Assembly (NCBI GenBank): GCA_036382775.1
Contig: DASVHD010000038.1
Coordinates: 1 to 64,000, forward strand
Direction: 5' to 3'
DNA: 64,000 bases
Source of the DNA: a bacterium
GTDB taxonomy: Bacteria > Hydrothermota > Tepidihabitantia > SM23-42 > JAOAFX01
Shown here: positions 1 through 64,000 of the stretch, piece after piece
How the letters are laid out: every line of letters begins with the position of its first letter
Numbering within the stretch: position 1 is the stretch's first letter
Notes under the pieces: generated by a model
What the model saw: only the letters and a program-made list of their open reading frames with translations
The model's database searches: none
What the model was told of the DNA's origin: nothing
Program-made: the position numbers and the translations under genes

Positions 1-61
1 TTTTATAGTGCTATAAAAGGTTTGTCAATATAAATTAGTTCTTTCTAAATCACCCCCTTTG

Positions 62-190
62 ATATGATTAAGTGCTCCTGATAATGCCAGTCGGGTAGAA
101 CCAGACTGCTATTCGTCCATTATAGGACATGGTATCTATTCGGAGCATGGTTGGGCTGCCTAATCTTTTACGGAATCATTTTATCAATGA
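62..190 (-). ncRNA. Candidate bridge/seeker guide RNA of the IS1111-type element
   Basis: The segment downstream of the transposase can fold into nested hairpins. The outer stem pairs 73-78 (TGCTCC) with 142-147 (GGAGCA) and continues after a bulge with 80-83 (GATA) against 133-136 (TATC). Inside are a hairpin at 88-108 (CAGTC/GACTG plus GGT/ACC, loop AGA) and another at 115-128 (GTCC/GGAC). Guide RNAs of IS110-family recombinases are multi-hairpin RNAs from a non-coding end, and in the IS1111 subgroup they lie downstream of the transposase. Strand and limits are inferred; the target- and donor-pairing loops were not assigned. Confidence 0.5.
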
Positions 191-208
191 TTAACTATAA
201 AATGAGGC

Positions 209-1276
209 TTACCCAGCCATCATATTTTTCTGCATGGCGGTTTGATAATCAATTTGGTCTTTAAGCATATGATAGATGATGCCCGCAATTTTGCGTGCCA
301 ACGCAATTCGGGCAACGCTTTTGCCTTTTCGTTTCATTAAACGGTAATAATATTGAATCAGCCGGTGATCAGTGCGGTTAGTATGTGAAGCGTGCAGGGC
401 AATTTCGACAAAGATGCGTTTTAAGTACATATTGGCTTGTTTGCAGAGGTGACCATGGTGTTGCTTATCGGCACTACTTTTTGTTTTAGGGATTAACCCC
501 ACATATGCCGCATACCGTTTGGCATCCGGGAATCGGGTGATCGGGCCGGTTTCATAGATAATCGTGAAGGCGGACAGTTTCCCTAGTCCGGGGAAGGTCA
601 TGAGCAATTGGGCGTCGGCAGATAATGCCGCTTTCTCGGTGATGATTTTTTCCCAGTAATCAATCTGGTCCGAAAGAAAATCAATGTGGCGCAGACACTG
701 TTTGATGGCTTCAGCATAAGGTGAAGGTAAGGAGATTTGCGTCAGTGCGTCCTTTTCTTTAGGCGAGATAATTTCGATTAATGAATCGCGACCTTCACCG
801 CACCATATCTGCCGGCACTCTGAAGTAATGTTGAATTTGGACAGGATGGCACGAATGACATTCTTAAATTGGGTCCGAAACATCAACAAACGAAGCCGGA
901 TGCGTAAGAGATCCCGCATGTTGCGTTCTTCTTTTTCCGGAATCCAGCAGGTCGGGAGAAGATCGGCACGTAATAGATGGGCCAACATCCGGGCATCAAC
1001 CTTATCATTCTTGACCCGGGCATGGGCGATGACCTTAGTCTGCAAAGGATTAGCAAGCAATACTTCGGTATCTAAGTCCTGCAGTAAATCCACTAACCAA
1101 TACCAGTTCCCGGTCGCTTCAACCGCAATTTTGCAGTCATTCTTAAGCGGCTCAAAGAATTGTTGAATGGCAGGCTTGTCATTGTTTAACCGCTGCGTAG
1201 TCTCCGTGTTTGTTTGGTCGTCGTACACATAAAATTGCGAAAACCTACGGTGCAAATCAATTCCAACATAATTCAT
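209..1276 (-). CDS. IS110-family transposase (DEDD recombinase)
   Basis: This 355-residue protein has the N-terminal RuvC-like DEDD fold of IS110 transposases: MNYVGIDLH near residue 7, the VEAT glutamate near residue 53, and the paired aspartates in VKNDKVDARMLAHLLRA near residue 90. The C-terminal Transposase_20 domain follows (FPGLGKLSAFTIIYETG, then RYAAYVGLIP) and contributes the catalytic serine region around KTKSS. Length is typical, no frameshift is seen, and the element may be active. A strong Shine-Dalgarno (AAGGAG) sits just before the ATG. It catalyses RNA-guided insertion and excision of its own element. Confidence 0.93.
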   Translation of the reverse strand: MNYVGIDLHRRFSQFYVYDDQTNTETTQRLNNDKPAIQQFFEPLKNDCKIAVEATGNWYWLVDLLQDLDTEVLLANPLQTKVIAHARVKNDKVDARMLAHLLRADLLPTCWIPEKEERNMRDLLRIRLRLLMFRTQFKNVIRAILSKFNITSECRQIWCGEGRDSLIEIISPKEKDALTQISLPSPYAEAIKQCLRHIDFLSDQIDYWEKIITEKAALSADAQLLMTFPGLGKLSAFTIIYETGPITRFPDAKRYAAYVGLIPKTKSSADKQHHGHLCKQANMYLKRIFVEIALHASHTNRTDHRLIQYYYRLMKRKGKSVARIALARKIAGIIYHMLKDQIDYQTAMQKNMMAG

Positions 1277-1331
1277 ATTATCTCCTTTATCGTAAGCATA
1301 ATCAGTTTCTTTCGATTGACAAACGTTTTAT

Positions 1332-1610
1332 TATATCTTTTATGCCATAAAACTGTCGATATTTTAGGACATTTTTCTGGTGTGAAGTAATCTTGAAAAT
1401 TCATTATACTTTTGAAGCATGGCCTGTTGATTTGGTCCTGAAATTGGCTGAAATACATAGCGGATTGTTAATCCCATATTTCTTCAGAAAAATCGGATCT
1501 GATAACTCAATTCGTGACTAGTTCATTTATCCTTTTGACCTATTGGCGTGAGTTTCTATCCGAAACGAAGCTGACTAATCATGTTTTTTACAGTTTATAG
1601 CATAAAAGCC
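1332..1610. other. Intergenic stretch with degenerate repeats
   Basis: No convincing gene. The words ATACATAGCGGATTGTTA (near 1452) and GCCTGTTGATT...GGTCCTGAAA recur in slightly altered form near 4215-4280, so this flank belongs to a degenerate repeat family of the accessory region. A short open frame on the minus strand at 1273-1458 has no coding character. Confidence 0.5.
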
Positions 1611-1790
1611 ACGATATTTCAGTAGTTGTTTGTCAAAGCGGTTATTTCAGCCAAGATGTAGAGTACCCGGCCTGCGGACGACACCCCCGGCGGTCGATCG
1701 AAGCACAGATCTAGCCAATTAGATCCGGAAACAGTAGCGCCATGGACTATATAGTATAATCCAATCCGATACAATATTCGATCCATTCTG
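1611..1790 (+). repeat. GC-rich intergenic repeat, copy 1 of 3
   Basis: Starts with GATATTTCAGTAGTTGT and reaches a GC-rich core near 1655-1720 (CCGGCCTGCGGAC, CGGCGGTCGATCGAAGC, CAGATCTAGCCAATTAG), then runs into the A-tract promoter. The same order of words recurs at about 4400 and 8292. Copies 1 and 3 align over their whole length, copy 2 only from the GC-rich core. Function unknown; it could be a structured leader, an insertion site or an old mobile-element end. Confidence 0.75.
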
Positions 1791-1842
1791 TTAATAATAA
1801 AAAAAACACACACCTTGTGGATGTTATAATTTGTTTTATAAT
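1785..1842 (+). promoter_or_regulatory. A-tract promoter module, copy A
   Basis: TTCTGTTAATAATAAAAAA (about 1786) is followed by a -35-like TTGTGG at 1815-1820 and a perfect -10 TATAAT at 1837-1842, spacing 16. The A-tract resembles an UP element. The block up to CAC is nearly identical in four other places in the window. It is placed to drive the lipoprotein gene at 1913. Confidence 0.65.
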
Positions 1843-1912
1843 GCTAAAAAGCATGCGAGGGGAAAAACATGATTCCATAATGGATTCATGATAATAATAA
1901 AAGGAGGTAAAA

Positions 1913-2521
1913 ATGTCTAGACGAGCATGTCTGTATTTGGGCGTCATTGTATGTATGGCTTTAATGACGTCCTGCCAAAGCATTGACAAAGCCATAGATG
2001 ATGAGTATGCTGTAATAGATGAACAAAACGATAATTCTAATGGACCGAATAGAGGGATAGACGACCTCGAACCGAGTCCCCCAGTAGTAATCCCTGAGTC
2101 ATTATGGTATCAATACGATTTCCATGAATTATCGGACGAGGAGATTGATTCTTTATATGATGCGGGGCTTGGGGATCAAGATGAATCGCCTAGCGATGGC
2201 TGGTCTGCAAAAGCATGGGCAGTATCGTGGGGATCTCTTTTCTGGAAGCTTGAATATTGTGGAGCGAGTACTAAAAAAGTTCCAATGGTTCCACCAAATG
2301 TTACTCTTTATCTTTATACGGAAATATGGAGCAAGCTTCATAGCGCTCAAAACTACACACTCAGAAAAGTTGGTGGCCCTTCCGAAACTTCCTGTGTTTA
2401 TAAGTGTTTTGTTTGGCTCTTTCTGTACTCAAAGAGTCAAACACAGGATTGGTGGTCATATGGAAAGCACCGCTGCAACGGCAGTGGCTTTGTCTACACG
2501 AATGCTTATCATACTCACTAG
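1913..2521 (+). CDS. Putative lipoprotein, unknown function
   Basis: The 202-residue product starts with a clear lipoprotein signal peptide: a basic start, a hydrophobic core and lipobox LMTSC with the lipidated cysteine at residue 21. The first third of the mature part is acidic and proline-containing, as in a linker. The C-terminal half is rich in Trp, Tyr and Cys (KLEYC, SCVYKC, HRCNG), suggesting a small disulfide-bonded domain. No family was recognised. A canonical AAAGGAGG precedes the ATG. It sits directly behind copy A of the shared promoter module and is closed by a strong terminator at 2528, so it is a single-gene transcription unit. Here the cassette lacks the small basic protein seen at 4610, 8545 and 24115. 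Confidence 0.75.
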   Translation: MSRRACLYLGVIVCMALMTSCQSIDKAIDDEYAVIDEQNDNSNGPNRGIDDLEPSPPVVIPESLWYQYDFHELSDEEIDSLYDAGLGDQDESPSDGWSAKAWAVSWGSLFWKLEYCGASTKKVPMVPPNVTLYLYTEIWSKLHSAQNYTLRKVGGPSETSCVYKCFVWLFLYSKSQTQDWWSYGKHRCNGSGFVYTNAYHTH

Positions 2522-2527
2522 ATTATC

Positions 2528-2556
2528 AAGCGGCTGGCCGTTTAGGTCAGCCGCTT
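2528..2556 (+). terminator. Rho-independent-type hairpin
   Basis: AAGCGGCTGGCC pairs with GGTCAGCCGCTT (12 bp, one G-T wobble) around the loop GTTTA, followed by TAATTCT. It ends the lipoprotein gene 7 bases earlier and separates it from the gene at 2578. Confidence 0.8.
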
Positions 2557-2577
2557 TAATTCTCGCCTGGAGAGGTA

Positions 2578-4050
2578 ATGTGTTATATGATTAGATCTTT
2601 ATTTATTCCTATTTTAATTATACTGAATTCATGTGCAAATGCGCAATCATGGGAACCGGCGGTAATACTTCCTAAACACGGTAGTGGTTTTATCATGAAT
2701 ACTGATCTGGTATGCTTAAACGATTCTTGTCTGATTGCCGCCTGGGACCAGGATACAAGCAACAATATGTATACCGACAATATTTTTGTAAGCATAAAAA
2801 ATAATAATACTTGGACCAATCCAGTTACCCTGTCAGAATCTAATGTTGAGTGCTCAGCTCCCCGTATATGTGTTGATCAAAATGGGATAGTCCATATAAT
2901 CTGGGGTGTAAACAGCATTGGTTTTATTGGACGCGTTGACAAGCTGGCATATTCATTTTGGAATGGGTCAAGTTGGAGCAGTTTTGAATACATTGCAAGC
3001 AATGCCACGATTTCCGAGGGATCGTACTACATTTCCTGCGATACTATTGGCAATTTACATATCATGTATGGCAATGAGACAGCGCCTGATCCAACCAAGA
3101 GGATTCGGCATATATGGCGAATTGGTAACACTTGGTATGGTCCAGAGGTCGTCGATGGTAGTCCGGATTTTCATTTTATTATTGATTCCCTAAGTATAAC
3201 CCGATTAACCTACCAGAATGCACTCCTACCCAACCACAATAATGATGTTTATTATAATCACCTTGATTCGACCTGTGGATCCTGGTTTGGTCCTTACGTG
3301 GTTCATTATAGTGATAACCTCGATACGCTGTCATATTGGCCAAGGATAGTGGTTGATCATCAATTAAGAAAGCATGTATGTTGGTCAGAGGACTTGAATA
3401 ATGATATATTAGCAGAACAAATATTATATTCGTTTTCTGATGATGATTCAAATTGGTCAAACTCCGAAGACGTGACTGGAAATCTGAACCTGGCGCTTAT
3501 GATTATTTGCAGTGCGATGATTGTGGATTCTTTTAATAATATACACATTGCGTATGGTTATTATGCAGACAGCAATCTTACCCAGGGGTGCATCGGATAT
3601 CAATGCCGACAAAATTCAACATGGAGCACTCCGTATATTATATCACAGAGTGTTACTTGTCTTGGAACAGCACGATTAGCACTGGATAACAATATTCTCC
3701 ATATAATTTGGGTTGCTGATACGTTGGGTGACAAATATGTTTGTTACCGGAGAAAACAGTTGACGGCGGTGGAAGAACAGAAAAATATCCCAATGTTTTT
3801 GAATATCGTTCCTAATCCAGTTAAAAATACGGTCAAATTATTATTCGCTGTTTCGACGACAGGTTTTGCTAGAATCCAATTGTTTGATGTTATGGGAAGA
3901 AAGATTATGGCTAAGTCGCTACTACTTAATAACGCTGGTATACATAGTGTAATGCTGGATTTAAGTAACATCGCAGCTGGAACATATTTCTTGGTGGTGA
4001 AAACTGATAACAATTCTTTTTCAAAACCATTAATAAAACTGAACGATTAG
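2578..4050 (+). CDS. Secreted beta-propeller-like protein with T9SS C-terminal sorting domain
   Basis: The 490-residue product has an N-terminal signal peptide (hydrophobic stretch at residues 5-18, cleavage near ANAQ). The body contains repeated units of about 50-60 residues with the pattern W-x-x-P/G...V/I...HIIWG (HIIWG, HIMYG, HIAYGY, HIIWVAD), like sialidase/BNR-type blades. Residues about 400-490 form a type A T9SS sorting domain: VPNPVKN, a Gly-rich FDVMGRK turn, then SNIAAGTYFLVV and a terminal K-P-L-I-K-L. It is therefore expected to be exported by the Sec and type IX systems and exposed at the surface. GGAGAGG lies just before the ATG; an alternative in-frame ATG at 2587 would also keep the signal peptide. 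No catalytic motif is visible. Confidence 0.8.
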   Translation: MCYMIRSLFIPILIILNSCANAQSWEPAVILPKHGSGFIMNTDLVCLNDSCLIAAWDQDTSNNMYTDNIFVSIKNNNTWTNPVTLSESNVECSAPRICVDQNGIVHIIWGVNSIGFIGRVDKLAYSFWNGSSWSSFEYIASNATISEGSYYISCDTIGNLHIMYGNETAPDPTKRIRHIWRIGNTWYGPEVVDGSPDFHFIIDSLSITRLTYQNALLPNHNNDVYYNHLDSTCGSWFGPYVVHYSDNLDTLSYWPRIVVDHQLRKHVCWSEDLNNDILAEQILYSFSDDDSNWSNSEDVTGNLNLALMIICSAMIVDSFNNIHIAYGYYADSNLTQGCIGYQCRQNSTWSTPYIISQSVTCLGTARLALDNNILHIIWVADTLGDKYVCYRRKQLTAVEEQKNIPMFLNIVPNPVKNTVKLLFAVSTTGFARIQLFDVMGRKIMAKSLLLNNAGIHSVMLDLSNIAAGTYFLVVKTDNNSFSKPLIKLND

Positions 4051-4399
4051 ATCGTGGGAACAAATTCCACCCTGCCCCGCTATGCATCATACGGGATTAA
4101 ACGAAAACTATAAAAAGTTGAATCATAGCCCTTAAAACCACCATAATCTCAGAAGATATTTCTATAATAGCAATTTTCGAAGGGATCTAGTAGAGTTTGG
4201 CTTTTTTTTAAAAATATTAGCTGTTGATTAGGTATAGAAAAAGGCCTAACTACGTATACATAGCGGATTGTTAGACCATTTTATTTTTGGACATCGCAAC
4301 CCATTAAATCTCGGCACGAATTCCGCAATACTATAAAATGTTAAATTTTCATCCATAAAACCGCCGTAATCCCAATGGATAATGTCACGATATGATACT
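4051..4399. other. Gene-free stretch with degenerate repeats
   Basis: No gene. It contains a degenerate copy of the flank found at 1340-1490 (GCTGTTGATTAGG, then TACATAGCGGATTGTTAG at about 4258) and two loosely similar CATAAAACC..C..TAATC words near 4130 and 4358. Confidence 0.5.
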
Positions 4400-4530
4400 A
4401 TATGAAATAACCGGTTTGCGGACTACACACCCGGCGGTCGACCGAAGTACAGATCTAACCAATTGGGTTCGAAAACTGTCGTGCCATGAACTTTACAATA
4501 TTACCATATTAAAATAAGACTCAATCGATT
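4400..4530 (+). repeat. GC-rich intergenic repeat, copy 2 of 3
   Basis: The core GGTTTGCGGACTACAC, CCGGCGGTCGACCGAAG, CAGATCTAACCAATTGG and GTGCCATGAAC follow in the same order as at 1655-1745 and 8346-8420. Substitutions are scattered, so the copies are old or diverging under constraint. Confidence 0.75.
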
Positions 4531-4585
4531 CTGTTAATAATAAAAAAAACATCTTGTTGCATAGGAGTGATGCAATGGTTATTCT
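4531..4585 (+). promoter_or_regulatory. A-tract promoter module, copy B
   Basis: CTGTTAATAATAAAAAAAAC, then CATCTTG and a -35-like TTGCAT at 4557-4562 with -10 TATTCT at 4580-4585, spacing 17. The sequence from the A-tract through GGTTATTCTATTATATT is almost identical to copy C at 8466-8526. It should drive the small basic protein and the ATPase operon behind it. Confidence 0.65.
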
Positions 4586-4609
4586 ATTATATTAAAAGGA
4601 AACTGGGAT

Positions 4610-4753
4610 ATGACAAAAAGAACTGCACATCGGAGTGCAACCGGTAGGAAACTTTACGCAATGCGTGATAAAAAGGGTCGGTTCAAGGACATCCAGACCT
4701 ACAAACCTGCTCATGACCAGGACATTAGAAGAACGTGCAAGAAAGAAAAATGA
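4610..4753 (+). CDS. Small basic protein, KLYA-RDKKGRF family, copy 1
   Basis: A 47-residue, strongly basic protein too short for usual ORF cut-offs. Its pattern is THRS-x-x-G-K/R-KLYA-x-RDKKGRFKDIQTY followed by a helical, Lys/Arg-rich tail. It is homologous along its whole length to the products at 8545-8688 and 23966-24115, which shows that the frame is real. AAAAGGAAACTGGG precedes the ATG. Similar short proteins occur widely as uncharacterised hypotheticals (family memory, not searched). In all three places the gene is the first after the A-tract promoter and precedes unrelated effector-like genes. A regulatory, antitoxin-like or nucleic-acid-binding role is possible but unproven. Confidence 0.8.
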   Translation: MTKRTAHRSATGRKLYAMRDKKGRFKDIQTYKPAHDQDIRRTCKKEK

Positions 4754-4892
4754 GGATAAATAAGCAAAATACCGATAACCATCGGGATCAAGTTTCGTCT
4801 TTCGTACAGATTTGGGTCCCTAGACGAACCTGCTCGTCTGTGAACGAATTAAGTGCAATAGCCTATACAACCTGGATAAAGTTGCCTACAAA

Positions 4893-7202
4893 ATGCTTGA
4901 CATTGATGGCATAATAAAGACTCAAAAGTTTTCTGGACAGTTCGCTGATGTTCGAGCAGATGCCAGTCTTTATTCCCATGAAGATGCTGCATCGTTGTAT
5001 GTCCAACATCCAGAAGGATTGCCACATCTCGAACGCAACACCTTGATAGTCGGCCCTCTTGGCTCAGGCAAGACAATTATGCTTAAAACACTCTTCACGA
5101 ACTTGAGCTCAAAACCTAATGTCATTCCAGTATTCGTCGACACCTTGAGATGGACTTCACAAATTGCCGGAGAAACGGAAACTTACAGGTCTGAAAGGTT
5201 ATCACCTCGTGGAATGGTAATGCTGGATGCAATGGCACTCGCCATTGTTATTGGTTTATGTGAGAGTGTTGGTGCATTTCAAAGTCCCAATCAATTTCAT
5301 TCAACCTGGTCACTTTTTTCTGAAGCATTTCGCACCACTGAACCCAATGAAATAAGGAGTATGTCAAGAAAGAGAATAAAGGATGCCCTAAAGAATGGGC
5401 TGCAACTTCCCGAATCCTTACCCACAGTGTTCACGGTTGCCAATGCGCTCGGAAATGACATTCGTAAGGAGAAAAATGCTTTACTCGTCTTGCTCGTCGA
5501 TCAGATTGATCAAGTATCCTCAAATTTCTTCTTGCCTATCGCTAGTTTGCTGCGAAGATCAAGTCACTATGTCTCAATCCTTGCAACTAGGCCATGCCCA
5601 ACAGCACCAGAACCAGAAGCTATCTCTGCAGATATCACCTCGGGAGACTCTTATCGTATAATCCAGCTCGGGAGAAGTGCAACAGGCGAGACTCCGACGG
5701 GATTTGTGCACCAGTTCGTTCAGGCGCTACCTTTGATAGAACCTTACAAGTCTGAAATTGAAGATCGAACACAGCTCATAGCAAACTTGATGTGGCCCTC
5801 TCTTCGCTTCGCGATCAGTACAATCCACGAATACATTCGTCTTCGATCGGCAGATAAGAATCCCGATGAATCATGGTTCCAATCTGTTCATGAGGTCGCT
5901 CGAAGCTATGAAGATATTGTGCAAGATGGCCTCAGAGCTTGGTCAGCAAACCCTAAGTCGATGGTGAAGGAATGGCGCCGAAAGGTTTCAGCAAAAAGAG
6001 GAAGGAATTCCACATCAATTGGTCGATCATTACTATTATTTACTAAGAGCGATTTGTTTGAGGATGTTAAAGGCAAACAAGCACAGCATATGATAAGAGT
6101 CGCACTCAAGAAAGGGATCCTCTTAACGGGCCCTACGGAACATTATGTACCTGGAGTTATTCCATCTGTTTGTGAGATTGCACCTCTCCTGCTCGTCAAT
6201 GATCCGAATATAGATATCTCTCGCTTTGATCCCAACCCCGTTGAATTGGAGATCACGGAAGAAACATTAGACAAATGGAGCAAACCTTTCAGCCGGACAA
6301 CGAGATCAGCCAAGAGAATATTCATATCCTACTGGATGAGCGACCCTGAAAAAACAGAGCATGTGTCCTTGGGGGATTTGATTACAACAAAGTTCGGGGG
6401 TTCAATCGAAGTGGCCACAGGTGTGTTGACTGGTTCTTCACGCTGGTCTCCTGCTATCATGGAAAAAATCTCCCCAGTCGATTTGGTTTTGTGTGATCTT
6501 TCAGTACCTCGAAGAGACATCATTGTAGAGTATGGCGTTGCGATCGGCACGCATATTCCAGTTATTCAATGCCTTGCCGACAATACAAAAGCATTTGGCC
6601 TCCCCAAATGGATAACCAATCGCCAGTTTCAATTCTTTAGTGGTACAGAAGAACAACTGTATCGACTCGAAACATCAATTGCAGCACTGCTCGAAAACAA
6701 TCCTGATGCGAAGAGTTGCTGGAAACGAGACTCCACTGGTAGAAATCTCGAAACTAGTCCAGAACCAAAACTCGTGATTTTTATTGGCCCAGCCAGTGCT
6801 TTATTACTTCATGAACGCATAAAGGCGACAACTAAAGAATCAAATCTTGATCTCCGGTTCCACCAGGCATCCTTTAATCTGGACAATCTTGAGGAAATGA
6901 TCAAACTTGTTAGGTCTGCTGGCACTCTTATCTTAGCATTTGACTATACAATAGATGATTACCTTGCTTGTCTTGGGGGAGGGATCTTCGCAACAAAACA
7001 GATTGGATATACCGCCAACAACAAGAGATACCACCGAACCATGTATTTGATTAATATGTCAAACGACAAGTCGTCCCTTGTTTTCCCGGGTCTACTCGAA
7101 TCACACCCACGTTCAGAAAGCTGCACCAATACCAGTGGCTTAGTATCGATGATTTCTAAACGATCTCGATACATACTTGATGTGCTCAAGAAAACAAAAT
7201 GA
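4893..7202 (+). CDS. P-loop ATPase with TIR/deoxyribosyltransferase-like domain
   Basis: The 769-residue protein has a Walker A motif GPLGSGKT at residues 54-61 and a Walker B-like LLVLLVDQID at about 197-206 (D203), so residues 20-310 form an AAA/STAND-type ATPase. Residues about 310-460 are helical. Residues 474-600 read RIFISYWMSDPE, DLVLCDLSVPRRDI, then VEYGVAIG with Glu546. This layout fits TIR or nucleoside 2-deoxyribosyltransferase-like folds, whose conserved glutamate is catalytic. A further alpha/beta domain fills 630-769. ATPase plus TIR-like architecture is typical of anti-phage NTPases that deplete NAD or nucleotides, so an immune role is inferred. The stop overlaps the next start (ATGA). 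No good Shine-Dalgarno precedes the ATG; a hairpin (AGACGA/TCGTCT) lies at about 4823-4840. Confidence 0.7.
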   Translation: MLDIDGIIKTQKFSGQFADVRADASLYSHEDAASLYVQHPEGLPHLERNTLIVGPLGSGKTIMLKTLFTNLSSKPNVIPVFVDTLRWTSQIAGETETYRSERLSPRGMVMLDAMALAIVIGLCESVGAFQSPNQFHSTWSLFSEAFRTTEPNEIRSMSRKRIKDALKNGLQLPESLPTVFTVANALGNDIRKEKNALLVLLVDQIDQVSSNFFLPIASLLRRSSHYVSILATRPCPTAPEPEAISADITSGDSYRIIQLGRSATGETPTGFVHQFVQALPLIEPYKSEIEDRTQLIANLMWPSLRFAISTIHEYIRLRSADKNPDESWFQSVHEVARSYEDIVQDGLRAWSANPKSMVKEWRRKVSAKRGRNSTSIGRSLLLFTKSDLFEDVKGKQAQHMIRVALKKGILLTGPTEHYVPGVIPSVCEIAPLLLVNDPNIDISRFDPNPVELEITEETLDKWSKPFSRTTRSAKRIFISYWMSDPEKTEHVSLGDLITTKFGGSIEVATGVLTGSSRWSPAIMEKISPVDLVLCDLSVPRRDIIVEYGVAIGTHIPVIQCLADNTKAFGLPKWITNRQFQFFSGTEEQLYRLETSIAALLENNPDAKSCWKRDSTGRNLETSPEPKLVIFIGPASALLLHERIKATTKESNLDLRFHQASFNLDNLEEMIKLVRSAGTLILAFDYTIDDYLACLGGGIFATKQIGYTANNKRYHRTMYLINMSNDKSSLVFPGLLESHPRSESCTNTSGLVSMISKRSRYILDVLKKTK

Positions 7203-8203
7203 AACTCTTTAACGCATACACCGATATTTTGCCGAAACCGGACAATGATACAATGTTGGTTTGGATTGGTGCTATTAGTTTCGAATCAAGATGCAATGGA
7301 TCTATAGAAGCTCTGCTCAATGAAAATATCCATCTTCATCGAGTAATCGCTTTTGATTATGCAACCAATATATCGCCAAGAAGTCAAGGAGAAGAAAGTC
7401 GTGCAATAAATCGAAATCAATTTGAAAATCTAGTCAAGGACAAAGGAGAAATACAAATTGTGCACCCTTATAGGTATGCAGAATTCATCGGGAAACTAGA
7501 AACACTATCAACTGAATTAGAGAATGCACATTCTTTGATACATCTAATAGTCGATATCACGTGCCTAACTAAAATACATACCATTGCGCTGGCATATTGG
7601 CTTATTAACAGAAGGGAAAGCTTCCCAGTAACCTTGGCTTACTCACAACCTGAACACTACGGGAATCCATCAAGAAACATTTGGGGAAAGGGTAAGTGGC
7701 TTAGTACCCTACTTGTGCGACTCGACCTAGATTCTACCGATCCTTTTGACTCTACGACACTCATAGCCATACTAGGCCATGAGGGCGATCGGCTCCGTTT
7801 AGCAATCAATGAAGTGGAAGCTAACAGGGCGCTTGTTATAAAAGTCTTGCCACTTGAACCAATGCCTTCTCGACTAGCCACCGTATCTGACATTCAGAAC
7901 GCCTGGCTGTTTTTTGAAATTCAAAATGGAATTAGGCAAGGGTTTACTCTGAAGACACTAAATCTTGCTAATTTAGATTCACTAATGCACTTAGTTCAAG
8001 ATGTATGTCGCAACGCTAAGAAAAAAACTTCTCGTATCGTCCTTTGCCCTTTTGGCCCTAAGCCTTTCGTGTTTGCATCTGCATTTTCGTCGCTATCTAT
8101 TTATTCAGAAAACACATGGCTTTCATATCCAATACCGACCTCTTATGATCCAGAATACTCATCGGGCTATAAGCAGACAACATGGTTTTCACCATTTATT
8201 TAG
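7199..8203 (+). CDS. Unknown partner protein of the ATPase-TIR-like gene
   Basis: The 334-residue product overlaps the ATPase gene by 4 bases (ATGA), so the two are probably translationally coupled and act together. The N-terminus (MLVWIGAISFESRC) begins an apparent alpha/beta domain. A buried strand LIHLIVDITCLTK near residue 120 is followed by a helix, giving a Rossmann-like impression. The C-terminal half has a second such segment (RIVLCPFGPKPFVFAS). No signal peptide or membrane helix is seen. I do not recognise the family. As partner of a putative immune ATPase it could sense the trigger, make or bind a nucleotide signal, or be the effector; the sequence does not decide. Confidence 0.7.
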   Translation: MKLFNAYTDILPKPDNDTMLVWIGAISFESRCNGSIEALLNENIHLHRVIAFDYATNISPRSQGEESRAINRNQFENLVKDKGEIQIVHPYRYAEFIGKLETLSTELENAHSLIHLIVDITCLTKIHTIALAYWLINRRESFPVTLAYSQPEHYGNPSRNIWGKGKWLSTLLVRLDLDSTDPFDSTTLIAILGHEGDRLRLAINEVEANRALVIKVLPLEPMPSRLATVSDIQNAWLFFEIQNGIRQGFTLKTLNLANLDSLMHLVQDVCRNAKKKTSRIVLCPFGPKPFVFASAFSSLSIYSENTWLSYPIPTSYDPEYSSGYKQTTWFSPFI

Positions 8204-8291
8204 CCAATTCTAGTACACGAATCAGGAGTTAGGTCCTGAAATTTGGGAACAAATGGGGGTTGAATCTCTACATTCTACATCGAAAAGATGG

Positions 8292-8465
8292 ATGATATTT
8301 CAGTAATTGTCTGTAAAATCCGTAATTTCAACCACTGAGAATATCCGGCCTGCGGACTACACTGCCGGCGGCCGGCCGAAGCGCAGAACTAACCAGTTAG
8401 GTCCGCAATTTATCGCGCTATGATCTCCATCATGTTATTTATTTTAAAATAAAGTTCAATCGATT
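8292..8465 (+). repeat. GC-rich intergenic repeat, copy 3 of 3
   Basis: Begins with GATATTTCAGTAATTGTCTG as in copy 1 and carries the core CCGGCCTGCGGACTACAC, GCCGGCGGCCGGCCGAAGC, CTAACCAGTTAGGTCCGCA. In this copy TGCGGAC pairs with GTCCGCA around two inner hairpins, giving a closed three-way fold, but the pairing is not preserved in copies 1 and 2. Confidence 0.75.
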
Positions 8466-8520
8466 CTGTTAATAATAAAAAAAACATCTTATTGCGTGTG
8501 AGCGATACAATGGTTATTCT
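8466..8520 (+). promoter_or_regulatory. A-tract promoter module, copy C
   Basis: CTGTTAATAATAAAAAAAAC followed by CATCTTA, -35-like TTGCGT at 8492-8497 and -10 TATTCT at 8515-8520, spacing 17. It precedes the second small basic protein. Confidence 0.65.
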
Positions 8521-8544
8521 ATTATATTAAAAAGAGGCTGTGAC

Positions 8545-8688
8545 ATGGCAAAAAAAACAACGCACCGAAGTACGTCAGGTAAAAAACTTTATGCCGTGCA
8601 CGACAAAAAGGGTTGGTTCAATGACATCCAGACCTACAAACCTGCTCATGGCCAGGACATTAAGCGGAAGAGCAAGAAAGAGAAATGA
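8545..8688 (+). CDS. Small basic protein, KLYA-RDKKGRF family, copy 2
   Basis: This 47-residue homologue of the protein at 4610 keeps the THRS-x-SGKKLYA core, a variant RDKKGRF segment (here HDKKGWFND), DIQTYKPAHG and the basic tail IKRKSKKEK. Differences from copy 1 are mostly conservative, and the leader of both genes is nearly identical, so duplication of the whole leader-plus-gene module is likely. The gene begins 25 bases behind the -10 box, with AAAGAGG upstream of the ATG. About 150 bases further on lies the membrane protein gene at 8845, probably co-transcribed. Confidence 0.8.
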   Translation: MAKKTTHRSTSGKKLYAVHDKKGWFNDIQTYKPAHGQDIKRKSKKEK

Positions 8689-8844
8689 TGAACCTATTCC
8701 GTGTTAAAATGAGAAATGGACCCCGACCGGCATATGATCCCAATACCCTCGCCGAGGACATCGCTCTCTTCGCTCGCAACGTCGTATATACTTAAACCAA
8801 TATGCGCAACCGCCCGTTTTGCGTGATGGCAGATAGGAGGAAAA

Positions 8845-9309
8845 ATGACTAGCTCAGAGAATTTATCAGCCTGCAAGGATGTCTTGTTGAAGTCGTACGA
8901 GCATACAGAAAGTCTGCATCGCTTTTTGGTTTCATTTCGGTTCAAAGTGATTGCGTATCTTGCTACTGTAAATGCGGCACTGTTTTACTTCATCTTCCGT
9001 GAACAGCCGGGTCAGATTGTTGCTGTCTTTATAACATTAATCGGAATACTCTCGGTCGTAGTACTTTACTTGCTCGATAGACGGACGCGGGAGCTTTTCG
9101 AGATTTGCATTAAGTCTGGGCAGGAGATCGAAGATCTGGCTGGAATCCCAAACAATAGTGGAATTTATCAAAAGTTAGGGACAAGAAAGCTTGGACGCTG
9201 GAGCCATGGTCTGGTTATTCGAGACACTTCCAGGGTGATCGTGCTTATTTGGATTGCAGTACTCATCATTTCGCTGTGCTGGCCAAAATTGTTGAACATA
9301 CACCCATAG
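8845..9309 (+). CDS. Small membrane protein with two-helix hairpin and C-terminal helix
   Basis: A 154-residue protein. A charged N-terminal helix (residues 1-32) is followed by two closely spaced membrane helices at about 33-50 and 56-75, a cytoplasmic amphipathic stretch from about 76 to 128 (DRRTRELFEICIKSGQEIED), and a last membrane helix at about 130-147. The hairpin-plus-cytosolic-helix layout recalls the SLATT/2TM effector class of bacterial immune systems, but the resemblance is architectural only. AGGAGG precedes the ATG. Like the ATPase operon it follows a copy of the shared promoter and a small basic protein. Confidence 0.7.
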   Translation: MTSSENLSACKDVLLKSYEHTESLHRFLVSFRFKVIAYLATVNAALFYFIFREQPGQIVAVFITLIGILSVVVLYLLDRRTRELFEICIKSGQEIEDLAGIPNNSGIYQKLGTRKLGRWSHGLVIRDTSRVIVLIWIAVLIISLCWPKLLNIHP

Positions 9310-9415
9310 GGCGGGCATAATGTGGCTACTTAACGTTTCACGCACTTGGGGTAAGGTCAGTATTATGGCTTATATAAAATTATTCATAATGAAAATATAA
9401 AAATTGTTGGAGGGG

Positions 9416-9514
9416 ATAAACAAGCGGCACACGAACAGCAGGCTGACTATTGCTGCACTTTCCCTATCAGCCTGCTGTTCACCTCCGACAGATGCGCAAG
9501 CCTCATTCGGTTAA
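9416..9514 (+). pseudogene. Lipoprotein signal-peptide remnant or very small lipoprotein
   Basis: The frame after a strong GGAGGGG reads a basic start, a hydrophobic stretch LTIAALSLSACC with lipobox LSAC, then SPPTDAQASFG and a stop, 32 codons in all. The codon at the expected start is ATA, which is rarely used, so this is either a decayed gene start or a tiny lipoprotein with a non-canonical start. The lipobox region overlaps a 14-bp inverted repeat. Confidence 0.4.
9433..9480. repeat. Perfect 14-bp inverted repeat
   Basis: GAACAGCAGGCTGA at 9433-9446 and its exact complement TCAGCCTGCTGTTC at 9467-9480 flank a 20-base loop. No T-run follows on either strand, so it is not a typical terminator. 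Confidence 0.7.
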
Positions 9515-9825
9515 ATTACTATTTATATTTAATGATTTATAAATCACTGAAATGAGACATTAATAATGATAATGCGCCGCCGGTCGGAGGATGTTCTGAA
9601 GAATAGTATATTCAAGGTAAACTATTTTTCGATTTTGGATACCACATAGCACTTAATGGACTGACAACCCCGTACAACGTTTTAATCAAAATTCGACGAA
9701 GTAAGGTATTATTAACGAGAATCTATGGGTTTTATAAACATTGGTATTTGATTATTTATAAAATACTGTATAAAAACGTTCTGATGCCATTTGTAAACGA
9801 TGTTTTTCGACGCATCATTAATTTT
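9515..9825. other. AT-rich stretch without recognised content
   Basis: No gene or clear site was recognised. It is AT-rich, with one short GC-rich island (GCGCCGCCGGTCGGAGG near 9570). Confidence 0.4.
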
Positions 9826-10098
9826 TTATTGTACTATGGCTGACCGATCCTTTTCACGATATTTTTTCATGTAATTTCTCAAATACTCATTGTATCCCTT
9901 TCGATTTTTTTGCCGCCAGGTTTTCATGTAGAGATTTTTACGTTTCTCGTGCCACTTTATATGATACCCCGGATTCGCCTTGCACCATTGTCTATAATAT
10001 TCAGGATGGATGTTCCACCATTGCGCGATTTGTTCTTTCATTTTGTCGCCGTAGTTCTCTCGGTAGTCTTTCATGTATTTGCTACGATCGTTTTTCAT
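9826..10098 (-). CDS. Small basic aromatic-rich protein with YMK-YR repeats
   Basis: A 90-residue, very basic product with repeated Tyr-x-Lys and Trp words: KYMKDYREN, QWWNIHPEYYRQWCKANPGYHIKWHEKRKN, LYMKTW, YNEYLRNYMKKYREK. The repeated Y-M-x-x-Y-R and N-P-x-Y patterns resemble segments seen before HNH endonuclease domains and in other small DNA-binding proteins, but no HNH motif follows. No clear Shine-Dalgarno precedes the start. It could be the N-terminal remnant of a homing-type protein or a small nucleic-acid-binding protein. The repeat regularity is the main argument that it is coding. Confidence 0.55.
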   Translation of the reverse strand: MKNDRSKYMKDYRENYGDKMKEQIAQWWNIHPEYYRQWCKANPGYHIKWHEKRKNLYMKTWRQKNRKGYNEYLRNYMKKYREKDRSAIVQ

Positions 10099-10173
10099 TT
10101 GGTAAGTTACTCTTTTGCAGCTCCCTGCTTGAGTAATATGCTTAAAGAAAAGTTGAGTCAGTACCTGGTTGTG

Positions 10174-10341
10174 TTAAGGACCAGGGGGTGGTGGCGGAGG
10201 TGGTGTCGGCGGTGGCGGGGGAAGGATTGTATCATCACCGTATAATGGAGAATTAGAGTCCGTGAAAGCTGATACAGTCGTTGGTAACAAAATACTCATA
10301 ACAAGCATTACCATGGAAAGAATTTGTAGTAATTTTTTCAT
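10174..10341 (-). CDS. Tiny secreted proline-rich peptide under a sigma54 promoter
   Basis: A 55-residue product. MKKLL and a hydrophobic core to about residue 20, with a likely cleavage after VSAF, form a Sec signal peptide. About 15 ordinary residues follow, then a tail of almost pure proline (PPPPPTPPPPPPPGP) ending at the stop. The start at 10341 is chosen because AAAGGAGG lies just upstream and the signal peptide begins there; the longer frame to 10389 would include the promoter. The mature peptide of about 30 residues would form a polyproline II helix outside the inner membrane. It stands between a sigma54-type promoter and, 240 bases upstream, the end of a sigma54 activator gene, which suggests it is a target of that activator. 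Function unknown. Confidence 0.7.
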   Translation of the reverse strand: MKKLLQILSMVMLVMSILLPTTVSAFTDSNSPLYGDDTILPPPPPTPPPPPPPGP

Positions 10342-10365
10342 ATAACCTCCTTTATATACATTACA

Positions 10366-10380
10366 GCAAAAATCATGCCA
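10366..10380 (-). promoter_or_regulatory. Sigma54 (RpoN) -24/-12 promoter
   Basis: On the minus strand the sequence is TGGCATGATTTTTGCT: GG at 10379-10378 and GC at 10367-10366 with exactly 10 bases between, matching the TGGCAYG-N4-TTGCW consensus. Transcription would start near 10354, leaving a very short leader with the Shine-Dalgarno of the proline-rich peptide gene. Confidence 0.8.
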
Positions 10381-10581
10381 AGATAACATGGAAAAAAGTA
10401 TTGATATTCAAGGTGTTTTCTGCTGTTAAGATTATTGATATGAAAATTAACTGTAAAGAGTTTTACAGTATTATTTGCTTGGGCGTACTATGCCTGTTCC
10501 AGACTGCAATCCCATTAAAAGGAATATGTAAATGATTTTACACAAAAGAAAAAATTTTTACATTGATATTTTAGACGTGAG

Positions 10582-13500
10582 CTAAATCTTGTGATACTTT
10601 TTGTATTTATACAACGTTGGTCTTGTTATACCAAGTATTTTTGCTGCAAAGGAGATGTTCCCCTTGGCTAGTTTAATGGCATTGGCAATACTCTCTTTTG
10701 AGATTTTTTCTCGAGTAGTATTAAACGTAGAGGAAAATTCATGCTTTAATTTCAAATCATCAGGCAGTATATAAGGATTCTTTGCCAATATTACTGCTCT
10801 CTCAATTGTATTTTGCAGTTCTCTGACATTGCCTGGCCAGGCATAGGATAATATCGCTTTCAATGCCCCTTTATGAAAACCCCTGAATTCACGCTTTAAT
10901 TCCAATGAATACTTCCTTAAAAAATGGTCAGCAAGAATGGGTATGTCGATAGTACGTTCTCTGAGCGGCGGCATATGTATATTCAGGACACTGAGCCGGT
11001 AGTATAAATCTTCTCTAAATAGCTTTTGTTGCAAGGTTTGTTCGATATTGCAATTCGTTGCACATATCATTCTGGTATCGATTGTTCGTTCTTTGGTTTC
11101 ACCTAGGCGTCTGATTCTCTTTTCCTCGACTGCATCAAGGAGTTTCCCCTGTGTGGCGTAAGGCATATTAGCAATTTCATCAAGGAAAAGTGTACCACCC
11201 TGGGCTTCTTCAAACAGTCCGATCTTGTCACAAAAAGCACCGGTAAAAGCTCCCTTTTTGTATCCGAACAACTCGGATTCAATGAGTGTTTCAGGTAATC
11301 CAATGCAATTAACCTGTACAAACCTAAATAACTTTCTATTGCCTGATTTATGAATCAACCTTGCGACGACACCTTTGCCAGTACCGGTTTCACCGGTAAT
11401 GAGGATGGTTGAGTCGTTTTGGGCGATGCGCTCAATCATTTCTCTGATTTCGATAATCGACTTGGATTCGCCAATCAGGTATTCATTTGCCCATTCAGCC
11501 ATAATGCCTGTTTTCAAAATGCTGTGCTCGTCAGTTAGATTCTTAAAACTACACGATTTTTCAATCGTTGCAGCCATGAGTCTTGCCACGGTATTGACGA
11601 AACCCATGTTTTCCTGCGAAAAAAGGCCGGGAGTAAATCTGCTGTCCAGATATATCGCTCCTTTATATCTTGCAGATAAGACAAAGGGTACACAAAGAAT
11701 CGAACGAATCTTATTGAGTATGACGCTTTTTACATTTCTATAATCAAAATCTTTCAACGCATCTGAGATCATTATTGTTTTACATGTTCCTCCTGATTCT
11801 TTTATTACACTTCTCGAAATTGTTTTAGCATCATTAATGGTTTGGTTGTCTATATTCTTACAGCCCAATAGTGATATTTTCGATTTTTCAATAATAAAAA
11901 GCGCCCCTCTTTCCGCACCGGTAGCATGAATTACGACATCGAGAAGTTTATTCACAAAAAATTCATCTCCCATATGATCAACGATAATATTACTGATTTC
12001 TGAAAAAACATCTAAATATTGCGTGTTATCCGGTTCGGGTTTGGAAGACGGTGATTTATTTTTTAACATCATTTCCTTTATTTTTTGAATTCTCATTTGT
12101 TCGGTCAGGGCTCCAATACTTTTACATAAATCCTCAATACCGGATAATTCATTAAAAAAACTGGCGTCATATTGTGTCCCGAGTTTTTTACATCTCGCCT
12201 CGGCTTCCATTCTTTTCAACATAAGCCAATCACAAATGCACCCGGTTTCTTTTAATGGGACCAGGTAAGGGTCAATGTCCATTTTGGGGATTTCGCCATT
12301 TATATATTCGCAGAGCTGGATGGTTGCCTTAAAAACAGCGTGCTCTCTGGAATCAAACGGTACAATTTTTATTCCTTCTCTTGCCACGTTCATGCAATCG
12401 CTGTAGTTCTGAGTATTATAATAAATTTCAGATGCTTTGAGATAGCAACCGATTTTTCCATATATTTCAATATCAGCACCCTTAAACCCGGTGCACAAAC
12501 TTTTTACGAGCGATATCGCCTTTTCGTTCTCATTACGATAAGCAAGGATTAAGGCGTTTGCCATGTTGTATGGGAGATTAGGTGGGCCGTGGGCGTTTTC
12601 ATTCAAAGTTCTTTCTGCATTTACATAATCCCCTTTCCTGCAGTATAATAATGCGAGATTCTGTGCACTCACAGAAAAATGTGAATCATAGGATATTGCT
12701 TCCAGGTTAGTTTGAATCGCCTTTTCAAATTCACCCTTAATCTCGTAGATATTGGCAATATTTGATAATACGCTTGCGATTATATTATTGTTGCCGATCT
12801 TTTTTGCATTCGCAAGAGCAGTACTAAAATAATGATTTGCATTATCATATTTAAGCTGGTTTTTACTAATGAGTGCGAGGTTGTTTAATATTACGACCAT
12901 TGTTTGGATGTCAATCAGTGGAGAGATGAGATCCATGGCTTTTATATACGCCTTTTCAGACAATTCGTATTTGTTTTGCTGCTGGTACAATGAACCAAGA
13001 AGGTTGTAGCATTTGGCCGTAAAGGACGGGTTACTATTGCGCTTTGACATATCCAAAATTTGTTTGATTGTTTTAATACCGTTTTCATAATGATTGCGTT
13101 GCCAGTCTAACACCACGGTGAGATAGAGGGTTTCAGCATACAGTATGGAGTGAACTTTAACATCAGCAGCCATCAATGATTTAGTTAGCAGTTTTTGAGC
13201 TTCATCAAATTGCTGTAAGTGAATCAGGCTGTAACAAAGTCCGTTTTGAATTTTTGCGTATTGGATATTTTTTGGATCGGACGATTTCAATGATTCTTTG
13301 AAGAAATTTATGGATTCAGGATATTGTCCTTGCCTTTGATATAATGAGCCGATTTTGTAGTGTATCGTGGATCTTTCCTCTTCATTTTCAGAAACTGGTA
13401 ATGCTTGTTTATAATCTTCGAGTGCCATGTTAATGGCGCCTGTTTGACTTTCAATATCACCGATTTTATTGAGTAATATTATCAATTCTTTGTTTAGACC

Positions 13501-15456
13501 CGGACTGATGCTTGCTGCCGCTTTTTTATAATATACCAGCGCTGATTCAAGATCTGATAATTTTTCCTTTTCTTCAGCGGCCATTCTTGCATACTTGTAG
13601 ATTTTGTTTTGTTCGTTCAAAAGATCGGCAAGATCGGCAAGCAACGGAGCATATTTGGCATTACCTTGTGGCATTCGCTCGGTGACCGCAAACATTTTTC
13701 TACCTAATGATTGCTTTTTTAATTTACCTAAGTTCCCCAATACAATATTTTTGATTGCATTGGTGGATAAGGTGTAGAATATTTTTTCATCTTTTCTGAT
13801 TTCTTTTACAAGTCCTTGTTTCAACAGGCTCATGATCCAATGGTGTGGATCCTGGTCAACCAGATTTGCTATTAAATTTTCTTCAAGTGGCTGACAACTA
13901 AGGGAAAGAAGTTGTACTATAGTCGTTGCGTATGAATCAAGTCTTTCTAGTTTAGAGTTCATTACATCACTTAATTTTCTGGGATATTTCAGCTTTGCAT
14001 AATCATTATCCAGGTGCCATATGTTGTCTTTATAATATAGCTTTTTTGCCTCGTGGATATGTTTGATGATTTCTTCAATCAGTAAGGGATTACCGGAACT
14101 GACATAATTTATCCATTCGCAAAATTCTTTGTTATCCAGGCCAGTCAGAGTTTTGTTTATCAGAGCGGCGGTTTCGTCAAGGGAAAATGGTCTTAAATCG
14201 AATTTTTTGTCCCCTAGTTTATCCATTTCAAAATCAAATTGGCTGGTCGCCACAATAAATATGTTGGAGCGATCAATACTATATTTCAGGTAGCGAACGA
14301 AAGATCGATCGAATCCATCCAGTTCATGTAAATCGTCAATCATGATCGCGGTTGGATGCTTGCTGGTTTTTAAATTTTTTATGAATTTCCGGATTGCTTT
14401 TTCAAATACAAGGAACTTATTGTTATTTGCTCCATTGTCGGGTTTGTATTTAGCGCGCTCGGTAAAACTTGTGAAAAAGTGCATCCCGCTGCTGGGGTAA
14501 TAATGTAATAACGGGATATTGGCTAACATGTACTGATATTTCAATTCATTGAGAATCCTTGTTTTACCAAAGCCTTTATCCCCCGTAACCAAATACATGC
14601 TGCCGGCCATTCCTGTGATACTATTTAATTTTCTTATCAAGCCATTTGTGTCGGTAAAAGGCAGTGGTGGTAATGAGACATTTGCCGGTTGTTTTTTCCT
14701 TCTCTTCTCTCGAGAGTAGGGAGAGAGTGTTTGAAATACCTCTCCAGCTGTCGGTCTAAATACCGGCTCGACGGCTACCAACCGTGATACAATTCTATTG
14801 ATTGGTTCGGGTATATTTTCGTTGTCTTTAGCCGGCCGACCTGAATCGTGATGAACGACATTTTCAGTGCCGACGACAATACCATGCAGTATTTCATGCA
14901 AGATTACCCCTAATGAAAAAAGATCTGTACGTTCGTCGATATCCAGGCCTTTAATTATTTCGGGTGCAACATATCCTAACGTTCCCCGCGGCGAAATCCA
15001 ATCGTTTTTAGAGGATGCAAAACCAAAATCGATCAACACCGCTCTTTTTTGTTTTGGTTCGTATAAGATATTATCAGGTTTAAGGTCCCCATGAAAATAT
15101 CCACGGTCATGAAACTGAACGAGCGCATCGAGTATTTGGAGTGTAGCGTCCATAAAATCAAATGAAAAACCACTGAAGGCTTTGTTAAGTGGCTTTCCAT
15201 CGATGTATTCAGTAATAAAATACGCACGTCCATCTTTTAAAATTCCGTAGTCGAATACGCTGGCAATATTTTTATGTTTAAATTGGGAAAGAATAGTAAA
15301 CTCCCTCTTTATAAGGGTGTTTAGGTCGCTGTTAGGCGTTTTACTGATCTTCAAGATAAAGGACTTGTTATTTTTATTTACTCGGTATATTTGTGAATGA
15401 TACGTTTCTCTCAGTATTTCAATAGTTTCATAGCCTTTTATATCAATTTTACTCAT
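10582..15456 (-). CDS. Giant Ser/Thr kinase-AAA-TPR-GAF-sigma54 activator-Fis HTH protein
   Basis: This 1624-residue regulator joins several modules. Residues 1-240 form a Hanks-type kinase: FILKISK lysine, catalytic loop HGDLKPDNIL (Asp kept, HRD is HGD), DFG and APE. About 270-560 is an AAA/STAND ATPase with GDKGFGKT and IMIDDL. About 600-1130 is a long TPR region. About 1145-1320 is a GAF domain. About 1323-1570 is a sigma54-interacting AAA+ domain with GETGTGKG, GAFTGA and LFLDEIA, and the C-terminus is a Fis-type HTH. There is no receiver domain. The family is expected to activate RpoN promoters in response to a signal sensed by GAF, TPR or kinase modules. The nearby sigma54 promoter at 10366-10380 is the obvious candidate target. 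Single-gene unit; GAGG lies 7 bases before the ATG. Confidence 0.92.
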   Translation of the reverse strand: MSKIDIKGYETIEILRETYHSQIYRVNKNNKSFILKISKTPNSDLNTLIKREFTILSQFKHKNIASVFDYGILKDGRAYFITEYIDGKPLNKAFSGFSFDFMDATLQILDALVQFHDRGYFHGDLKPDNILYEPKQKRAVLIDFGFASSKNDWISPRGTLGYVAPEIIKGLDIDERTDLFSLGVILHEILHGIVVGTENVVHHDSGRPAKDNENIPEPINRIVSRLVAVEPVFRPTAGEVFQTLSPYSREKRRKKQPANVSLPPLPFTDTNGLIRKLNSITGMAGSMYLVTGDKGFGKTRILNELKYQYMLANIPLLHYYPSSGMHFFTSFTERAKYKPDNGANNNKFLVFEKAIRKFIKNLKTSKHPTAIMIDDLHELDGFDRSFVRYLKYSIDRSNIFIVATSQFDFEMDKLGDKKFDLRPFSLDETAALINKTLTGLDNKEFCEWINYVSSGNPLLIEEIIKHIHEAKKLYYKDNIWHLDNDYAKLKYPRKLSDVMNSKLERLDSYATTIVQLLSLSCQPLEENLIANLVDQDPHHWIMSLLKQGLVKEIRKDEKIFYTLSTNAIKNIVLGNLGKLKKQSLGRKMFAVTERMPQGNAKYAPLLADLADLLNEQNKIYKYARMAAEEKEKLSDLESALVYYKKAAASISPGLNKELIILLNKIGDIESQTGAINMALEDYKQALPVSENEEERSTIHYKIGSLYQRQGQYPESINFFKESLKSSDPKNIQYAKIQNGLCYSLIHLQQFDEAQKLLTKSLMAADVKVHSILYAETLYLTVVLDWQRNHYENGIKTIKQILDMSKRNSNPSFTAKCYNLLGSLYQQQNKYELSEKAYIKAMDLISPLIDIQTMVVILNNLALISKNQLKYDNANHYFSTALANAKKIGNNNIIASVLSNIANIYEIKGEFEKAIQTNLEAISYDSHFSVSAQNLALLYCRKGDYVNAERTLNENAHGPPNLPYNMANALILAYRNENEKAISLVKSLCTGFKGADIEIYGKIGCYLKASEIYYNTQNYSDCMNVAREGIKIVPFDSREHAVFKATIQLCEYINGEIPKMDIDPYLVPLKETGCICDWLMLKRMEAEARCKKLGTQYDASFFNELSGIEDLCKSIGALTEQMRIQKIKEMMLKNKSPSSKPEPDNTQYLDVFSEISNIIVDHMGDEFFVNKLLDVVIHATGAERGALFIIEKSKISLLGCKNIDNQTINDAKTISRSVIKESGGTCKTIMISDALKDFDYRNVKSVILNKIRSILCVPFVLSARYKGAIYLDSRFTPGLFSQENMGFVNTVARLMAATIEKSCSFKNLTDEHSILKTGIMAEWANEYLIGESKSIIEIREMIERIAQNDSTILITGETGTGKGVVARLIHKSGNRKLFRFVQVNCIGLPETLIESELFGYKKGAFTGAFCDKIGLFEEAQGGTLFLDEIANMPYATQGKLLDAVEEKRIRRLGETKERTIDTRMICATNCNIEQTLQQKLFREDLYYRLSVLNIHMPPLRERTIDIPILADHFLRKYSLELKREFRGFHKGALKAILSYAWPGNVRELQNTIERAVILAKNPYILPDDLKLKHEFSSTFNTTREKISKESIANAIKLAKGNISFAAKILGITRPTLYKYKKYHKI

Positions 15457-15660
15457 CTCCGATCCTCAAGTAATTATAGACAAGACAACATCTGTGTCAA
15501 TAGGACAGCTGTTTGAAGAACGGACGACCAGGGTAACTGTTGTGCTGTTAAAAATAAAAAAAACTCAATTCACCAAAAGTTAACGAATTTAGTATAATAT
15601 ATAATAAATGATCAATGGGCAGGAGATTTGATGCTATGAACAGTATGGGAGGATTATAGT

Positions 15661-16041
15661 GTGAGTGTTAATATTCAGGGTAAACAGATGGAAGATGAGA
15701 CAGTAATGATGCCGGTATATAAAAATGGCCGTGAATACTTGTTAGATGAGCTTTTGAAACTGAATATGTTGATCAGTCTGCGTTTGATACAATTTAGAAA
15801 TGATTATAGAACCAAGCATAACGATCATGCCGGTCTTTGTATAACCGACGGTGAAATTAACGATGCAGTTGGGGCGATATCTTCAAATCAGGAGAGGGAC
15901 CAATCTGAAACGACACAAAAGAGATATATACGATGGGACGAGATTGACGATTTGCGGTACAAAATTTCCGTAAGCGTTGAGCAGAGTATAAAAGAGCGAA
16001 CTTTTCTGCCCTTTTTTCAGTTGTCTGACCTCTTATACTGA
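15661..16041 (+). CDS. Hypothetical protein upstream of a phage-type remnant
   Basis: A 126-residue soluble protein starting with GTG behind GGAGGATTATAGT. It has mixed charge, with helical segments around residues 22-50 and 95-115, and no signal peptide, membrane helix or known motif. The stop lies inside the start of a peptidase G2-like fragment in another frame, so the two overlap by 13 bases. It is transcribed divergently from the giant regulator, with a weak promoter (TTCACC, 18 bases, TATAAT) near 15572-15600. Function unknown; a phage or tail-associated origin is possible from context. Confidence 0.55.
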   Translation: MSVNIQGKQMEDETVMMPVYKNGREYLLDELLKLNMLISLRLIQFRNDYRTKHNDHAGLCITDGEINDAVGAISSNQERDQSETTQKRYIRWDEIDDLRYKISVSVEQSIKERTFLPFFQLSDLLY

Positions 16042-16211
16042 GACCCTTGGACTATGGCGAGTATTTTGAATCTGTTGATGGTAAGGCAATCCATGCTGGT
16101 ATCTCTGTTTTACTGGATGGGGAAAAGATTAGACCAGCCAAAAAAGGTGAAATACTTATAGGTATTATATCGGCATCGCCTGGTGTCATAGGTAATTTAC
16201 CTATGGAATGA
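16029..16211 (+). pseudogene. Peptidase G2-like (IMC autoproteolytic) fragment
   Basis: The 60-codon open stretch reads LDYGEYFESVDGKAI, then VLLDGEKIRPAKKGEILIG and ISASPGVIGN. This matches, from memory, the conserved segment of intramolecular-chaperone/peptidase G2 domains of phage tail spike and fibre proteins. It has no start codon and only a short part of the domain, so it is a truncated remnant. It lies just before the PASTA membrane protein and amidase genes. Confidence 0.55.
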
Positions 16212-16305
16212 CCTAAAAAATATCTCAGTGATAATAGCCAAGGATAAATTGTGAAACCTGAATCTATGTTAAATAATTAGTATTGGAATAACAAAAGGAG
16301 GTTTT

Positions 16306-17106
16306 ATGACAGAAAAAATTGCGGTAGACGAACAAACGGGAAAGGCATTCAAACTTTTCCCCGAATCGCAGCGAGATATTATTGCTGCTGTAATCAGCAT
16401 GCTATATCTGATAGGCATGCTCGTGTTCTTGTGTTGGTTGCTTTTCGACTTCTGTGTTGGACAAATTTTCTTACTAAGACTAATTTTTCCGCAGAACCAG
16501 GGTGTTATCAGTTCCCCGTTCTTCAAGCTTGTCATGTATACGGTCATCGGCGGAGGTCTGGGTGGAATTATCAATGGTATGCGCAGCATCATCATCTGGC
16601 ATTCTGAAAGGCAGGCGTTTGGTTGGCGCTTTGTATGGAAATATGTTTCGTTGCCTTTAGTTGGCATTGTTCTTGCCGCGATCGTATATGCTATCATTCG
16701 TGGCGGTATAGTAGCATTCGCAGGCGACTTCGGTTCCAATTCCAGCACAACTACACAGGCACTATCGGCATTTGCTATCGGTGCACTTGCAGGCTACGGC
16801 TCAAACAAGGTTTTTGTTTGGCTTGATGATCAAGTCAACAGACTTCTCAAAATTACGGAAACCGTTAAAGTACAAGTTCCCGATTTGACAGGAAAAACTA
16901 AAGAAGAAGCCGAAAGTATACTAAAAGAAATAAAACTGAATCTTGGAAAAATTGAACTCATACTGAGCGACAGTCCCGATGTATTGGGTAAAGTAATCGA
17001 ACAAAATCCAACTGCTGATACGGCAGTTTCAAAGGACACGAACATAAACATTAAAATCGCGGTCAAGGAACTGGGAAAATCATCGAGTGAAAATGCGGAT
17101 GGATGA
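16306..17106 (+). CDS. Membrane protein with C-terminal PASTA domain
   Basis: The 266-residue product has about four membrane helices (residues about 24-50, 70-95, 112-135, 147-165; the third and fourth are glycine-rich), followed by a PASTA domain at about 187-255: VPDLTGKTKEEAESIL, a central strand, then VIEQNPTADTAV. PASTA domains bind peptidoglycan or stabilise envelope proteins. A strong AAAAGGAGG precedes the ATG. It is followed 67 bases later by an N-acetylmuramoyl-L-alanine amidase gene, so both may act on the cell wall. A holin-like or wall-anchored transporter role is possible, but PASTA domains are unusual for holins. Confidence 0.75.
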   Translation: MTEKIAVDEQTGKAFKLFPESQRDIIAAVISMLYLIGMLVFLCWLLFDFCVGQIFLLRLIFPQNQGVISSPFFKLVMYTVIGGGLGGIINGMRSIIIWHSERQAFGWRFVWKYVSLPLVGIVLAAIVYAIIRGGIVAFAGDFGSNSSTTTQALSAFAIGALAGYGSNKVFVWLDDQVNRLLKITETVKVQVPDLTGKTKEEAESILKEIKLNLGKIELILSDSPDVLGKVIEQNPTADTAVSKDTNINIKIAVKELGKSSSENADG

Positions 17107-17173
17107 TCAACTGAAATAGAAACTACGAAAGCTGACGATTATGATTTCTTCTAGCAACTGTAAGGAGGCTTAG

Positions 17174-18172
17174 ATGGTGCAAAAAAGCGGTTTCATATTG
17201 CTCGACAGGAACGAAATAAAAGATTGGCTAATGCGGGATAACGTCAACCGGGTCATCAAGGTGATCCAAAATCATCACACCTACCTACCGGACATGAGCC
17301 ATTTTAAGATTAATAATCACTTCACCTTACTTACAGGTATGAAAAATTATCACATGAATAACAACGGCTGGGGCGATATTGCCCAGAATATTACCACATT
17401 TCCTGACGGCAAGATCGCCATATGCCGGGATCTTGATAAAGCACCTGCAGGGCTTAAGGGGCAGAATTCTTTCGGTATCTGCATTGAAAATCTCGGTAAT
17501 TTCGATAAGGGCAAGGATGCTATGACCGATGCACAAAAAGATGCAATCGTCCACGTCAACGCAGTTCTGTGTTTAAAGTTTAATCTGACTCCCGATATAA
17601 ATACTGTAATATACCATCACTGGTTCGACCTTAAAACAGGAAAACACACGGACGGCACAGGCGTTACCAAATCCTGCCCGGGGACGAATTTTTTTGGCGG
17701 CAATTCAGTTGACAGCGCAAAACGGAATTTCATTCCATTGATTACGGCGGAATTGCAGAAGCTAACGAAATCGAGTACGATACCGGTTTCAGGAGGTCAA
17801 AAAAAACTCAGTCGCGCCGTCGTTACAGCAACGAAACTGAATGTGCGTTCACGACCCGATAGGGGCAGTGAGAAAGTTGGAGAACTCAATTATGGTACGT
17901 TTGTAGACATCTACGAAAAAACAGTCGGATGGAGTAAAATCAGCACTGCTGATAAATGGGTATCCGAGGATTATTTGAGAGAAATCAAAACCGGTAAAGT
18001 TACTGCTAAAACGTCTTTGAATGTCAGAACCGGTCCAAGCCAGGGAGCAAGAGTTATTGAAAAACTCACGAAAGGTACCGAAGTAACGATCTACGATACT
18101 GACAATGGCTGGTATAAGATTGGTATGAATGATAAATGGGTAAGCGCTGATTATATAGAATTAGATAGCTGA
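17174..18172 (+). CDS. N-acetylmuramoyl-L-alanine amidase with two SH3 domains
   Basis: A 332-residue protein. Residues about 20-195 form an amidase_2/PGRP-type domain that cleaves the bond between MurNAc and the peptide stem. Zinc ligands are expected in NHHTY (residue about 36), HHWFD (about 154) and the KSCPG segment (about 173). Residues about 214-273 and 278-331 are two bacterial SH3 repeats, each with LNVRS/LNVRTGPS...G...V and ending in KWVSEDY or KWVSADY, which bind the cell wall. No signal peptide is present, as in phage endolysins that need a holin. AAGGAGG precedes the ATG. Together with the peptidase G2 fragment it suggests a prophage or tailocin remnant. Confidence 0.85.
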   Translation: MVQKSGFILLDRNEIKDWLMRDNVNRVIKVIQNHHTYLPDMSHFKINNHFTLLTGMKNYHMNNNGWGDIAQNITTFPDGKIAICRDLDKAPAGLKGQNSFGICIENLGNFDKGKDAMTDAQKDAIVHVNAVLCLKFNLTPDINTVIYHHWFDLKTGKHTDGTGVTKSCPGTNFFGGNSVDSAKRNFIPLITAELQKLTKSSTIPVSGGQKKLSRAVVTATKLNVRSRPDRGSEKVGELNYGTFVDIYEKTVGWSKISTADKWVSEDYLREIKTGKVTAKTSLNVRTGPSQGARVIEKLTKGTEVTIYDTDNGWYKIGMNDKWVSADYIELDS

Positions 18173-18192
18173 ACACGTAAAGCCGGTATAAT

Positions 18193-18246
18193 TCTGTTAA
18201 TAATAAAAAAAACATCTTCTTGCAGAATGCATGGATGTTATATAAA
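18193..18246 (+). promoter_or_regulatory. A-tract promoter module, copy D
   Basis: TTCTGTTAATAATAAAAAA followed by AACATCTTC, TTGCAG at 18220-18225 and TATAAA at 18241-18246 (spacing 15). The GC-rich repeat and the small basic protein are absent here. It drives the two-gene MBL-fold operon. Confidence 0.55.
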
Positions 18247-18275
18247 CTATACGAGAGGTTATTAGAAGAATAGTT

Positions 18276-18911
18276 ATGGAAAGCATCATATTACCCGTAG
18301 CAAGTGCGGCACACAGATTTGACAATTCGATTCCTATAATTGTTGACGACATAAAGAATTATGCCGACTTCGAAATGACGCGTTGCACATATTTCATTAT
18401 TGAATCAGATATACCATCTCCGGGCTGGATACTCGGATTGGGCAGATTTAAATTCCCTTTTTATCTATTGGGACTTTCAGGTATCATTTCGATACCGTTG
18501 GGTGTAGAAAATAGGTTTAATACGTCTGAAACCATTCAGTCATTATTCGATGAAATCGAGTCAAATACTAACTTGTATGTTACGGTCAATGATATCTGGC
18601 TGCCGAACAGCCTTTTTAAGAGAAATTATCATAAACGAGGATGTGTTTATCGGATTACGACAGAGCTATTCATCAAAGCATACGAATACCGGTATAACCG
18701 GATTCATAAGGAACAGTTTATTGAAAACTGCCGGGAATTAAGGGGTAGATTTACTTACTCTGACGATGAAACCAGCTCTTTTACATCATGGGCACAGGGA
18801 ATTGTCAAAAAGGCTAAAAACATATACCCGAAAAACAGGGAACTCGCCTTAAGATGGCAAGAAGAAAAGTCTAAAAAATCGGAAGATCCGAATAAACTGG
18901 ATATGCGGTAA
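18276..18911 (+). CDS. Hypothetical protein, first gene of MBL-fold operon
   Basis: A 211-residue soluble protein of unknown family. The N-terminal half is strand-rich with hydrophobic segments around residues 47-80 (GWILGLGRFKFPFYLLGLSG), too interrupted by charges and prolines to be secure membrane helices. The C-terminal 80 residues are helical and basic. It overlaps the MBL-fold gene by one base (TAATG), the mark of translational coupling, so the two products probably act in one process. It follows the same A-tract promoter as the putative defence-like cassettes. Confidence 0.65.
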   Translation: MESIILPVASAAHRFDNSIPIIVDDIKNYADFEMTRCTYFIIESDIPSPGWILGLGRFKFPFYLLGLSGIISIPLGVENRFNTSETIQSLFDEIESNTNLYVTVNDIWLPNSLFKRNYHKRGCVYRITTELFIKAYEYRYNRIHKEQFIENCRELRGRFTYSDDETSSFTSWAQGIVKKAKNIYPKNRELALRWQEEKSKKSEDPNKLDMR

Positions 18912-19738
18912 TGAGCAGTCTGAGCGTCACGTTGATCGATGTGGGATGGGGGGATTCAATCCTGATTGAATCCATGGATAGCAATGATGTTACTCGCTAT
19001 GCTATGGTGGATTCAAATGATACCATGTATTTTCGCTCGTCGTATATCTTTCTCGACAAATATTTCGAGAAAAAGAACGTAAAAATACCAGACGCCAAAC
19101 CGGTTTTTGAATTTGTCTTGCTTTCCCACGCCCACTCGGACCATGGCCAGGGTTTAAAGGCAATAATGAAAGACTTCGGAACAAAAAATTTCTGGTATCC
19201 CAAATCACTAAACTGGAGCAGTCTCGCGACGCTTATTGATTACGCCAACCGCTCGACAAATGTGAAACACCACGAATCGCTGGATACAACCAAAGTTCTG
19301 CCGGATTTTGGTGATGTAAAGATGATCGTCTTGTGGCCTAGCGCAGATGCGATTGACACGAATGAAAACAATAACTCGGTAGTTATTAAATTAAAACTAG
19401 ACAACAGTGTATTTATGCTTACCGGTGACGCCGAGGCTGGAGTGTGGGATAAAATTGCAAGTCAAATACCTATTGAAACTCAATTCTTTAAAGTTCCACA
19501 TCACGGTTCTATCAATGGGACCTTTGATCAATTAAATAACACACCTTGGGCTAGCGCCTGCCCACCCGGCGTGGAATTGGGCATTAGCAGTCATGTGCGA
19601 CCCTATAGCCATCCTGATCAGAAAGTTATTGACCTGTTTCAGACAAAACAGATGCACACGTACCGGACCGATCAGCACTATCACGTGACTTTCAGCACCG
19701 ATGGATCTTCATCAAGTGTAAAGTATTCGCATATATAA
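18911..19738 (+). CDS. ComEC/Rec2-type metallo-beta-lactamase-fold hydrolase
   Basis: The 275-residue protein has the MBL-fold signature SHAHSDHGQG near residue 75, the downstream ligand segments LTGDAE (about 176) and VPHHGS (about 197), and a C-terminal histidine in SHVRPYSHP. This set matches the ComEC/Rec2-like subgroup (nuclease or phosphodiesterase type) rather than a beta-lactamase. There is no membrane part, so it is a free-standing soluble hydrolase. It is coupled to the unknown gene before it. Soluble MBL hydrolases of this type also occur in immune islands, so nucleic acid or a nucleotide is a plausible substrate, but this is inference. Confidence 0.8.
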   Translation: MSSLSVTLIDVGWGDSILIESMDSNDVTRYAMVDSNDTMYFRSSYIFLDKYFEKKNVKIPDAKPVFEFVLLSHAHSDHGQGLKAIMKDFGTKNFWYPKSLNWSSLATLIDYANRSTNVKHHESLDTTKVLPDFGDVKMIVLWPSADAIDTNENNNSVVIKLKLDNSVFMLTGDAEAGVWDKIASQIPIETQFFKVPHHGSINGTFDQLNNTPWASACPPGVELGISSHVRPYSHPDQKVIDLFQTKQMHTYRTDQHYHVTFSTDGSSSSVKYSHI

Positions 19739-19810
19739 ATCACTCTAAGGGAGGTAAAATCTTTTGTTGCACGTAATTCATGCAGCGGAAATAATTGAAG
19801 GAGGTAAATA

Positions 19811-20272
19811 ATGTTTATAAAATCCGGCCGTTTGAAAATAATGCTGCCGATACTCGCTATAGTTATAGCTCATTGCACAATCGGCGTCAGGTTTGTAGGG
19901 CAATATGATGAAATATTGGACAATTCAACCACTGAACTGCAGCAATATACAAATTCTTATTTGTCAGGTCTAAAGCGCAATGTGGATAGTCCGGAAGGAA
20001 GTTATGAAAATAACAAAAACTTCTATGCTGATGTTGCGGGTATGGTGGGAATCTTAATTACCCGGAGTGAAATTTCTGAGGAGGGCACGAAAAAATCTAC
20101 CCTTACGGACATGTTCAATGATCTCCAGTTATTATATGGCGATCTTGAGAATTCGCACAAACGGGATTTATCGCTAAAAATTATCGGCAGCATGCAGGGA
20201 GCATTTGACCGGTCATTCGGGGCGATTACAAGATATCTGCTTTGTTTGAAGTGGCATCGCAAAACATCATAA
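19811..20272 (+). CDS. Putative lipoprotein, helical
   Basis: The 153-residue product begins with a basic segment and a hydrophobic core ending in a lipobox-like AIVIAHC (residue about 22), so lipid anchoring is likely. The mature part is predominantly helical and charged. No family was recognised. GAAGGAGGTAAATA precedes the ATG. It lies 72 bases behind the MBL gene and 37 bases before the next gene, so it is probably in the same transcript. Confidence 0.6.
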   Translation: MFIKSGRLKIMLPILAIVIAHCTIGVRFVGQYDEILDNSTTELQQYTNSYLSGLKRNVDSPEGSYENNKNFYADVAGMVGILITRSEISEEGTKKSTLTDMFNDLQLLYGDLENSHKRDLSLKIIGSMQGAFDRSFGAITRYLLCLKWHRKTS

Positions 20273-20309
20273 TGTGTTTTGATTTGGATTTAAAAAGGAG
20301 GTTTCCATT

Positions 20310-20642
20310 ATGTTTGAAACAGAGATAACAGATCTTATTGAGAAGATGTTAAAAGAAATAAAAACACTGCTGGGCGTTAAATGGAATGAGGTGAAAATCT
20401 ATGCGGAAAGTGAAACAAAGAAGTTCGGTCAAGATATTGCGGATATAGCCGCCTGGAAAGCGCAGGGAAAGATCGATGAGGAGCAGGCGCAAGTACTGAT
20501 AAGAATGCACCAGCGTTCGATGAAAATGGTCTTTACGGCATGCGAGGGAATAAGTCTGGTTCTTGCCGAACACGCCATCAATTCCGCGATCGCTGCGGTC
20601 AGGGAGACCGTAAACCGTCTTATCGGCTGGAATATATTATAG
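20310..20642 (+). CDS. Small helical protein, unknown
   Basis: A 110-residue all-helical protein: an amphipathic N-terminal helix, a charged middle (KIDEEQAQVLIRMHQ) and a more hydrophobic C-terminal helix with a phenylalanine/alanine-rich face. No signal peptide. AAAAAGGAGG precedes the ATG. It follows the lipoprotein gene closely; the pair could form an envelope-associated complex. Family not recognised. Confidence 0.6.
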   Translation: MFETEITDLIEKMLKEIKTLLGVKWNEVKIYAESETKKFGQDIADIAAWKAQGKIDEEQAQVLIRMHQRSMKMVFTACEGISLVLAEHAINSAIAAVRETVNRLIGWNIL

Positions 20643-20674
20643 ACAGCAATGTAGTATTTCCATGGCAGGTCAAT

Positions 20675-20857
20675 TCATTTTTTATATACTTTTTGCCAAC
20701 CGAGATCTTTCATCACCATCACCGCTTCGTTGTTGATACGGATTTTCTCGCTGCTTTTCAGTTTCAGCCACAGTACCTTGCCGTTTTTGGATAAAATTTC
20801 GCCGCAATAGACCTTTCCATCAACCAGTGTAACTTCGTACAAGTGACATTTCTTCAT
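20675..20857 (-). CDS. Small beta-barrel-like protein, unknown
   Basis: With the start at the second methionine (AGGAG 6-10 bases upstream) the product has 60 residues. Its pattern of alternating strands (YEVTLVDGKVYCGEIL, KVLWLKLKSSEKIRIN, AVMVMKDLGW) resembles an Sm/SH3-like small barrel. It is convergent with the preceding plus-strand genes. Function unknown. Confidence 0.55.
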   Translation of the reverse strand: MKKCHLYEVTLVDGKVYCGEILSKNGKVLWLKLKSSEKIRINNEAVMVMKDLGWQKVYKK

Positions 20858-21024
20858 GCCCGCTCCTAATACAAATAAGCTTACCAGCAAGTCTTGTTAT
20901 TAGTAAACTATCTCTGCAATATTTTACTTATTAATTTGTAGTTGACAATAGGATAATGTAGATTTTATTCAATAAAGATAATATAACCTACCACTGGCTA
21001 TGACATAATTAAGTCGCGATGTAT

Positions 21025-23952
21025 CTAGAATCCCAAACCATACATTACTACATACCAAACAACTTGTTTGTAGAAATCATGCCGTGTGCCGTTGACAACG
21101 AAGCCGGCGTTCAAGTAGCCGCAATCGGCGTAGAGCCCAAGCGACGGGCAATGTTCCAGATCATCAAAAGCGATATCCCACGTGGAGGCGGCTTTTGCAA
21201 TATTAAGAGCGCCGAGCAGATGAATGTTGAATTTAATGTCAAGTAACTTTATCTCAAGTAGTGGAAGACGTGCCGAAATACCGATTTTCCACATAATCGG
21301 CTCAATGAACTCATCGCGGTTGAAACCGGGTAAATCCTCGTAATCCAGACGCCGCAGCTGATAGGTCCCCGGCGGAGTGAATCCGCCCATGCTGAACCGT
21401 TCCTGTTCCGGCGTGTTGTTCCGGAACCAGCTGCCGCAGACATTCAGGGTCATTATGCTGGTAATAATATCCTGGATTCTGGGTTTCCAAAACGGCCATA
21501 ATACTTTTATCTTCACTCTTTCCCACCATTGTCGGTCAAGGTAACCCATTTTCATGGCCAAACTTGCCTTAAGGCCGTTCTGTGGAAAGACGATGCGGTC
21601 CAGGTTGTCCCAGTGCACGTGCGCCGTGCCCATGACCTGGAATCTCTGCCACTCGACCGGTTCGTCATTCATATGCGTGTTCGACACCGTACCCTCGAAA
21701 CCTGGGATCATGGCGATTTTATTGGCAATGTAAAACGGCAGGTCAAACATGCCGCTGAACCTATCTATATGCTGGTCATATTCGGTGCTGCCTGGATTCG
21801 ACGGGTATGTCAGTCTCTTCCAGTATCCGACCATTTCCGGTGTCAACGATTTTGCATCGCAATCCTGAAGTCCTAATTCCGATTTAGTGCTTAGAGGTAG
21901 TTCCCGGGCATTCTTTAACGTAAAATTATGGGCATAGCTCAGATAGGGCGACCAGCAGAACCACTGCCTCGCCCTGATTTCAGCAAAAAAATTGATCCCT
22001 TCATTCCTTTCAAAAGTCAATGAAGGAAATTCGATCGTATGGGACGATTTTTTGGTCGATCTAACCAACAACATGTCTTTTTCTGCCCCTTCAACAGATA
22101 TTGTTTTGAGATCGTATACTTCGTGAATGGATTTCAAGTCACCGATAACCGCTGCAGCACCGGGAGGTTTTCTGAAAGCACTTTCCAAGTGTCTTTTGTC
22201 CAGGCCTAGATCATTGACGCTTTTTAGTTGAAATCCTTTATTGCCGTATATGAAAAGCGTGTCCGAATCATAATTACTACATGCTTCCACGAATCTTACA
22301 CTATCGATACGTGGTTTGACGAAACCGCTGTCAATCAGTGCGAATTCGACGATTCTTTTCACTTCTTCAAAATTCAGCGCTCTTTTGCTTTGCACAAAAT
22401 TTGTATCTACGATATTTTTAATATAGTTCTCGATCACGGAATCTTCTAGATGTAAGTTCGTTACATCAATTGCTATCCGGTCGCTGCTGATGCGCTTCTT
22501 TTTCAAAAGAAACGTCAGGTCCCAGAAATCTGATGCAAGATTCTCAATCCGCGCCGAGACCTGTTCATAGTTTCCCAAACCGTAAACTCTCCTCATGGCA
22601 TCGCAGACATCTATTTTGTCAATATGGCTTCCCGGGCTTATCCGCAAGGTTTTACAGACTATATCTTTCTCACGGGTCTCATCTAAAAGCATAGAGTTGC
22701 CAGTATCGTCTATTTGTTTTATTTGCATGATGCCAAGCGTATGAATTCTGTAGGGCCATTGATCACCGGTATACCCTGGCAGCGACTTTTCTCTTGCCGC
22801 AATATCGTATTTTATTTTATCAATAGTGGTGCAAGCTGCCTCGTAACCCTTAGAAATCATGCCTTCCAGATTATCCAACGAAAAATCGAATTTTCCTTTA
22901 ACGTCGATTTCGATGCCTGTATTAGCCCGTGCTAAACTGTTTAGCACGTGAACATTGCGCGCCCAGTCGGCGGTTTTAAATTTTGCACCTATGCCCAAAA
23001 CTCCAGCCGAACCGATGGGGTCTTTTTTCCCGGTGATCTTAAAAGCATACACGGCGATTATGTAATCAACCGTATCGCCGGCAATTGTGATGGTATTATC
23101 CGGCACCCGCATCGTATCAAAGTGTGCAAATGCATCCACCGGTAAGTCGTCCAGCACGCCGCCGTCCACATATTGCATGCCGTGGATATCCATCGGTTCA
23201 AATACTATTGGCAGGGAGCCGCTTGCCCGGCAGGTAGTTGCGATAGTACCCTTTCGTATTAATTCTGTTTTTTGCGTGTTCATGTTGACAACGATCGCTC
23301 CAAATGGAATAGGCAGGCTGTCAAAATCAAACCCAGCCCAATAATCGTACATTAATGTATACCTGCTGATTTCGTGGATGAATCCCTGGGCTTTTCTGAG
23401 TCCTGCTCCTGCATCGTAAGCGAGATCATGAAGAAAGAACGGTTTAAACGACAATCGTAAGCTCACGTCGAGTCCTGGTTCGCGTGGTTTTTCGCGCAGA
23501 CGTTCACATATAGGTGAAGCTTGCCGTAGCTGCCGATCCGAAAAAACATTATCCCAGTTGATTTCTTTTTTTACCAGGGTTTCAAGACTGTCGGCTGAAT
23601 ACCCGCATGCATAAAGACCGCCAACGATCGCACCCATACTCGTCCCGGCAATGACATCGATGGGGATATTATTCCTTTCAAAAGTTTTTAGCACACCGAT
23701 ATGGGCAATCCCACAGTCACCGCCTCCGGACAACGCCAGACCAACCTTTACATTTCTCTGTAATCCTTTCACAGTATCGATGCCATTTGTTGTCGCGCTG
23801 GATTCTACTGCCCAGCAATTTGGAGTACATAATTGACGCTCCCATAAATCTTTTTCCGAACATGATGCCTTATTGAAATTGAGTCGGAGGTATAATATAG
23901 AATCACCTGTTTCGGCATACAACAGAATCAATGCGAATATGACTGGGGACAT
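21025..23952 (-). CDS. Patatin-like phospholipase fused to outer-membrane barrel
   Basis: The product has about 975 residues from the chosen start at 23952, where a signal peptide (SPVIFALILLYAETG) begins; the longer frame to 24063 runs inside the preceding small gene. Patatin motifs are GLALSGGGDCGIAHIGVL (oxyanion hole), GTSMG (catalytic Ser) and VDGG (catalytic Asp). A POTRA-like middle region and a C-terminal half of alternating strands ending in VWYVVMYGLGF follow, as in a BamA/Omp85-type barrel. This is the layout of type Vd autotransported patatins such as PlpD and FplA, which hydrolyse phospholipids at the cell surface. It sits 13 bases behind the small basic protein gene, in one transcript from promoter copy E. 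Confidence 0.9.
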   Translation of the reverse strand: MSPVIFALILLYAETGDSILYLRLNFNKASCSEKDLWERQLCTPNCWAVESSATTNGIDTVKGLQRNVKVGLALSGGGDCGIAHIGVLKTFERNNIPIDVIAGTSMGAIVGGLYACGYSADSLETLVKKEINWDNVFSDRQLRQASPICERLREKPREPGLDVSLRLSFKPFFLHDLAYDAGAGLRKAQGFIHEISRYTLMYDYWAGFDFDSLPIPFGAIVVNMNTQKTELIRKGTIATTCRASGSLPIVFEPMDIHGMQYVDGGVLDDLPVDAFAHFDTMRVPDNTITIAGDTVDYIIAVYAFKITGKKDPIGSAGVLGIGAKFKTADWARNVHVLNSLARANTGIEIDVKGKFDFSLDNLEGMISKGYEAACTTIDKIKYDIAAREKSLPGYTGDQWPYRIHTLGIMQIKQIDDTGNSMLLDETREKDIVCKTLRISPGSHIDKIDVCDAMRRVYGLGNYEQVSARIENLASDFWDLTFLLKKKRISSDRIAIDVTNLHLEDSVIENYIKNIVDTNFVQSKRALNFEEVKRIVEFALIDSGFVKPRIDSVRFVEACSNYDSDTLFIYGNKGFQLKSVNDLGLDKRHLESAFRKPPGAAAVIGDLKSIHEVYDLKTISVEGAEKDMLLVRSTKKSSHTIEFPSLTFERNEGINFFAEIRARQWFCWSPYLSYAHNFTLKNARELPLSTKSELGLQDCDAKSLTPEMVGYWKRLTYPSNPGSTEYDQHIDRFSGMFDLPFYIANKIAMIPGFEGTVSNTHMNDEPVEWQRFQVMGTAHVHWDNLDRIVFPQNGLKASLAMKMGYLDRQWWERVKIKVLWPFWKPRIQDIITSIMTLNVCGSWFRNNTPEQERFSMGGFTPPGTYQLRRLDYEDLPGFNRDEFIEPIMWKIGISARLPLLEIKLLDIKFNIHLLGALNIAKAASTWDIAFDDLEHCPSLGLYADCGYLNAGFVVNGTRHDFYKQVVWYVVMYGLGF

Positions 23953-23965
23953 ATTATTATGACAT

Positions 23966-24115
23966 CTATTTCTCTTCTTTGCTCTTCCGTTTGATGTCCT
24001 GACCATGGGCGCGTTTGTATGTCTGAATATCCTTGAATCGGCCCTTTTTATCACGCACTGCATACAGTTTTTTCCCAGATATACTCCGATGCGTAGTCCT
24101 TCTTGCTTTTGTCAT
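23966..24115 (-). CDS. Small basic protein, KLYA-RDKKGRF family, copy 3
   Basis: The start at 24115 follows a strong AGGAGGTAATGAA and gives 49 residues: MTKARRTTHRS, then SGKKLYAVRDKKGRFKDI and a basic tail ending IKRKSKEEK. It is closer to copy 2 than to copy 1 in the tail and has two extra N-terminal residues. It is on the opposite strand from the other two copies. As there, it is the first gene behind the A-tract promoter, here before the patatin-OMP gene. Confidence 0.8.
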   Translation of the reverse strand: MTKARRTTHRSISGKKLYAVRDKKGRFKDIQTYKRAHGQDIKRKSKEEK

Positions 24116-24138
24116 TTCATTACCTCCTGATTGTGTAT

Positions 24139-24190
24139 AGAATAACAATCGGTCGCTCTTATGCAATAAGATGTTTTTTTTATTATTAAC
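24139..24190 (-). promoter_or_regulatory. A-tract promoter module, copy E (minus strand)
   Basis: Reading the minus strand: GTTAATAATAAAAAAAACAT, then CTTA, TTGCAT at 24166-24161 and TATTCT at 24144-24139 (spacing 16). It matches copies B and C at almost every position, but no GC-rich repeat precedes it. It drives the small basic protein and the patatin gene. Confidence 0.65.
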
Positions 24191-24294
24191 TGATCAATTA
24201 TTTTTTTCTCTGGCTTTGTTAACAGCAAAGCTTAACTAAATATAGATCGAACTATTAAAAAGTACTTTACAACACTGCAACATACGGTAGAATA

Positions 24295-24322
24295 TTGACA
24301 TTATTTAATATACTCTTATATT
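24295..24322 (+). promoter_or_regulatory. Predicted promoter of the lanthipeptide operon
   Basis: TTGACA at 24295-24300 and TATATT at 24317-24322, spacing 16. Transcription would begin near 24329, about 350 bases before the first gene at 24682. The leader (24329-24681) holds no gene I can support; it may be regulatory. A second, weaker TTGACC lies at about 24331. Confidence 0.5.
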
Positions 24323-24681
24323 CATAACAGTTGACCTGTTGAAACTCGCCTCCCTCATTATCACTACAAATAATATTTGAAAATAAATATACCCTGACTC
24401 CCTAAAAGCGCTTTTCTAAATAGAATTCCTGTATTTTATAGTCAATCACGATAACTGGGAACATCTAATTCTGTGTGAAAAGGCATGATTTTTCAACAGG
24501 TTTGGCCACATGTGACATCATATTTGTTCTAAATTCATCAATATTTTTTGTTAATTAAAAAAAAAACTGGGTGTTGAACAAATTTATTTAACCAGTATAG
24601 TATCATACATTGTATAGATTGAAGGAATTTATCTATGTTTGAATTTTTATTTTATCGTGATTTTTAAGGAGGTAAGAATAT

Positions 24682-25290
24682 ATGATGAAATCTCCTTTGC
24701 GTTTGATCTTCAGACCAGAGATGGTCAAACGCTACATACAGGAAAGGGAGCAAACAATACTACCTCGCCATCTCGCACCACCATTTTTCGCTATGGCATG
24801 GGTGCTATTAGGAATAATGTTAGTAGTTTTGCTTTTTGCATGTTGGACCAAAATACCGATTTTTACTTCTGCAACTGCCATTGTTCAATCTAGTCCATCA
24901 GATTCGTTACAAACCGAACCATTCTTAATGATTCTGTTACCCGTTTCATACCGCACAGATATTCACCAAGGCCAGCAGGTGTATTATACGATTCCAGGTT
25001 CAACAGAACTAAGTAAATGCATTATAACCATGACAGACTCAACGATTCTCAATCCCAAGAAAGCAGATGCTCTATTTGGGAAATACCATCAGGCTGGAAT
25101 ACGCATCAATGAACCTGTTTCTATCGCTTACGCGACAATTAAACGGCCCTCAGGAAATACGGTTGATGATCAAGCAGGCTCAATCTTATCGGTTAAAATA
25201 ATCACCGGGCATCAAAGGTTAATATCACTGATTCCCTTTCTTGGGAAATTTTTCAAGACTGATAAATACATTCACATTATGGATAAATAG
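24682..25290 (+). CDS. HlyD-like membrane protein of the lanthipeptide export system
   Basis: The 202-residue product has a cytoplasmic N-terminal segment, one membrane helix at residues about 36-56 (FAMAWVLLGIMLVVLLFACW) and a periplasmic part. It resembles a shortened HlyD/NHLM-type membrane-fusion protein without the coiled-coil hairpin: RTDIHQGQQVYYTIPG and GNTVDDQAGSILSVKI read like the beta-barrel segments of that family. AAGGAGG precedes the ATG. The gene ends where the peptidase/ABC transporter gene begins, so it should serve that exporter. It carries no signal of catalytic function. Confidence 0.7.
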   Translation: MMKSPLRLIFRPEMVKRYIQEREQTILPRHLAPPFFAMAWVLLGIMLVVLLFACWTKIPIFTSATAIVQSSPSDSLQTEPFLMILLPVSYRTDIHQGQQVYYTIPGSTELSKCIITMTDSTILNPKKADALFGKYHQAGIRINEPVSIAYATIKRPSGNTVDDQAGSILSVKIITGHQRLISLIPFLGKFFKTDKYIHIMDK

Positions 25291-25292
25291 TG

Positions 25293-27560
25293 ATGCTTGC
25301 GCGTTTGTGGCTAAACCTATATAAAAGAACAATAAAAAGCATTCGTATATGGTGGCAAGTTCTACGCAGACGTGATGTACCCGTGGTTCTCCAGATGAAC
25401 GCACTGGATTGTGGCGCGGCGTGCCTGACTATGGTTTTCAAATATTATGGTCTGGATATCGACCTTTTCGAATGCAGCCGGCATTGCGGGCCTGGTCGTG
25501 ATGGATTAACCGCTCTTGCAATAGCAAAGACTGCCCGAGAATTCGGTTTACGGGTCAAAGCCTTCACGGTCGAACCGAAAGACATTCGCTATGTCCAATT
25601 ACCAGCAATTATCCATTGGAAATTCAATCACTATATGGTTGTCGAGTACTGGAGCTCAAAAGCAGTTCATGTCATTGATCCCGCTTATGGTCGGAGAAAA
25701 CTCAAACCGGACGTCTTCAACCAGGGCTTTACCGGCGTCATCCTACAACTCGAACCAGGGGTTGGTTTCAAGCAGAAACATTACTCATCAAGATCCTCAT
25801 TGTTTTCCTATCTTGGACCCATACTCCGACTCCCGTCGTTGTCAACAACATTGTTTCAAATTATCGCTGTCTCCTTTATGTTGCTTCTCTTTGGCTTGGC
25901 TTTGCCCCTGTTTACAAAAGTTTTGATTGACCATATCTTTGCGTATGAAATGCATAGCTTGATGCCTGCCATGGGTCTCGGGCTTGTCTTTATCGTACTG
26001 ATCTACATGGTGATGAGCTATTTGCGCGGTTCGTTGCTTGTGTATTTACAGGGCCGGCTTGATCCGCAGATAATGTTCAATTTCTTTGAACACATGCTGA
26101 GCCTGCCCTTGAAATTCTTTCAGCAGCGGAGCACCGGCGACATACTGATGCGATTGAGCAGCAACGTCTTTATACGCCAGATCCTGACCAATCAAGTTAT
26201 TTCCACCATGCTTGATGTGACTTTGCTGCTGGGATATTTTACAATACTTGTTCTCAAAGCGCCCACGTTTGCCTTTGTCACATCAGCCATCGGCCTTGTA
26301 CAGGTAGCTATTCTTCTAATATCGAGCCGTTGGCTGCGGCAAATCACGGAACAGGAACTCATGGCAGGCGCTGATTCCCAGAGCTACATTGTCGAAGCCC
26401 TGCGGGGAATTTCTACTCTGAAGGCATCGGGCGCCGAGGACCATGCGTTCAATCACTGGTCCAATCTTTTCAGCCGGAATCTGAACCTGACCCTGCGCAA
26501 GAACCATGCCCTGGCCATTATTGATTCCATACTAACGACCCTGCGAACCTTCGCTCCCATGGCATTACTGTGGTTTGGAGGGTTGAAGGTTCTGTCACAT
26601 GCCATGAGCCTCGGCGCTGTGCTCGCCTACAATTCAATCGCCATTGCTTTTTTGATTCCACTGAGTTCCCTGGTGTCTAATTTCCAACAGTTGCAATTGA
26701 TCATAGCCCATATCAAGCGCATTCGCGACGTGGTAGAATGCCCCCCCGAGCAGACGGTTGATCCTAAGCGCAAGAAGCCCAAACTTACCGGTGCGATTCA
26801 GCTCAAAGGAGTCAGTTTCCGCTATGACAAGAATAGTCCCCTCGTTTTAAAGAACTTATCATTTTCTATCCCAGCTGGCACAAAAGTAGCGATTGTCGGG
26901 CCAACAGGATCCGGGAAGACCACTCTCGCCCTTCTGTTATTGGGGTTGCATATACCCACCTCAGGCGAGATTCTTTTTGACGAGCATTCCTTAAAGGAAC
27001 TTGACCTGCGATACCTTCGGGGTCATTTCGGTGCGGTCTTACAGGAATCTTTTCTTTTCAATGGATCGATAAAACAGAACATTTCCTTATGCTCAGCTGA
27101 TGCATCCTTGTCAGAAGTGATCGAAGCAGCGAAGATAGCAGCCATTCATGATGAAATCATGCAAATGCCGATGGGATTCGAAACGCTAGTTTTGGAAAGC
27201 GGGCAGGGATTATCTGGCGGTCAACGGCAGCGGCTGTCAATTGCCCGCGCGGTCGTGAGGAAACCACGCATTTTATTGCTAGATGAAGCAACGAGCCATA
27301 TTGACATGTATACGGAAAAGAAGATCGATGCGAATTTAAATGCCATGTATTGCACCCGAATCGTGATCGCACACCGGCTAAGCACAATTCGCGATGCTGA
27401 TATGATAATAGTCATCAGAAATGGTGAAATAATCGAACACGGCACACATGAACAGCTCTTCATGCAAGATGGTTTCTATAGGGATATTGCAAAAAGTCAG
27501 GATATTCATGTTGATAACGGAAAAAACTCACGATTGGTATATGTCAACCATCAGCATTGA
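25293..27560 (+). CDS. lanT: C39 peptidase-ABC transporter (LanT-type exporter)
   Basis: About 755 residues. The N-terminal C39 peptidase (about 30-160) carries catalytic Cys in MNALDCGAACL, His in HWKFNHYMVVE and Asp in IDPAYG; it removes double-glycine leaders during export. Membrane helices span about 190-460. The nucleotide-binding domain has Walker A GPTGSGKT (about 535), signature LSGGQRQR (about 639) and Walker B ILLLDEAT (about 659). This is the LanT/AMS family. The start follows directly on the previous stop (TAGTGATG), so translation is coupled; a GTG at 25290 would add one residue. The gene immediately precedes the precursor gene and should cleave at its GG. Confidence 0.95.
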   Translation: MLARLWLNLYKRTIKSIRIWWQVLRRRDVPVVLQMNALDCGAACLTMVFKYYGLDIDLFECSRHCGPGRDGLTALAIAKTAREFGLRVKAFTVEPKDIRYVQLPAIIHWKFNHYMVVEYWSSKAVHVIDPAYGRRKLKPDVFNQGFTGVILQLEPGVGFKQKHYSSRSSLFSYLGPILRLPSLSTTLFQIIAVSFMLLLFGLALPLFTKVLIDHIFAYEMHSLMPAMGLGLVFIVLIYMVMSYLRGSLLVYLQGRLDPQIMFNFFEHMLSLPLKFFQQRSTGDILMRLSSNVFIRQILTNQVISTMLDVTLLLGYFTILVLKAPTFAFVTSAIGLVQVAILLISSRWLRQITEQELMAGADSQSYIVEALRGISTLKASGAEDHAFNHWSNLFSRNLNLTLRKNHALAIIDSILTTLRTFAPMALLWFGGLKVLSHAMSLGAVLAYNSIAIAFLIPLSSLVSNFQQLQLIIAHIKRIRDVVECPPEQTVDPKRKKPKLTGAIQLKGVSFRYDKNSPLVLKNLSFSIPAGTKVAIVGPTGSGKTTLALLLLGLHIPTSGEILFDEHSLKELDLRYLRGHFGAVLQESFLFNGSIKQNISLCSADASLSEVIEAAKIAAIHDEIMQMPMGFETLVLESGQGLSGGQRQRLSIARAVVRKPRILLLDEATSHIDMYTEKKIDANLNAMYCTRIVIAHRLSTIRDADMIIVIRNGEIIEHGTHEQLFMQDGFYRDIAKSQDIHVDNGKNSRLVYVNHQH

Positions 27561-27638
27561 ATATCCATCAAAATTTTACCCGCTTGGAATTAAAACAACA
27601 GCGCTGACAAGCGAGTAAAAAGAAAGGAGGTGATTAAC

Positions 27639-27863
27639 ATGTCAGTCAACGACATAATCAGAGCATGGAAAGATCCTGTCTACCGGAAAAGCTTAAGCAA
27701 AAAGCGACGAGCGTTACTTCCTGATAATCCCATAGGTCTTATAGAACTTACTGATGAAAACTTGGACGCTATCTCCGGTGGGACAGCAACAGCATGCACA
27801 CATTGCACGACATGCACCAGCCTTCTTACTGGTCCATGCGCCGAGATGTGCTGCGTTAAGTAA
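27639..27863 (+). CDS. lanA: Mersacidin/lichenicidin-type class II lanthipeptide precursor
   Basis: With the ATG behind AAGGAGGTGATTAAC the peptide has 74 residues. The leader (1-48) has the family pattern MSVNDIIRAWKDPVYRKSLS, a LLPDNP-GLIELTDENLD stretch and the double-glycine cleavage site ISGG at 45-48. The core is 26 residues with six Cys and eight Ser/Thr: TATACTHCTTCTS at its start, then LLTGP and a CAEMCCVK end. This is rich in ring-forming residues, with a compact C-x2-C-x2-C block and a terminal Cys-Cys pair. LanM would dehydrate Ser/Thr and form thioether rings. A GTG three codons upstream (27630) is less likely. It lies between LanT and LanM genes, with an RNA hairpin behind it. 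Confidence 0.92.
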   Translation: MSVNDIIRAWKDPVYRKSLSKKRRALLPDNPIGLIELTDENLDAISGGTATACTHCTTCTSLLTGPCAEMCCVK

Positions 27864-27883
27864 TAACCATCAGTGATAAGGAT

Positions 27884-27915
27884 CTAGCTGGGCAGTGCTT
27901 TTCCTGCCCAGCTAG
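27884..27915 (+). terminator. Strong hairpin between precursor and LanM genes
   Basis: CTAGCTGGGCAG pairs perfectly with CTGCCCAGCTAG (12 bp) around the 8-base loop TGCTTTTC. No T-run follows, so it may act as a partial terminator or RNA-stability element. Such a hairpin behind the structural gene, allowing more precursor than enzyme to be made, is common in lantibiotic operons. Confidence 0.7.
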
Positions 27916-27962
27916 TCATCATTCATCTTATGATTATGTATTGTATTAGAAAGGAAAAATGA

Positions 27963-30900
27963 ATGAAAAATAAAATTCTAAGAAGCAGTGAATGGTATAA
28001 TGCTTTGACTTTAAAGGAACGTATTACTTCGTTAAGCTTAGCAAAAACCAATAAATCTTATAACAATGTACGATTAAAAAAAGCCAAACAATATCTCAAC
28101 GAATGGCGGTCACAGCCTCCCTTTGACAAAAATCCTCAATATTTTTTACAGCAACTCGGAGCAGTTGGTTTAAATGAAAATGAACTGCTTACAATATTAG
28201 CAGAATCTGCTGAAGCATTACAGCAACGAACCGTTTTACCAGAATGGTTGAAAAATCTTGATGAAGCCTTCTCTCAATATCATTCGTTTAAATTATTCAA
28301 CAAGAATAAGCAGCAATTGAAAAATAACAAACTAATAGACTTATTATTAGCTTTGACGCCTTTAATAATACAAGCTTTTTCACATTTAACTATAGGAGTA
28401 CAAGAATTAACTAATAAGTATAGAAATTTACCGTTTTGTCCAAACACGATTAATGAGATTCTGTTCGCCAACTTGCCAAGTAGATTAGAAATGATTCTTT
28501 GTCGCACAATAATTCTGGAACTTAATGTAGCACGACTACAAAATAAATTAAAGGGCAGAACACCTATAACCAAATATAAAAACTTTTTACGATATTTTCG
28601 TAAAACAAATGTATTGCTTAATTTTCTAAGAGAGTATCCAGTACTTGCGCGGCAAATAAATCTACAACTCAATAATTGGATTCACTATTGTTTAGAATTT
28701 CTAAACAATCTCTGTCAAGATTGGTCTGCTATAATCACAAAATTAAATAATGGAAAAAATCCAGGACATCTAATTCAAGTATCAGGAAATATTGGGGATT
28801 CTCATCGTATGGGAAGAGCGGTAATAATTGCAAAGTTCTCTTCAGGTTTCCAAATTGTTTACAAACCGAAACCACTAATGATTGAGGAGCATTTTCAGGA
28901 ACTTTTATCATGGCTAAACAATAAAGGAATAAATCCTCCCTTTCGTACTATGAAGATACTCAGTCGCAAGTCATATGGCTGGGAAGAATACATAAACGTT
29001 TCTGATTGCATGTCTATTGTGGAAATCCGCCGATTTTATAGGCGTATTGGGGGATATTTGGCGCTGTTGTATATATTGGAAGCCACCGATTTTCATTTCG
29101 AGAATGTAATCGCAGCAGGTGAAAATCCAATGCTTATTGATCTTGAATCCTTGTTTCATCCGCATTCCGATCAGCTTTATACAACTCAAAATATATATAG
29201 AGCAATACGGGTTATGGAACATTCAGTATTAAGGATCGGTATACTACCGCAGCGTCAATGGATAAGTCATAACAATGCTGGCATTGATATTAGTGGTTCA
29301 AGCATAGTAAAGGGTCAACTTTGGCCAGATCGCATACATTTTGTTGAAAAAGCCCAAACAGATGAAATCCACTTGAGTAGAAAATATTATGAAATGCCTG
29401 GAGGTAAAAATAATCCAAAAATTAAAGGAAGAGAAGTAAATATTATTGACTATTCTGAATATATAATTGATGGGTTTACTGATTCATACCGATTGCTTAA
29501 AAAAAATAGAACTGAACTTTTATCAAAAGAAAGGCCTTTAGCAAATTTTTTCAAAGATGAAATACGGATAATTTTTAGGCCAAGCAGAATATATGGTTTA
29601 CTTCTTTATGAAAGTTTTCATCCGGATTTATTACACAACGCTCTTGATCGTGAACGTTTTTTTAATAAACTTTGGATTGGTGTCAATAGAATTCCACATC
29701 TTTCAAAATTAATACCTTTCGAAATAGAAGATTTACAAAATAATGACATTCCCATGTTTACGACGCATGTCAATTCACGAAATGTTTGGAGTAGTTCAGG
29801 TAAAAAAATTAATGGACTTATTAACAAATCAGGACATGATATTGTAAAAGAGCGCATTAAACAACTGGATGATAAAAAGCTACTTCAGCAACAATGGTTT
29901 ATTCGATCATCACTTTCTACCGTTTTTGCACATTCCATCCAAACGAAATCCACACATTACAAAGTTACAATTAATAAAAAATTTTACGATAAACAGGAAC
30001 TCCAAAAGAGATTAGTGCACACAGCAAAATTGATTGGTGTAAAGCTGGAATCTCTTGCTTTTAAAGATAAAACAAGCGCATCGTGGATAGGAGTTACTCT
30101 CGGGAATGAGAACAATTATATTCTTGCTCCATTATCATACGATCTATATGGAGGTTTGCCAGGAATTATCTTATTTCTTGCATATCTTGGTAAAATTACA
30201 AATAGTGAGCATTTTACATCGCTCGCTAGACTAACGCTAAATACTTTATTGGAATTTGTGGAAAATAACAAATCTGACATTACAATGATTGGAGCCTTTT
30301 CAGGTTTAGGGGGACTAATATATACATTGACTCACCTGGGAATACTATGGAATAGTCCATCAATTCTAAATATAGCAAACAAATATGTGAATTATTTATC
30401 AGACGATTATATTAAAGGTGATAATCACTTCGATATTTTGGCTGGATCTGCCGGATGCATATGTTCTCTTACAACTTTGTATCAATACAGTGCTAATAAA
30501 CTAGTTGTCGCAAAAGCCATAAAATGTGGTGAAAGATTGTTACAGTCTGCACAAAACATGGAAAAGGGAATTGGTTGGATAAATCCTACCCTAAGTGAAA
30601 AGCCATTAACAGGACTTTCACATGGTAACGCAGGCATTGCAATGGCGTTATTTAGACTCGCTACAATATTGCAAAGTAAGAAATATAAAAATGCAGCACT
30701 TAAAGCAATCGCTTACGAACGTGACCATTATCTGCCAAATAAGAAAAATTGGGAAGATTTACGGAATTCTGTATCTAGTATGAAGTCTAATGAAATTTCT
30801 AATACTCAAAGAGTTTCTAACGCATGGTGTAATGGTGCCCCTGGAATCGGATTAGCCAGATTGGATTGTTTGCATTATCTCAACAGCCATATTTTTATTG

Positions 30901-31259
30901 ACGAAATCAACATCGCGATTAAAGCAACGATAGCAAATGGATTCGGCTATAATCATTCCTTATGCCATGGGGATATTGGTAATCTTGAATTACTTATACA
31001 AGCCAGTGAGGTTTTTGAAAACGAATCTTTGCGAAATTATGTAAATCGTGTTGCGTTGGCGATTCTTAATGACATTAATGATAATGGTTTCCGATGTGGA
31101 ATTCTTCAATATGTTGAAACACCCGGCTTAATGATTGGTCTTGCTGGCATCGGATATGGACTACTTCGAATTGCAGCCCCTAAAATTATACCATCTGTTT
31201 TAACACTAGCGGGACCAAAACATGATTATGACCAAAGATCACCAAACAAATATTATTAG
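27963..31259 (+). CDS. lanM: Class II lanthipeptide synthetase LanM
   Basis: This 1098-residue bifunctional enzyme dehydrates Ser/Thr of the precursor and forms lanthionine rings. The dehydratase half includes GDSHRMGRAVIIAKFSSG (about 276), DFHFENVIA (about 374) and LIDLESLFHP (about 390), residues used for phosphorylation and elimination. The cyclase half shows SHGNAGIAMAL (about 885), WCNGAPGIGL (about 955) and CHGDIGN (about 1000), which supply the zinc-binding Cys, Cys and His. Length is normal for LanM. The gene is much more AT-rich than the transporter before it. A weak GGAAAAATGA precedes the ATG. Next gene starts 21 bases after its stop. Confidence 0.95.
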   Translation: MKNKILRSSEWYNALTLKERITSLSLAKTNKSYNNVRLKKAKQYLNEWRSQPPFDKNPQYFLQQLGAVGLNENELLTILAESAEALQQRTVLPEWLKNLDEAFSQYHSFKLFNKNKQQLKNNKLIDLLLALTPLIIQAFSHLTIGVQELTNKYRNLPFCPNTINEILFANLPSRLEMILCRTIILELNVARLQNKLKGRTPITKYKNFLRYFRKTNVLLNFLREYPVLARQINLQLNNWIHYCLEFLNNLCQDWSAIITKLNNGKNPGHLIQVSGNIGDSHRMGRAVIIAKFSSGFQIVYKPKPLMIEEHFQELLSWLNNKGINPPFRTMKILSRKSYGWEEYINVSDCMSIVEIRRFYRRIGGYLALLYILEATDFHFENVIAAGENPMLIDLESLFHPHSDQLYTTQNIYRAIRVMEHSVLRIGILPQRQWISHNNAGIDISGSSIVKGQLWPDRIHFVEKAQTDEIHLSRKYYEMPGGKNNPKIKGREVNIIDYSEYIIDGFTDSYRLLKKNRTELLSKERPLANFFKDEIRIIFRPSRIYGLLLYESFHPDLLHNALDRERFFNKLWIGVNRIPHLSKLIPFEIEDLQNNDIPMFTTHVNSRNVWSSSGKKINGLINKSGHDIVKERIKQLDDKKLLQQQWFIRSSLSTVFAHSIQTKSTHYKVTINKKFYDKQELQKRLVHTAKLIGVKLESLAFKDKTSASWIGVTLGNENNYILAPLSYDLYGGLPGIILFLAYLGKITNSEHFTSLARLTLNTLLEFVENNKSDITMIGAFSGLGGLIYTLTHLGILWNSPSILNIANKYVNYLSDDYIKGDNHFDILAGSAGCICSLTTLYQYSANKLVVAKAIKCGERLLQSAQNMEKGIGWINPTLSEKPLTGLSHGNAGIAMALFRLATILQSKKYKNAALKAIAYERDHYLPNKKNWEDLRNSVSSMKSNEISNTQRVSNAWCNGAPGIGLARLDCLHYLNSHIFIDEINIAIKATIANGFGYNHSLCHGDIGNLELLIQASEVFENESLRNYVNRVALAILNDINDNGFRCGILQYVETPGLMIGLAGIGYGLLRIAAPKIIPSVLTLAGPKHDYDQRSPNKYY

Positions 31260-31280
31260 TTCTGTAATTATCATCAGAAA

Positions 31281-33608
31281 TTGAAGTCAAAAAAACAACC
31301 AACTAAACCGTTAATTAGATTATCTTACGATGTTTGCCAACCACAATATTTTACAGGTAGACTAAATGAAAAGAAAATACTTATTACAACATTTTCAAAT
31401 ATGAAAAACCATGGTAAAACCATTGTAATATATGGAATTTACGGTTCAGGAAAGACATCACTCTTAAACTGGATGCGTCATAATATAGTTAACAAATATA
31501 TATATAACTCAACCCTAATAATCGATAATGCATTTTCAAAATTATATTATGATTCATTTAGTACTTTGATAGATTTTTTTGGGAATCTAAAAAATGCATG
31601 GGAATCTCTCAACGATAATAAGGTCATAAAAAATACTCTTGAGAATTACTTCAATCACGTATTTCGTATATTGAAACAATTGTCCCCGAACGATTATTTA
31701 ATCCCGACAGGTATTGATTATGATTTTGCTAGAGCAGATAAAACTATTTCGATATATAATCAACCATTTTTCCATTTATTAAAATGCTTTCATGAAATAT
31801 TACATATCATGAGTCTTTTATTGTGTGAAAGTGATCGCAATCTCGTTATTTTTTTTGATAACGTACAGTGGGCAAACCAGATGGCGTCCGATATACTTCA
31901 GCGAGTAATTTGTAGACCACCACCCAGAATTGGATTTTTATTGGCATACGATACAAAAAATAATCAAGCCTTAAAATGGCCGTTTTTACAACAGAAAACA
32001 TCAGAGAATTATTGCACAAAGTTACGCCTCCAGCATTTAACCGCCAATGATATTGAGAAATTAATTCTATGTCGATTATCTCTTGTATTACATCAAAAAA
32101 TTTGTATGTTTCTAGCAATCCATATAGGTTATCCAATTCAAGTAATAACAGTTTTCAATATTTTAAATCTTGAAAATTTAACACCAACTTATAATAATAT
32201 CATCAAAGCAGCAGGAAGAATTAAAAATACAAGAGGTTTTTTATACCCATATTTTAATGACTTAACAAGAAAAATTATAGACGCCGCACTTGTGTTAAAA
32301 CATCCTTTGAGTATTACACAAATTTCTTATTTAATTAAAGCAACAAAGCGGCAAAAAAATGTGTTAAAAAAAGTAATCGAAAAAAGTGGTGTTTTTAAAT
32401 CTTTTAAAAATGAATTTTATGATATTGTACATCCACTCTTGTACATTTATTGCGATCACCACATACCTTATAAAATATATAAAAATTTTAACCTCCGATC
32501 TGCCACTTTTTTACAATTTTCAAATAACTTTCCGTTTTCTAAAATAATAAGGGATACTTTACTAGCAAATTATTTATATAGGATAAAAAGCTATAAAAAA
32601 GCACTAGAATATAAATATAAACTTTGCAGGCATTACAAAGCACTGCATGAGTATGAATATGCTATGCATCTTATCTATCAAGCTCGAGTTTGTGCACGAA
32701 TAACGAAAAATAAAAATGTTGAAGCATCTTGTCTACTTCAAATTGGAGATATATTATTTCATACGGGCAAGTTGCATGAAGCGATTGAAGCTTATAGCCA
32801 AAATATCAAAATTGAACGTGAGATGAAGAACCACCAAGGTATTGCGATCGCATTTTTTAAAATGGGTCTTGTATTCGAATATATGAACCGTTTGGATACA
32901 TCCATATTATATTATAATAAATCCAAAAAAATTGAACGCAAATTTAATAATCTTTATGCCTTAAATAGTATTTTTCACCGTCTGGGTGTAGCTTATCAAC
33001 TAATGAATAATTTTTCTATTGCACTCAAATACTACGTCTCGTCCCTTAATATTGCCAAACAACTCGACGATTTCCATTGTGTCGCTTTAAGCTATCATCA
33101 AATTGGGCGTATCTACCACCTCAGAAACAACTTTAATATAGCTATGGATTATTACTGTCGCAGCATTGCCATTAATAATAAAATCAAAAATCCATATGGA
33201 AAAGCACTTACATTATATCAGATTAGTTTGATCTTTCAAAAAAATCAATGTTTTGACAAGGCAATAATTTGTCTTAAAAATTGTCTAACAACTGTCCGGT
33301 TGGCGGGACTTTATAATATTGAAACTCATTTTTTATATCAAATTGGTTCTAATTATCAACTGATGCACAATTTTAACAAAAGTTTGTTCTATTTAAAAAA
33401 AAGCCAAAAAATATCGGAAATGATTGGAATCCATGATATTAAGGTCCGTATATTGTACCAAATTGGCAAAACATATCATTTGATGAAAAACTATGATTTA
33501 GCTCTATGTTACTACAATTATAGCAATGAAATTGCTCGACATTACCACGATACATCCATGTTGCACTTGACTAATGATGCGATTACTAGTTTAAAACAAA
33601 AGATGTAA
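31281..33608 (+). CDS. AAA/STAND ATPase with TPR repeats, lanthipeptide cluster
   Basis: The 775-residue protein starts at TTG (no in-frame ATG near) right behind LanM. Residues about 20-280 form an ATPase: GRLNEKKIL entry, Walker A GIYGSGKTS (about 52-60) and Walker B-like LVIFFDNVQWANQ (about 190). About 430-770 contains at least seven tetratricopeptide repeats of 40 residues with the pattern Q-I-G-x-x-Y and A-x-x-Y-Y. It lacks an obvious DNA-binding domain or kinase. In this position it could regulate or assemble the biosynthetic machinery, or confer protection; no immunity genes (LanFEG) were found in the window. Like LanM the gene is very AT-rich. Confidence 0.8.
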   Translation: MKSKKQPTKPLIRLSYDVCQPQYFTGRLNEKKILITTFSNMKNHGKTIVIYGIYGSGKTSLLNWMRHNIVNKYIYNSTLIIDNAFSKLYYDSFSTLIDFFGNLKNAWESLNDNKVIKNTLENYFNHVFRILKQLSPNDYLIPTGIDYDFARADKTISIYNQPFFHLLKCFHEILHIMSLLLCESDRNLVIFFDNVQWANQMASDILQRVICRPPPRIGFLLAYDTKNNQALKWPFLQQKTSENYCTKLRLQHLTANDIEKLILCRLSLVLHQKICMFLAIHIGYPIQVITVFNILNLENLTPTYNNIIKAAGRIKNTRGFLYPYFNDLTRKIIDAALVLKHPLSITQISYLIKATKRQKNVLKKVIEKSGVFKSFKNEFYDIVHPLLYIYCDHHIPYKIYKNFNLRSATFLQFSNNFPFSKIIRDTLLANYLYRIKSYKKALEYKYKLCRHYKALHEYEYAMHLIYQARVCARITKNKNVEASCLLQIGDILFHTGKLHEAIEAYSQNIKIEREMKNHQGIAIAFFKMGLVFEYMNRLDTSILYYNKSKKIERKFNNLYALNSIFHRLGVAYQLMNNFSIALKYYVSSLNIAKQLDDFHCVALSYHQIGRIYHLRNNFNIAMDYYCRSIAINNKIKNPYGKALTLYQISLIFQKNQCFDKAIICLKNCLTTVRLAGLYNIETHFLYQIGSNYQLMHNFNKSLFYLKKSQKISEMIGIHDIKVRILYQIGKTYHLMKNYDLALCYYNYSNEIARHYHDTSMLHLTNDAITSLKQKM

Positions 33609-33688
33609 TCCAAAGGGAATAATGTCATCGTTCATCTTTAAAGTCTCAAGTTTTTTCCTCAAGATTGTTTTCATTAAATGGAGTCTTC

Positions 33689-33716
33689 TTGACAATCAAT
33701 ACAAATACAGTATAAT
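33689..33716 (+). promoter_or_regulatory. Sigma70-type promoter of the TonB receptor gene
   Basis: TTGACA at 33689-33694 and TATAAT at 33711-33716, both perfect, spacing 16. The leader is only about 9 bases long. Confidence 0.75.
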
Positions 33717-33731
33717 CTCAAAAGAAGGATA

Positions 33732-36278
33732 ATGATCGACATTCTTATCTTTATTCTTTTTGCCGGGACCACGGGTAAGATCCAGGGAACAGTGAACGAT
33801 GCTGATAACGGCGCTCCGATCACAGGCGCGAACGTGATCATCACCGGTACGGGTATTGGCACGGCCACAGATGACAACGGCTATTTCGCGATATTAAATC
33901 TCCCACCTGGTTCGTATGATGTTGAAGTATCCTGCATCGGATATGAAACGCAAAAAATAAAAAAGGTTTTAGTGCAAATCGATAAAAGCGCGCGTCTTGG
34001 GATAAGTCTCCAGCTGGCGCTGATCGAGATGCCGCCGGTGAGCGTGATATATAAACAAAAAGCTGTGGAAAAGGACTGGACCAGCACAACTTATATCATC
34101 CGTAAAGAAGAAATCCGCACACTGCCAATCGATTATACAACCGGACTAATTCAGTTCCAACCATCGGTCACCCGTATGGACACTACTTTACACGTACGGG
34201 GTGGTCGTCCCACTGAAGTAGCCTACCTTATCGACAACGTCTCGATCATTGATCCCTTAACCGGCGAACCAGTAATCAACCTATCCAAAAGCGTCGTCGA
34301 CGAGATCATCTTTCTACCCGGCAGCTTTGACGCCGAGTATGGTCGGGCTATGTCTGGAGTCGTCAATGTTATAACACAGAATCCTTCGGGTAAAATCCGT
34401 ACCGAGGCGTCGGGCAAGAGCGAGCGGATTATGCCAATGTATTATGATTTTGGATACAACAACGTACAAGCAACGATGCACTTACCGGAATTTTTTAAAT
34501 CGAAGACGCTCGTTTCGTTGGATATAATGCATACGGACGATCAGAATCCCCGGCTGGTCCTATTACCTCACAAACAGCGTGACGATTATGCATTGTACGG
34601 CAAGTGGCTGATGGCGCCTTCCGGTAAACTGCGTATAAGCTTGAGCGGCGCGCAATCTCACTCGCAATTTGATCGCTACGACGGTTTTAAGTGGCTCTTC
34701 CACCTTGATCGCTACCGGTCGGACTTGAAAAAAGGGAATTTACAAACTTTCAACCTGAATTTTTTACCTGATTCAAGAAAGCTCCTAAACCTGACCCTGA
34801 GTCGCTTGTATTCCAGGTTTATTTATGGTGTAAGAATATACAAGGATTATGGCATATTCGACGACTTTGCATTCAAAGACAACCATAATTTGGAATTTTC
34901 CTTCGCTTCTGGCAGCCTGAATAATCCTTTTGGAACCACGAAAGTATACAAGCCATATGATTGCGATTATCCTGAATATCGCGAGCGTACGTCACAGGTT
35001 TTAAAAGCCAATGTCGGCACTATTTTAAATCTTCACGAATATCATGAAATCAAAGGCGGATTTGAATATACCTACAATATCCTGGACAATTTTACATATT
35101 GGGTGAGTAATGACACAATCAATCCGATTGTGGATGAATGGAACTATAAGCCTGATGAATTTGCCGCCTATCTGCAGGATAATATTGATTACAAGGGATT
35201 GTATGCCAAGGTTGGCTGCCGCTGGGACTATTTCAACAGCAAGTTACCGAATGTTGATCCGAAGTCAATGATTTCACCACGCCTTGGATTTTCCTTTCTT
35301 GTTACCGAAAAGTTCCTGTTTCGTACAAATGTCGGACGATATACCCAACCGCCTTTATACGACTATATGTACAGTTATTATTTACGGCTGCCTTACCCAG
35401 AGTGGGTATGGTATCTGATCCGGAACTCACCGATCGGCAACCCTAATTTAGGTTCCGAAAAAACGATAAACTATGAGGTTGGCTGTCAGGGGACAATCCG
35501 GAAAAATATGAATATCACATGCAATGCGTTTTATAAAGATATTCAGGATCTGACCGGCACAAGAATAATCGTTTATGAAGCTCACACCTATTCATCTTAT
35601 TTCAATGTTGAATATAGCAATGTCAAAGGAATCGAAACGATCCTGGATTATTCGAACTCCCTGTTTACCGGTAAGGCTTCATATACGCTTTCATGGGCAA
35701 AAGGCACGAGTTCATATGCACGGGAAATACATGATGATTATTGGCGTGATACCACATATGTTCCTTCAGCCGATGCATACGATCTTGACTTTGATCAACG
35801 GCATAGGATATTAGCACAGGGTACGTTCAACCTTCCCTTAGCCGCCAAACTGCATGTGTTTGGTTATATCGGTTATGGCTTTCCTTACGCTTCACCAGGC
35901 ACCGAAGGGAAGATAACTAATGCCCCACGCTCAGCACTGCAAAAGCAGATTGACTGTATCATAGTTGCTCCGATTAAGCGCGGCAGTTTCACAGTGAAGG
36001 TATTGGCTGAGATCGTGAATCTCCTTGATATCCGTTATGAATACGCCCCATACTCTCCAATCATACAACCTGGGGCGGTTTCAAATTATAATTACTTTAT
36101 GACATTGGATTCTCCCTATTATCATCCGGCGATTGACTTCAATCACGACGGCATTATCACACCGTATGAAGAATATTGTGCAAATCGTGAAATGTGCAGA
36201 TATGTTAATACACAGTATTGGGCCTTTCTAAATTCCGCCCCGCGCCGTGCACGGATTGGCATCAGCATTAATTTCTAA
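33732..36278 (+). CDS. TonB-dependent receptor with carboxypeptidase-like N-terminal domain
   Basis: The 848-residue outer-membrane protein has a short signal peptide, a CarboxypepD_reg-like domain at about 16-100 (GKIQGTVNDADNGAPITGAN, then GSYDVEVSCIGYETQ), a plug domain at about 110-220 (LHVRGGRPTEVAYLIDN, AEYGRAMSGVVNVIT) and a long beta-barrel up to a C-terminal aromatic residue (RRARIGISINF). It would import a large substrate, but a TonB box is not obvious and no partner periplasmic gene is near. AAGAAGG is upstream of the ATG. Single-gene unit between its promoter and the hairpin at 36510. Confidence 0.9.
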   Translation: MIDILIFILFAGTTGKIQGTVNDADNGAPITGANVIITGTGIGTATDDNGYFAILNLPPGSYDVEVSCIGYETQKIKKVLVQIDKSARLGISLQLALIEMPPVSVIYKQKAVEKDWTSTTYIIRKEEIRTLPIDYTTGLIQFQPSVTRMDTTLHVRGGRPTEVAYLIDNVSIIDPLTGEPVINLSKSVVDEIIFLPGSFDAEYGRAMSGVVNVITQNPSGKIRTEASGKSERIMPMYYDFGYNNVQATMHLPEFFKSKTLVSLDIMHTDDQNPRLVLLPHKQRDDYALYGKWLMAPSGKLRISLSGAQSHSQFDRYDGFKWLFHLDRYRSDLKKGNLQTFNLNFLPDSRKLLNLTLSRLYSRFIYGVRIYKDYGIFDDFAFKDNHNLEFSFASGSLNNPFGTTKVYKPYDCDYPEYRERTSQVLKANVGTILNLHEYHEIKGGFEYTYNILDNFTYWVSNDTINPIVDEWNYKPDEFAAYLQDNIDYKGLYAKVGCRWDYFNSKLPNVDPKSMISPRLGFSFLVTEKFLFRTNVGRYTQPPLYDYMYSYYLRLPYPEWVWYLIRNSPIGNPNLGSEKTINYEVGCQGTIRKNMNITCNAFYKDIQDLTGTRIIVYEAHTYSSYFNVEYSNVKGIETILDYSNSLFTGKASYTLSWAKGTSSYAREIHDDYWRDTTYVPSADAYDLDFDQRHRILAQGTFNLPLAAKLHVFGYIGYGFPYASPGTEGKITNAPRSALQKQIDCIIVAPIKRGSFTVKVLAEIVNLLDIRYEYAPYSPIIQPGAVSNYNYFMTLDSPYYHPAIDFNHDGIITPYEEYCANREMCRYVNTQYWAFLNSAPRRARIGISINF

Positions 36279-36509
36279 CTTTGCGGTTGAAGTCTTGGCA
36301 CCAGCTTGAATGTCCTGAATTGAAACATATACGGTCCTAAATTAAAAGACATAGATCGCCAGCCGACATTCGATAAAACAGTCCCACTGAATCGTCCGAC
36401 AATGTATTATAGTTGCGAGTGTTTTGTTGCACTGTGTTTCTGGCAAATTGCGATTAGTTATTCAAAAAAGATGGTCAAACTAGCCGGATAGTTGATACAA
36501 AAACTAAAT

Positions 36510-36537
36510 AGAGAGGTTGGCTTGTGCCAACCTCTCT
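36510..36537 (+). terminator. Perfect 12-bp hairpin
   Basis: AGAGAGGTTGGC and GCCAACCTCTCT around loop TTGT, followed by TATGTTTGGTCCCG and TTTTTGTCCC. It lies 230 bases behind the TonB receptor, the nearest plus-strand gene, and just before the repeat-rich stretch. Confidence 0.7.
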
Positions 36538-36867
36538 TATGTTTGGTCCCGTTTTTGTCCCAGTCGGGATCGTTTTTTAGGGAGAGTGCCAAGATTTTGG
36601 TAAATTACACGTCATTGGCAAGAGGCCAGAATTTTTTTATTTTCTCGGAATTCCGGCGGACTATCAGAAAGTCTTTTTAGTCGGGCGGCAGAGCCAAATT
36701 AAAAAACCGAGGACCACAGCAAATGCGAATTTAAAGACATCTATATAGATTGCTGCTTCGATAGCCACTCATCACCATGCATCTATTCTTTAAGATTTAG
36801 ATTTAATAAAAGTATTATATTATATCTGTAGAAATCCATATATTAATTTTATGCAAAACTGTGCTGA

Positions 36868-37010
36868 AATGTCCAAAAAATGGCACATTTGGCACATTTT
36901 GCCAACATCTGGAAATTTCTCAAAAATAGCGCGGATGCATTATGGGACTGCATTTATGCGAATTCAGATTAAGTTTTTTAGGGTAAAAAAGGTATGTCTG
37001 CTGTTTACGT
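36868..37010 (+). repeat. GTGCCA-type dispersed repeat, copy R1
   Basis: The stretch 36279-37168 has no gene. It contains tandem TGGCACATT/TGCCAA words, then GCGCGGATGCA, GGGACTGCATTTATGCGAA. The same order recurs near 42262, 42486 and 47855 (see findings). Weak conservation, so copies are decayed. Confidence 0.5.
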
Positions 37011-37114
37011 AACCGGCGGCATTATTTCTTACGGAAAAAGTCAAAGCATTAATTGATCGTTTACTAAGTTTTAACTGACAATTATAGCGTGTAAGAATCA
37101 AGCCCAAATGGACC

Positions 37115-37142
37115 TTGACAACCAGTAAAATGTGATTATAAA
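37115..37142 (+). promoter_or_regulatory. Sigma70-type promoter of the FG-GAP/C25 gene pair
   Basis: TTGACA at 37115-37120 and TATAAA at 37137-37142, spacing 16, 26 bases upstream of the start codon, with AGAGAGG between. Confidence 0.65.
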
Positions 37143-37168
37143 TAATTAGGTAGAACTAGATAGAGAGG

Positions 37169-38929
37169 ATGAAAGTGATGGTATCAATTTTTTGCACTAC
37201 TTTCCTAATCGGTCATTTTATTACAAAAGCGTATCTCCCAATAGGTTGTAGTCAAGGCGTCGGCAGAGTCTGTATTTATGACTCAGATCACGACGGCAAA
37301 ATCGAATTGATCGCAAGTTCATCAAACACGGACCAATCATGGAGTAACATCGCCGAATTTACAGCACCGGATACATGGGATATTCAGCCGATCCTGCTCG
37401 ATTCGGTTATTATCTGGGATGTCGGCGACTTTGACAATGATGGGTTAACCGATATCATCACTTATGGTGAAACCGACGGCTTCCCCCTGATGAGGATTTT
37501 CGAGTCACCTGATTCATCATCCTACCCTTCTAATGAAGTCTGGCGCGATACAGTGGGCTTTCCCTACAGATATCAGCCGATATCTGCCTTCGATATTGAC
37601 CGGGATAGTCTCACCGAGCTGATTAAATTGGATTGGTGGAAGGCAGATACAGTCTCGACATACCATCCCTTCGGTATCTATAAAGTGGTAAGCGATAATC
37701 AATACGACACGGTTTTTATGGGTTCGGGGATGGATCAGGTATCTTCCAGTGTCGCTTTTGGCGATTATGATCGCGACGGTGCCAATGAATTTGTCATATG
37801 TAATGCGGAAGGGGTTGTTCAAATATGGGAGTGTATGGGTATCAATTCATACCTGCTTCGGCAGCAAAATCAATTATCCACCTTCAACATTCGAGATTGT
37901 TTCACGGTTCCGGATGCGGACGGCGATGGTAAGATGGAATTCGGTATTAAAGGATTCGTGCCTTATCCGGCATACAGAATTAGTGCTTTTATCTACGAGG
38001 CAACTAATGACACCACTTATGATCTCATCAAGTTTTTTGCCCTAAAATCAAATTTTTATGATGAATATGGCGGTTTTTCCGATGCCGGTGACATCGATCA
38101 CGATGGCTCGCTGGAGATTCTTCTTGAAGCATTTTATAATGTGTTTATTATTAAATCTGCCGGCAATGATTCATTTTATATTAATGACACACTCACGGGC
38201 GATATGATGCTTCACGGTTCCTGCGTCAGAGTATTTGACCTCGACAATAACGGTTTGTCCGAAATCATTATATCTCAAAACAATACGACCCGTATATTAG
38301 AAAAAGGCGTGGACATGGAGTGGTTTTTCCCTGAGCCTACTCATCTTGACACTTTTTTTGCATTCGATACGGTAACGCTGCATTGGGCAGTTTACGACAC
38401 GTTTTTACTCGATTCTGTTTATTTATACCTGCGTCGTACTACTGGCGGCTCCTCGTTAATATTTCAGGGATTACCGATTGATTCATGTTATGACTGGGCG
38501 GTTCCAGACACCCAGGGTTATTTCAGGCTTTGGCTCGTTGCGAAAGGTCTGGGGCGAAAGGATTCACTTGCCTCCCGGTCTTTCTTTATAAAAAGAGAAT
38601 CTGGAATAACCGAATACACTGCCGATTCTCCACAAAGTTCATTTTTACGGGTACTTATGAATCCTTTCAGTACAAAAACCGAAATAACTTGGTGCGTAAC
38701 CGACGAAAACGCTCAAACAAAAAACGCAACCGCGAACCTGGCGATTTACGATGTATCTGGTAGGGAAGTGTGGAGATACACTATACCGTCAGATAACCAT
38801 CAATTAACTAACAAGGTCATTTGGGATGGTGCTGACTGCCGAGGAAATCAACTGCCAGCAGGCGTCTATCACGTCTATCTTAAGGCCAATAGTAAAAGAT
38901 TATGTCAAAAGGTGGTTCTATGCCGCTGA
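37169..38929 (+). CDS. Secreted FG-GAP/VCBS-repeat protein with FlgD-like C-terminus
   Basis: A 586-residue exported protein with signal peptide (MKVMVSIFCTTFLIGHFITKA). Residues about 25-380 contain at least seven repeats with the calcium-binding-like pattern D-x-D-x-D-G: DSDHDGKIE, DFDNDGLTD, DIDRDSLTE, DYDRDGANE, DADGDGKME, DIDHDGSLE, DLDNNGLSE. These are beta-propeller FG-GAP/VCBS blades used for adhesion or ligand contact. Residues about 490-586 form a FlgD-Ig/T9SS-like end (AIYDVSGREVWRY, LPAGVYHVYL). The gene overlaps the C25-like gene, so the two are co-expressed, perhaps as a surface adhesin-protease pair. Confidence 0.85.
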   Translation: MKVMVSIFCTTFLIGHFITKAYLPIGCSQGVGRVCIYDSDHDGKIELIASSSNTDQSWSNIAEFTAPDTWDIQPILLDSVIIWDVGDFDNDGLTDIITYGETDGFPLMRIFESPDSSSYPSNEVWRDTVGFPYRYQPISAFDIDRDSLTELIKLDWWKADTVSTYHPFGIYKVVSDNQYDTVFMGSGMDQVSSSVAFGDYDRDGANEFVICNAEGVVQIWECMGINSYLLRQQNQLSTFNIRDCFTVPDADGDGKMEFGIKGFVPYPAYRISAFIYEATNDTTYDLIKFFALKSNFYDEYGGFSDAGDIDHDGSLEILLEAFYNVFIIKSAGNDSFYINDTLTGDMMLHGSCVRVFDLDNNGLSEIIISQNNTTRILEKGVDMEWFFPEPTHLDTFFAFDTVTLHWAVYDTFLLDSVYLYLRRTTGGSSLIFQGLPIDSCYDWAVPDTQGYFRLWLVAKGLGRKDSLASRSFFIKRESGITEYTADSPQSSFLRVLMNPFSTKTEITWCVTDENAQTKNATANLAIYDVSGREVWRYTIPSDNHQLTNKVIWDGADCRGNQLPAGVYHVYLKANSKRLCQKVVLCR

Positions 38930-41900
38930 AGATGCTTTTATCCGATTCATCAGAAAAGAAACCTCACCTGGTTTTTTTCGGCATTTTGTGTTTATTGTTA
39001 TTCATTAGTTTCAGCCATGGCCAGGATCCCGGGGCAAAGTATCTTATCATCAGCCATGATAATTTTTATGATGCGGTTTTGCCCCTTGCGAGATGGAAGC
39101 ATCAAAAGGGAATTAAGACAAAAATCGTCAAGCTTTCTGAAATCGGCTCTTCAGCACCAGCGATCCGGGATTATGTTGTGGATGCATATAACACCTGGCA
39201 GACAAAACCCGAATTTTTGCTGCTGGTTGGCGCGCCCAATTATTTACCTTTTCCTATTGTATCAAACGTTCACTCAGACAACTACTATACGAACATGGAT
39301 GCGGATATCTACAATGAAATTCTTTCTGGCCGGCTGACCTGTCACGATACCGTGGAAGCCAAGACCGTTGTTAACAAGATCCTATTATATGAAAGAAATC
39401 CTGATGCCACCGACCCAACATGGTTTAAAAAAGGATGTTTGATCGCCAGGACGGATAATTCTCCGGATGACTCGATTTATTTCGAAAACATCCTATACTA
39501 TGCAGCTTTAATGGCTAATAATGGTTATGTCGTCATTGATACTTTTTCCGATATCTATGGTCATAATGCTGATGATGTTATGAATTCGGTGAATAACGGT
39601 CGTGGATATCTTCTTTACCGGGGTGTGGGTGGTAACAACTGGGATTTTCCCTTTAATTGCAATCCCAACCAGGCCAACAACGGTACTAAATTACCCATTG
39701 TGTTGTCGATAACCTGCTCGACCTTAGGCACAGGTCCGACACCGGCAGTCGCAGAGAGGTGGTTTTTAACCGGCACGCCCACTGAACCGCGCGGCGCGGC
39801 CGGTTATTTTGCCACATCCACGGCAATAATGAACGGCGCTCAGCTGCGAAGCGCCGTGGCAAAGGGTTTTGCCGATGCCGTGTTCATCGATAAAATGAAA
39901 ACTTTTGGTGAAGCCTGTGAAAATGGCCGTCGCCGGGTCTTTGATTTATATGGTTCTTTGGGTGAGGATGAGTTTCTCGGATTCACTACGGTTGGTGATC
40001 CGGAAATGAACCTCTGGATAAGCACGCCATTATCGCCATCAGTCGATCATCCACCGGTCGTGCCGCTGGGTCTCAATAATATTTCCGTCTCAGTGCAGGC
40101 TGACGGCGATCCAGTCGCCAGCGCTTTGGTCTGCGCAATGCAGAAAGATACGGTTATTTACGTCGTCGGTACCACCGATACAAACGGCATTGCCAACCTG
40201 ACATTCACGGTGAACTATTCTGATACGATTTATCTGACCGTTACCGGTCATACGATTTATCCTTATGAAGGATTCATTCTTGTGAATACAACCGGCGCAT
40301 ATATCGGTTATTTGCGGAGCACAATTGACGATTCAGCGGGCGGGAACAACAACCTACGGGTCAATCCAGGGGAAACTATTACATTGCCCGTGTGGGTGCA
40401 GAATTGGGGTACTGACACGGCACTAAATGTTACCGGCATGTTGAGAACACAGGATATCTATGCATCTATGATCGATACCACAGCCGCTTATGGCAGTTTG
40501 TTTCCCGGTGATTCGGCAATTTCCAATCCTAATTTCCGGTTTTATGTTGACACTTGCTGTCCTGGTTACCACAATGTCGTTTTTGAATTACTTTGCGCGG
40601 ATTCTAATAATAACTGGTTATCACAATTTTCCGTGCCGGTTTATGCACCCATTATTGTTTTTATGCATGACAGTATTATTGGCGGTAATGGCAATAATCT
40701 GCTGGAACCGGGGGAAACCGTCGATCTTCTGGTCGATCTTAAAAACGAAGGGAACGAACGGGCCGAGAGCTTAATGGTCGTTCTGCGCGGTTTGAATAGC
40801 TATATAACCGTAAGTGATTCTATGAGTTATTATGGGAATATTCACCCAGACAGTACCGGGAATAACTCATCCGATCCCTTCGTTATTACCGCGAGTGACT
40901 CCACTCCGATTGGGACAATTGCTGACTTTTTATTGGAAATCAGATCCGGTGTATATGTTGACACAATTCTATTATCCCTCATTATTGGCAAAAAAGATTA
41001 TCTGGTTTGGAATCCTGATCCCACGCCAAGCTCCGGTTTGAATATTAGTAGTATCCTGTCGTCTCTGGGATATAGCGGCGACTATTCCACTGTACTACCC
41101 AACAATCTCACGATGTACCGTGTGGTCTTTGTATGTGCTGGCGTATGGCCGAACAATTTTATATTGTCAATATTTGATCCTAAAACGACTGCGCTGGTTG
41201 ACTACCTTACCGCCGGCGGTAGAGTTTATCTCGAAGGCGGCGACGTCTGGTTTTATGATCCTTTGTATCTTGATGGTTATAATTTTAACGCTTTGTTTGG
41301 TATCAACGCTTTGGAAGACGGTTATGGAGACATGGGACCCGTAGGTGGATTTATCGGCCAATTTACTCAAGGAATGAGTTTCCAGTATGCCGGCGAGAAT
41401 TATTATATGGACCATATTTTTTCCTCATCCACTTCCATATTACGTGACGAAAATAATGACTATTATTGCGGCGTCGCCTTTAGCGACGCAAATTATCGAA
41501 CCGTTGGGACTTCCTTTGAACTCGGTAATCTGGTTGATAGCGCCGGTGTATCCACCCGAGCGGCGCTTTTAGATTCAATCATGCAATATTTTGAAGTATT
41601 GCATGCTATCGAAGAAAGCCGGGTATTCACAGCGATGACTTCATTCTATAAACTTGCCATTTATCCGAATCCTTTTAGGGGAAGTGCCGTAATAAGAATG
41701 CAATTACCTTTGATGCGATCAGAAAATAGCCGACCGCAAGCAACTCTAAAAATCTATGACATCTGCGGGAGGTGCGTGAAAACTTTCGATCTATCACAGG
41801 CAGCCGATTCAAAGGTCGTTATTAACTGGAATGGCAGTGACAATATCGGACGTAAATTATCGCAAGGCATTTATTTTGTTAGGCTGGTGAGTGAAAATCA

Positions 41901-41934
41901 AACTTTGATTGAAAAATTAGTCCTTTTACGATGA
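38920..41934 (+). CDS. Gingipain-like peptidase family C25 protein
   Basis: The start at 38920 is preferred because AAAAGGTGG lies just upstream; a start at 38902 would overlap more. About 1004 residues. Residues about 20-45 carry a signal peptide (VFFGILCLLLFISFSHG). The C25 domain spans about 45-380: KYLIISHDNFYDAVLPLARWK, the catalytic Cys segment PIVLSITCSTLGTG, and a Pro-rich end. The usual catalytic His motif G-H-G is replaced by RGVGGNNW, so activity is doubtful. Ig-like domains and a FlgD/T9SS end (YPNPFRGSAV, YDICGRCV, LSQGIYFVRLV) follow. Exported to the surface; overlaps the FG-GAP gene by 10 bases. Confidence 0.85.
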   Translation: MPLKMLLSDSSEKKPHLVFFGILCLLLFISFSHGQDPGAKYLIISHDNFYDAVLPLARWKHQKGIKTKIVKLSEIGSSAPAIRDYVVDAYNTWQTKPEFLLLVGAPNYLPFPIVSNVHSDNYYTNMDADIYNEILSGRLTCHDTVEAKTVVNKILLYERNPDATDPTWFKKGCLIARTDNSPDDSIYFENILYYAALMANNGYVVIDTFSDIYGHNADDVMNSVNNGRGYLLYRGVGGNNWDFPFNCNPNQANNGTKLPIVLSITCSTLGTGPTPAVAERWFLTGTPTEPRGAAGYFATSTAIMNGAQLRSAVAKGFADAVFIDKMKTFGEACENGRRRVFDLYGSLGEDEFLGFTTVGDPEMNLWISTPLSPSVDHPPVVPLGLNNISVSVQADGDPVASALVCAMQKDTVIYVVGTTDTNGIANLTFTVNYSDTIYLTVTGHTIYPYEGFILVNTTGAYIGYLRSTIDDSAGGNNNLRVNPGETITLPVWVQNWGTDTALNVTGMLRTQDIYASMIDTTAAYGSLFPGDSAISNPNFRFYVDTCCPGYHNVVFELLCADSNNNWLSQFSVPVYAPIIVFMHDSIIGGNGNNLLEPGETVDLLVDLKNEGNERAESLMVVLRGLNSYITVSDSMSYYGNIHPDSTGNNSSDPFVITASDSTPIGTIADFLLEIRSGVYVDTILLSLIIGKKDYLVWNPDPTPSSGLNISSILSSLGYSGDYSTVLPNNLTMYRVVFVCAGVWPNNFILSIFDPKTTALVDYLTAGGRVYLEGGDVWFYDPLYLDGYNFNALFGINALEDGYGDMGPVGGFIGQFTQGMSFQYAGENYYMDHIFSSSTSILRDENNDYYCGVAFSDANYRTVGTSFELGNLVDSAGVSTRAALLDSIMQYFEVLHAIEESRVFTAMTSFYKLAIYPNPFRGSAVIRMQLPLMRSENSRPQATLKIYDICGRCVKTFDLSQAADSKVVINWNGSDNIGRKLSQGIYFVRLVSENQTLIEKLVLLR

Positions 41935-41977
41935 ATCATAATAGAAAAGTTTATTGTTGATTTAGGGAGGGGGTAAT

Positions 41978-41998
41978 ATGAAAAAAATAATAGATTAA
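41978..41998 (+). pseudogene. Start-region stub with strong Shine-Dalgarno and six codons
   Basis: A perfect GGGAGGGGG ribosome site is followed by ATG and AAAAAAATAATAGAT, then TAA. Such a strong site before a six-codon frame looks like the remnant of a deleted gene. The stretch 41999-42261 has no feature I can support. Confidence 0.35.
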
Positions 41999-42261
41999 AC
42001 ATAGCGTGTTAGCGTTCAGCGAGAATTGGAAAAATCCGCTAAACCAATTGGAGACCGATCAGGGTTGTTCAACGTTATGACGCTCTCTCCATAACCCAAT
42101 ATTATATATCTCTCTGCGCTCCAAAGTCAAGTGCTTCTTGTCTGCACGTTTGCGTAAGATTTCCTCCTATCGCTCTAGATAACTATCCAATGGACTTACG
42201 TTGGACTGGTTTTTGCGAGAGATTCAGCTTTATTTGTTAATCACTTCATTCTGATACAATT

Positions 42262-42430
42262 ATTTCTTTGTGCCAAAATCGTGCCAACTTTTTACCGAAA
42301 TCCATGGCAACAGACAGAAATGATGGTAACAGCAAGAATCGTGCGGACACAGTGTTGGACTGCGTTTATGCGATTTTCGATGAATTATTAGAAGTTTGTG
42401 AAAAGGTCGTAATCGGTTTAGGAAACCATA
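42262..42430 (+). repeat. GTGCCA-type dispersed repeat, copy R2
   Basis: GTGCCAAAATCGTGCCAA, then ACCGAAATCCATGG, AAGAATCGTGCGGACA, GGACTGCGTTTATGCGATTT. The open frame in this segment is a repeat artefact; similar residues recur only because copies are related. Confidence 0.5.
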
Positions 42431-42485
42431 GTTCTACGCGACCAATTCATTGATGTCTAAAATACTAAAATCTTTATTGATTAAA

Positions 42486-42600
42486 TTGACATGTGCCATG
42501 TTGTGCCATGTTTTTTGGCACATTGAAAATTCGCATAAAAAATCCATAATCGTATAAACGACGGCCTGGACTGCATCTATATGATTTTAAAATATTAAAT
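42486..42600 (+). repeat. GTGCCA-type dispersed repeat, copy R3
   Basis: GTGCCATGTTGTGCCATG, TTTTGGCACATT, then GGACTGCATCTATATGATTT. Shares the order of words with R1, R2 and R4. Confidence 0.5.
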
Positions 42601-42633
42601 TTTTTGGAAAAAAGCGATTTGTGCGGATTTTAA

Positions 42634-42666
42634 GTCCGCTATGTCTACCAATTCCATCATCCCGGC
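42634..42666 (+). repeat. 33-bp dispersed repeat, copy 1
   Basis: Starts GTCCGCTATGTCTACCAA and ends CCATCATCCCGGC. An identical 33-mer occurs at 48043-48075 and a 29-mer of it at 42794-42822. Confidence 0.75.
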
Positions 42667-42793
42667 AAAACATAATGCATCGCACATCTTACAAAGTTCG
42701 TTATCGCCTTTCGGCGATAGGATTTTTCCCCTCGATACGTCACTCGGGGACCTCCGGCCCCGTTAACGAATCGGGTCCTACGGAAGTCTCTTT

Positions 42794-42822
42794 GCTATGT
42801 CTACCAATTCCATCATCCCGGC
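42794..42822 (+). repeat. 33-bp dispersed repeat, copy 2 (29 bp)
   Basis: Same word beginning GCTATGTCTACC. Between the copies, at 42720-42753, lies TTTTCCCCTCGAT...CACTCGGGGA, which also precedes copy 3 at about 48008-48032, so the true unit is longer. Confidence 0.7.
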
Positions 42823-42832
42823 TTTCTTTCAC

Positions 42833-42946
42833 TTCCTCGCCCCTCGTGGGAGAGGGTAAGGGTGAGGGGGAGAATAATTGCATTATAACCACCATTAATG
42901 ATCTGTCAACGTATCTTATATGTCATTCCCGCGCCGGCGGGAATCC
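42833..42946. repeat. Two common intergenic repeat units
   Basis: At 42833-42875 CCTCGCCCCTCGTGGGAG... AGGGTGAGGGGGA resembles the element at 57739-57776. At 42921-42946 TGTCATTCCCGCGCCGGCGG ends in GAATCC, an inverted-repeat REP-like element related to 52878-52930. Region 42947-43049 holds nothing else. Confidence 0.6.
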
Positions 42947-43049
42947 AAATTTAAATATTTCTAAAACTGTGCTTCCCGCAAGGCAAAATGGGTATACTGG
43001 GTTTACTACTGGAATTAAACATCGGCAGTGCTATTTATCTACTTAAAAT

Positions 43050-43523
43050 CTAATAAACCCCCGAAATATACTGGCTATCTGCTCTCAATAACCAGATGCT
43101 TTCCGTTTCTAAATCGTCTTCGACTTCGACCACTACATTTACGTATATTTCAGGTCCCCAATCGGGTCCCTCATCTTCAATATCCATTTTCAGTATGTAT
43201 GTTTGGCCATTTGGTATTTCAGGGTTTGTCAATTGTGATTCCCAGACATCGTTACCATTTATCACATATAAATGGTGCGCATTCAGGGATGAAGGGATTT
43301 CAAGTGAATCAATGGCAATAATATAAATTTCGCCACCAAGTCCAGATAACGGGCCCGGAAAAGTGCTTGCACGATATAGATAAGTATCTAATATATATTC
43401 ACGTTCATTGATTTCGATCTTTACAGGAGCGGACATTAATTCATCGACAGAGTAATGAAAACATGATAATGCTATAAGGATAAGAAAAGCCGTTAATATA
43501 TGTTTGCGGATGTGATTTTTCAT
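43050..43523 (-). CDS. Putative small lipoprotein
   Basis: The 157-residue product has a lipoprotein signal (MKNHIRKHILTAFLILIALSC; lipobox LALSC-like, Cys21). The mature part is rich in beta strands and acidic residues (MDIEDEGPDWGPEIYVNVVVEVEDDLE), compatible with an immunoglobulin-like or metal-binding domain. No family recognised. GGAGAG precedes the ATG. Promoter at 43538-43566. Confidence 0.65.
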   Translation of the reverse strand: MKNHIRKHILTAFLILIALSCFHYSVDELMSAPVKIEINEREYILDTYLYRASTFPGPLSGLGGEIYIIAIDSLEIPSSLNAHHLYVINGNDVWESQLTNPEIPNGQTYILKMDIEDEGPDWGPEIYVNVVVEVEDDLETESIWLLRADSQYISGVY

Positions 43524-43537
43524 TTTCTCTCCAACAG

Positions 43538-43566
43538 ATTATAGGGAAGATACTATTGGAAGTCAA
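43538..43566 (-). promoter_or_regulatory. Sigma70-type promoter (minus strand)
   Basis: TTGACT at 43566-43561 and TATAAT at 43543-43538, spacing 17, followed by the Shine-Dalgarno and ATG of the lipoprotein gene. Confidence 0.7.
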
Positions 43567-43612
43567 GAGAAAATACAACAATTACGAGCAATCCGCTATA
43601 TATTCCAATGCC

Positions 43613-43640
43613 TTGATTTTTTGCATACTAGACATATAAT
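43613..43640 (+). promoter_or_regulatory. Sigma70-type promoter (plus strand)
   Basis: TTGATT at 43613-43618 and TATAAT at 43635-43640, spacing 16, 18 bases before the start of the next gene. Confidence 0.65.
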
Positions 43641-43658
43641 GTATTGGAGAGATGACAT

Positions 43659-44342
43659 ATGGATTTCAAAAATCCTTATCAACTCGGATTGAAATACATA
43701 TCAAAAATATCAGCTGTAGCAATTATGCTCAGCATAAGCTGTATGACGTACTATAGGGAACGGACACCGGAAGAGATAGAACAGTTGAATCAGACAATAA
43801 CTCCATTGCCTGAAAGCTTACTTTCAATTCCAAAATTCAATGGAAAAGATACAATACCAATATTTTATTTTGAACAGGCTGGTCGTGGTTATAGTCATCC
43901 ATGGCTTGCATACATGTTATACAACGATGGTAAATTGGAATTTCTTTATATTTTTGAAGGTAAAAAAGGAGTATTCCAATATGGTTTTATAAGTAAAGAA
44001 GAAATGCAGGATTTTATTTACAAGTTAAATCAGATGGGTTTGTTTAACGTTAGTAACGAAAGTATAATTGAAAAGGAATATTATCCATATAAAGTTGGTT
44101 GTCTGGAGGCTTACTTTAGTGGAATGATGGCATATCCACCAAGAAGACCAGCAAGACTCGATGCTGGTGAGGATATAACAGTAGATGTCGAGTTATCAGG
44201 CTTAAAATATAAAATCAAATCTTATGATGTGTGGCGTGAAGTTAAACGGTTTCCAACTCTCATGGATGCAAAAATCCTTGCTGAAAGCATTGATTTTATT
44301 CAAGAATTTTTGGAAGCTAAAAGACATGAAATTAAAAAATAG
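43659..44342 (+). CDS. Membrane-anchored or lipoprotein-like protein, unknown
   Basis: The 227-residue product has a hydrophobic segment at residues about 14-28 ending in LSISC, a possible lipobox. The mature part begins acidic, then shows strand-rich segments (YMLYNDGKLEFLYIFEGKKGVFQYGFISKEEM) like a small periplasmic domain, and ends in a lysine-rich helix. Family unknown. GGAGAG precedes the ATG. Next gene follows after 30 bases; the two probably form one transcript. Confidence 0.65.
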   Translation: MDFKNPYQLGLKYISKISAVAIMLSISCMTYYRERTPEEIEQLNQTITPLPESLLSIPKFNGKDTIPIFYFEQAGRGYSHPWLAYMLYNDGKLEFLYIFEGKKGVFQYGFISKEEMQDFIYKLNQMGLFNVSNESIIEKEYYPYKVGCLEAYFSGMMAYPPRRPARLDAGEDITVDVELSGLKYKIKSYDVWREVKRFPTLMDAKILAESIDFIQEFLEAKRHEIKK

Positions 44343-44372
44343 TTTAAACAGATCATTTATCATTGAATAAGT

Positions 44373-45029
44373 ATGAATAATATTATAATGAAATTTCTAT
44401 TATTAATTCTATTAATGCAGATAACGATGATCGATTGCTGCATGAAAAATGTTGTGAATGAAAATTTAGAAGAGGATATTGATTATACACAATATGAAAA
44501 TAATATAGTAAGTGATAATGATGATTATGAAATATATTCTGTCCTTTTAAATGGATATTATGATGAAGAAAATAGCGGCATTATCGTCATTGACGAGATT
44601 ACCGCATGTTTAGGCGAAGATTATTATGAATTCTTTCATTTAAAAGAAACAATTAACTCGTTTATTGAGGAAAACGGGATAAATGATTCATCTCTATTTA
44701 ATAACTTCTATGTGGCAAACTTAATATCATATAGACTTTTAAATCGCTTTTCCGTTACTGACAGTATTTTCTTGCTTACACTGAAGGATTGTAAAAAATT
44801 GGGTAAACAACATTTCTGGAAGAATTTTCATAAAAAATATTCTAAAAAGCATAGATGGAACTCATTATTCGATTTATCCAGGGTTGGTTTCAATGATGAT
44901 AGAACATATGCATTGGTTTATTGTTCCTGGGGCTGCGATACTATGGCTGGAGCAGGTTTTATTTCTTTATTCGTTAAAAAAGAAGGTAAATGGTATTGGA
45001 TAGCTGATAAAGTGATTTGGGAAACATGA
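44373..45029 (+). CDS. Putative lipoprotein, unknown
   Basis: A 218-residue product with an N-terminal hydrophobic segment (IIMKFLLLILLMQITMIDCC), very acidic residues 30-60 and a compact C-terminal domain: LSRVGFNDDRTYALVYC, a conserved-looking Trp-Gly-Cys segment and SLFVKKEGKWYWIADK. That last pattern occurs in many secreted hypotheticals. No promoter of its own is clear. Confidence 0.6.
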   Translation: MNNIIMKFLLLILLMQITMIDCCMKNVVNENLEEDIDYTQYENNIVSDNDDYEIYSVLLNGYYDEENSGIIVIDEITACLGEDYYEFFHLKETINSFIEENGINDSSLFNNFYVANLISYRLLNRFSVTDSIFLLTLKDCKKLGKQHFWKNFHKKYSKKHRWNSLFDLSRVGFNDDRTYALVYCSWGCDTMAGAGFISLFVKKEGKWYWIADKVIWET

Positions 45030-45210
45030 TGTTAAATTCAAAATTTACCATAAAATAGTGGTTTTTGAATTCGTGAAATGATTGGGGAAATTTTGAGGGT
45101 GTGGATCATAGCCCCGGATCAGCATAAGAGCTTATATAATGTACATCTTAACTATAATACAACACTTGCGAGCTGTCTGGCAACTCAAATCGATCGCATT
45201 TTAGTTGTCA

Positions 45211-45636
45211 TTATTGTTTTTTAATAATAATCTTAGTATTTGACACAGCACTGTCGATTTTTGAAAAAATCAAAGGAATATCAATTTTATCATTATCAGC
45301 ATGAATTTCTTCTTTTAAAATACTATCTACGATCGGGATGAATATCTTTTTGGCATCATCAAAACCATATCGGTATTTTAACTCATAAAATTGATGTGCT
45401 AGTTCGCTGATATAATGATCCGTTAATATAATACCCTGGTTATCTCGTGTATATTTTTTACTCACATCAGAAAAAATCATAGGTAATTTTTCTTGAGACC
45501 ATCCCCTTTGTTGCATAGATATATATTCTGGATATGTACATATCAATACAAGAAGCCCAAGACCAATAAAAACGAAAATTATTACTCTTTTACTTGTTCT
45601 CTTAGATTTTTGCTTTTTTTCTACATCGTTTGGCAT
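45211..45636 (-). CDS. Single-pass membrane protein, probable leaderless transcript
   Basis: A 141-residue product: basic lysine-rich N-terminus, one membrane helix at about 18-35 (VIIFVFIGLGLLVLIC) and a helical extracytoplasmic part of about 100 residues. No family recognised. The predicted -10 box TATAAT (45647-45642) ends 5 bases before the ATG at 45636, and no Shine-Dalgarno fits, so the mRNA probably starts at the start codon. Confidence 0.65.
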   Translation of the reverse strand: MPNDVEKKQKSKRTSKRVIIFVFIGLGLLVLICTYPEYISMQQRGWSQEKLPMIFSDVSKKYTRDNQGIILTDHYISELAHQFYELKYRYGFDDAKKIFIPIVDSILKEEIHADNDKIDIPLIFSKIDSAVSNTKIIIKKQ

Positions 45637-45641
45637 GAATT

Positions 45642-45669
45642 ATTATATGGTTGGCCAAAATATTGTCAA
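45642..45669 (-). promoter_or_regulatory. Sigma70-type promoter placed for a leaderless mRNA
   Basis: TTGACA at 45669-45664 and TATAAT at 45647-45642, spacing 16, both perfect. The start codon follows after 5 bases. Confidence 0.75.
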
Positions 45670-45734
45670 TAAGCATTATCTCCCGATTTTGACTGAAACT
45701 AGTTGATCGGACTAATAGTCCTTACAAAAGCCGG

Positions 45735-45762
45735 TTGACATTAGATGGCAAGATAGTATAAT
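45735..45762 (+). promoter_or_regulatory. Sigma70-type promoter
   Basis: TTGACA at 45735-45740, TATAAT at 45757-45762, spacing 16, 57 bases before the gene at 45819. Confidence 0.75.
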
Positions 45763-45818
45763 TATACGACAGGAGAGAAAGAAATTATGGTTTGTAATAA
45801 TTCATTTAGGAGATAGAG

Positions 45819-47195
45819 ATGGAAAGCGCAGCAAATTCGATTGATGAAGAGCTGAAAAAAATTAAAGATTTCGTAAATAGCGATATATTAACTGTAAAAG
45901 GATTATTTTTAAATTCATACAGACTCATTAAAACTCAAGGGATGACTTTAATCGAGTTTCAAATCGTACTGCAGTGTATTAATTTGGTGTTATTCGTCAT
46001 TGGAAGATCTTTGCAGCTGAAATGGTTGTTCTTTTTATATACTATACCCAATATTTTTATTGGCGCAATTTTATTTCTTATGCCAATAATTGCATTGGCG
46101 CAAATTTATGAACATGGCGACTTTAATATAAAAGATACGCTTCTATTTTCATACAAGAAAAGCTTGAAATATATCGTAACATTTTTGCTTCCAGTGATAT
46201 TGTTGGGTTTGATATTTGGGATTGCAGCAATGATTTTAGGGTTGCCAATTGGACTGCTGGGGTTACCAGTCGGTTTTGCGTTTCTTATAATCGTGCTTCT
46301 TGCTATTGCTGTATTTCTCTGGTTGATTGTGCCTTTGTTTTTATTGCCTTATCTTTTAGTGTGCAGTGATTATTATGGTCTCAAGGCCATTAGAATTGCC
46401 AATAGAATAACCAGTCGATATGGATCATATTTATTTTATTATTATATGATTATTAGTTTTTTGATCATTGTAGTCGGTATACCTTCCGCTGTTTTGTTAA
46501 GTAAAAACTATTTTACAGGTTATATTCTTTCGATCCCGGTTTCCATAATTGGCCTTTATGGATGGGCTTATGGCTTGCTGATATATAAACACATTGTCAA
46601 TAAAGTAAGCGAACAAAATCTTGCATTACTGGCTGGCAATGTACTGCAGGGTCGTCTATTTGAGCTTGACAAAACAGAGCCAAAAGATAGTCTGTTCTAT
46701 GACACCCGCGGTTATCTATTTTTAGAATTTAAGGAATATGACAATGCCATCGCGGAATTTAATCATGCCTTAGCATTGGATGAAAACAGCAAAGATTCAT
46801 ATATCGGTTTAGCACTATCGCATTTTATCCTCGGTCAGAAAGATAAAGCCAAAGAGTATTATAGAAAAGCGATTATTCTAGATCCGAGGTATAAAAGCAA
46901 GATAAAAATAAACGAATTAAAGAACGAGGGATTTTCATATACAAAAAAACATCTAAATATAATGCACCTGATACTGGCTGATATACATATTGAGATAAAG
47001 GACAAAACCATACAAATACATTGTCCATTTTGTGGAAAACAGACACAGAGTAGCAATAATAAATGTCCCCATTGCAATAAAGATATTAATATTAAAAATA
47101 AGGATTCAAAATATACCTGTAATGTATGCGGAGAATTTGCAAATGAAGATGCTCAGTACTGCTGGTATTGCGGTGAAAGGTTTGAAGATGCGTAA
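45819..47195 (+). CDS. Membrane protein with TPR repeats and two zinc ribbons
   Basis: The 458-residue protein has about six membrane helices (residues about 45-270), a cytoplasmic TPR pair at about 290-350 (DTRGYLFLEFKEYDNAIAEF, YIGLALSHFILGQKDKAKEYY), and a C-terminal tail with two zinc-ribbon-like clusters: CPFCGKQ...CPHCNK and CNVCGEF...CWYCGERF. The combination of transporter-like membrane part and zinc ribbons recalls uncharacterised DUF-type glycerophosphoryl membrane proteins. AGGAGATAGAG precedes the ATG. The next gene starts 59 bases downstream. Confidence 0.75.
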   Translation: MESAANSIDEELKKIKDFVNSDILTVKGLFLNSYRLIKTQGMTLIEFQIVLQCINLVLFVIGRSLQLKWLFFLYTIPNIFIGAILFLMPIIALAQIYEHGDFNIKDTLLFSYKKSLKYIVTFLLPVILLGLIFGIAAMILGLPIGLLGLPVGFAFLIIVLLAIAVFLWLIVPLFLLPYLLVCSDYYGLKAIRIANRITSRYGSYLFYYYMIISFLIIVVGIPSAVLLSKNYFTGYILSIPVSIIGLYGWAYGLLIYKHIVNKVSEQNLALLAGNVLQGRLFELDKTEPKDSLFYDTRGYLFLEFKEYDNAIAEFNHALALDENSKDSYIGLALSHFILGQKDKAKEYYRKAIILDPRYKSKIKINELKNEGFSYTKKHLNIMHLILADIHIEIKDKTIQIHCPFCGKQTQSSNNKCPHCNKDINIKNKDSKYTCNVCGEFANEDAQYCWYCGERFEDA

Positions 47196-47254
47196 GTTAA
47201 AAAATGCTGAAAGTCAAATTTCAATATGCAATCCGAAAATAGAAAACTTAGACC

Positions 47255-47770
47255 ATGAACTATAAACTAATTCTTCAATTTTTCAGTAGATGCATACGAG
47301 ACATTCTCAAGGTGATCTTATTTATGAGTGGAATTATGGATTTTGCTATGGTGTCACGAAGTATTGTTGATAGGATAAGAGCGAAAGATAAAATAACGAT
47401 CATCTGTCTTTCCTTGTTAGTTATTTCTATAATAATTAGCATTCTCTTGCGAACCGTTATTCTGGTTCCTGTAATGATCATTCTTACAATAATTCTTATT
47501 TCAAAAATATCTCCAGCCAGTTCTATTGAAATTGATTTTGCTAATCAATCAGGTCGTCCACCAACCAGGGAAGAAAGCACTATTCTTACTCTTTATTATT
47601 TTCTTTGTATTACTTTGATTATCGCATTCTTTTTCCTTAATATTAGATTCCCGACATCACCATTATGGATATTTATTAGAATGGTAGTCTTTCTGCTTGC
47701 CTTAGGTCTTATCTACAAATACGTATTAATACGATATTTGCTTAATAACCATAAAAAATCTGGTGATTAA
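47255..47770 (+). CDS. Small multi-pass membrane protein, unknown
   Basis: 171 residues with about four membrane helices (about 48-66, 68-85, 112-130, 136-155) and short charged loops; the N-terminal 45 residues are amphipathic. No family recognised. It follows the zinc-ribbon membrane protein, probably in the same operon, and is closed by the terminator at 47823. Confidence 0.6.
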   Translation: MNYKLILQFFSRCIRDILKVILFMSGIMDFAMVSRSIVDRIRAKDKITIICLSLLVISIIISILLRTVILVPVMIILTIILISKISPASSIEIDFANQSGRPPTREESTILTLYYFLCITLIIAFFFLNIRFPTSPLWIFIRMVVFLLALGLIYKYVLIRYLLNNHKKSGD

Positions 47771-47822
47771 AGGATGTCCACTTAATGTATATTAATTAAA
47801 CCCAGTCGGATTTCTATGAAAC

Positions 47823-47850
47823 AAGGGGAGTGATTTTGGTCACTCCCCTT
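47823..47850 (+). terminator. Rho-independent terminator
   Basis: AAGGGGAGTGA pairs with TCACTCCCCTT around TTTTGG (11 bp) and is followed by TGCTTTTTTG. It ends the 45819-47770 operon. Confidence 0.85.
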
Positions 47851-47854
47851 TGCT

Positions 47855-47995
47855 TTTTTGTGTGGTATTTGTGTGGTGCATATGCCAAAATCAATGGTAT
47901 GGGTCAGAAATTACCGAAAAGATCAGAACACCGAAGATGACGGTCTGTCCTGCATCCGTGCGATTTTGAATGAGTTTTCGAAAGATACTAAGATT
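47855..47995 (+). repeat. GTGCCA-type dispersed repeat, copy R4
   Basis: GTGTGGTATTTGTGTGGTGC, ATTACCGAAAAGATCAGA and CCTGCATCCGTGCGATTTTG follow the order of R2, in the same place behind a strong hairpin as R1. The stretch 47771-48248 has no gene; it contains only this and the next repeat. Confidence 0.5.
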
Positions 47996-48042
47996 GAGGG
48001 TTTCGTTTTTTCCCCTCGATGCTACACTCGGGACGTTCCGAA

Positions 48043-48075
48043 GTCCGCTATGTCTACCAATTCCATCATCCCGGC
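48043..48075 (+). repeat. 33-bp dispersed repeat, copy 3
   Basis: Identical to 42634-42666 over 33 bases. In both places it is found 3' of a GTGCCA-type repeat copy, which suggests one composite element. Confidence 0.75.
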
Positions 48076-48248
48076 GGCTCGTAATTTCATCACTTTTTGC
48101 CCGTCAGCGAGAATGCGCCAGATTGCCCTGTGCCATTTCCCCCGTTCTTATATTAATGACAAATGAGACGGGACAAAAGTGTGCCATTTTCTACATTATA
48201 TCCAATCCTGGTTCGCCGGTCAACGGTCGCTATTGGCGCTTATTTTTT

Positions 48249-49532
48249 TCATATCATCCATAACGGAATGAAATATATTTCAGTTTTTATTTTAATTCTA
48301 TCAAGGTAATCCCTTGTAATCACCACTGCCCTCTTAGGTTTGAATTTTTCCATGAAATTTTTTAAAGAGGGCGGCACGTCAGGCTTGGTAAATCGTTGAA
48401 ATTTTATTTCCACCGGCATTGGCACGCGATTTTCGACCAGGACAAAATCCACTTCGTGCTGTTGTTTATCCCTCCAGAAATTAATATCAGTCAATGACAT
48501 TCTCTTCTTCAAAAACTCGCTGTAAAAAAAAGTCTCGGCCAAACATCCTGCGTCTTCCCTTTTATCCAAAGAGCGCGTGTCATTTATGTTTATGTTCCGC
48601 AGGCCGGTATCGCCGAAATACAGTTTGGGCATTTTTGTAATTTCTTTCTGCCGGTTGCGGTAATACGGTCTCAACGTGTTGATCACAAACGTTTTTTCTA
48701 ATAAGAATAAGTACTTCTCCAGATGACGTCTTTTAATGCCGGTCTCTTTGCCGACCTCGTTAAGGTTCAACAGACTGCCGTTTTGCACCGATAGAAACAT
48801 AATCAGACGGTTGAATTGAGGGATATTTTCCAGTTTTGCCAGGTCTTTGATGTCTTTCTGCACGTACGTGTTATGGATCTCTTTCAATCTCAGGATTCGG
48901 GCTTCGGTTTCATTGGTCAGTGAAGGCAAAGGATAGCCGCCGTAGATGATGAAATCCTCAAGAACCGGCTGAATTTTAGGGGTCAGGAGATGCTGGGCTT
49001 TGGCTAAATCAAAATGCCGCAATATCCTAAATAGATCGATACTTTCTTTATTCTCCCGGTATGGACTTTTTTTGAATGCCAGATATTCGGTAAAACTTAA
49101 CGGATAGATCGTGAAAACAATCTTCCTGCCCGTAAGGGCATCGGTGAATTTCTTTCTAATTTCAAAAGAAGATGAACCCGAAATTATCAATTTGATCTCC
49201 TGATGGTGATCGTGGATCAGTTTCAGAAATTTAGCCGGCTCGGGCAGATATTGAAACTCGTCGATAAAAACCTTGATTCTTTTCTTCGGATGCAGTTTTT
49301 GCGTGCTGAGATACTCCAGGAATTTATCAACGCCGCTCACTATCTGCAGGTTATAGGTATCTTCAAGGTCTAAGTATATGCATTCGTCGTCGGTCATTTC
49401 CCGCATCAGCAGTTTCATGATGCTCGATTTACCCACCTGCCGGGCGCCGAGCAGCACGATGATCTCGGGTTTATCGAGCCACTTCTTTATCGGTCCGAGA
49501 ATATCTCTGGGTAGAAGGATTATGCCATTCAT
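48249..49532 (-). CDS. AAA ATPase with DUF4143 (PD-D/ExK-like) domain
   Basis: The 427-residue product is a typical AAA_14/DUF4143 ATPase: Walker A GARQVGKSS (about 30-38), Walker B KVFIDEFQ (about 89), a sensor-like SGSSSFEIRKK, a winged-helix segment (about 260-290) and a C-terminal DUF4143 domain with VDFVLVENRVPMPVEIKFQ, matching the E/D...D...E-x-K nuclease-like core. Members are common singletons whose physiological role is unclear. Its own start lies at 49532; no partner genes are near. Confidence 0.88.
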   Translation of the reverse strand: MNGIILLPRDILGPIKKWLDKPEIIVLLGARQVGKSSIMKLLMREMTDDECIYLDLEDTYNLQIVSGVDKFLEYLSTQKLHPKKRIKVFIDEFQYLPEPAKFLKLIHDHHQEIKLIISGSSSFEIRKKFTDALTGRKIVFTIYPLSFTEYLAFKKSPYRENKESIDLFRILRHFDLAKAQHLLTPKIQPVLEDFIIYGGYPLPSLTNETEARILRLKEIHNTYVQKDIKDLAKLENIPQFNRLIMFLSVQNGSLLNLNEVGKETGIKRRHLEKYLFLLEKTFVINTLRPYYRNRQKEITKMPKLYFGDTGLRNININDTRSLDKREDAGCLAETFFYSEFLKKRMSLTDINFWRDKQQHEVDFVLVENRVPMPVEIKFQRFTKPDVPPSLKNFMEKFKPKRAVVITRDYLDRIKIKTEIYFIPLWMI

Positions 49533-49653
49533 GGGACTATTCTAACACAATATGTGAAAAAAGTCAAGACTTTTTTCACACTTATTGCAAAAAAAGTCGA
49601 TCTTTGCCTGACAGCAAAAACCCGCATAAAACCCCAAATATTCCAGCGATTAT

Positions 49654-51030
49654 TCATTTGACTTTTATGATCTTATTGACCATTTTACCATCTATCTGAA
49701 TAAAATAGACACCGGGTTTGATTATATTGGGCATTACGATTCGTCCAGTGATGTCAAAGACCCTGCATTTTTTGTCTTTTGGCAATTGCAGAGGACCACT
49801 GAAGATCGCTGGAAGCTTATTATTGTGCGGAGTGCAGATGACATTATTTTCCCTTATATGAGTTTCATCAGGCGCTGTTCTTACCAAGTAAATATCTCTA
49901 TCGCCAGTATAGACTGATTCTTTATATCCACTGATTATGTATCCATTATCCGAAGTTGTTTGAACACAATATCCTTCATCCATGAAATCCGCTTCGCCAT
50001 ATGTTGCAGACCAAAGTAAATTCCCCCATGGATCAACCCTTATTAAGTATACATCGGTGTTTCCCATACCATAAGAATTAGTTCCGCCGCAGATAATATA
50101 TCCATTATCCTGTGTCTGTTGAACTGAAAAGCCTACTTCGCTTGCAGAACCACCGTATGTCTTGGACCAGGTTGTATCGCCGTTGGAGTTTGTTTTAACC
50201 AAATAAACGTCCCCGGCTCCCGCGCCGAATGATGTTGTTAATCCGACCATTATAAAACCACTGTCCAAGGTCTGTTGTGCAGAATAGCATACATCCATGC
50301 TGTCTCCACCATAGGTTCTGGTCCATAACGTATCGCCCAAAGAATCTGTTTTTATAAGATAAAAATCAACAGACCCGGCTCCAGACGAAATAGTCCAACC
50401 TGCAATCATAAATCCGCCATCATAAGTTTGCTGCACATGAGAACCTACATCTACGTTATCTCCTCCATACGTTTTTGACCAAACTATACTTCCAACATTA
50501 TCTGTTTTTATCAGGTAGACATCACCGAAAGAATCACTAAGTGATTCGGTAACACCAGCAATAATGTAGCCATTACCTGCGACTTCCGCAACATCCCAAG
50601 CAAAATCGTAATCTAAGCCACCATATGTACTGGTCCATAGTGCATCACCCTGTTGGTTGATCTTAAGTAAATAAATATCGTGGCCGCCAGCGCCATATGA
50701 AGTGGTCCAGCCAACTATAACATAGCAATTATCTGATGTTTTCTCAACGCTTGTAGCCAATTCGTCATTACTCCCACCATAGCATCTTGTCCATACAGTG
50801 TCGCCGTTAGCATCTGTTTTTATTATGTATATTTGATAGTTATCGTTACCATACAAATTCGTCTCACCGCAGACTACATAACCACCATCATTTGCTTGTT
50901 TTATCGAATAGCCTTCATCCCAGTCCGATTTATTGTAGATTCTTGTCCATAATGTATCCGGTGCTTGGGCAGGAAGGATGAGTGGTAGAAGCATGCCTAC
51001 AATTAATTTCAAGATATTGTACGTCTTCAT
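49654..51030 (-). CDS. Secreted beta-propeller repeat protein with short T9SS-like end
   Basis: The 458-residue product has a signal peptide (LKLIVGMLLPLILPAQA) and about seven tandem units of 50-57 residues with the pattern W-S/T-K/R-T-Y-G-G...G-x-x-V-Q-Q-T-x-D-x-G-Y-I-I...D-V/I-Y-L-V/I-K-T, forming a beta-propeller. Residues about 400-458 give a reduced T9SS tail (CRVFDITGR, IKPGVYFIQI). It is likely exported to the surface. GAGGA precedes the ATG. Single-gene unit with its promoter at 51047-51074. Confidence 0.8.
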   Translation of the reverse strand: MKTYNILKLIVGMLLPLILPAQAPDTLWTRIYNKSDWDEGYSIKQANDGGYVVCGETNLYGNDNYQIYIIKTDANGDTVWTRCYGGSNDELATSVEKTSDNCYVIVGWTTSYGAGGHDIYLLKINQQGDALWTSTYGGLDYDFAWDVAEVAGNGYIIAGVTESLSDSFGDVYLIKTDNVGSIVWSKTYGGDNVDVGSHVQQTYDGGFMIAGWTISSGAGSVDFYLIKTDSLGDTLWTRTYGGDSMDVCYSAQQTLDSGFIMVGLTTSFGAGAGDVYLVKTNSNGDTTWSKTYGGSASEVGFSVQQTQDNGYIICGGTNSYGMGNTDVYLIRVDPWGNLLWSATYGEADFMDEGYCVQTTSDNGYIISGYKESVYTGDRDIYLVRTAPDETHIRENNVICTPHNNKLPAIFSGPLQLPKDKKCRVFDITGRIVMPNIIKPGVYFIQIDGKMVNKIIKVK

Positions 51031-51046
51031 GACTATTCCTCAATTC

Positions 51047-51074
51047 ATTATAAGTCATATCACAAAGAAATCAA
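51047..51074 (-). promoter_or_regulatory. Sigma70-type promoter (minus strand)
   Basis: TTGATT at 51074-51069 and TATAAT at 51052-51047, spacing 16, 16 bases upstream of the ATG of the propeller gene. Confidence 0.7.
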
Positions 51075-51102
51075 GGGTGAAAATGATAGTAAAGGAGACT
51101 GA

Positions 51103-51196
51103 GATTGCTTCGTACGAAAATCGCTCGCAATGACAAACGTGAGACTGCGCTTACTTCGCCCGCCACATCGATTGGCGGACTCGCAATGACGGAAAA
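51103..51196. repeat. Dispersed GATTGCTTCG/CGCAATGAC repeat
   Basis: GAGATTGCTTCGTACG, TCGCTCGCAATGAC and GGACTCGCAATGACGG recur in the same stretch in direct and near-inverted form. The type is common in intergenic DNA of uncultured bacteria. It lies between two divergent genes, in a stretch otherwise carrying only their promoters. Confidence 0.6.
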
Positions 51197-51277
51197 GTGA
51201 GATCATTAAAAATGTTAGTTATTAAGTAAATAAGTTGTTATGTATTTAATAACAATACATCTCTGATATTTTCATAA

Positions 51278-51305
51278 TTGACAATAGATTAAAAAAGACT
51301 AAACT
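51278..51305 (+). promoter_or_regulatory. Sigma70-type promoter of TPR lipoprotein gene
   Basis: TTGACA at 51278-51283 and TAAACT at 51300-51305, spacing 16, 37 bases before the ATG; AAAGGAG lies in between. Confidence 0.65.
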
Positions 51306-51342
51306 TGTAATCAGACAGATAGACAAATAGAAAGGAGAAGAA

Positions 51343-52782
51343 ATGCGTAACATAACCGGCAAGACATGCTATTTGATTATTGCATTATCGCTTTTATTTT
51401 TCGTTGGCTGCAAAGAGAAGGGTTCCAATGAATTGACCAAAGGAATATTTCTCCAAACCGACAGTAAATACATGGAAGCGATCACCTGTTTCGACGAAGC
51501 CATCGAAGCAAATCCCTCATTGCTGCCCGCTTACAGTAATATGATGGAATGCTGGTTCCAGCTGGAAAAAGGCGATTCCATTGTTAAGGCTTATGAGAAG
51601 ATCTACAATAACAATAAAGACAATCCGGTCAATTCGTTCGCTTACGGGTGCGCGTTGAAATTGTCCGGGGAGCTGGATTCGTCATTGGTTTATTTAAATC
51701 AAGCATTAAATCATGGCTTAAAAGAATCACGGATTTATTGTGAAATTGGAAATATTTTTGATATTAGAAATGATACATCAAAAGCAAGAGAATTTTATGA
51801 GAAATCCGGTGAGGGTGACGCTGTCATCGGACTTGCTTCCTACGAATCCGACGAGAAGAAAAAAGTTGAATACTATGTTAAGTCGATAGACAAACTTATT
51901 AATAAAGCCAGCGGGTATTATACCCTGGGTTTGTTTTATTCAAAAAAAGGAAAGAATAAAGAAGCAATGGAGTGGTTTAAAAAAGTTAGTGATTGGGGAT
52001 TCAAGAAAAACATCAAATGCTGGCAGAATATGCATCTTGCCGCTCCATTAGTATATTTAGCGGATGAATTTACCGCTCAAGTTCTGATTGATGTAGCGAT
52101 CGAAAAATACAAGGAAGCATTGCAGTTGAAAGATGACTGGGCTTATGCTCACAGTAAATTGGCCTGGGCATATTATAAAAAAGCCGATTATGATAATGCC
52201 ATTAAGGAATGCGAGCGAGCAAAGCAGTTAAGCACTAACCATGCGCTTGCATTAAATACTCTGGCGGCTATTTACACAAACAAGAATGAATCTGCTTTGG
52301 CTGAGACGTATTATCAAAAACTCATGAAAATCGATCCCTGTGGGTTTGATTATAACAATCTGGCAATATTGTATACCAATAGAAAGGAATATGATAAAGC
52401 ACTTGCGGTAGTTGATAAAGGATCAAGGATACGTCCCCGAGATTATCATTATCCTTATTTGAAAGGCAATATATGTTTTGTACAAAAAAAATATGATGAA
52501 GCGATAAATGACTACCGTCAAGCATTGTCACCTAAATCTAACGATAACTTCTTCAACTGCGATCTATATCAGGTGTATACAAAAGCATTTGTAATGCGAG
52601 ACCTGCTAAAGAGCAAATATCTACCAAGAGCCACAAAGGACACTTGCTTATTATATGCTAAAAAAGCCATCGCCGCTGACCCGGAAAATATAAGGGCACA
52701 GGTATTATATAATACAATTTTAAATTTTAAAACTAAAGAAGATATACCAATAAAAAGGAAGGCTAAATTAATAAGAAAATAG
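51343..52782 (+). CDS. TPR-repeat lipoprotein
   Basis: The 479-residue product has a lipobox FFVGC (Cys 23) after a hydrophobic core. Residues about 35-470 hold around nine to ten tetratricopeptide repeats (e.g. AYSNMMECWFQLEKG, AHSKLAWAYYKKADYDNAIKEC, ALNTLAAIYTNKNESALAETYY). It is expected at the periplasmic face of a membrane, as a scaffold for protein complexes. No enzyme domain. AAAGGAGAAG precedes the ATG. Confidence 0.85.
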   Translation: MRNITGKTCYLIIALSLLFFVGCKEKGSNELTKGIFLQTDSKYMEAITCFDEAIEANPSLLPAYSNMMECWFQLEKGDSIVKAYEKIYNNNKDNPVNSFAYGCALKLSGELDSSLVYLNQALNHGLKESRIYCEIGNIFDIRNDTSKAREFYEKSGEGDAVIGLASYESDEKKKVEYYVKSIDKLINKASGYYTLGLFYSKKGKNKEAMEWFKKVSDWGFKKNIKCWQNMHLAAPLVYLADEFTAQVLIDVAIEKYKEALQLKDDWAYAHSKLAWAYYKKADYDNAIKECERAKQLSTNHALALNTLAAIYTNKNESALAETYYQKLMKIDPCGFDYNNLAILYTNRKEYDKALAVVDKGSRIRPRDYHYPYLKGNICFVQKKYDEAINDYRQALSPKSNDNFFNCDLYQVYTKAFVMRDLLKSKYLPRATKDTCLLYAKKAIAADPENIRAQVLYNTILNFKTKEDIPIKRKAKLIRK

Positions 52783-52877
52783 GAGATTGATTTAGCCGCT
52801 CCCCTATCGTTTGCGAAGTATTGGGGTCAAATCTTCAATCTTCAATTTTGACCTATTATAATACCTGCTAAAATACT

Positions 52878-52930
52878 GGATTCCCGCTGCAGTTTATCCC
52901 TGCGGAAGCAGGGGCGGGAATGACAAAGCG
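52878..52930. repeat. REP-like inverted repeat
   Basis: GGATTCCCGCTGCAG ... CTGCGGAAGCAGGGGCGGG ending in AATGAC. The arms are complementary (GATTCCCGC/GCGGGAATG) and match the element at 42921-42946. It lies in the gap between the TPR lipoprotein and the convergent NtrC-type gene and may help termination. Confidence 0.6.
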
Positions 52931-52993
52931 TAATTATGTTAATTACATATTTACACAATTACTCAATAACTATCTTTTATCCTTTTATCTGTT

Positions 52994-54382
52994 TTAAAGT
53001 AAATTCTTTTGTTTAAATCTTGTGATCCTGCCAAGTAGCGTTTTATACGATACGCCAAGCCGGCGGGCAGCTTCCGACTTGTTGCCGCTGGTCTGCTCGA
53101 GCGTTTTCTTGATCAGCTGGGCTTCGGCCATTTCCCGTCCAAAAGCGCCGGCGTTCTTCAATCCCTTATCCTGCTTGAGGTAATCAGTCACGTCACTCCC
53201 GGACAAGCCGGTCTTTGATTCGGGTAAAAGTATGTGTTCGGGCCCGATCGCCGGACTCGTACCGGCCAGGATATTGGCCCGCTCGATCGTGTTCTCCAGC
53301 TCGCGGATATTGCCGGGCCAGTCGTATCTTGCCAGTTTTTCCAGGGCTTTAGTCGTCAGTTTTTTCCCGGACGGCCTGACATCGATCTTTTTTAAGACCG
53401 CGTCCACGAGCGCCGGGATGTCGTCTATCCGCTCGCGCAGCGGCGGCAGTGTGATCGGAAACACGCTCAGGCGGTAGTACAGGTCTTCGCGAAATCTTTT
53501 CTCTTTGACGAGCCCGGTCAAGTTTTGGTTGCTCGCGGCGATGATCCTCACGTCGGACTTGATCGAAACGGTCCCGCCCAGGCGTTCAAAGGTCTTTTCC
53601 TGCAGGACCCTCAGGATCTTCGCCTGCAGATCCAGGTCCAGGTCGCCGATCTCGTCCAAAAAGATCGTGCCCCGGTGCGCCAGCTCGAACTTCCCCATTT
53701 TTCTGGCAACGGCGCCGGTAAACGCGCCCTTTTCCGAACCGAAAAGCTCGTTCTCGATGAGCTCGCGCGGTATCGCCGCGCAGTTGATGGCTACGAACGG
53801 TTCCTGTTTCCGCGGCGAGAGCTCGTGGCACGCTCGGGCGAACAATTCCTTGCCCGTGCCCGAATCACCCAGAATCAAGACCGTGGTATCGGTCCCCGCC
53901 ACCTTCTTTAAAAGCTCCAGCGATTTTCTGATCGCCGCGCTCCGGCCGACGATCTCAGGCATGCCCAGTACGCGGCTCATTGCGTCCTTCAAAAGGATAT
54001 TTTCGTGGCGGCACCGCTGTTCCTCCAGCAGCTTGTTCAGCAGGGTGATCAGCTGTTCCACGTCGAAAGGTTTAGTCAGGAAATCGCAGGCGCCGAGCTT
54101 CATCGCCTCCACGGCGCGCTCGATCGAACCGAACGCGGTCATCATGACGTATTTCGTGTCGTTTTCCGTATCGATCTTTTTCATCTCGCGCAGTAAGTCG
54201 ATGCCGTCGATGTCGGGCAATCGCAGGTCCAGCAGGCAGACATCGAACCGTTCTTTTTTAAAAACCTGCAGGGCTTCGCGGCCGGTTTTCACGTGCAAAG
54301 CCGTGATCCGCGCGTCGTCCAGGCTTAGCTTTAAAGTCTCTCCGAAACTCTGCTTGTCCTCTACGATCAAGACGTCGGACAT
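52994..54382 (-). CDS. NtrC-family sigma54-dependent response regulator
   Basis: The 462-residue product has a receiver domain with phosphoacceptor Asp52 (CLLDLRLPD), Thr82 and Lys104, a sigma54-interacting AAA+ domain (GDSGTGKE near 173, GAFTGA near 222, LFLDEIGD) and a Fis-type HTH at 425-458 (NKSEAARRLGVSYKTLLGRI). When phosphorylated it should activate RpoN promoters. No histidine kinase is in the window. It is the last gene of the apparent GYD-thiC-MCP unit, 84 bases behind the MCP; no clear Shine-Dalgarno is seen. Confidence 0.93.
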   Translation of the reverse strand: MSDVLIVEDKQSFGETLKLSLDDARITALHVKTGREALQVFKKERFDVCLLDLRLPDIDGIDLLREMKKIDTENDTKYVMMTAFGSIERAVEAMKLGACDFLTKPFDVEQLITLLNKLLEEQRCRHENILLKDAMSRVLGMPEIVGRSAAIRKSLELLKKVAGTDTTVLILGDSGTGKELFARACHELSPRKQEPFVAINCAAIPRELIENELFGSEKGAFTGAVARKMGKFELAHRGTIFLDEIGDLDLDLQAKILRVLQEKTFERLGGTVSIKSDVRIIAASNQNLTGLVKEKRFREDLYYRLSVFPITLPPLRERIDDIPALVDAVLKKIDVRPSGKKLTTKALEKLARYDWPGNIRELENTIERANILAGTSPAIGPEHILLPESKTGLSGSDVTDYLKQDKGLKNAGAFGREMAEAQLIKKTLEQTSGNKSEAARRLGVSYKTLLGRITRFKQKNLL

Positions 54383-54466
54383 GATAGCTATCAGGGGCTA
54401 AGGTTTGGATGCCGGAAACGTGAAATTAGACATTTGTTGCCTTTGATCAAGTCAATCCCCTGGCGA

Positions 54467-56074
54467 TCAATCGGTCTTGCCGCGGTCGCCCAGGTTGATG
54501 GATTTGACCGTGTCTTTGAGTTTATTGGAGACCGCCACCAGTTCCTCGCTTGTCGCCGAGAACTGCTGGGTCGCGGCCGACTGTTCCTCGAGCGATGTCA
54601 GCACTTCCTCGGCCGCGGCCGAGTTGTCCTTGGAGATCGTGTGCGACCGCTCGACCTGCCCGATGATATTGGTGATCTCTTTCTCCTCGCGCGAGATTAT
54701 CTCCTTGATGTTCTTGATCGCCGTGTTAAGTTCCAGAACCTGGTTGGAGATGTTGCGCAAGGAGTCGGTGGTTGATTTGATCTCGACACTGCCGCTGGCA
54801 ATGGCGCGGTTGACCTCTTCCCCGCTCTTCATGACGATCCTTATCGATTCGGTCATCTCGTTGATTATCGAGTTGATCTCGCTCGCCGAGGCCTGCGTGT
54901 TGTCCGCCAGTTTCTTGACCTCGTCGGCCACGATGGAGAATCCGCGTCCGTACTCGCCGGCGCGCGCGGCCTCGATCGAGGCATTGAGCGACAGGATGTT
55001 GATCTTCTCGGAAATGGCGTTGATCGTCTCCACGATCTTGCTGATGGTCGAAGAGATATTCTGCAGTTTGTTCATCAGGGTGATCAGCGACGAGTAGCGG
55101 TTGCCGATCAATTCGATATTCTGAACGACCACGTCGCTCTGGCTCAACGCGCTCGAGGCACGCTTGGAGACGTTGAGCGACGATTCCTCGATCTTCTTCA
55201 CGTTGTTCACGACCTCAAAGCTGATCTCGCTCAGGGACTTGCCAACCTGGATCGTGCGGTCGAGTTCGCTGTACTGCTCAGTCGTCCCCTGGGTCATGCC
55301 TTGCGTGGTCTGGACGATGTTCGTGATCGACGTCGACATCTCGTTGGCGGTTCTTGCCATCTGCTCGCTCATGTCGGACAAGGTCTTGGTGGTCTCGATT
55401 ATCAGCCGTATCAGACCGGTCTGAGATTCGACCAGCTTGTTGACGCTGCCGCCAAGGAATGCGATCTCATCCCTTTCCGTGTCCTTGACGACCACGCTAT
55501 AGTCACCCTGTTCGGCCAGGCCTATCAGGCGCCGGATATTCTGGATTCTTTTTAAATTCTTGTCAAAATCCATGATCAGCATCAGCGTGATGAACGTGAA
55601 GAACAGCAGTTTAACAAGCTCCAGTCCGATGTTCATATCCGGGTACAACCCCCGGGTCGCGAAGATCATAACGCAGTAGGAAACATCGACCAGGATGACC
55701 GCGTAGAGCCCTTGACTTATCCCCAGCAGGACCGCTGGATGAAAAACAATATAAAAATAGATCAGAAAGAACGGGATCCGGATCACCGGGTTGACAAAAC
55801 CCAGGGCAATGGTCAGAGCCAGGGTCGTGGTCGTCGTTACCAAGTAGGGCATCACCCATGAGATGACGTTCTTCCGGCACAAAAAGTAAATGATGACCCC
55901 GAATACAAGCACGATCCCCGCGATCAGCGGCGGTTGCCAGGAAACCGCGAGAAATTTAAAAATATTTCCCAGTATAAAAACGACCTCGATCACAACGCAA
56001 AAGGCGATCGTGGATATCGCGCCTTTCAATGAATAGTCCATTCCCTTAAGTCGCTGTTCTTTTATCAGATCCAT
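54467..56074 (-). CDS. Methyl-accepting chemotaxis protein without periplasmic sensor
   Basis: The 535-residue product has about six membrane helices in residues 15-180 with very short loops, so no periplasmic ligand domain; it may sense membrane state, energy or small molecules. A HAMP-like segment at about 190-245 (RLIGLAEQGDYSVVVKDTERDEI) is followed by the MCP signalling domain with the hairpin tip motif IEAARAGEYGRGFSIVADEVKKLA at about 365-390 and methylation-type helices. AAGGAGGAG precedes the ATG, 18 bases after thiC. No che genes are in the window. Confidence 0.9.
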   Translation of the reverse strand: MDLIKEQRLKGMDYSLKGAISTIAFCVVIEVVFILGNIFKFLAVSWQPPLIAGIVLVFGVIIYFLCRKNVISWVMPYLVTTTTTLALTIALGFVNPVIRIPFFLIYFYIVFHPAVLLGISQGLYAVILVDVSYCVMIFATRGLYPDMNIGLELVKLLFFTFITLMLIMDFDKNLKRIQNIRRLIGLAEQGDYSVVVKDTERDEIAFLGGSVNKLVESQTGLIRLIIETTKTLSDMSEQMARTANEMSTSITNIVQTTQGMTQGTTEQYSELDRTIQVGKSLSEISFEVVNNVKKIEESSLNVSKRASSALSQSDVVVQNIELIGNRYSSLITLMNKLQNISSTISKIVETINAISEKINILSLNASIEAARAGEYGRGFSIVADEVKKLADNTQASASEINSIINEMTESIRIVMKSGEEVNRAIASGSVEIKSTTDSLRNISNQVLELNTAIKNIKEIISREEKEITNIIGQVERSHTISKDNSAAAEEVLTSLEEQSAATQQFSATSEELVAVSNKLKDTVKSINLGDRGKTD

Positions 56075-56092
56075 CGCTCCTCCTTAACAGAA

Positions 56093-57361
56093 CTAATTTT
56101 TCTCAAATACTTCTCTGGTTTTTTTCATGGCGCAGAACTCGCCACACATGGTGCACGTGAAAGCAGTTCTGGAACGCCGGCGTTTGAAAATTTTCCGCGC
56201 CCGAACCGGATCGATCAACAGTTTGAGCATCTTTCGCCAATCCAGGTTATAACGGGCTTTAGAAAGCTCAAGGTCCTGCTGACGTGCGTTGCCCACGCCC
56301 TTACCGATATCCGCGGCATGGGCGGCAAGACGCATCGCCATGACGCCCTCCCTCACTTCTTCGACATTGGGTAAACCAAGGTGCTCGGCCGGTGTCACGT
56401 AGCACAAGAAATCCGCGCCATAATATGCCGCCATCGCGCCGCCGATCGCGGCTACGATATGGTCGTAGCCGGCGCCGATATCGGTCACCAGCGGACCAAG
56501 GACGTAGAACGGCGCGCCGTCGCACACGGTCTTTTCCAGCATGATGTTCGCCTCGATCTCATGGATGGGCACATGCCCGGGCCCTTCGACCATCGCGGCG
56601 ACGCCCGCGGCGCGCGCGCGCTTTACCAGTTCGCCGATCACCACCAGCTCCTTCACCTGATATTCGTCCGTGGCGTCAATGATCGTGCCGGGACGCAGCC
56701 CGTCACCCAGGCTCAGGGCGGCCGAGTATTTTTTCGCCAATGCGAGCAGGCGGTCATAATGCTCAAAAAGCGGGTTTTCCCTGCGGTTGTATCCCATCCA
56801 TTCGATTGTCATGGAACCGCCACGGCTCACGACCCCGCACAAGCGCTTGCGCCTGTTCATGCCCTGGACGCTGCGGCGCGTGACCCCGCAGTGCACTGTG
56901 ACAAAATCCACTCCGTCATCGAGATGCTCCTCGATGACGTCGAATATTTCATCGACCGAAGCCTGCGTGAACGGTTTATTTCTTTTGCGCATGTGAAGCG
57001 CGACCTCATAGATAGGCACGGTCCCGACCGGTATCGGCGAATCCTTCAGGATCTCTTTTCTGATCTGGCGCGTGTTGCCGCCGGTTGAAAGATCCATGAC
57101 CGTGTCCGCGCCGGCCGCCACGCATGCTTTTAGTTTTTTGAGTTCATAGGACGGTTTGGCCAGATCCGGTGATGTGCCGATATTGGCATTGACCTTGGTG
57201 ATAAGTCCCTGGCCGATCGCGACGGGCTCGATCCGGCGTTTCCTATTTTTTAAAATAATGATGGTGCCGTTTGCCAGACCTTTTTTAATGTGCTGGACCG
57301 ACACGAATTCGGCCTTTGCGATCCGGGCCATTTCCGTTTTGCTTATCATCCCCGTATCCAC
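56093..57361 (-). CDS. thiC: Phosphomethylpyrimidine synthase ThiC
   Basis: A 422-residue radical-SAM enzyme that converts AIR to HMP phosphate in thiamine synthesis. Hallmarks are KVNANIGTSPD, DLSTGGNTRQIRK, PVGTVPIYE, FVTVHCGVTRR, SRGGSM, EGPGHVPIHE and the zinc and active-site His segments. The C-terminal cluster motif is CTMCGEFC (C-x2-C-x3-C), the form I associate with short ThiC proteins; the long enterobacterial type has C-x2-C-x4-C. No other thiamine gene is in the window and no TPP riboswitch was recognised upstream. A GYD-like small protein gene precedes it by 97 bases. Confidence 0.95.
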   Translation of the reverse strand: MDTGMISKTEMARIAKAEFVSVQHIKKGLANGTIIILKNRKRRIEPVAIGQGLITKVNANIGTSPDLAKPSYELKKLKACVAAGADTVMDLSTGGNTRQIRKEILKDSPIPVGTVPIYEVALHMRKRNKPFTQASVDEIFDVIEEHLDDGVDFVTVHCGVTRRSVQGMNRRKRLCGVVSRGGSMTIEWMGYNRRENPLFEHYDRLLALAKKYSAALSLGDGLRPGTIIDATDEYQVKELVVIGELVKRARAAGVAAMVEGPGHVPIHEIEANIMLEKTVCDGAPFYVLGPLVTDIGAGYDHIVAAIGGAMAAYYGADFLCYVTPAEHLGLPNVEEVREGVMAMRLAAHAADIGKGVGNARQQDLELSKARYNLDWRKMLKLLIDPVRARKIFKRRRSRTAFTCTMCGEFCAMKKTREVFEKN

Positions 57362-57458
57362 TTATCCCCTAATCCCCGCATCTTTTTCATCCCATCATCC
57401 CCGCTTCTCTGCTTCTCTTCATCCCTTCATCCCCTCATCTCCATATCCCCGCTTTTCA

Positions 57459-57707
57459 TTACCTCGCCGGCACATCGACCAGCACAGCCAATGATGTCTT
57501 GGGAACCGCGACCGGCACGAATTTCAGGATGAAGCTCATTGCGGTTTCCTCGTCCGGGGCTTCAAAGATCACAATATAATCAGGTTTACCGAATAAACTC
57601 AGGATCTCTTTGATCTTGACCTGATCCGGGAACTTCATTTTGTTCACGATCTTGCGTACTTCATCACCCTTGCCAGGGATCACGTCGAGCGTGGTCACAA
57701 AGGTCAT
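57459..57707 (-). CDS. GYD/Lrp-ligand-domain-like small protein
   Basis: An 82-residue ferredoxin-like alpha/beta protein with FVTTLDVIPGKGDEVRKIVN, IKEILSLFGKPDYIVIFEAPDEETAMSFIL, the arrangement of the GYD family and of stand-alone Lrp/AsnC ligand-binding domains. AAGGAGGAGGTCTG precedes the ATG. It heads the thiC-MCP-NtrC row. Role unknown; these domains bind small molecules and form oligomers. The 97-base gap to thiC is C-rich low-complexity DNA (CATCCC words). Confidence 0.75.
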   Translation of the reverse strand: MTFVTTLDVIPGKGDEVRKIVNKMKFPDQVKIKEILSLFGKPDYIVIFEAPDEETAMSFILKFVPVAVPKTSLAVLVDVPAR

Positions 57708-57738
57708 CAGACCTCCTCCTTATCCCCCTCTCCTTTTT

Positions 57739-57776
57739 CCTCCCCCTCGAGGGAGAAGGATAGAGGTAGGGGTGAT
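57739..57776. repeat. CCCCTCGAGGGAGAAGG-type dispersed repeat
   Basis: CCTCCCCCTCGAGGGAG ... AGGTAGGGGTGA, related to 42833-42875. Behind it to 58120 there is no gene: the stretch has GTTAATAT..GTTAATAGCGTTAATGGCG words and a TA-rich tandem patch (ACATATGTACATATGTGCAT) at about 57978-58005. Confidence 0.55.
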
Positions 57777-58120
57777 CGTTAAGCTCGTTAATATTGTTAA
57801 TAGCGTTAATGGCGTTTGGAGCGTTAAAAATGTAATTAGCGTTTTAAACGACATTTCCATTGCCGTATTATATACCAAATGGATTTTTTGTCAACCGCAT
57901 TCCTTAAAAAAAGAGTAATTATGTAATTATGTTAATATGTAATTGAAAGATTAAGCAATGGGTAAATATATACATATATACATATGTACATATGTGCATA
58001 TGTAGTTTTGTTAATAACATAATTACAAAGTAACATAATAACGAAACGGGGATCAGTTATCCTGACCCCCGTGCTTATACTACTGCTGTCGGTTTATTGA
58101 TTTAAAACTGATCGCCGCCT

Positions 58121-58594
58121 TTAATCGTACTTCATTTCGAATTTTTCTCTATTAATGATCATCTTGCGATGGGAGTTTTTCATCTTCTCCCTTTGTTCCG
58201 GCGTTAATATGGAATGGATCCCGAGTTTTTTATCGATATCAGTCTGCTTTATCTTCCATTCAAGATCGTTTATTTCCTTGGCGATCTTCATGACCTTCGC
58301 GCGATCAGGATTGTCCTTTTTCATCTCGGTCCGAAAGTCGATCTGCTTTAATTCGATCTCGGCCTTGATCGGGATTATGGCCTTTTGCGCCTCGACCTGA
58401 GCAGCTTCCATGCTTTCTTTTTGTTCCGCGGTCAGATCAAGCGTTTCACACATGCGCATGAGCTCTTTTTCAACACCCATCCCTCTCTCCACTCCAGGCG
58501 GTGGCGGCATGTCCGGCGGCGGCGGCGGTTCCTGTGCGAAACCCGCGATTGCCGTCAAGCTCATGACCACCATGCAGAAAATCAGTTGCCTCAT
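58121..58594 (-). CDS. Spy/CpxP-like periplasmic protein
   Basis: The 157-residue product has a signal peptide ending at GFAQ, a proline-rich linker (EPPPPPDMPPPPG) and a helical body with the two LTxxQ-type motifs LDLTAEQKESM (about 52) and SILTPEQREKM (about 128). Spy and CpxP are periplasmic chaperone or stress-sensing proteins; here the spacing of the motifs fits. AAGGAGGCAACA lies upstream of the ATG. Confidence 0.85.
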   Translation of the reverse strand: MRQLIFCMVVMSLTAIAGFAQEPPPPPDMPPPPGVERGMGVEKELMRMCETLDLTAEQKESMEAAQVEAQKAIIPIKAEIELKQIDFRTEMKKDNPDRAKVMKIAKEINDLEWKIKQTDIDKKLGIHSILTPEQREKMKNSHRKMIINREKFEMKYD

Positions 58595-58684
58595 TGTTGC
58601 CTCCTTCTGTAGATATGACGAATTGACCGGACAAAAGGTTTAATATTGATCTGCCTGATCCATCTTAAAGACAAATCCCCCTTT

Positions 58685-58702
58685 CCCCCTTTTTTAAGGG
58701 GG
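58685..58702 (-). terminator. CCCCCTT/AAGGGGG hairpin
   Basis: CCCCCTTTTTTAAGGGGG forms a 7-bp stem behind the stop of the cyclophilin gene (minus strand). A longer but related hairpin stands at 63686-63704, so the element is dispersed. Confidence 0.55.
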
Positions 58703-58737
58703 ATTAAGGGGGATTATCATTTATTTATTTGAAGTTG

Positions 58738-59295
58738 TTATTTCTCTTCGATCCAGACTTTTTCCATCACGACGTTGGTAAGGGGCCGGTCCATTGCGCC
58801 AGTCTTGATACTGCCAATTTTTTCCACGATGTCCATACCTTCCACGACCTGGCCGATAACCGTGTGTTTGTTATTAAGATGAGGCTGAGCTGCCAGGCAG
58901 ATAAAGAACTGGGAACCATTGGTATTGGCACCGGCATTCGCCATTGACATCGTGCCTTTTAAATGATTCATGTTCGGCGTGAACTCATCATCCACGCTGT
59001 AACCGGGGTCACCGCTTCCATTACCAAGAGGACAGCCGCCCTGGATCATAAAATCCTTAATGACGCGGTGGAATATCAGCCCGTCATAAAAACCCTTTTT
59101 GGTAAGACTTATGATATTTTCTACGTTTTTCGGCGCGTCGGCTGGATTCATCTTAACTACGAGCGTTCCGTAGTCTTTTACCTGGATATACATGTACGGT
59201 GTTTTCGGCGTAATATCCACGGGCGTCTCCACTTTCTCAGTCCTGGTGCCCCCGCATGCCAGGAGCAGCAATCCAGCAAGGACAATATATTTCAT
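58738..59295 (-). CDS. Cyclophilin-type peptidyl-prolyl isomerase, lipoprotein
   Basis: The 185-residue product begins with a lipoprotein signal (LLLLACGG), then residues about 35-183 form a cyclophilin domain: FYDGLIFHRVIKDFMIQGGCP (active-site Arg, Phe, Gln), GTMSMANAG, GSQFFI and HTVIGQVVEGMD. It folds secreted proteins by proline isomerisation at the membrane. AGGAGGC precedes the ATG. It shares a divergent promoter region with rpsA. Confidence 0.93.
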   Translation of the reverse strand: MKYIVLAGLLLLACGGTRTEKVETPVDITPKTPYMYIQVKDYGTLVVKMNPADAPKNVENIISLTKKGFYDGLIFHRVIKDFMIQGGCPLGNGSGDPGYSVDDEFTPNMNHLKGTMSMANAGANTNGSQFFICLAAQPHLNNKHTVIGQVVEGMDIVEKIGSIKTGAMDRPLTNVVMEKVWIEEK

Positions 59296-59326
59296 TATGC
59301 CTCCTTTGAATGCTTGTCATCTCCCA

Positions 59327-59354
59327 ATTATATATAATTCCTTTCAAAAGTCAA
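59327..59354 (-). promoter_or_regulatory. Sigma70-type promoter of cyclophilin gene
   Basis: TTGACT at 59354-59349 and TATAAT at 59332-59327, spacing 16, back to back with the rpsA promoter. Confidence 0.7.
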
Positions 59355-59382
59355 ATGCTTCGGTCGTGAAGTCATGGCTGCC

Positions 59383-59411
59383 TTGACATCAGGCATTGAA
59401 TTAGATATAAT
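59383..59411 (+). promoter_or_regulatory. Consensus sigma70 promoter of rpsA
   Basis: TTGACA at 59383-59388 and TATAAT at 59406-59411 with 17 bases between, the exact consensus, fitting a highly expressed ribosomal gene. Transcription would start near 59418. Confidence 0.85.
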
Positions 59412-59420
59412 TCGGTCTTC

Positions 59421-59443
59421 GGAATTTGCCAAAGGCGAATTCC
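59421..59443 (+). promoter_or_regulatory. Leader hairpin next to rpsA ribosome site
   Basis: GGAATTTGCC pairs with GGCGAATTCC (one wobble) around AAA, immediately followed by AAGGAGG. At the extreme 5' end of the predicted mRNA, it could be the site of S1 autoregulation or protect the mRNA. Confidence 0.55.
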
Positions 59444-59459
59444 AAGGAGGACTTATCGG

Positions 59460-61202
59460 ATGGAGAACCATACTAATGAGCAGATCAGCAAGATGTTGGA
59501 ATCGTCGTTCGTCACACCCAAAGAAGGTGACATTGTAAAAGCCACGATCATAAAGCGTTCAAAGAACGGAGTTCTGCTAAACCTTGGGTTGAAAGCCGAA
59601 GGTTTTTTACCTTTTGAAGAATTTACGGTCCCCGCGGACGCGGTGGAAAGCAAAGAAGTTTTTGTTTTTCTCGAAGCGTATGAAGACCGGGATGGATTTC
59701 CCGTTATCTCAAAGAAAAAAGCGGATTTCCAGCTTGCCTGGGATAAGATCCGCCACCTGTACGAGAACGGCGAGCTTACCATGGCAACGGTCCGTAAACG
59801 GATCAAGGGCGGTTTCGCGGTCGACCTGCTTGGCGTCGAGGCGTTCCTGCCCAGCTCTCAGATAGAATTTAAGGCGCAGTCTGAGCCCGATGCGATGCTG
59901 GGCCAGACCGTCGGGGTCAAGATCGTCAAGATCAACATGATGCGCAAGAATATCGTGGTCTCCCGGCGCATGGCGATGGAAGAAGAACAGGAAAAAAGCC
60001 GGAAGAAGATCTTCAGCAAAGTTAAGTCCGGCGACATCATCGATGGCACGGTCCGCAACCTCACCGACTACGGTGCCTTCATCGACATCGGCGGTGTGGA
60101 CGCGCTCCTGCACATCAGCGATCTTTCATGGGTCAAGGTGACCCATCCCGGCGAGATCGTAAAGGTCAACGACCGCATCAAGGTCAAAGTACTTCTTATG
60201 GATAAAGCCACGGGCAGGATCTCGGTCGGCCTTAAGCAGCTTTCGCCGCACCCGTGGGAAGCGATCGAGAACAAATACCCGACCGGCACCAAGATCAAGG
60301 GCAGAGTGACCAAGGTCGTAGACTACGGCGCATTCGTGGAACTCGAGAAAGACGTCGAGGGGTTCGTTCATGTCTCCGAAATATCATGGTCAAAGGACGT
60401 CACTGTTCCCGGCGAAATGCTCAAGGTCGGTGATGTAGTCGAAGCCGTGATCCTTTCAGTGGACCGTGAAGAACGCAAGATCTTCCTGGGTATGAAACAG
60501 ACCCAGCCTGATCCCTGGTCCATGGTTGAAGAGATGTTCCAGGTCGGACAGAAAGTCACCGCCAAAGTCACGAATCTTAAGGATTTTGGCGCGTTCGTGC
60601 GCCTGCCCGACGGCATCGAGGGACTGATCCATGTCAATGACTTCTTCTGGGACAAGAAAGTCAAAAAAGCGTCGGATTACCTGAAAAAGGGACAGCGCGT
60701 GGAAGCGGTGATCCGCTCGATCGACCGGAAAAACCGAAAGATCTCGCTGAGCATCAAGCATACCAAGGAAGACCCATTCACGAAATTCGCGGAAAAATTC
60801 ACCGAGGGCGCAAAGACCACGGGTAAGGTCAGCGATATCCTACCCAAGGGCCTGCGCGTCATCCTGGAAGATGGCCTGGAGGAATTCATTCCCTCCAAGT
60901 ATCTCGGCCGGCGGACCAAGAAACCCAAGGATAATTACAAGCTGGGCGAAGAGATCGAAGTCACCATTAAAAAGATCAATCCGAAACTGCGCCGCATCAT
61001 TCTCAGCGAGAAAGAGCCGGTAAAGGCCGCGCCCAGGAAAAAGGACGAATCGGTAAAGCAGTTCACCGAAAAGTACGATAAGTTCACGATCGCCGACATC
61101 ATCGGCGCCCAGAAACTCGAGGAAGAAAAAGAAGAACCCGAGGAAGAAGACACCGAACAGGAAGAGCAAGATACAGAAGAAGAAAATCAGGAAGAAAAAT
61201 AA
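59460..61202 (+). CDS. rpsA: 30S ribosomal protein S1
   Basis: A 580-residue protein with six S1 RNA-binding domains: starts near residues 20 (PKEGDIVKATII), 100 (LTMATVRKRIKGG), 187 (GDIIDGTVRNLTDYGAFIDI), 273 (TKIKGRVTKVVDYGAFVEL), 360 (QKVTAKVTNLKDFGAF) and 446 (AKTTGKVSDILPKG). A very acidic tail (about 545-580) closes it. It helps recruit mRNA to the ribosome. AAGGAGG sits 9 bases before the ATG. mtaB and miaB follow without room for a separate promoter, so all three share a transcript. Confidence 0.95.
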   Translation: MENHTNEQISKMLESSFVTPKEGDIVKATIIKRSKNGVLLNLGLKAEGFLPFEEFTVPADAVESKEVFVFLEAYEDRDGFPVISKKKADFQLAWDKIRHLYENGELTMATVRKRIKGGFAVDLLGVEAFLPSSQIEFKAQSEPDAMLGQTVGVKIVKINMMRKNIVVSRRMAMEEEQEKSRKKIFSKVKSGDIIDGTVRNLTDYGAFIDIGGVDALLHISDLSWVKVTHPGEIVKVNDRIKVKVLLMDKATGRISVGLKQLSPHPWEAIENKYPTGTKIKGRVTKVVDYGAFVELEKDVEGFVHVSEISWSKDVTVPGEMLKVGDVVEAVILSVDREERKIFLGMKQTQPDPWSMVEEMFQVGQKVTAKVTNLKDFGAFVRLPDGIEGLIHVNDFFWDKKVKKASDYLKKGQRVEAVIRSIDRKNRKISLSIKHTKEDPFTKFAEKFTEGAKTTGKVSDILPKGLRVILEDGLEEFIPSKYLGRRTKKPKDNYKLGEEIEVTIKKINPKLRRIILSEKEPVKAAPRKKDESVKQFTEKYDKFTIADIIGAQKLEEEKEEPEEEDTEQEEQDTEEENQEEK

Positions 61203-61208
61203 CAGCGC

Positions 61209-62369
61209 TTGGCAGTACTGTATAATCTGGGCTGCAAACTGAACCAGTACGAAGGTTATTGCCTTCGCCAGAAATACGCCGGTGATGATGATGTCATCAT
61301 ACTCAATACCTGCTGCGTCACCAGAGAAGCCGAAACCAGATCGATCCGGCGCTTCAAGCACCTGGCAAGGAAATTCCCCGATAAAAAGATAATCGTCACC
61401 GGGTGCACGTGCCGGCTTTTGCCGCACGAATTCTCCAACGCCCACTTAATCATCGATAATATCCGCCGAAACGGCATTATCGACGGCATCTTTCCGCTGC
61501 CTGACCGGTCCCGCTTCTTCTTAAAGATCCAGGACGGATGCAACGGGAAATGCAGTTATTGCGTGGTCCCTTATCTTCGCGATGTGATAAGCAGCAAGCC
61601 TTTCGCGCGGATCCGGGAAGAGATCGATTGGGCTATTAAATGCGGTTTCAACGAGATCGTCCTGGTTGGCGCCAATATCGGACTTTATGGTTTGGACAGC
61701 GGTTCATCGCTGACGGCGCTGGCCCGCGAACTCGGATCGATCCCTGACCTGCCGCGGATCCGTCTTTCATCGATCGAGCCGACCTTTATCATAGCCGATC
61801 TGGTATCCGCGCTCAAAGGTCTGCCCCTGTGCCGGCATTTTCACATCCCTATACAAAGCGCCGACGACGACATCCTGCGCGTCATGAACCGGGGCTATAC
61901 GGTGCGCGAACTTGCGGAAAAGATCGAGCTGCTCGACCGGTCTTTCCCGGACGCGGGCCTGGGTGCCGATATCATCGCCGGTTTCCCGGGCGAGGATAAC
62001 GAACGCTTTAAGAACACATACCGCTTTATCCGGGAACAGCCATTCATGCATCTGCATATCTTTCCCTATTCGCCGCGGCCGGTCACCAAGGCCTACGAAC
62101 TGGGAGATCCGGTGAGCACGACTGAAAAGAAAAAGCGCCTGTGGGAGCTTAAAAACCTGATCAAGGACAAGAACAAGGTTTTTCGCCAGGCCATGCTCGG
62201 GAAGGCATACCAGGTGACCGTGGAAAGGAAAAAGGACCGCCTCTACGGATTGTCCGACACATATGTCCGCGTGCTGATCAACGAAGGCGAAGAAAAAGAT
62301 CTGCGCCTCGTGCGGATCACAAGCGTATCGGACCGCGAGACCGCGGGCGTTGTCGTTGGACATGAGTAA
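61209..62369 (+). CDS. mtaB: tRNA methylthiotransferase MtaB-like
   Basis: The 386-residue enzyme belongs to the MiaB/MtaB radical-SAM methylthiotransferases: N-terminal NLGCKLNQYE and NTCCVT, VTGC for the second cluster, radical-SAM motif CNGKCSYC at about 111-118, and a C-terminal TRAM-like domain. NLGCK-x-NQYE is the mark of the MtaB group, which converts t6A37 to ms2t6A37 in tRNA. The start is TTG 6 bases behind the rpsA stop; no ATG fits. It overlaps miaB. Confidence 0.9.
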   Translation: MAVLYNLGCKLNQYEGYCLRQKYAGDDDVIILNTCCVTREAETRSIRRFKHLARKFPDKKIIVTGCTCRLLPHEFSNAHLIIDNIRRNGIIDGIFPLPDRSRFFLKIQDGCNGKCSYCVVPYLRDVISSKPFARIREEIDWAIKCGFNEIVLVGANIGLYGLDSGSSLTALARELGSIPDLPRIRLSSIEPTFIIADLVSALKGLPLCRHFHIPIQSADDDILRVMNRGYTVRELAEKIELLDRSFPDAGLGADIIAGFPGEDNERFKNTYRFIREQPFMHLHIFPYSPRPVTKAYELGDPVSTTEKKKRLWELKNLIKDKNKVFRQAMLGKAYQVTVERKKDRLYGLSDTYVRVLINEGEEKDLRLVRITSVSDRETAGVVVGHE

Positions 62370-63651
62370 ACACCGCATCTATATAAAGACATTCGGTTGC
62401 CAGATGAACAAGAACGACTCGGACGTGATCTACGCGCTGATATCGTCGGCCGGCCACGAACCCGCGCAGGATCCACAGGACGCCGATGTGTACCTGGTCA
62501 ACACTTGTTCGGTGCGCGCGCATGCGGAAAAAAGAGCTGTTGGCCATATTACATCCATGAAAAAATGGCGCATCGCGTCGGCGGAGCGCGTGCTCGGAGT
62601 AATCGGCTGCATGGCGCAGAAAATGGGCGCGGATATCGCGGTCAGGTTTCCTTATGTCGACCTGGTCCTGGGTCCGGACTCGTACGCACAGATCCACCGC
62701 CATATTGATAACATCTGCGCAAACCGCACCAAGATCATCGACACGAGCCTATCGGACACGACATACTGCGGCATCTACCATAATCCACGCGGGATCACCG
62801 ATTTTGTCTCGATCATGCGCGGCTGCGACAATTTCTGTTCCTACTGCGTTGTCCCCTTTGTCCGGGGCCGGGCGCGTTCGCGACCGGCAGAAGATATCAT
62901 CACCGAGATCGCCGGCCTGGTGGCTGGAGGGGTCAAGGATATCACCCTGCTCGGCCAGAACGTCAACGAATATTCCTACTCAAACATCGGTTTTGACGAC
63001 CTGCTATCCATGGTCGCTGAACGCACCAGCGTTTTCCGGCTCCGCTTCCTTACTTCGCACCCAAAAGATCTTAAGCCTTCCATCATCGGAGCGGTAAGCA
63101 AACACCGCAACGTATGCGACTGGTTCCACCTTCCACTCCAGTCGGGGTGCGACCGCATACTATCTCTGATGAACCGCAGCTACACTGCCGCCGCGTACTC
63201 AAACCTGGTCGCGCAGATCAGGAATACCCTGCCCGAGGCAACGGTCACCACCGATATCATCGCCGGGTTCCCGACCGAAACCGACGCGGAATTCGAGCAA
63301 ACACTGACCTTGCTGGAGAAGATCCGATTCGATAACATTTACATGTATTACTACTCGCCGCGGGAAGGCACCGAAGCCGCGAAACTCGAAATACTGCCCG
63401 AAGAAAAACGCAAGCACCGTCTGCAGACCCTGATCGACCTTCAGAACCGCATATTTAAGGAACGCATGAACGAGATGGTAGGCAAGACCTATGAAGTTCT
63501 TTTTGAATCGGGATCGTTAAGCGGCGGCGCCAGGGGCAAAACCCGCGGTAACACCGATGTGATCGTCCGGGAGAAGATCGCGCCGGGCGAGATCAGGCAG
63601 GTGCTGATCTCGGAAGTACATGGCATAACGCCGGTCGGTGTAATACAATAA
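62362..63651 (+). CDS. miaB: tRNA-2-methylthio-N6-dimethylallyladenosine synthase MiaB
   Basis: From the ATG at 62362 the product has 429 residues: KTFGCQMNKNDSD (first cluster), VNTCSVR, GVIGCMAQ, radical-SAM motif CDNFCSYC at about 154, GRARSRP, TSHPKD and a C-terminal TRAM domain (about 365-425). It adds a methylthio group to i6A37 of tRNA. The start overlaps the mtaB stop by 8 bases. The ORF can be read from TTG at 62350, but the ATG is better. A miaA gene is not in the window. Confidence 0.93.
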   Translation: MSKHRIYIKTFGCQMNKNDSDVIYALISSAGHEPAQDPQDADVYLVNTCSVRAHAEKRAVGHITSMKKWRIASAERVLGVIGCMAQKMGADIAVRFPYVDLVLGPDSYAQIHRHIDNICANRTKIIDTSLSDTTYCGIYHNPRGITDFVSIMRGCDNFCSYCVVPFVRGRARSRPAEDIITEIAGLVAGGVKDITLLGQNVNEYSYSNIGFDDLLSMVAERTSVFRLRFLTSHPKDLKPSIIGAVSKHRNVCDWFHLPLQSGCDRILSLMNRSYTAAAYSNLVAQIRNTLPEATVTTDIIAGFPTETDAEFEQTLTLLEKIRFDNIYMYYYSPREGTEAAKLEILPEEKRKHRLQTLIDLQNRIFKERMNEMVGKTYEVLFESGSLSGGARGKTRGNTDVIVREKIAPGEIRQVLISEVHGITPVGVIQ

Positions 63652-63685
63652 ATATCGTCATCGTCTGAAATACACATCCCCCATC

Positions 63686-63704
63686 CCCCCTTTTCTAAAG
63701 GGGG
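63686..63704. terminator. Bidirectional CCCCCTTT/AAAGGGGG hairpin
   Basis: CCCCCTTT, TCT, AAAGGGGG form an 8-bp stem between convergent miaB and the DUF2284 gene, 35 bases behind the miaB stop. Related to the hairpin at 58685. Confidence 0.6.
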
Positions 63705-63744
63705 AAAAAGGAGGATTATAATAATAAAATATTGACTTGCTCTG

Positions 63745-64000
63745 TCAATCGATCAGTATCAGTCCCGTGTAAGTGCACGGGTCATCCAGTTTCTTGACGA
63801 CCTCAAGCTTCAAACCGCAGTTCCTGACCGTCTGGTACACGTCAATGCCGCATGCCTCCATAGCCGGCCGGGCGTCTTCCGGGAACCGGCAAGGTTTCGT
63901 CAGATCGCATTTCGCGCAGAACCGACATGGTCCTGATGCCATGCCGAATGCTTTATAATGACCGTCAAGAAATATCGTGCGCTCAAGCCTGGACACCATC
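63745..64000 (-). CDS. DUF2284 metal-binding protein, C-terminal part
   Basis: Only the last 84 residues lie in the window; the gene runs off the edge. The sequence shows GPCRFCAKCDLTKPCRFP, then ARPAMEACGIDVYQTVRNCG, the conserved end of DUF2284 proteins, which bind a metal through the Cys-x2-Cys-x2-Cys-type cluster and are often found with redox or corrinoid enzymes. Start cannot be determined. Confidence 0.8.
   Translation of the reverse strand, partial: MVSRLERTIFLDGHYKAFGMASGPCRFCAKCDLTKPCRFPEDARPAMEACGIDVYQTVRNCGLKLEVVKKLDDPCTYTGLILID

What the first reader, a model, noticed from the sequence alone, without database searches (positions are those of the whole stretch)
13..208. IS1111-type element with inverted repeats and guide-RNA-like fold
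16/17 matching inverted repeats and nested hairpins downstream of the transposase fit the recent picture of RNA-guided IS110/IS1111 recombinases. The element looks intact.
Basis: partly seen in the sequence, partly recalled or inferred. Interest (0 to 1): 0.5.

Follow-up and report, generated by a model that had tools for sequence, protein, structure and literature searches.

The report
RNA-guided IS1111 jumping gene
This is a complete-looking small jumping gene of a known type (IS1111) whose own predicted RNA carries short guides that match the DNA site it sits in; it fits the recently described RNA-guided mechanism and is an ordinary new member from a little-studied group of bacteria.

Summary
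Window 10-1338 is a 1329-bp IS1111-group element: a 355-aa DEDD/IS110 transposase (209-1276, minus), subterminal inverted repeats 13-29/1315-1331 matching at 16 of 17, 7-bp and 3-bp tips, 199 bp non-coding downstream, 62 bp upstream. The downstream end encodes a predicted two-domain RNA (74-218) whose fold is kept by compensatory changes among it and six relatives. Its first loop carries a guide complementary to all 9 known right-flank bases. Over 11 elements (window included), own guide/flank pairing beats all 200,000 random re-pairings. The joined flanks give a 17-mer found intact elsewhere in the genome inside a dispersed intergenic repeat, supporting the ends and the absence of a duplication. 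Joined ends would give TTGACA-16-TATAAT, the circle-junction promoter of this group. Family and mechanism were published in 2024 (seekRNA/bridge RNA): a new member, not a new kind. Extras: the core reads AG (AC in the window's right flank), complement of IS621's CT, with reversed guide order; two near-identical elements differ by one guide base matched by a flank base. Against: the left guide matches weakly, one donor-loop base departs from six relatives, two relatives have longer left tips; movement is not shown.

The parts
10..1338 (-). whole IS1111-type element, 1329 bp
   Evidence: inverted repeats plus 7-bp left and 3-bp right tips; joined flanks equal an intact 17-mer elsewhere in the genome
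209..1276 (-). DEDD (RuvC-like) transposase, 355 aa
   Evidence: PF01548, PF02371; NF033542, 254.2 bits, cut-off 140; motifs
1315..1331 (.). left subterminal inverted repeat
13..29 (.). right subterminal inverted repeat (16 of 17 matching)
1332..1338 (-). 7-bp left tip AGATATA
   Evidence: length as stated in PMC11187229
10..12 (-). 3-bp right tip AGC
   Evidence: length as stated in PMC11187229
74..218 (-). predicted guide RNA (seekRNA/bridge RNA), two domains
193..202 (-). target loop, 5' guide UUUUAUAGUU: complement of AACTATAAAA (last left-flank base plus the 9-base right flank)
   Evidence: 9 of 9 over the right flank
163..172 (-). target loop, 3' guide CGUAAA-AG-AU: left flank CATAAA (one G.U), core AG, two further bases equal to the left tip
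   Evidence: weak match, not the best stretch; 8-nt identical run over the left junction
106..113 (-). donor loop, 3' guide AAUAGCAG, like the right end TATAGC-A
   Evidence: AUAGCAG in four elements with right end ATAGC, AUAGAAG in three with ATAGA
128..135 (-). donor loop, 5' guide AUACCAUG (all six aligned relatives have ACCUUG)
23..28 (-). -35 box TTGACA in the right end
   Evidence: spacer 16 to the -10 across the joined ends
1330..1335 (-). -10 box TATAAT in the left end
1..9 (-). right target flank ACTATAAAA (cut by the contig end)
1339..1417 (-). left target flank: left half of a dispersed intergenic repeat

Best explanation
An IS1111-group insertion sequence. Inferred cycle: the transposase and the RNA from the downstream end excise the element as a circle; joining the ends creates a TTGACA-16-TATAAT promoter that transcribes transposase and RNA; the RNA's first loop pairs with both strands of the target (CATAAA|ACTATAAAA) and its second loop with the joined ends, and the DEDD/serine active site recombines them without target duplication. 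Shown here by sequence: gene, ends, conserved fold, pairing of the right-hand guide with the flank across elements, intact target copies, promoter geometry. Inferred from published work on relatives: circle, RNA processing, catalysis, the role of the second loop. Not shown: that this copy moves.
For: Protein: NF033542 'IS110 family RNA-guided transposase' 254.2 bits, both Pfam domains, DEDD neighbourhoods. Ends: tips 7/3. Empty site: GGCATAAA|ACTATAAAA exact at C33:30117, one mismatch at C6:33350 and C16:45951, all three in one repeat family. Fold: 95.5% of cells paired, 11 of 23 pairs changed on both sides in some sequence, 24 double-change cells against 8.3 in shuffles, collapse when slid. 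Guides: window right flank paired 9 of 9; 11 elements sum to 89.0 against a re-paired mean of 72.5, 0 of 200,000 as high; in the structurally defined loop 1 of 720 permutations (the true one), 6 elements; with 4-base flanks and all 7 close elements 2 of 5040, the true one included. RNA model: 11 of 147 genomes of the phylum, 18 places, 7 of them the model's own sequences. Junction promoter spacer 16-17 in 5 of 5 close elements with both ends.
Against: Left guide weak: in the window 5.5 of 7, and another stretch scores 6; left swap test 6 of 120, and four of its five left flanks share TGTCA. One donor-loop base differs from all six aligned relatives. Core AG in the left end but AC in the right flank. 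Right flank known for 9 bases only. In G137 and G091 the left tip as I aligned it is about 11-12 bp, not 7. The five distant relatives alone give weaker support (349 of 20,000), L014 and L015 being near background. One of the five covariation measures (further pair types) does not exceed shuffles.
Confidence: 0.93

Rival explanations
1. Same kind of element but no longer mobile: transposase and ends look whole, while the donor loop has drifted.
For: Donor-loop 5' guide reads ACCAUG where six aligned relatives have ACCUUG; no second copy of this element at high identity in the assembly, the next matches being about 70%; core bases differ at the two ends.
Against: Open 355-aa frame with catalytic motifs, 9-of-9 right guide, junction promoter.
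Confidence: 0.3
2. The hairpins are only a terminator or mRNA structure and the guide matches are chance.
For: The stretch 1-208 folds only mildly better than shuffles; the flank is short and A/T-rich; no Rfam family matches.
Against: Compensatory changes, guide at the same structural position in seven elements, re-pairing test 0 of 200,000.
Confidence: 0.03
3. An IS110-group (IS621-like) element rather than IS1111-group.
For: The automatic family name is IS110, which also covers IS1111; the solved relatives found are IS621 and ISCro4; 355 aa is slightly over the 330-350 aa that PMC11187229 gives for IS1111.
Against: Long downstream and short upstream non-coding end, 17-bp inverted repeats, 7/3 tips, top-strand complement 5' of the bottom-strand match.
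Confidence: 0.03

Closest known systems
IS1111 family (ISEc11, ISKpn4, ISPa11) with seekRNA, PMC11187229
   Same: DEDD transposase, subterminal inverted repeats, 7/3 tips, RNA from the downstream end, top-strand complement precedes bottom-strand match, circle-junction promoter; ISPa11 also goes into dispersed repeats (REP)
   Different: inverted repeats 17 bp rather than the usual 11-13; SA instead of SG/TG (occasionally TA) in the C-terminal motif; different host phylum and target; no experiment here
IS110 group, IS621 with bridge RNA, PMC11208160 and PMC11208158
   Same: two loops with two guide strands each; dinucleotide core; promoter at the joined ends; homologous protein (PDB 8wt6, E 6.9e-13)
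   Different: RNA on the other side of the gene, guide order reversed, core read as AG/AC instead of CT, long inverted repeats
C47 element of the same genome (C47:90404-91468)
   Same: same architecture, transposase 56% identical, same RNA fold
   Different: different guides and flanks (AGGG right, TGTCA left)

Membership tests
IS1111 family | DEDD/RuvC transposase with PF01548 and PF02371 domains | tested here: met
IS1111 family | subterminal inverted repeats (usually 11-13 bp in PMC11187229; 7-17 in PMC11208160) | tested here: met
   17 bp, 16 matching
IS1111 family | tips of 7 bp left and 3 bp right | tested here: met
   window; these tips make the joined flanks equal an intact genomic 17-mer. 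Relatives G137 and G091 have longer left tips as aligned
IS1111 family | long non-coding region downstream of the gene | tested here: met
   199 bp downstream against 62 bp upstream (coordinates)
IS1111 family | RNA with top-strand complement 5' of bottom-strand match of the target | tested here: met
   right part strong; left part in the right place but weak
IS1111 family | GL-P----S(T)G motif | tested here: inconclusive
   GLIPKTKSSA: serine kept, glycine replaced by alanine; four of seven proteins compared have SA, three SG
IS1111 family | no target duplication | tested here: met
   by comparison with other copies of the repeat, not with the same locus empty
IS1111 family | promoter formed by the joined ends | tested here: met
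   sequence only: TTGACA-16-TATAAT
IS1111 family | transposase clusters with IS1111 members in a tree | not tested
   no ISfinder reference set was used
IS1111 family | circular intermediate; RNA bound to transposase and required for movement | not testable with these tools
   needs experiment

The most novel reading that the evidence does not exclude
IS1111 elements of this clade are a strand-mirrored form of the IS621 bridge RNA: core AG (complement of CT), guide order reversed, and the target loop's 3' guide reads left target + core + two handshake bases, so that it matches the occupied left junction over 8-10 nt in 5 of 5 elements. Much of that match is shared by descent; the independent sign is G137, where RNA (AAGUU) and left tip (AAGTT) differ from the others in step. 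If true the RNA could read the occupied left end directly, giving it a part in excision, which PMC11208158 says is unclear for IS621.
Probability: 0.4. Interest if true: 0.45.

Novelty: new member of a known kind. Interest (0 to 1): 0.28.

Why it matters
It shows RNA-guided IS1111 elements with readable guides in a WOR-3-like phylum and supplies natural guide/flank pairs, including near-identical elements (G137/G136) whose guides differ by one base that is matched in the flank. Such pairs are ready-made tests of IS1111 guide rules, of the core and of a possible handshake pairing.

Tried and rejected
Rfam on window 1-2000: no match up to E 1. Viral contigs: one stretch matched a peptide pattern, none was confirmed (this search reaches close relatives only). 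Genome contigs: one relative, apparently the same contig as L012 (same length). Plasmid collection: 3858 records match, all under 60% identity, the 15 listed at 33.9-36.4%. Orthologous empty site of the G010 insertion in 8 genomes of its genus: flank matches stayed on one side of the junction except in G010 itself, where the two halves matched apart around the element; no intact site. Left-flank swap test: not significant, 6 of 120. Idea that relatives insert beside a promoter's -35 box (left flank TGTCA is the complement of part of TTGACA): the best -10-like hexamer on the other strand has 5 (C47), 3 (C6), 3 (G010), 4 (G137) and 6 (G091) matches of 6, so not upheld as a rule. Left out of the re-pairing test: C47 (4-base flank), L012 (as L003), and L017, L019, L035, L044, whose ends I did not assign; C47 was also left out of the 720-permutation test. 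For the elements I set the ends and loop limits by eye. In one search's query the first 22 of 389 bases were mistyped and match nothing; the rest is the joined flank pair. No structure prediction or tree was run.

Full report
What is there. The window is the first 64 kb of a 114.6-kb contig of a 3.06-Mb, 51-contig genome; the one named relative found is a candidate division WOR-3 MAG. Starting 9 bases from the contig end lies a 1329-bp element, 10-1338, read on the minus strand. Its gene (209-1276) gives 355 aa with PF01548 (73.4 bits) and PF02371 (75.6 bits) and the NCBI model NF033542 'IS110 family RNA-guided transposase' (254.2 bits, cut-off 140). The two solved sequences matched are the IS621 and ISCro4 transposases. 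DEDD neighbourhoods are in place: VGIDLH, VEAT, NDKVDA; the C-terminal motif is GLIPKTKSSA, with alanine where IS1111 members usually have glycine (rule from PMC11187229, of which I read parts 1-3 of 9 and passages).

Ends. The inverted repeats 13-29 and 1315-1331 match at 16 of 17. Outside them are AGATATA (7) and AGC (3), the lengths given for IS1111 elements in PMC11187229. Non-coding ends are 62 bp upstream and 199 bp downstream of the gene. C47 and G010 have the same 7/3 tips; in G137 and G091 the left tip, as I aligned it on AG(A/T)TATAAT, is about 11-12 bp.

Target site. The left flank (1339-1417) is half of a dispersed intergenic repeat with further copies on C16, C27, C6, C33, C22, C29 and at window 1593-1619. 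Joining the two flanks gives GGCATAAA|ACTATAAAA; this 17-mer occurs once intact at C33:30117, with one mismatch at C6:33350 and C16:45951 and with two at C6:2438 and C48:941; the reversed-pattern control gives 2 hits in all. The first three lie in the repeat. So the ends are supported and no bases were duplicated, judged by other copies of the repeat rather than by the same locus empty.

RNA. Window 74-218 (minus) folds into two domains. Six relatives (C47 of the same genome, G010, G003, G137, G136, G091; transposases 50-61% identical) have a similar two-domain layout. On the 7-sequence alignment 95.5% of cells pair, 11 of 23 pairs have a change on both sides, and the measures collapse when partners are slid; one of five measures, further pair types, does not exceed shuffles. 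RNAalifold counts 10 of 23 such pairs. G137 and G136 are nearly the same sequence, so the seven are not all independent. A covariance model finds 11 of 147 genomes of the phylum, 18 places, 7 of which are the model's own sequences.

Guides. The first domain's loop holds UUUUAUAGUU, which pairs with AACTATAAAA: the last left-flank base and all 9 known right-flank bases. In the same position the other elements pair with their own right flanks (G.U included): 4 of 4 C47, 8 of 9 G010, 9 of 9 G003, 9 of 9 G137, 8 of 9 G136, 9 of 9 G091. Permuting flanks: 1 of 720 (six elements), 1 of 120 (without G136), 2 of 5040 (all seven, 4 bases), the true pairing counted each time. Taking the best stretch anywhere in 210 nt of the end, 11 elements sum to 89.0; re-paired mean 72.5, 0 of 200,000 as high; without G136, 0 of 200,000; the five distant relatives alone, 349 of 20,000. 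Against shuffled versions of its own flank the window scores 10 of 2000; L014 and L015 are near background (699 and 613 of 2000), and the low-complexity flanks of G136 and G091 are reached by 257 and 198 of 2000. G137 and G136, near-identical elements, differ by one base in this guide (UUCUGCU / UUCUUCU) and by the matching base in the flank (AGCAGAA / AGAAGAA); further out their flanks differ too. The 3' side of the loop resembles the left flank (CGUAAA for CATAAA in the window; UGUCA for TGTCA in four relatives), but this is weak: 5.5 of 7 in the window, not the top stretch; swap test 6 of 120. Together with the left tip it makes an 8-10 nt identical run over the occupied left junction in 5 of 5 close elements with a known left end, much of it shared by descent.

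Donor loop and core. The second domain carries AUAGCAG where the right end is ATAGC (4 elements) and AUAGAAG where it is ATAGA (3), probably one evolutionary change. The first right-flank base is A in 7 of 7, the second G in 6 and C in the window; the left ends of the five close elements with a known left end start AG as I set them. I read this as core AG, the complement of IS621's CT; PMC11208158 (passages) says that IS621's T is nearly invariant, the C less so, and that GT also works, which fits AC here. The opposite donor guide reads ACCUUG in six relatives and ACCAUG in the window, a reservation about donor recognition. The names of the loops and the handshake idea come from PMC11208160 and PMC11208158 (passages).

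Promoter. Joined ends give TTGACA-16-TATAAT in the window and spacers of 16, 17, 17 and 17 in the four others with both ends, as described for circles in PMC11187229 and for IS621 in PMC11208158.

Verdict. What could be tested mostly fits the IS1111 seekRNA/bridge RNA picture published in 2024; the left guide, the SA motif and one donor-loop base fit less well. PMC11208160 predicts a bridge RNA in 93.0% of ISfinder IS1111 elements (passages), so the finding is expected. Paper searches; none of the 20 papers listed (of 374) holds the term WOR-3, which is not proof that none exists.

Noticed in passing
window 1339-1417 and 1593-1619; C16:45936, C27:13469, C6:33281, C33:30117, C22:2622 and 3066, C29:95496 and 163888: Dispersed intergenic repeat of about 60-120 bp (CTGAAATATCGGAAG...GGCATGAAAGTTTACAATTAATGGCAG); no Rfam family at the repeat in seven loci searched; it is the target of the window element.
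   Followed up: partly
L051:2146-2949 (C22): A Y1 (IS200-like) transposase, PF01797 36.9 bits, weakly like REP-associated tyrosine transposases (33.8 bits, cut-off 80), lies 155 and 588 bases from two copies of that repeat: the repeat may be REP-like.
   Followed up: partly
L072, L078, L082, L084 (G002): Transposase tails with the guide RNA joined upstream to a hairpin repeat (GCGCAGGCTTTAGCCTGCGG...TCGCAC; L082 has only part of it) at three different break points; L072 and L078 share one, as if spread as a unit. Right flanks of L072, L078 and L082 all begin AGTGGAGA.
   Followed up: partly
C38 start, C47 end, C6 end: Three contig ends of this genome lie in, or a few bases outside, such elements.
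   Followed up: no
L034, L008, L011, L042, L013: The left flank of five insertions ends in TGTCA, complement of part of a -35 box; only some have a good -10-like hexamer at the right distance on the other strand.
   Followed up: partly

What the first reader, a model, noticed from the sequence alone, without database searches (positions are those of the whole stretch)
1611..24190. A reused leader module (GC-rich repeat + A-tract promoter + small basic protein) in front of unrelated effector-like genes
Five nearly identical A-tract promoters (about 1786, 4531, 8466, 18193, 24190 minus) precede different genes: a lipoprotein, an ATPase-TIR-like pair, a membrane protein, an MBL-fold pair and a patatin-OMP protein. 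Three are preceded by the same GC-rich repeat and three are followed first by a homologous 47-49 aa basic protein. The conservation of leaders against the diversity of cargo looks like a modular island in which a common control cassette drives exchangeable genes. The small protein could be an adaptor, repressor or antitoxin. Direct observation: the repeats and homology. Inference: the cassette idea and the defence role.
Basis: partly seen in the sequence, partly recalled or inferred. Interest (0 to 1): 0.78.

Follow-up and report, generated by a model that had tools for sequence, protein, structure and literature searches.

The report
Seven promoters sharing one A-tract element
One stretch of a little-known bacterium's genome holds seven promoters that carry the same 18-letter element at the same fixed place in front of unrelated weapon-, defence- and surface-type genes, and nowhere else in the genome, so these genes are probably switched or boosted together, although the "exchangeable cassette" idea does not hold up.

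Summary
The element GTTAANWAWAAAAAAAAC occurs seven times in the 3.06-Mb genome, all between 1.8 and 24.6 kb of the window, with none on the reversed control. All seven sit in front of a sigma70-type promoter with the -10 starting exactly 28-29 nt after the element, so the element lies at about -58 to -41. It is identical in five copies whose flanks are mostly at background, and paralogous genes behind three of them have scrambled silent sites. It is a constrained regulatory site; A-tracts there are not a habit of this genome's promoters.

The "module" dissociates. The GC-rich repeat belongs to a dispersed genomic repeat. The small basic protein belongs to an unnamed chromosomal family found in many phyla, without a recurrent defence partner and never behind this element. 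No cassette recombinase was recognised.

Best reading: a local regulon of accessory genes using an UP-position element; regulator unknown.

By the way: a kinase-TPR-sigma54 activator inside the interval is followed by a sigma54 promoter and a secreted proline-rich peptide, an arrangement recurring in the order.

The parts
1790..1807 (+). A-tract element copy 1 (GTTAATAATAAAAAAAAC), before lipoprotein + T9SS-type secreted protein
   Evidence: -35 TTGTGG 1815-1820, -10 TATAAT 1837-1842
4533..4550 (+). A-tract element copy 2, before small basic protein + ATPase/CARF-like pair
   Evidence: -35 TTGCAT 4557-4562, -10 TATTCT 4580-4585
8468..8485 (+). A-tract element copy 3, before small basic protein + 8xMP-like membrane protein
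   Evidence: -35 TTGCGT 8492-8497, -10 TATTCT 8515-8520
15547..15564 (+).
   Evidence: -35 TTCACC, -10 TATAAT 15593-15598
18196..18213 (+). A-tract element copy 4, before 211-aa protein + MBL-fold protein
   Evidence: -35 TTGCAG, -10 TAAACT 18243-18248
24173..24190 (-). A-tract element copy 5, before small basic protein + patatin-OMP protein
   Evidence: -35 TTGCAT, -10 TATTCT 24144-24139
24550..24567 (+).
   Evidence: -35 TTGAAC, -10 TATAGT 24596-24601
1613..1730 (+). GC-rich repeat copy 1 (part of a dispersed genomic repeat)
4404..4527 (+). GC-rich repeat copy 2; further pieces of the same dispersed repeat at 4057-4160 and 4258-4326
8290..8462 (+). GC-rich repeat copy 3
4610..4753 (+). small basic protein, 47 aa
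   Evidence: family; no Pfam/NCBIfam match
8545..8688 (+). small basic protein, 47 aa
   Evidence: no Pfam/NCBIfam/PHROG match; AlphaFold beta-beta-alpha, mean pLDDT 81
23966..24115 (-). small basic protein, 49 aa
1913..2521 (+). lipoprotein-like 202 aa, no family
2578..4050 (+). secreted protein with C-terminal T9SS sorting domain
   Evidence: PF18962 E 4.5e-10, TIGR04183 E 3.7e-11
4893..7202 (+). 769-aa P-loop ATPase (only the N-terminal P-loop recognised)
7199..8203 (+). 334-aa CARF-like protein
   Evidence: PADLOC CARF6 E 4.4e-13
8845..9309 (+). 8xMP-like membrane protein, 154 aa
   Evidence: PF24838 at threshold, 30.1 vs 30 bits
18276..18911 (+). 211-aa protein, no family
18911..19738 (+). 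MBL-fold hydrolase (ComEC/LmuA/RT-associated MBL-like)
21025..23952 (-). patatin-OMP protein (likely start 23952; the mechanical ORF start 24063 lies inside the small gene)
   Evidence: PF01734 E 2.5e-27, weak Omp85
24682..31259 (+). class II lanthipeptide operon: 202-aa protein, C39 peptidase-ABC exporter, precursor-like ORF 27630-27863, LanM 27963-31259
   Evidence: PF03412, PF13575, PF05147; precursor by inspection

Best explanation
A local regulon. Seven sigma70-type promoters in a 22.8-kb part of a low-GC accessory region share an 18-bp element, GTTAANWAWAAAAAAAAC, fixed at about -58 to -41. It most likely works as an upstream activating site: a protein bound to the G-TTAA...A8-C box, together with the A-tract's pull on the RNA polymerase alpha subunit (UP-element effect), raises transcription of all seven units at once (lipoprotein/secreted protein, ATPase-CARF pair, 8xMP-like protein, a WHD fragment, MBL pair, patatin-OMP, lanthipeptide operon). 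Some copies spread by local duplication of promoter plus small gene (copies 2, 3, 5) or of promoter plus upstream repeat (copies 1-3); the element was then kept by selection while everything around it drifted. The GC-rich repeat and the small basic protein are passengers of those duplications, not parts of one machine. Shown: sequence, uniqueness, rigid spacing, conservation against drift, dissociation of the three parts. Inferred: co-regulation, the sign (activation), and the existence of a dedicated binding protein.
For: 7 of 7 genome-wide matches lie in this stretch, control 0. The best -10 is at +28/+29 from the element in all seven; rotation test 0 of 20000, and p = 0.0001 with five copies taken as independent. 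The element is 15-18/18 conserved between copies whose upstream flanks are mostly 18-40% identical (45-57% for c2-c3 and c1-c3), and four-fold silent sites of the small-gene paralogues agree in only 6/9, 4/10 and 3/13. A-runs of 6 or more at the UP position occur in 3/162 upstream regions sampled elsewhere in this genome and 0/16 in the rest of the window, against 4/10 regions sampled here. Dispersed-repeat copies elsewhere have no element. Small-protein relatives have no element.
Against: No regulator is identified, and no expression data exist. The -35/-10 calls use an E. coli-like matrix. No related genome carries the element in a promoter, so conservation across species cannot be tested. 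Copies 1-5 could be partly young or homogenised by gene conversion.
Confidence: 0.55

Rival explanations
1. Plain UP element plus local duplication: the A-tract only strengthens promoters through the polymerase alpha subunit, and it is shared because the promoters descend from one another. No dedicated regulator exists.
For: The position -58 to -41 is that of UP elements; copies 1-3 and 2/3/5 share longer homology.
Against: UP elements are degenerate A/T sequences, yet here the bounding G and C and the TTAA are kept in all seven, while the core promoters of copies 6 and 7 are unrelated. The element is absent from the rest of the genome.
Confidence: 0.3
2. Exchangeable cassette: the leader (repeat + promoter + small protein) is a mobile or recombinogenic module into which new cargo is swapped, as in an integron or a defence hotspot.
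For: Similar leaders before different cargo at three places; cargo rare in the phylum (334-aa and 211-aa proteins in 1 of 147 genomes).
Against: The three parts do not travel together; no recombinase except an IS110 transposase in the genes scanned; no attC-like pair was recognised by eye; the small protein is absent from plasmid and phage records and nearly absent from viral contigs.
Confidence: 0.05
3. The small basic protein is the regulator that binds the element (autoregulated, three copies).
For: Basic, predicted beta-beta-alpha fold, encoded behind three of the elements.
Against: Relatives in many genomes, bacterial and archaeal, have no such element upstream; no family or fold match.
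Confidence: 0.06
4. The kinase-TPR-sigma54 activator encoded inside the interval (10582-15456) controls the A-tract promoters.
For: It lies between copies 3 and 6 and carries a Fis-type HTH.
Against: It has a ready target elsewhere: a sigma54 promoter at 10380 minus with two perfect TGTAAA-N4-TTTACA palindromes 75 bp apart. The A-tract promoters have no GG-N10-GC sigma54 pattern by inspection.
Confidence: 0.04

Closest known systems
UP element of sigma70 promoters (e.g. rrn P1; from general knowledge)
   Same: Position about -58 to -41, A/T-rich, A-tract next to the -35
   Different: An almost invariant 18-bp sequence with fixed G and C ends, restricted to one accessory stretch of the genome
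Single-regulator local regulon with a common operator in an accessory island
   Same: Several separate operons, one site type, fixed position relative to the promoter
   Different: No regulator gene recognised for it; the binding protein, if any, is unknown
Integron gene cassette array
   Same: Diverse accessory cargo in neighbouring units
   Different: No integrase, no attC recognised, promoters inside the shared part, repeat dispersed through the genome
Defence island
   Same: CARF-like and MBL-fold proteins resembling defence components
   Different: Only some cargo; the rest is antibacterial, secreted or envelope-related

Membership tests
UP element | A/T-rich DNA at about -60 to -38 of a sigma70-type promoter | tested here: met
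   -10 at +28/+29 after the element in 7/7
UP element | Bound by the alpha C-terminal domain and stimulates transcription | not testable with these tools
   needs in vitro transcription
Operator of a dedicated regulator | Conserved sequence of defined length shared by several unrelated promoters | tested here: met
Operator of a dedicated regulator | Cognate DNA-binding protein | tested here: inconclusive
   HTH-type candidates in the interval: the sigma54 activator and a short WHD fragment; neither shown to bind
Sigma54 promoter | GG-N10-GC at -24/-12 | tested here: not met
   A-tract promoters are not among the hits; AA at the GG position in copy 2 by inspection
Integron gene cassette | Tyrosine recombinase IntI nearby | tested here: not met
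   only an IS110 transposase among the window proteins scanned; the contig starts at window base 1, so upstream sequence is unseen
Integron gene cassette | attC sites between cassettes | tested here: inconclusive
   no conserved RYYYAAC/GTTRRRY pair by eye in the GC repeat; no dedicated attC model run
Toxin-antitoxin (small protein as antitoxin) | Small gene constantly paired with a toxin gene | tested here: not met
   no recurrent neighbour family across 80 loci beyond lineage-specific contexts
Defence system cargo | Match to known defence families | tested here: inconclusive
   CARF6 E 4e-13; MBL similar to LmuA and RT-associated MBL, E 1e-12 to 2e-11; most other units none

The most novel reading that the evidence does not exclude
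An unknown regulator, dedicated to this island, recognises an 18-bp G-TTAA-A8-C box at the UP position and turns on a mixed arsenal (lanthipeptide, patatin-OMP, CARF and MBL proteins, surface proteins) as one block; newly acquired genes become members by landing behind a duplicated promoter.
Probability: 0.25. Interest if true: 0.6.

Novelty: new variant of a known kind. Interest (0 to 1): 0.42.

Why it matters
If the seven units respond together, this is a compact example of how newly gained defence and competition genes are brought under one switch, using an element placed where it can act directly on RNA polymerase. It also points to an unnamed small-protein family shared by many bacterial phyla and some archaea that no protein library tested here describes.

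Tried and rejected
Cassette/integron reading: parts dissociate, no recombinase. Sigma54 control of the A-tract promoters: GG/GC pattern absent. Matches of the element in related genomes and viral contigs: inspected, judged incidental or inside coding sequence. Rfam: no match. tRNA-linked insertion: no tRNA in the window. Small protein in plasmid and phage records: none; four viral contigs only. PDB by sequence and by fold: nothing significant. Cargo relatives on plasmids and in the phylum: none. Paper searches gave nothing relevant.

Full report
WHAT IS THERE. A generalised element, GTTAANWAWAAAAAAAAC, finds seven places in the whole genome of 3,055,295 bases, every one in the window between 1790 and 24567, and none on the reversed-pattern control. 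An estimate from base composition gives 0.0005-0.014 matches per genome. The pattern was derived from the window copies, so the count inside the window is not independent, but the absence elsewhere is.

POSITION. A sigma70 matrix scan of the 82 bases after each element gives a best promoter whose -10 hexamer starts 28 or 29 bases after the element in all seven copies. Rotating the score profiles never reproduced this in 20,000 trials for all seven, and did so with p = 0.0001 for five copies taken as independent. The element therefore occupies about -58 to -41, the place of an UP element. The position of UP elements is general knowledge, not tested here.

CONSTRAINT. Copies 2, 3 and 5 are followed by paralogous 47-49 aa genes that have drifted at four-fold silent sites (6 of 9, 4 of 10 and 3 of 13 identical), whereas the element is 18/18 identical. 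Copies 6 and 7 retain 17 and 16 of 18 positions although upstream flanks and core promoters are unrelated to the others. Elsewhere in this genome, A-runs of six or more at this position occur in 3 of 162 sampled upstream regions. So the element is most simply explained as selected for, and it is not a habit of this genome's promoters.

THE MODULE FALLS APART. (i) The GC-rich repeat in front of copies 1-3 is part of a repeat family with 16 matches on contigs C4, C21, C29, C36, C38 and C39; the element occurs nowhere outside this stretch, so no repeat copy elsewhere has it. (ii) The small basic protein belongs to a family with at least 102 relatives in named genomes (Proteobacteria, Verrucomicrobia, Aminicenantes, Gemmatimonadetes, Spirochaetes, Chloroflexi, two archaea and others), absent from the plasmid and phage records and present in only 2 of 147 genomes of its own phylum. 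Its neighbours are lineage-specific, for instance adenylosuccinate synthase-like and aminotransferase-like genes in Aminicenantes (identities read from the sequence by eye), with no recurrent toxin or defence partner. None of the fetched relatives has the A-tract element. Many relatives carry Lys/Ala-rich tails. AlphaFold gives a beta-beta-alpha fold at mean pLDDT 81 in the best model, but the five models ranged from 53 to 81, and there was no significant fold match. (iii) Homology lengths differ between copies: 2 and 3 share about 250 bp including the small gene, 1 and 3 share the upstream repeat but not the sequence after the element, and 4, 6 and 7 share the element or little more.

CARGO. 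Behind the elements: lipoprotein and T9SS-sorted protein; 769-aa P-loop ATPase plus CARF-like protein; a membrane protein at the 8xMP threshold; a short WHD-like ORF; a 211-aa protein plus an MBL-fold hydrolase similar to LmuA and RT-associated MBL; patatin-OMP; lanthipeptide operon. Two of these proteins have no relative in the 146 other genomes searched in the phylum. The first 28 kb are 37-46% GC (lower in places beyond), against 52-54% in most of the last 10 kb of the window. This fits an acquired accessory region mixing offence, defence and envelope genes.

MECHANISM. Most likely the element is an upstream activating box, with or without a dedicated binding protein, that raises transcription of all seven units. 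Conservation of the bounding G and C and of TTAA speaks for a specific protein; the exact position also allows direct action on the polymerase. I put a shared activating site with a dedicated protein plus UP effect at 0.55 and a pure UP element spread by duplication at 0.30. The sigma54 activator in the interval is not a good candidate, because it has its own sigma54 promoter and palindromic sites.

A SEPARATE FINDING IN THE SAME INTERVAL. The protein at 10582-15456 (minus, 1624 aa) joins a Ser/Thr kinase domain, an AAA domain, TPRs, a sigma54 activation domain and a Fis-type HTH. About 200 bp after its stop codon, on the same strand, is a near-consensus sigma54 promoter (TGGCATGATTTTTGCT at 10380) with two perfect TGTAAA-N4-TTTACA palindromes upstream, followed by a short secreted peptide ending in a proline run. 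A paralogue on contig C37 and several relatives in the order show the same order of parts, with peptides such as MKKFFAYVVISLLFVSMFGIAIQSVSNNIKDDAPVISATLDFISPAVAYADSDTVSVPNMPPPPPID. Among the loci inspected, ten gave a peptide with a proline-rich end, not all equally convincing (that of L184 lacks an obvious signal peptide). rpoN is present in the genome. This looks like a sigma54-driven peptide circuit, perhaps signalling, and deserves its own study.

LIMITS. One genome, no transcripts, promoter calls with an E. coli-like matrix, contig edge at window base 1, and no second genome with the element.

Noticed in passing
window 10174-15456, minus strand; paralogue on contig C37 (L164:9464-14770, minus); relatives L181, L182, L185-L189: A roughly 1620-aa Ser/Thr kinase-AAA-TPR-sigma54 activator-Fis HTH fusion is followed by a near-consensus sigma54 promoter and a secreted peptide of about 55-70 aa, in most cases with an AYADSDTV-like region, and with a proline-rich end. 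It recurs across genera of the order and looks like a self-contained sigma54 peptide circuit.
   Followed up: partly
window 10452-10467 and 10527-10542: Two perfect palindromes TGTAAA-N4-TTTACA 75 bp apart upstream of the sigma54 promoter at 10380 minus, the only two in the window: likely binding sites of the activator.
   Followed up: partly
L018-L097 and window 4610, 8545, 24115: Unnamed small basic protein family (core KLYAVRDxxGxFxDIQxYxxAH) in many bacterial phyla and two archaea, often with Lys/Ala-rich tails; no Pfam, NCBIfam, PHROG or PDB match.
   Followed up: partly
window 24682-33608: Class II lanthipeptide operon (exporter with C39 peptidase, precursor-like ORF 27630-27863, LanM) followed by an NTPase-TPR protein.
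   Followed up: no
window 4057-4326, 1455-1488; L011, L012; contigs C4, C21, C29, C36, C39: Dispersed intergenic repeat family of up to about 300 bp, 16 matches in the genome, none in three other genomes of the same family.
   Followed up: partly
window 15661-16240: A 126-aa ORF with a WHD-like match, then an out-of-frame stretch that by eye resembles a Peptidase_G2-type domain: possibly a broken gene.
   Followed up: no
window 209-1276, minus strand: IS110-family transposase 208 bp from the contig edge, a likely cause of the assembly break there.
   Followed up: no
window 38902-41934: Peptidase C25 (gingipain-type) protein with a T9SS sorting domain.
   Followed up: no
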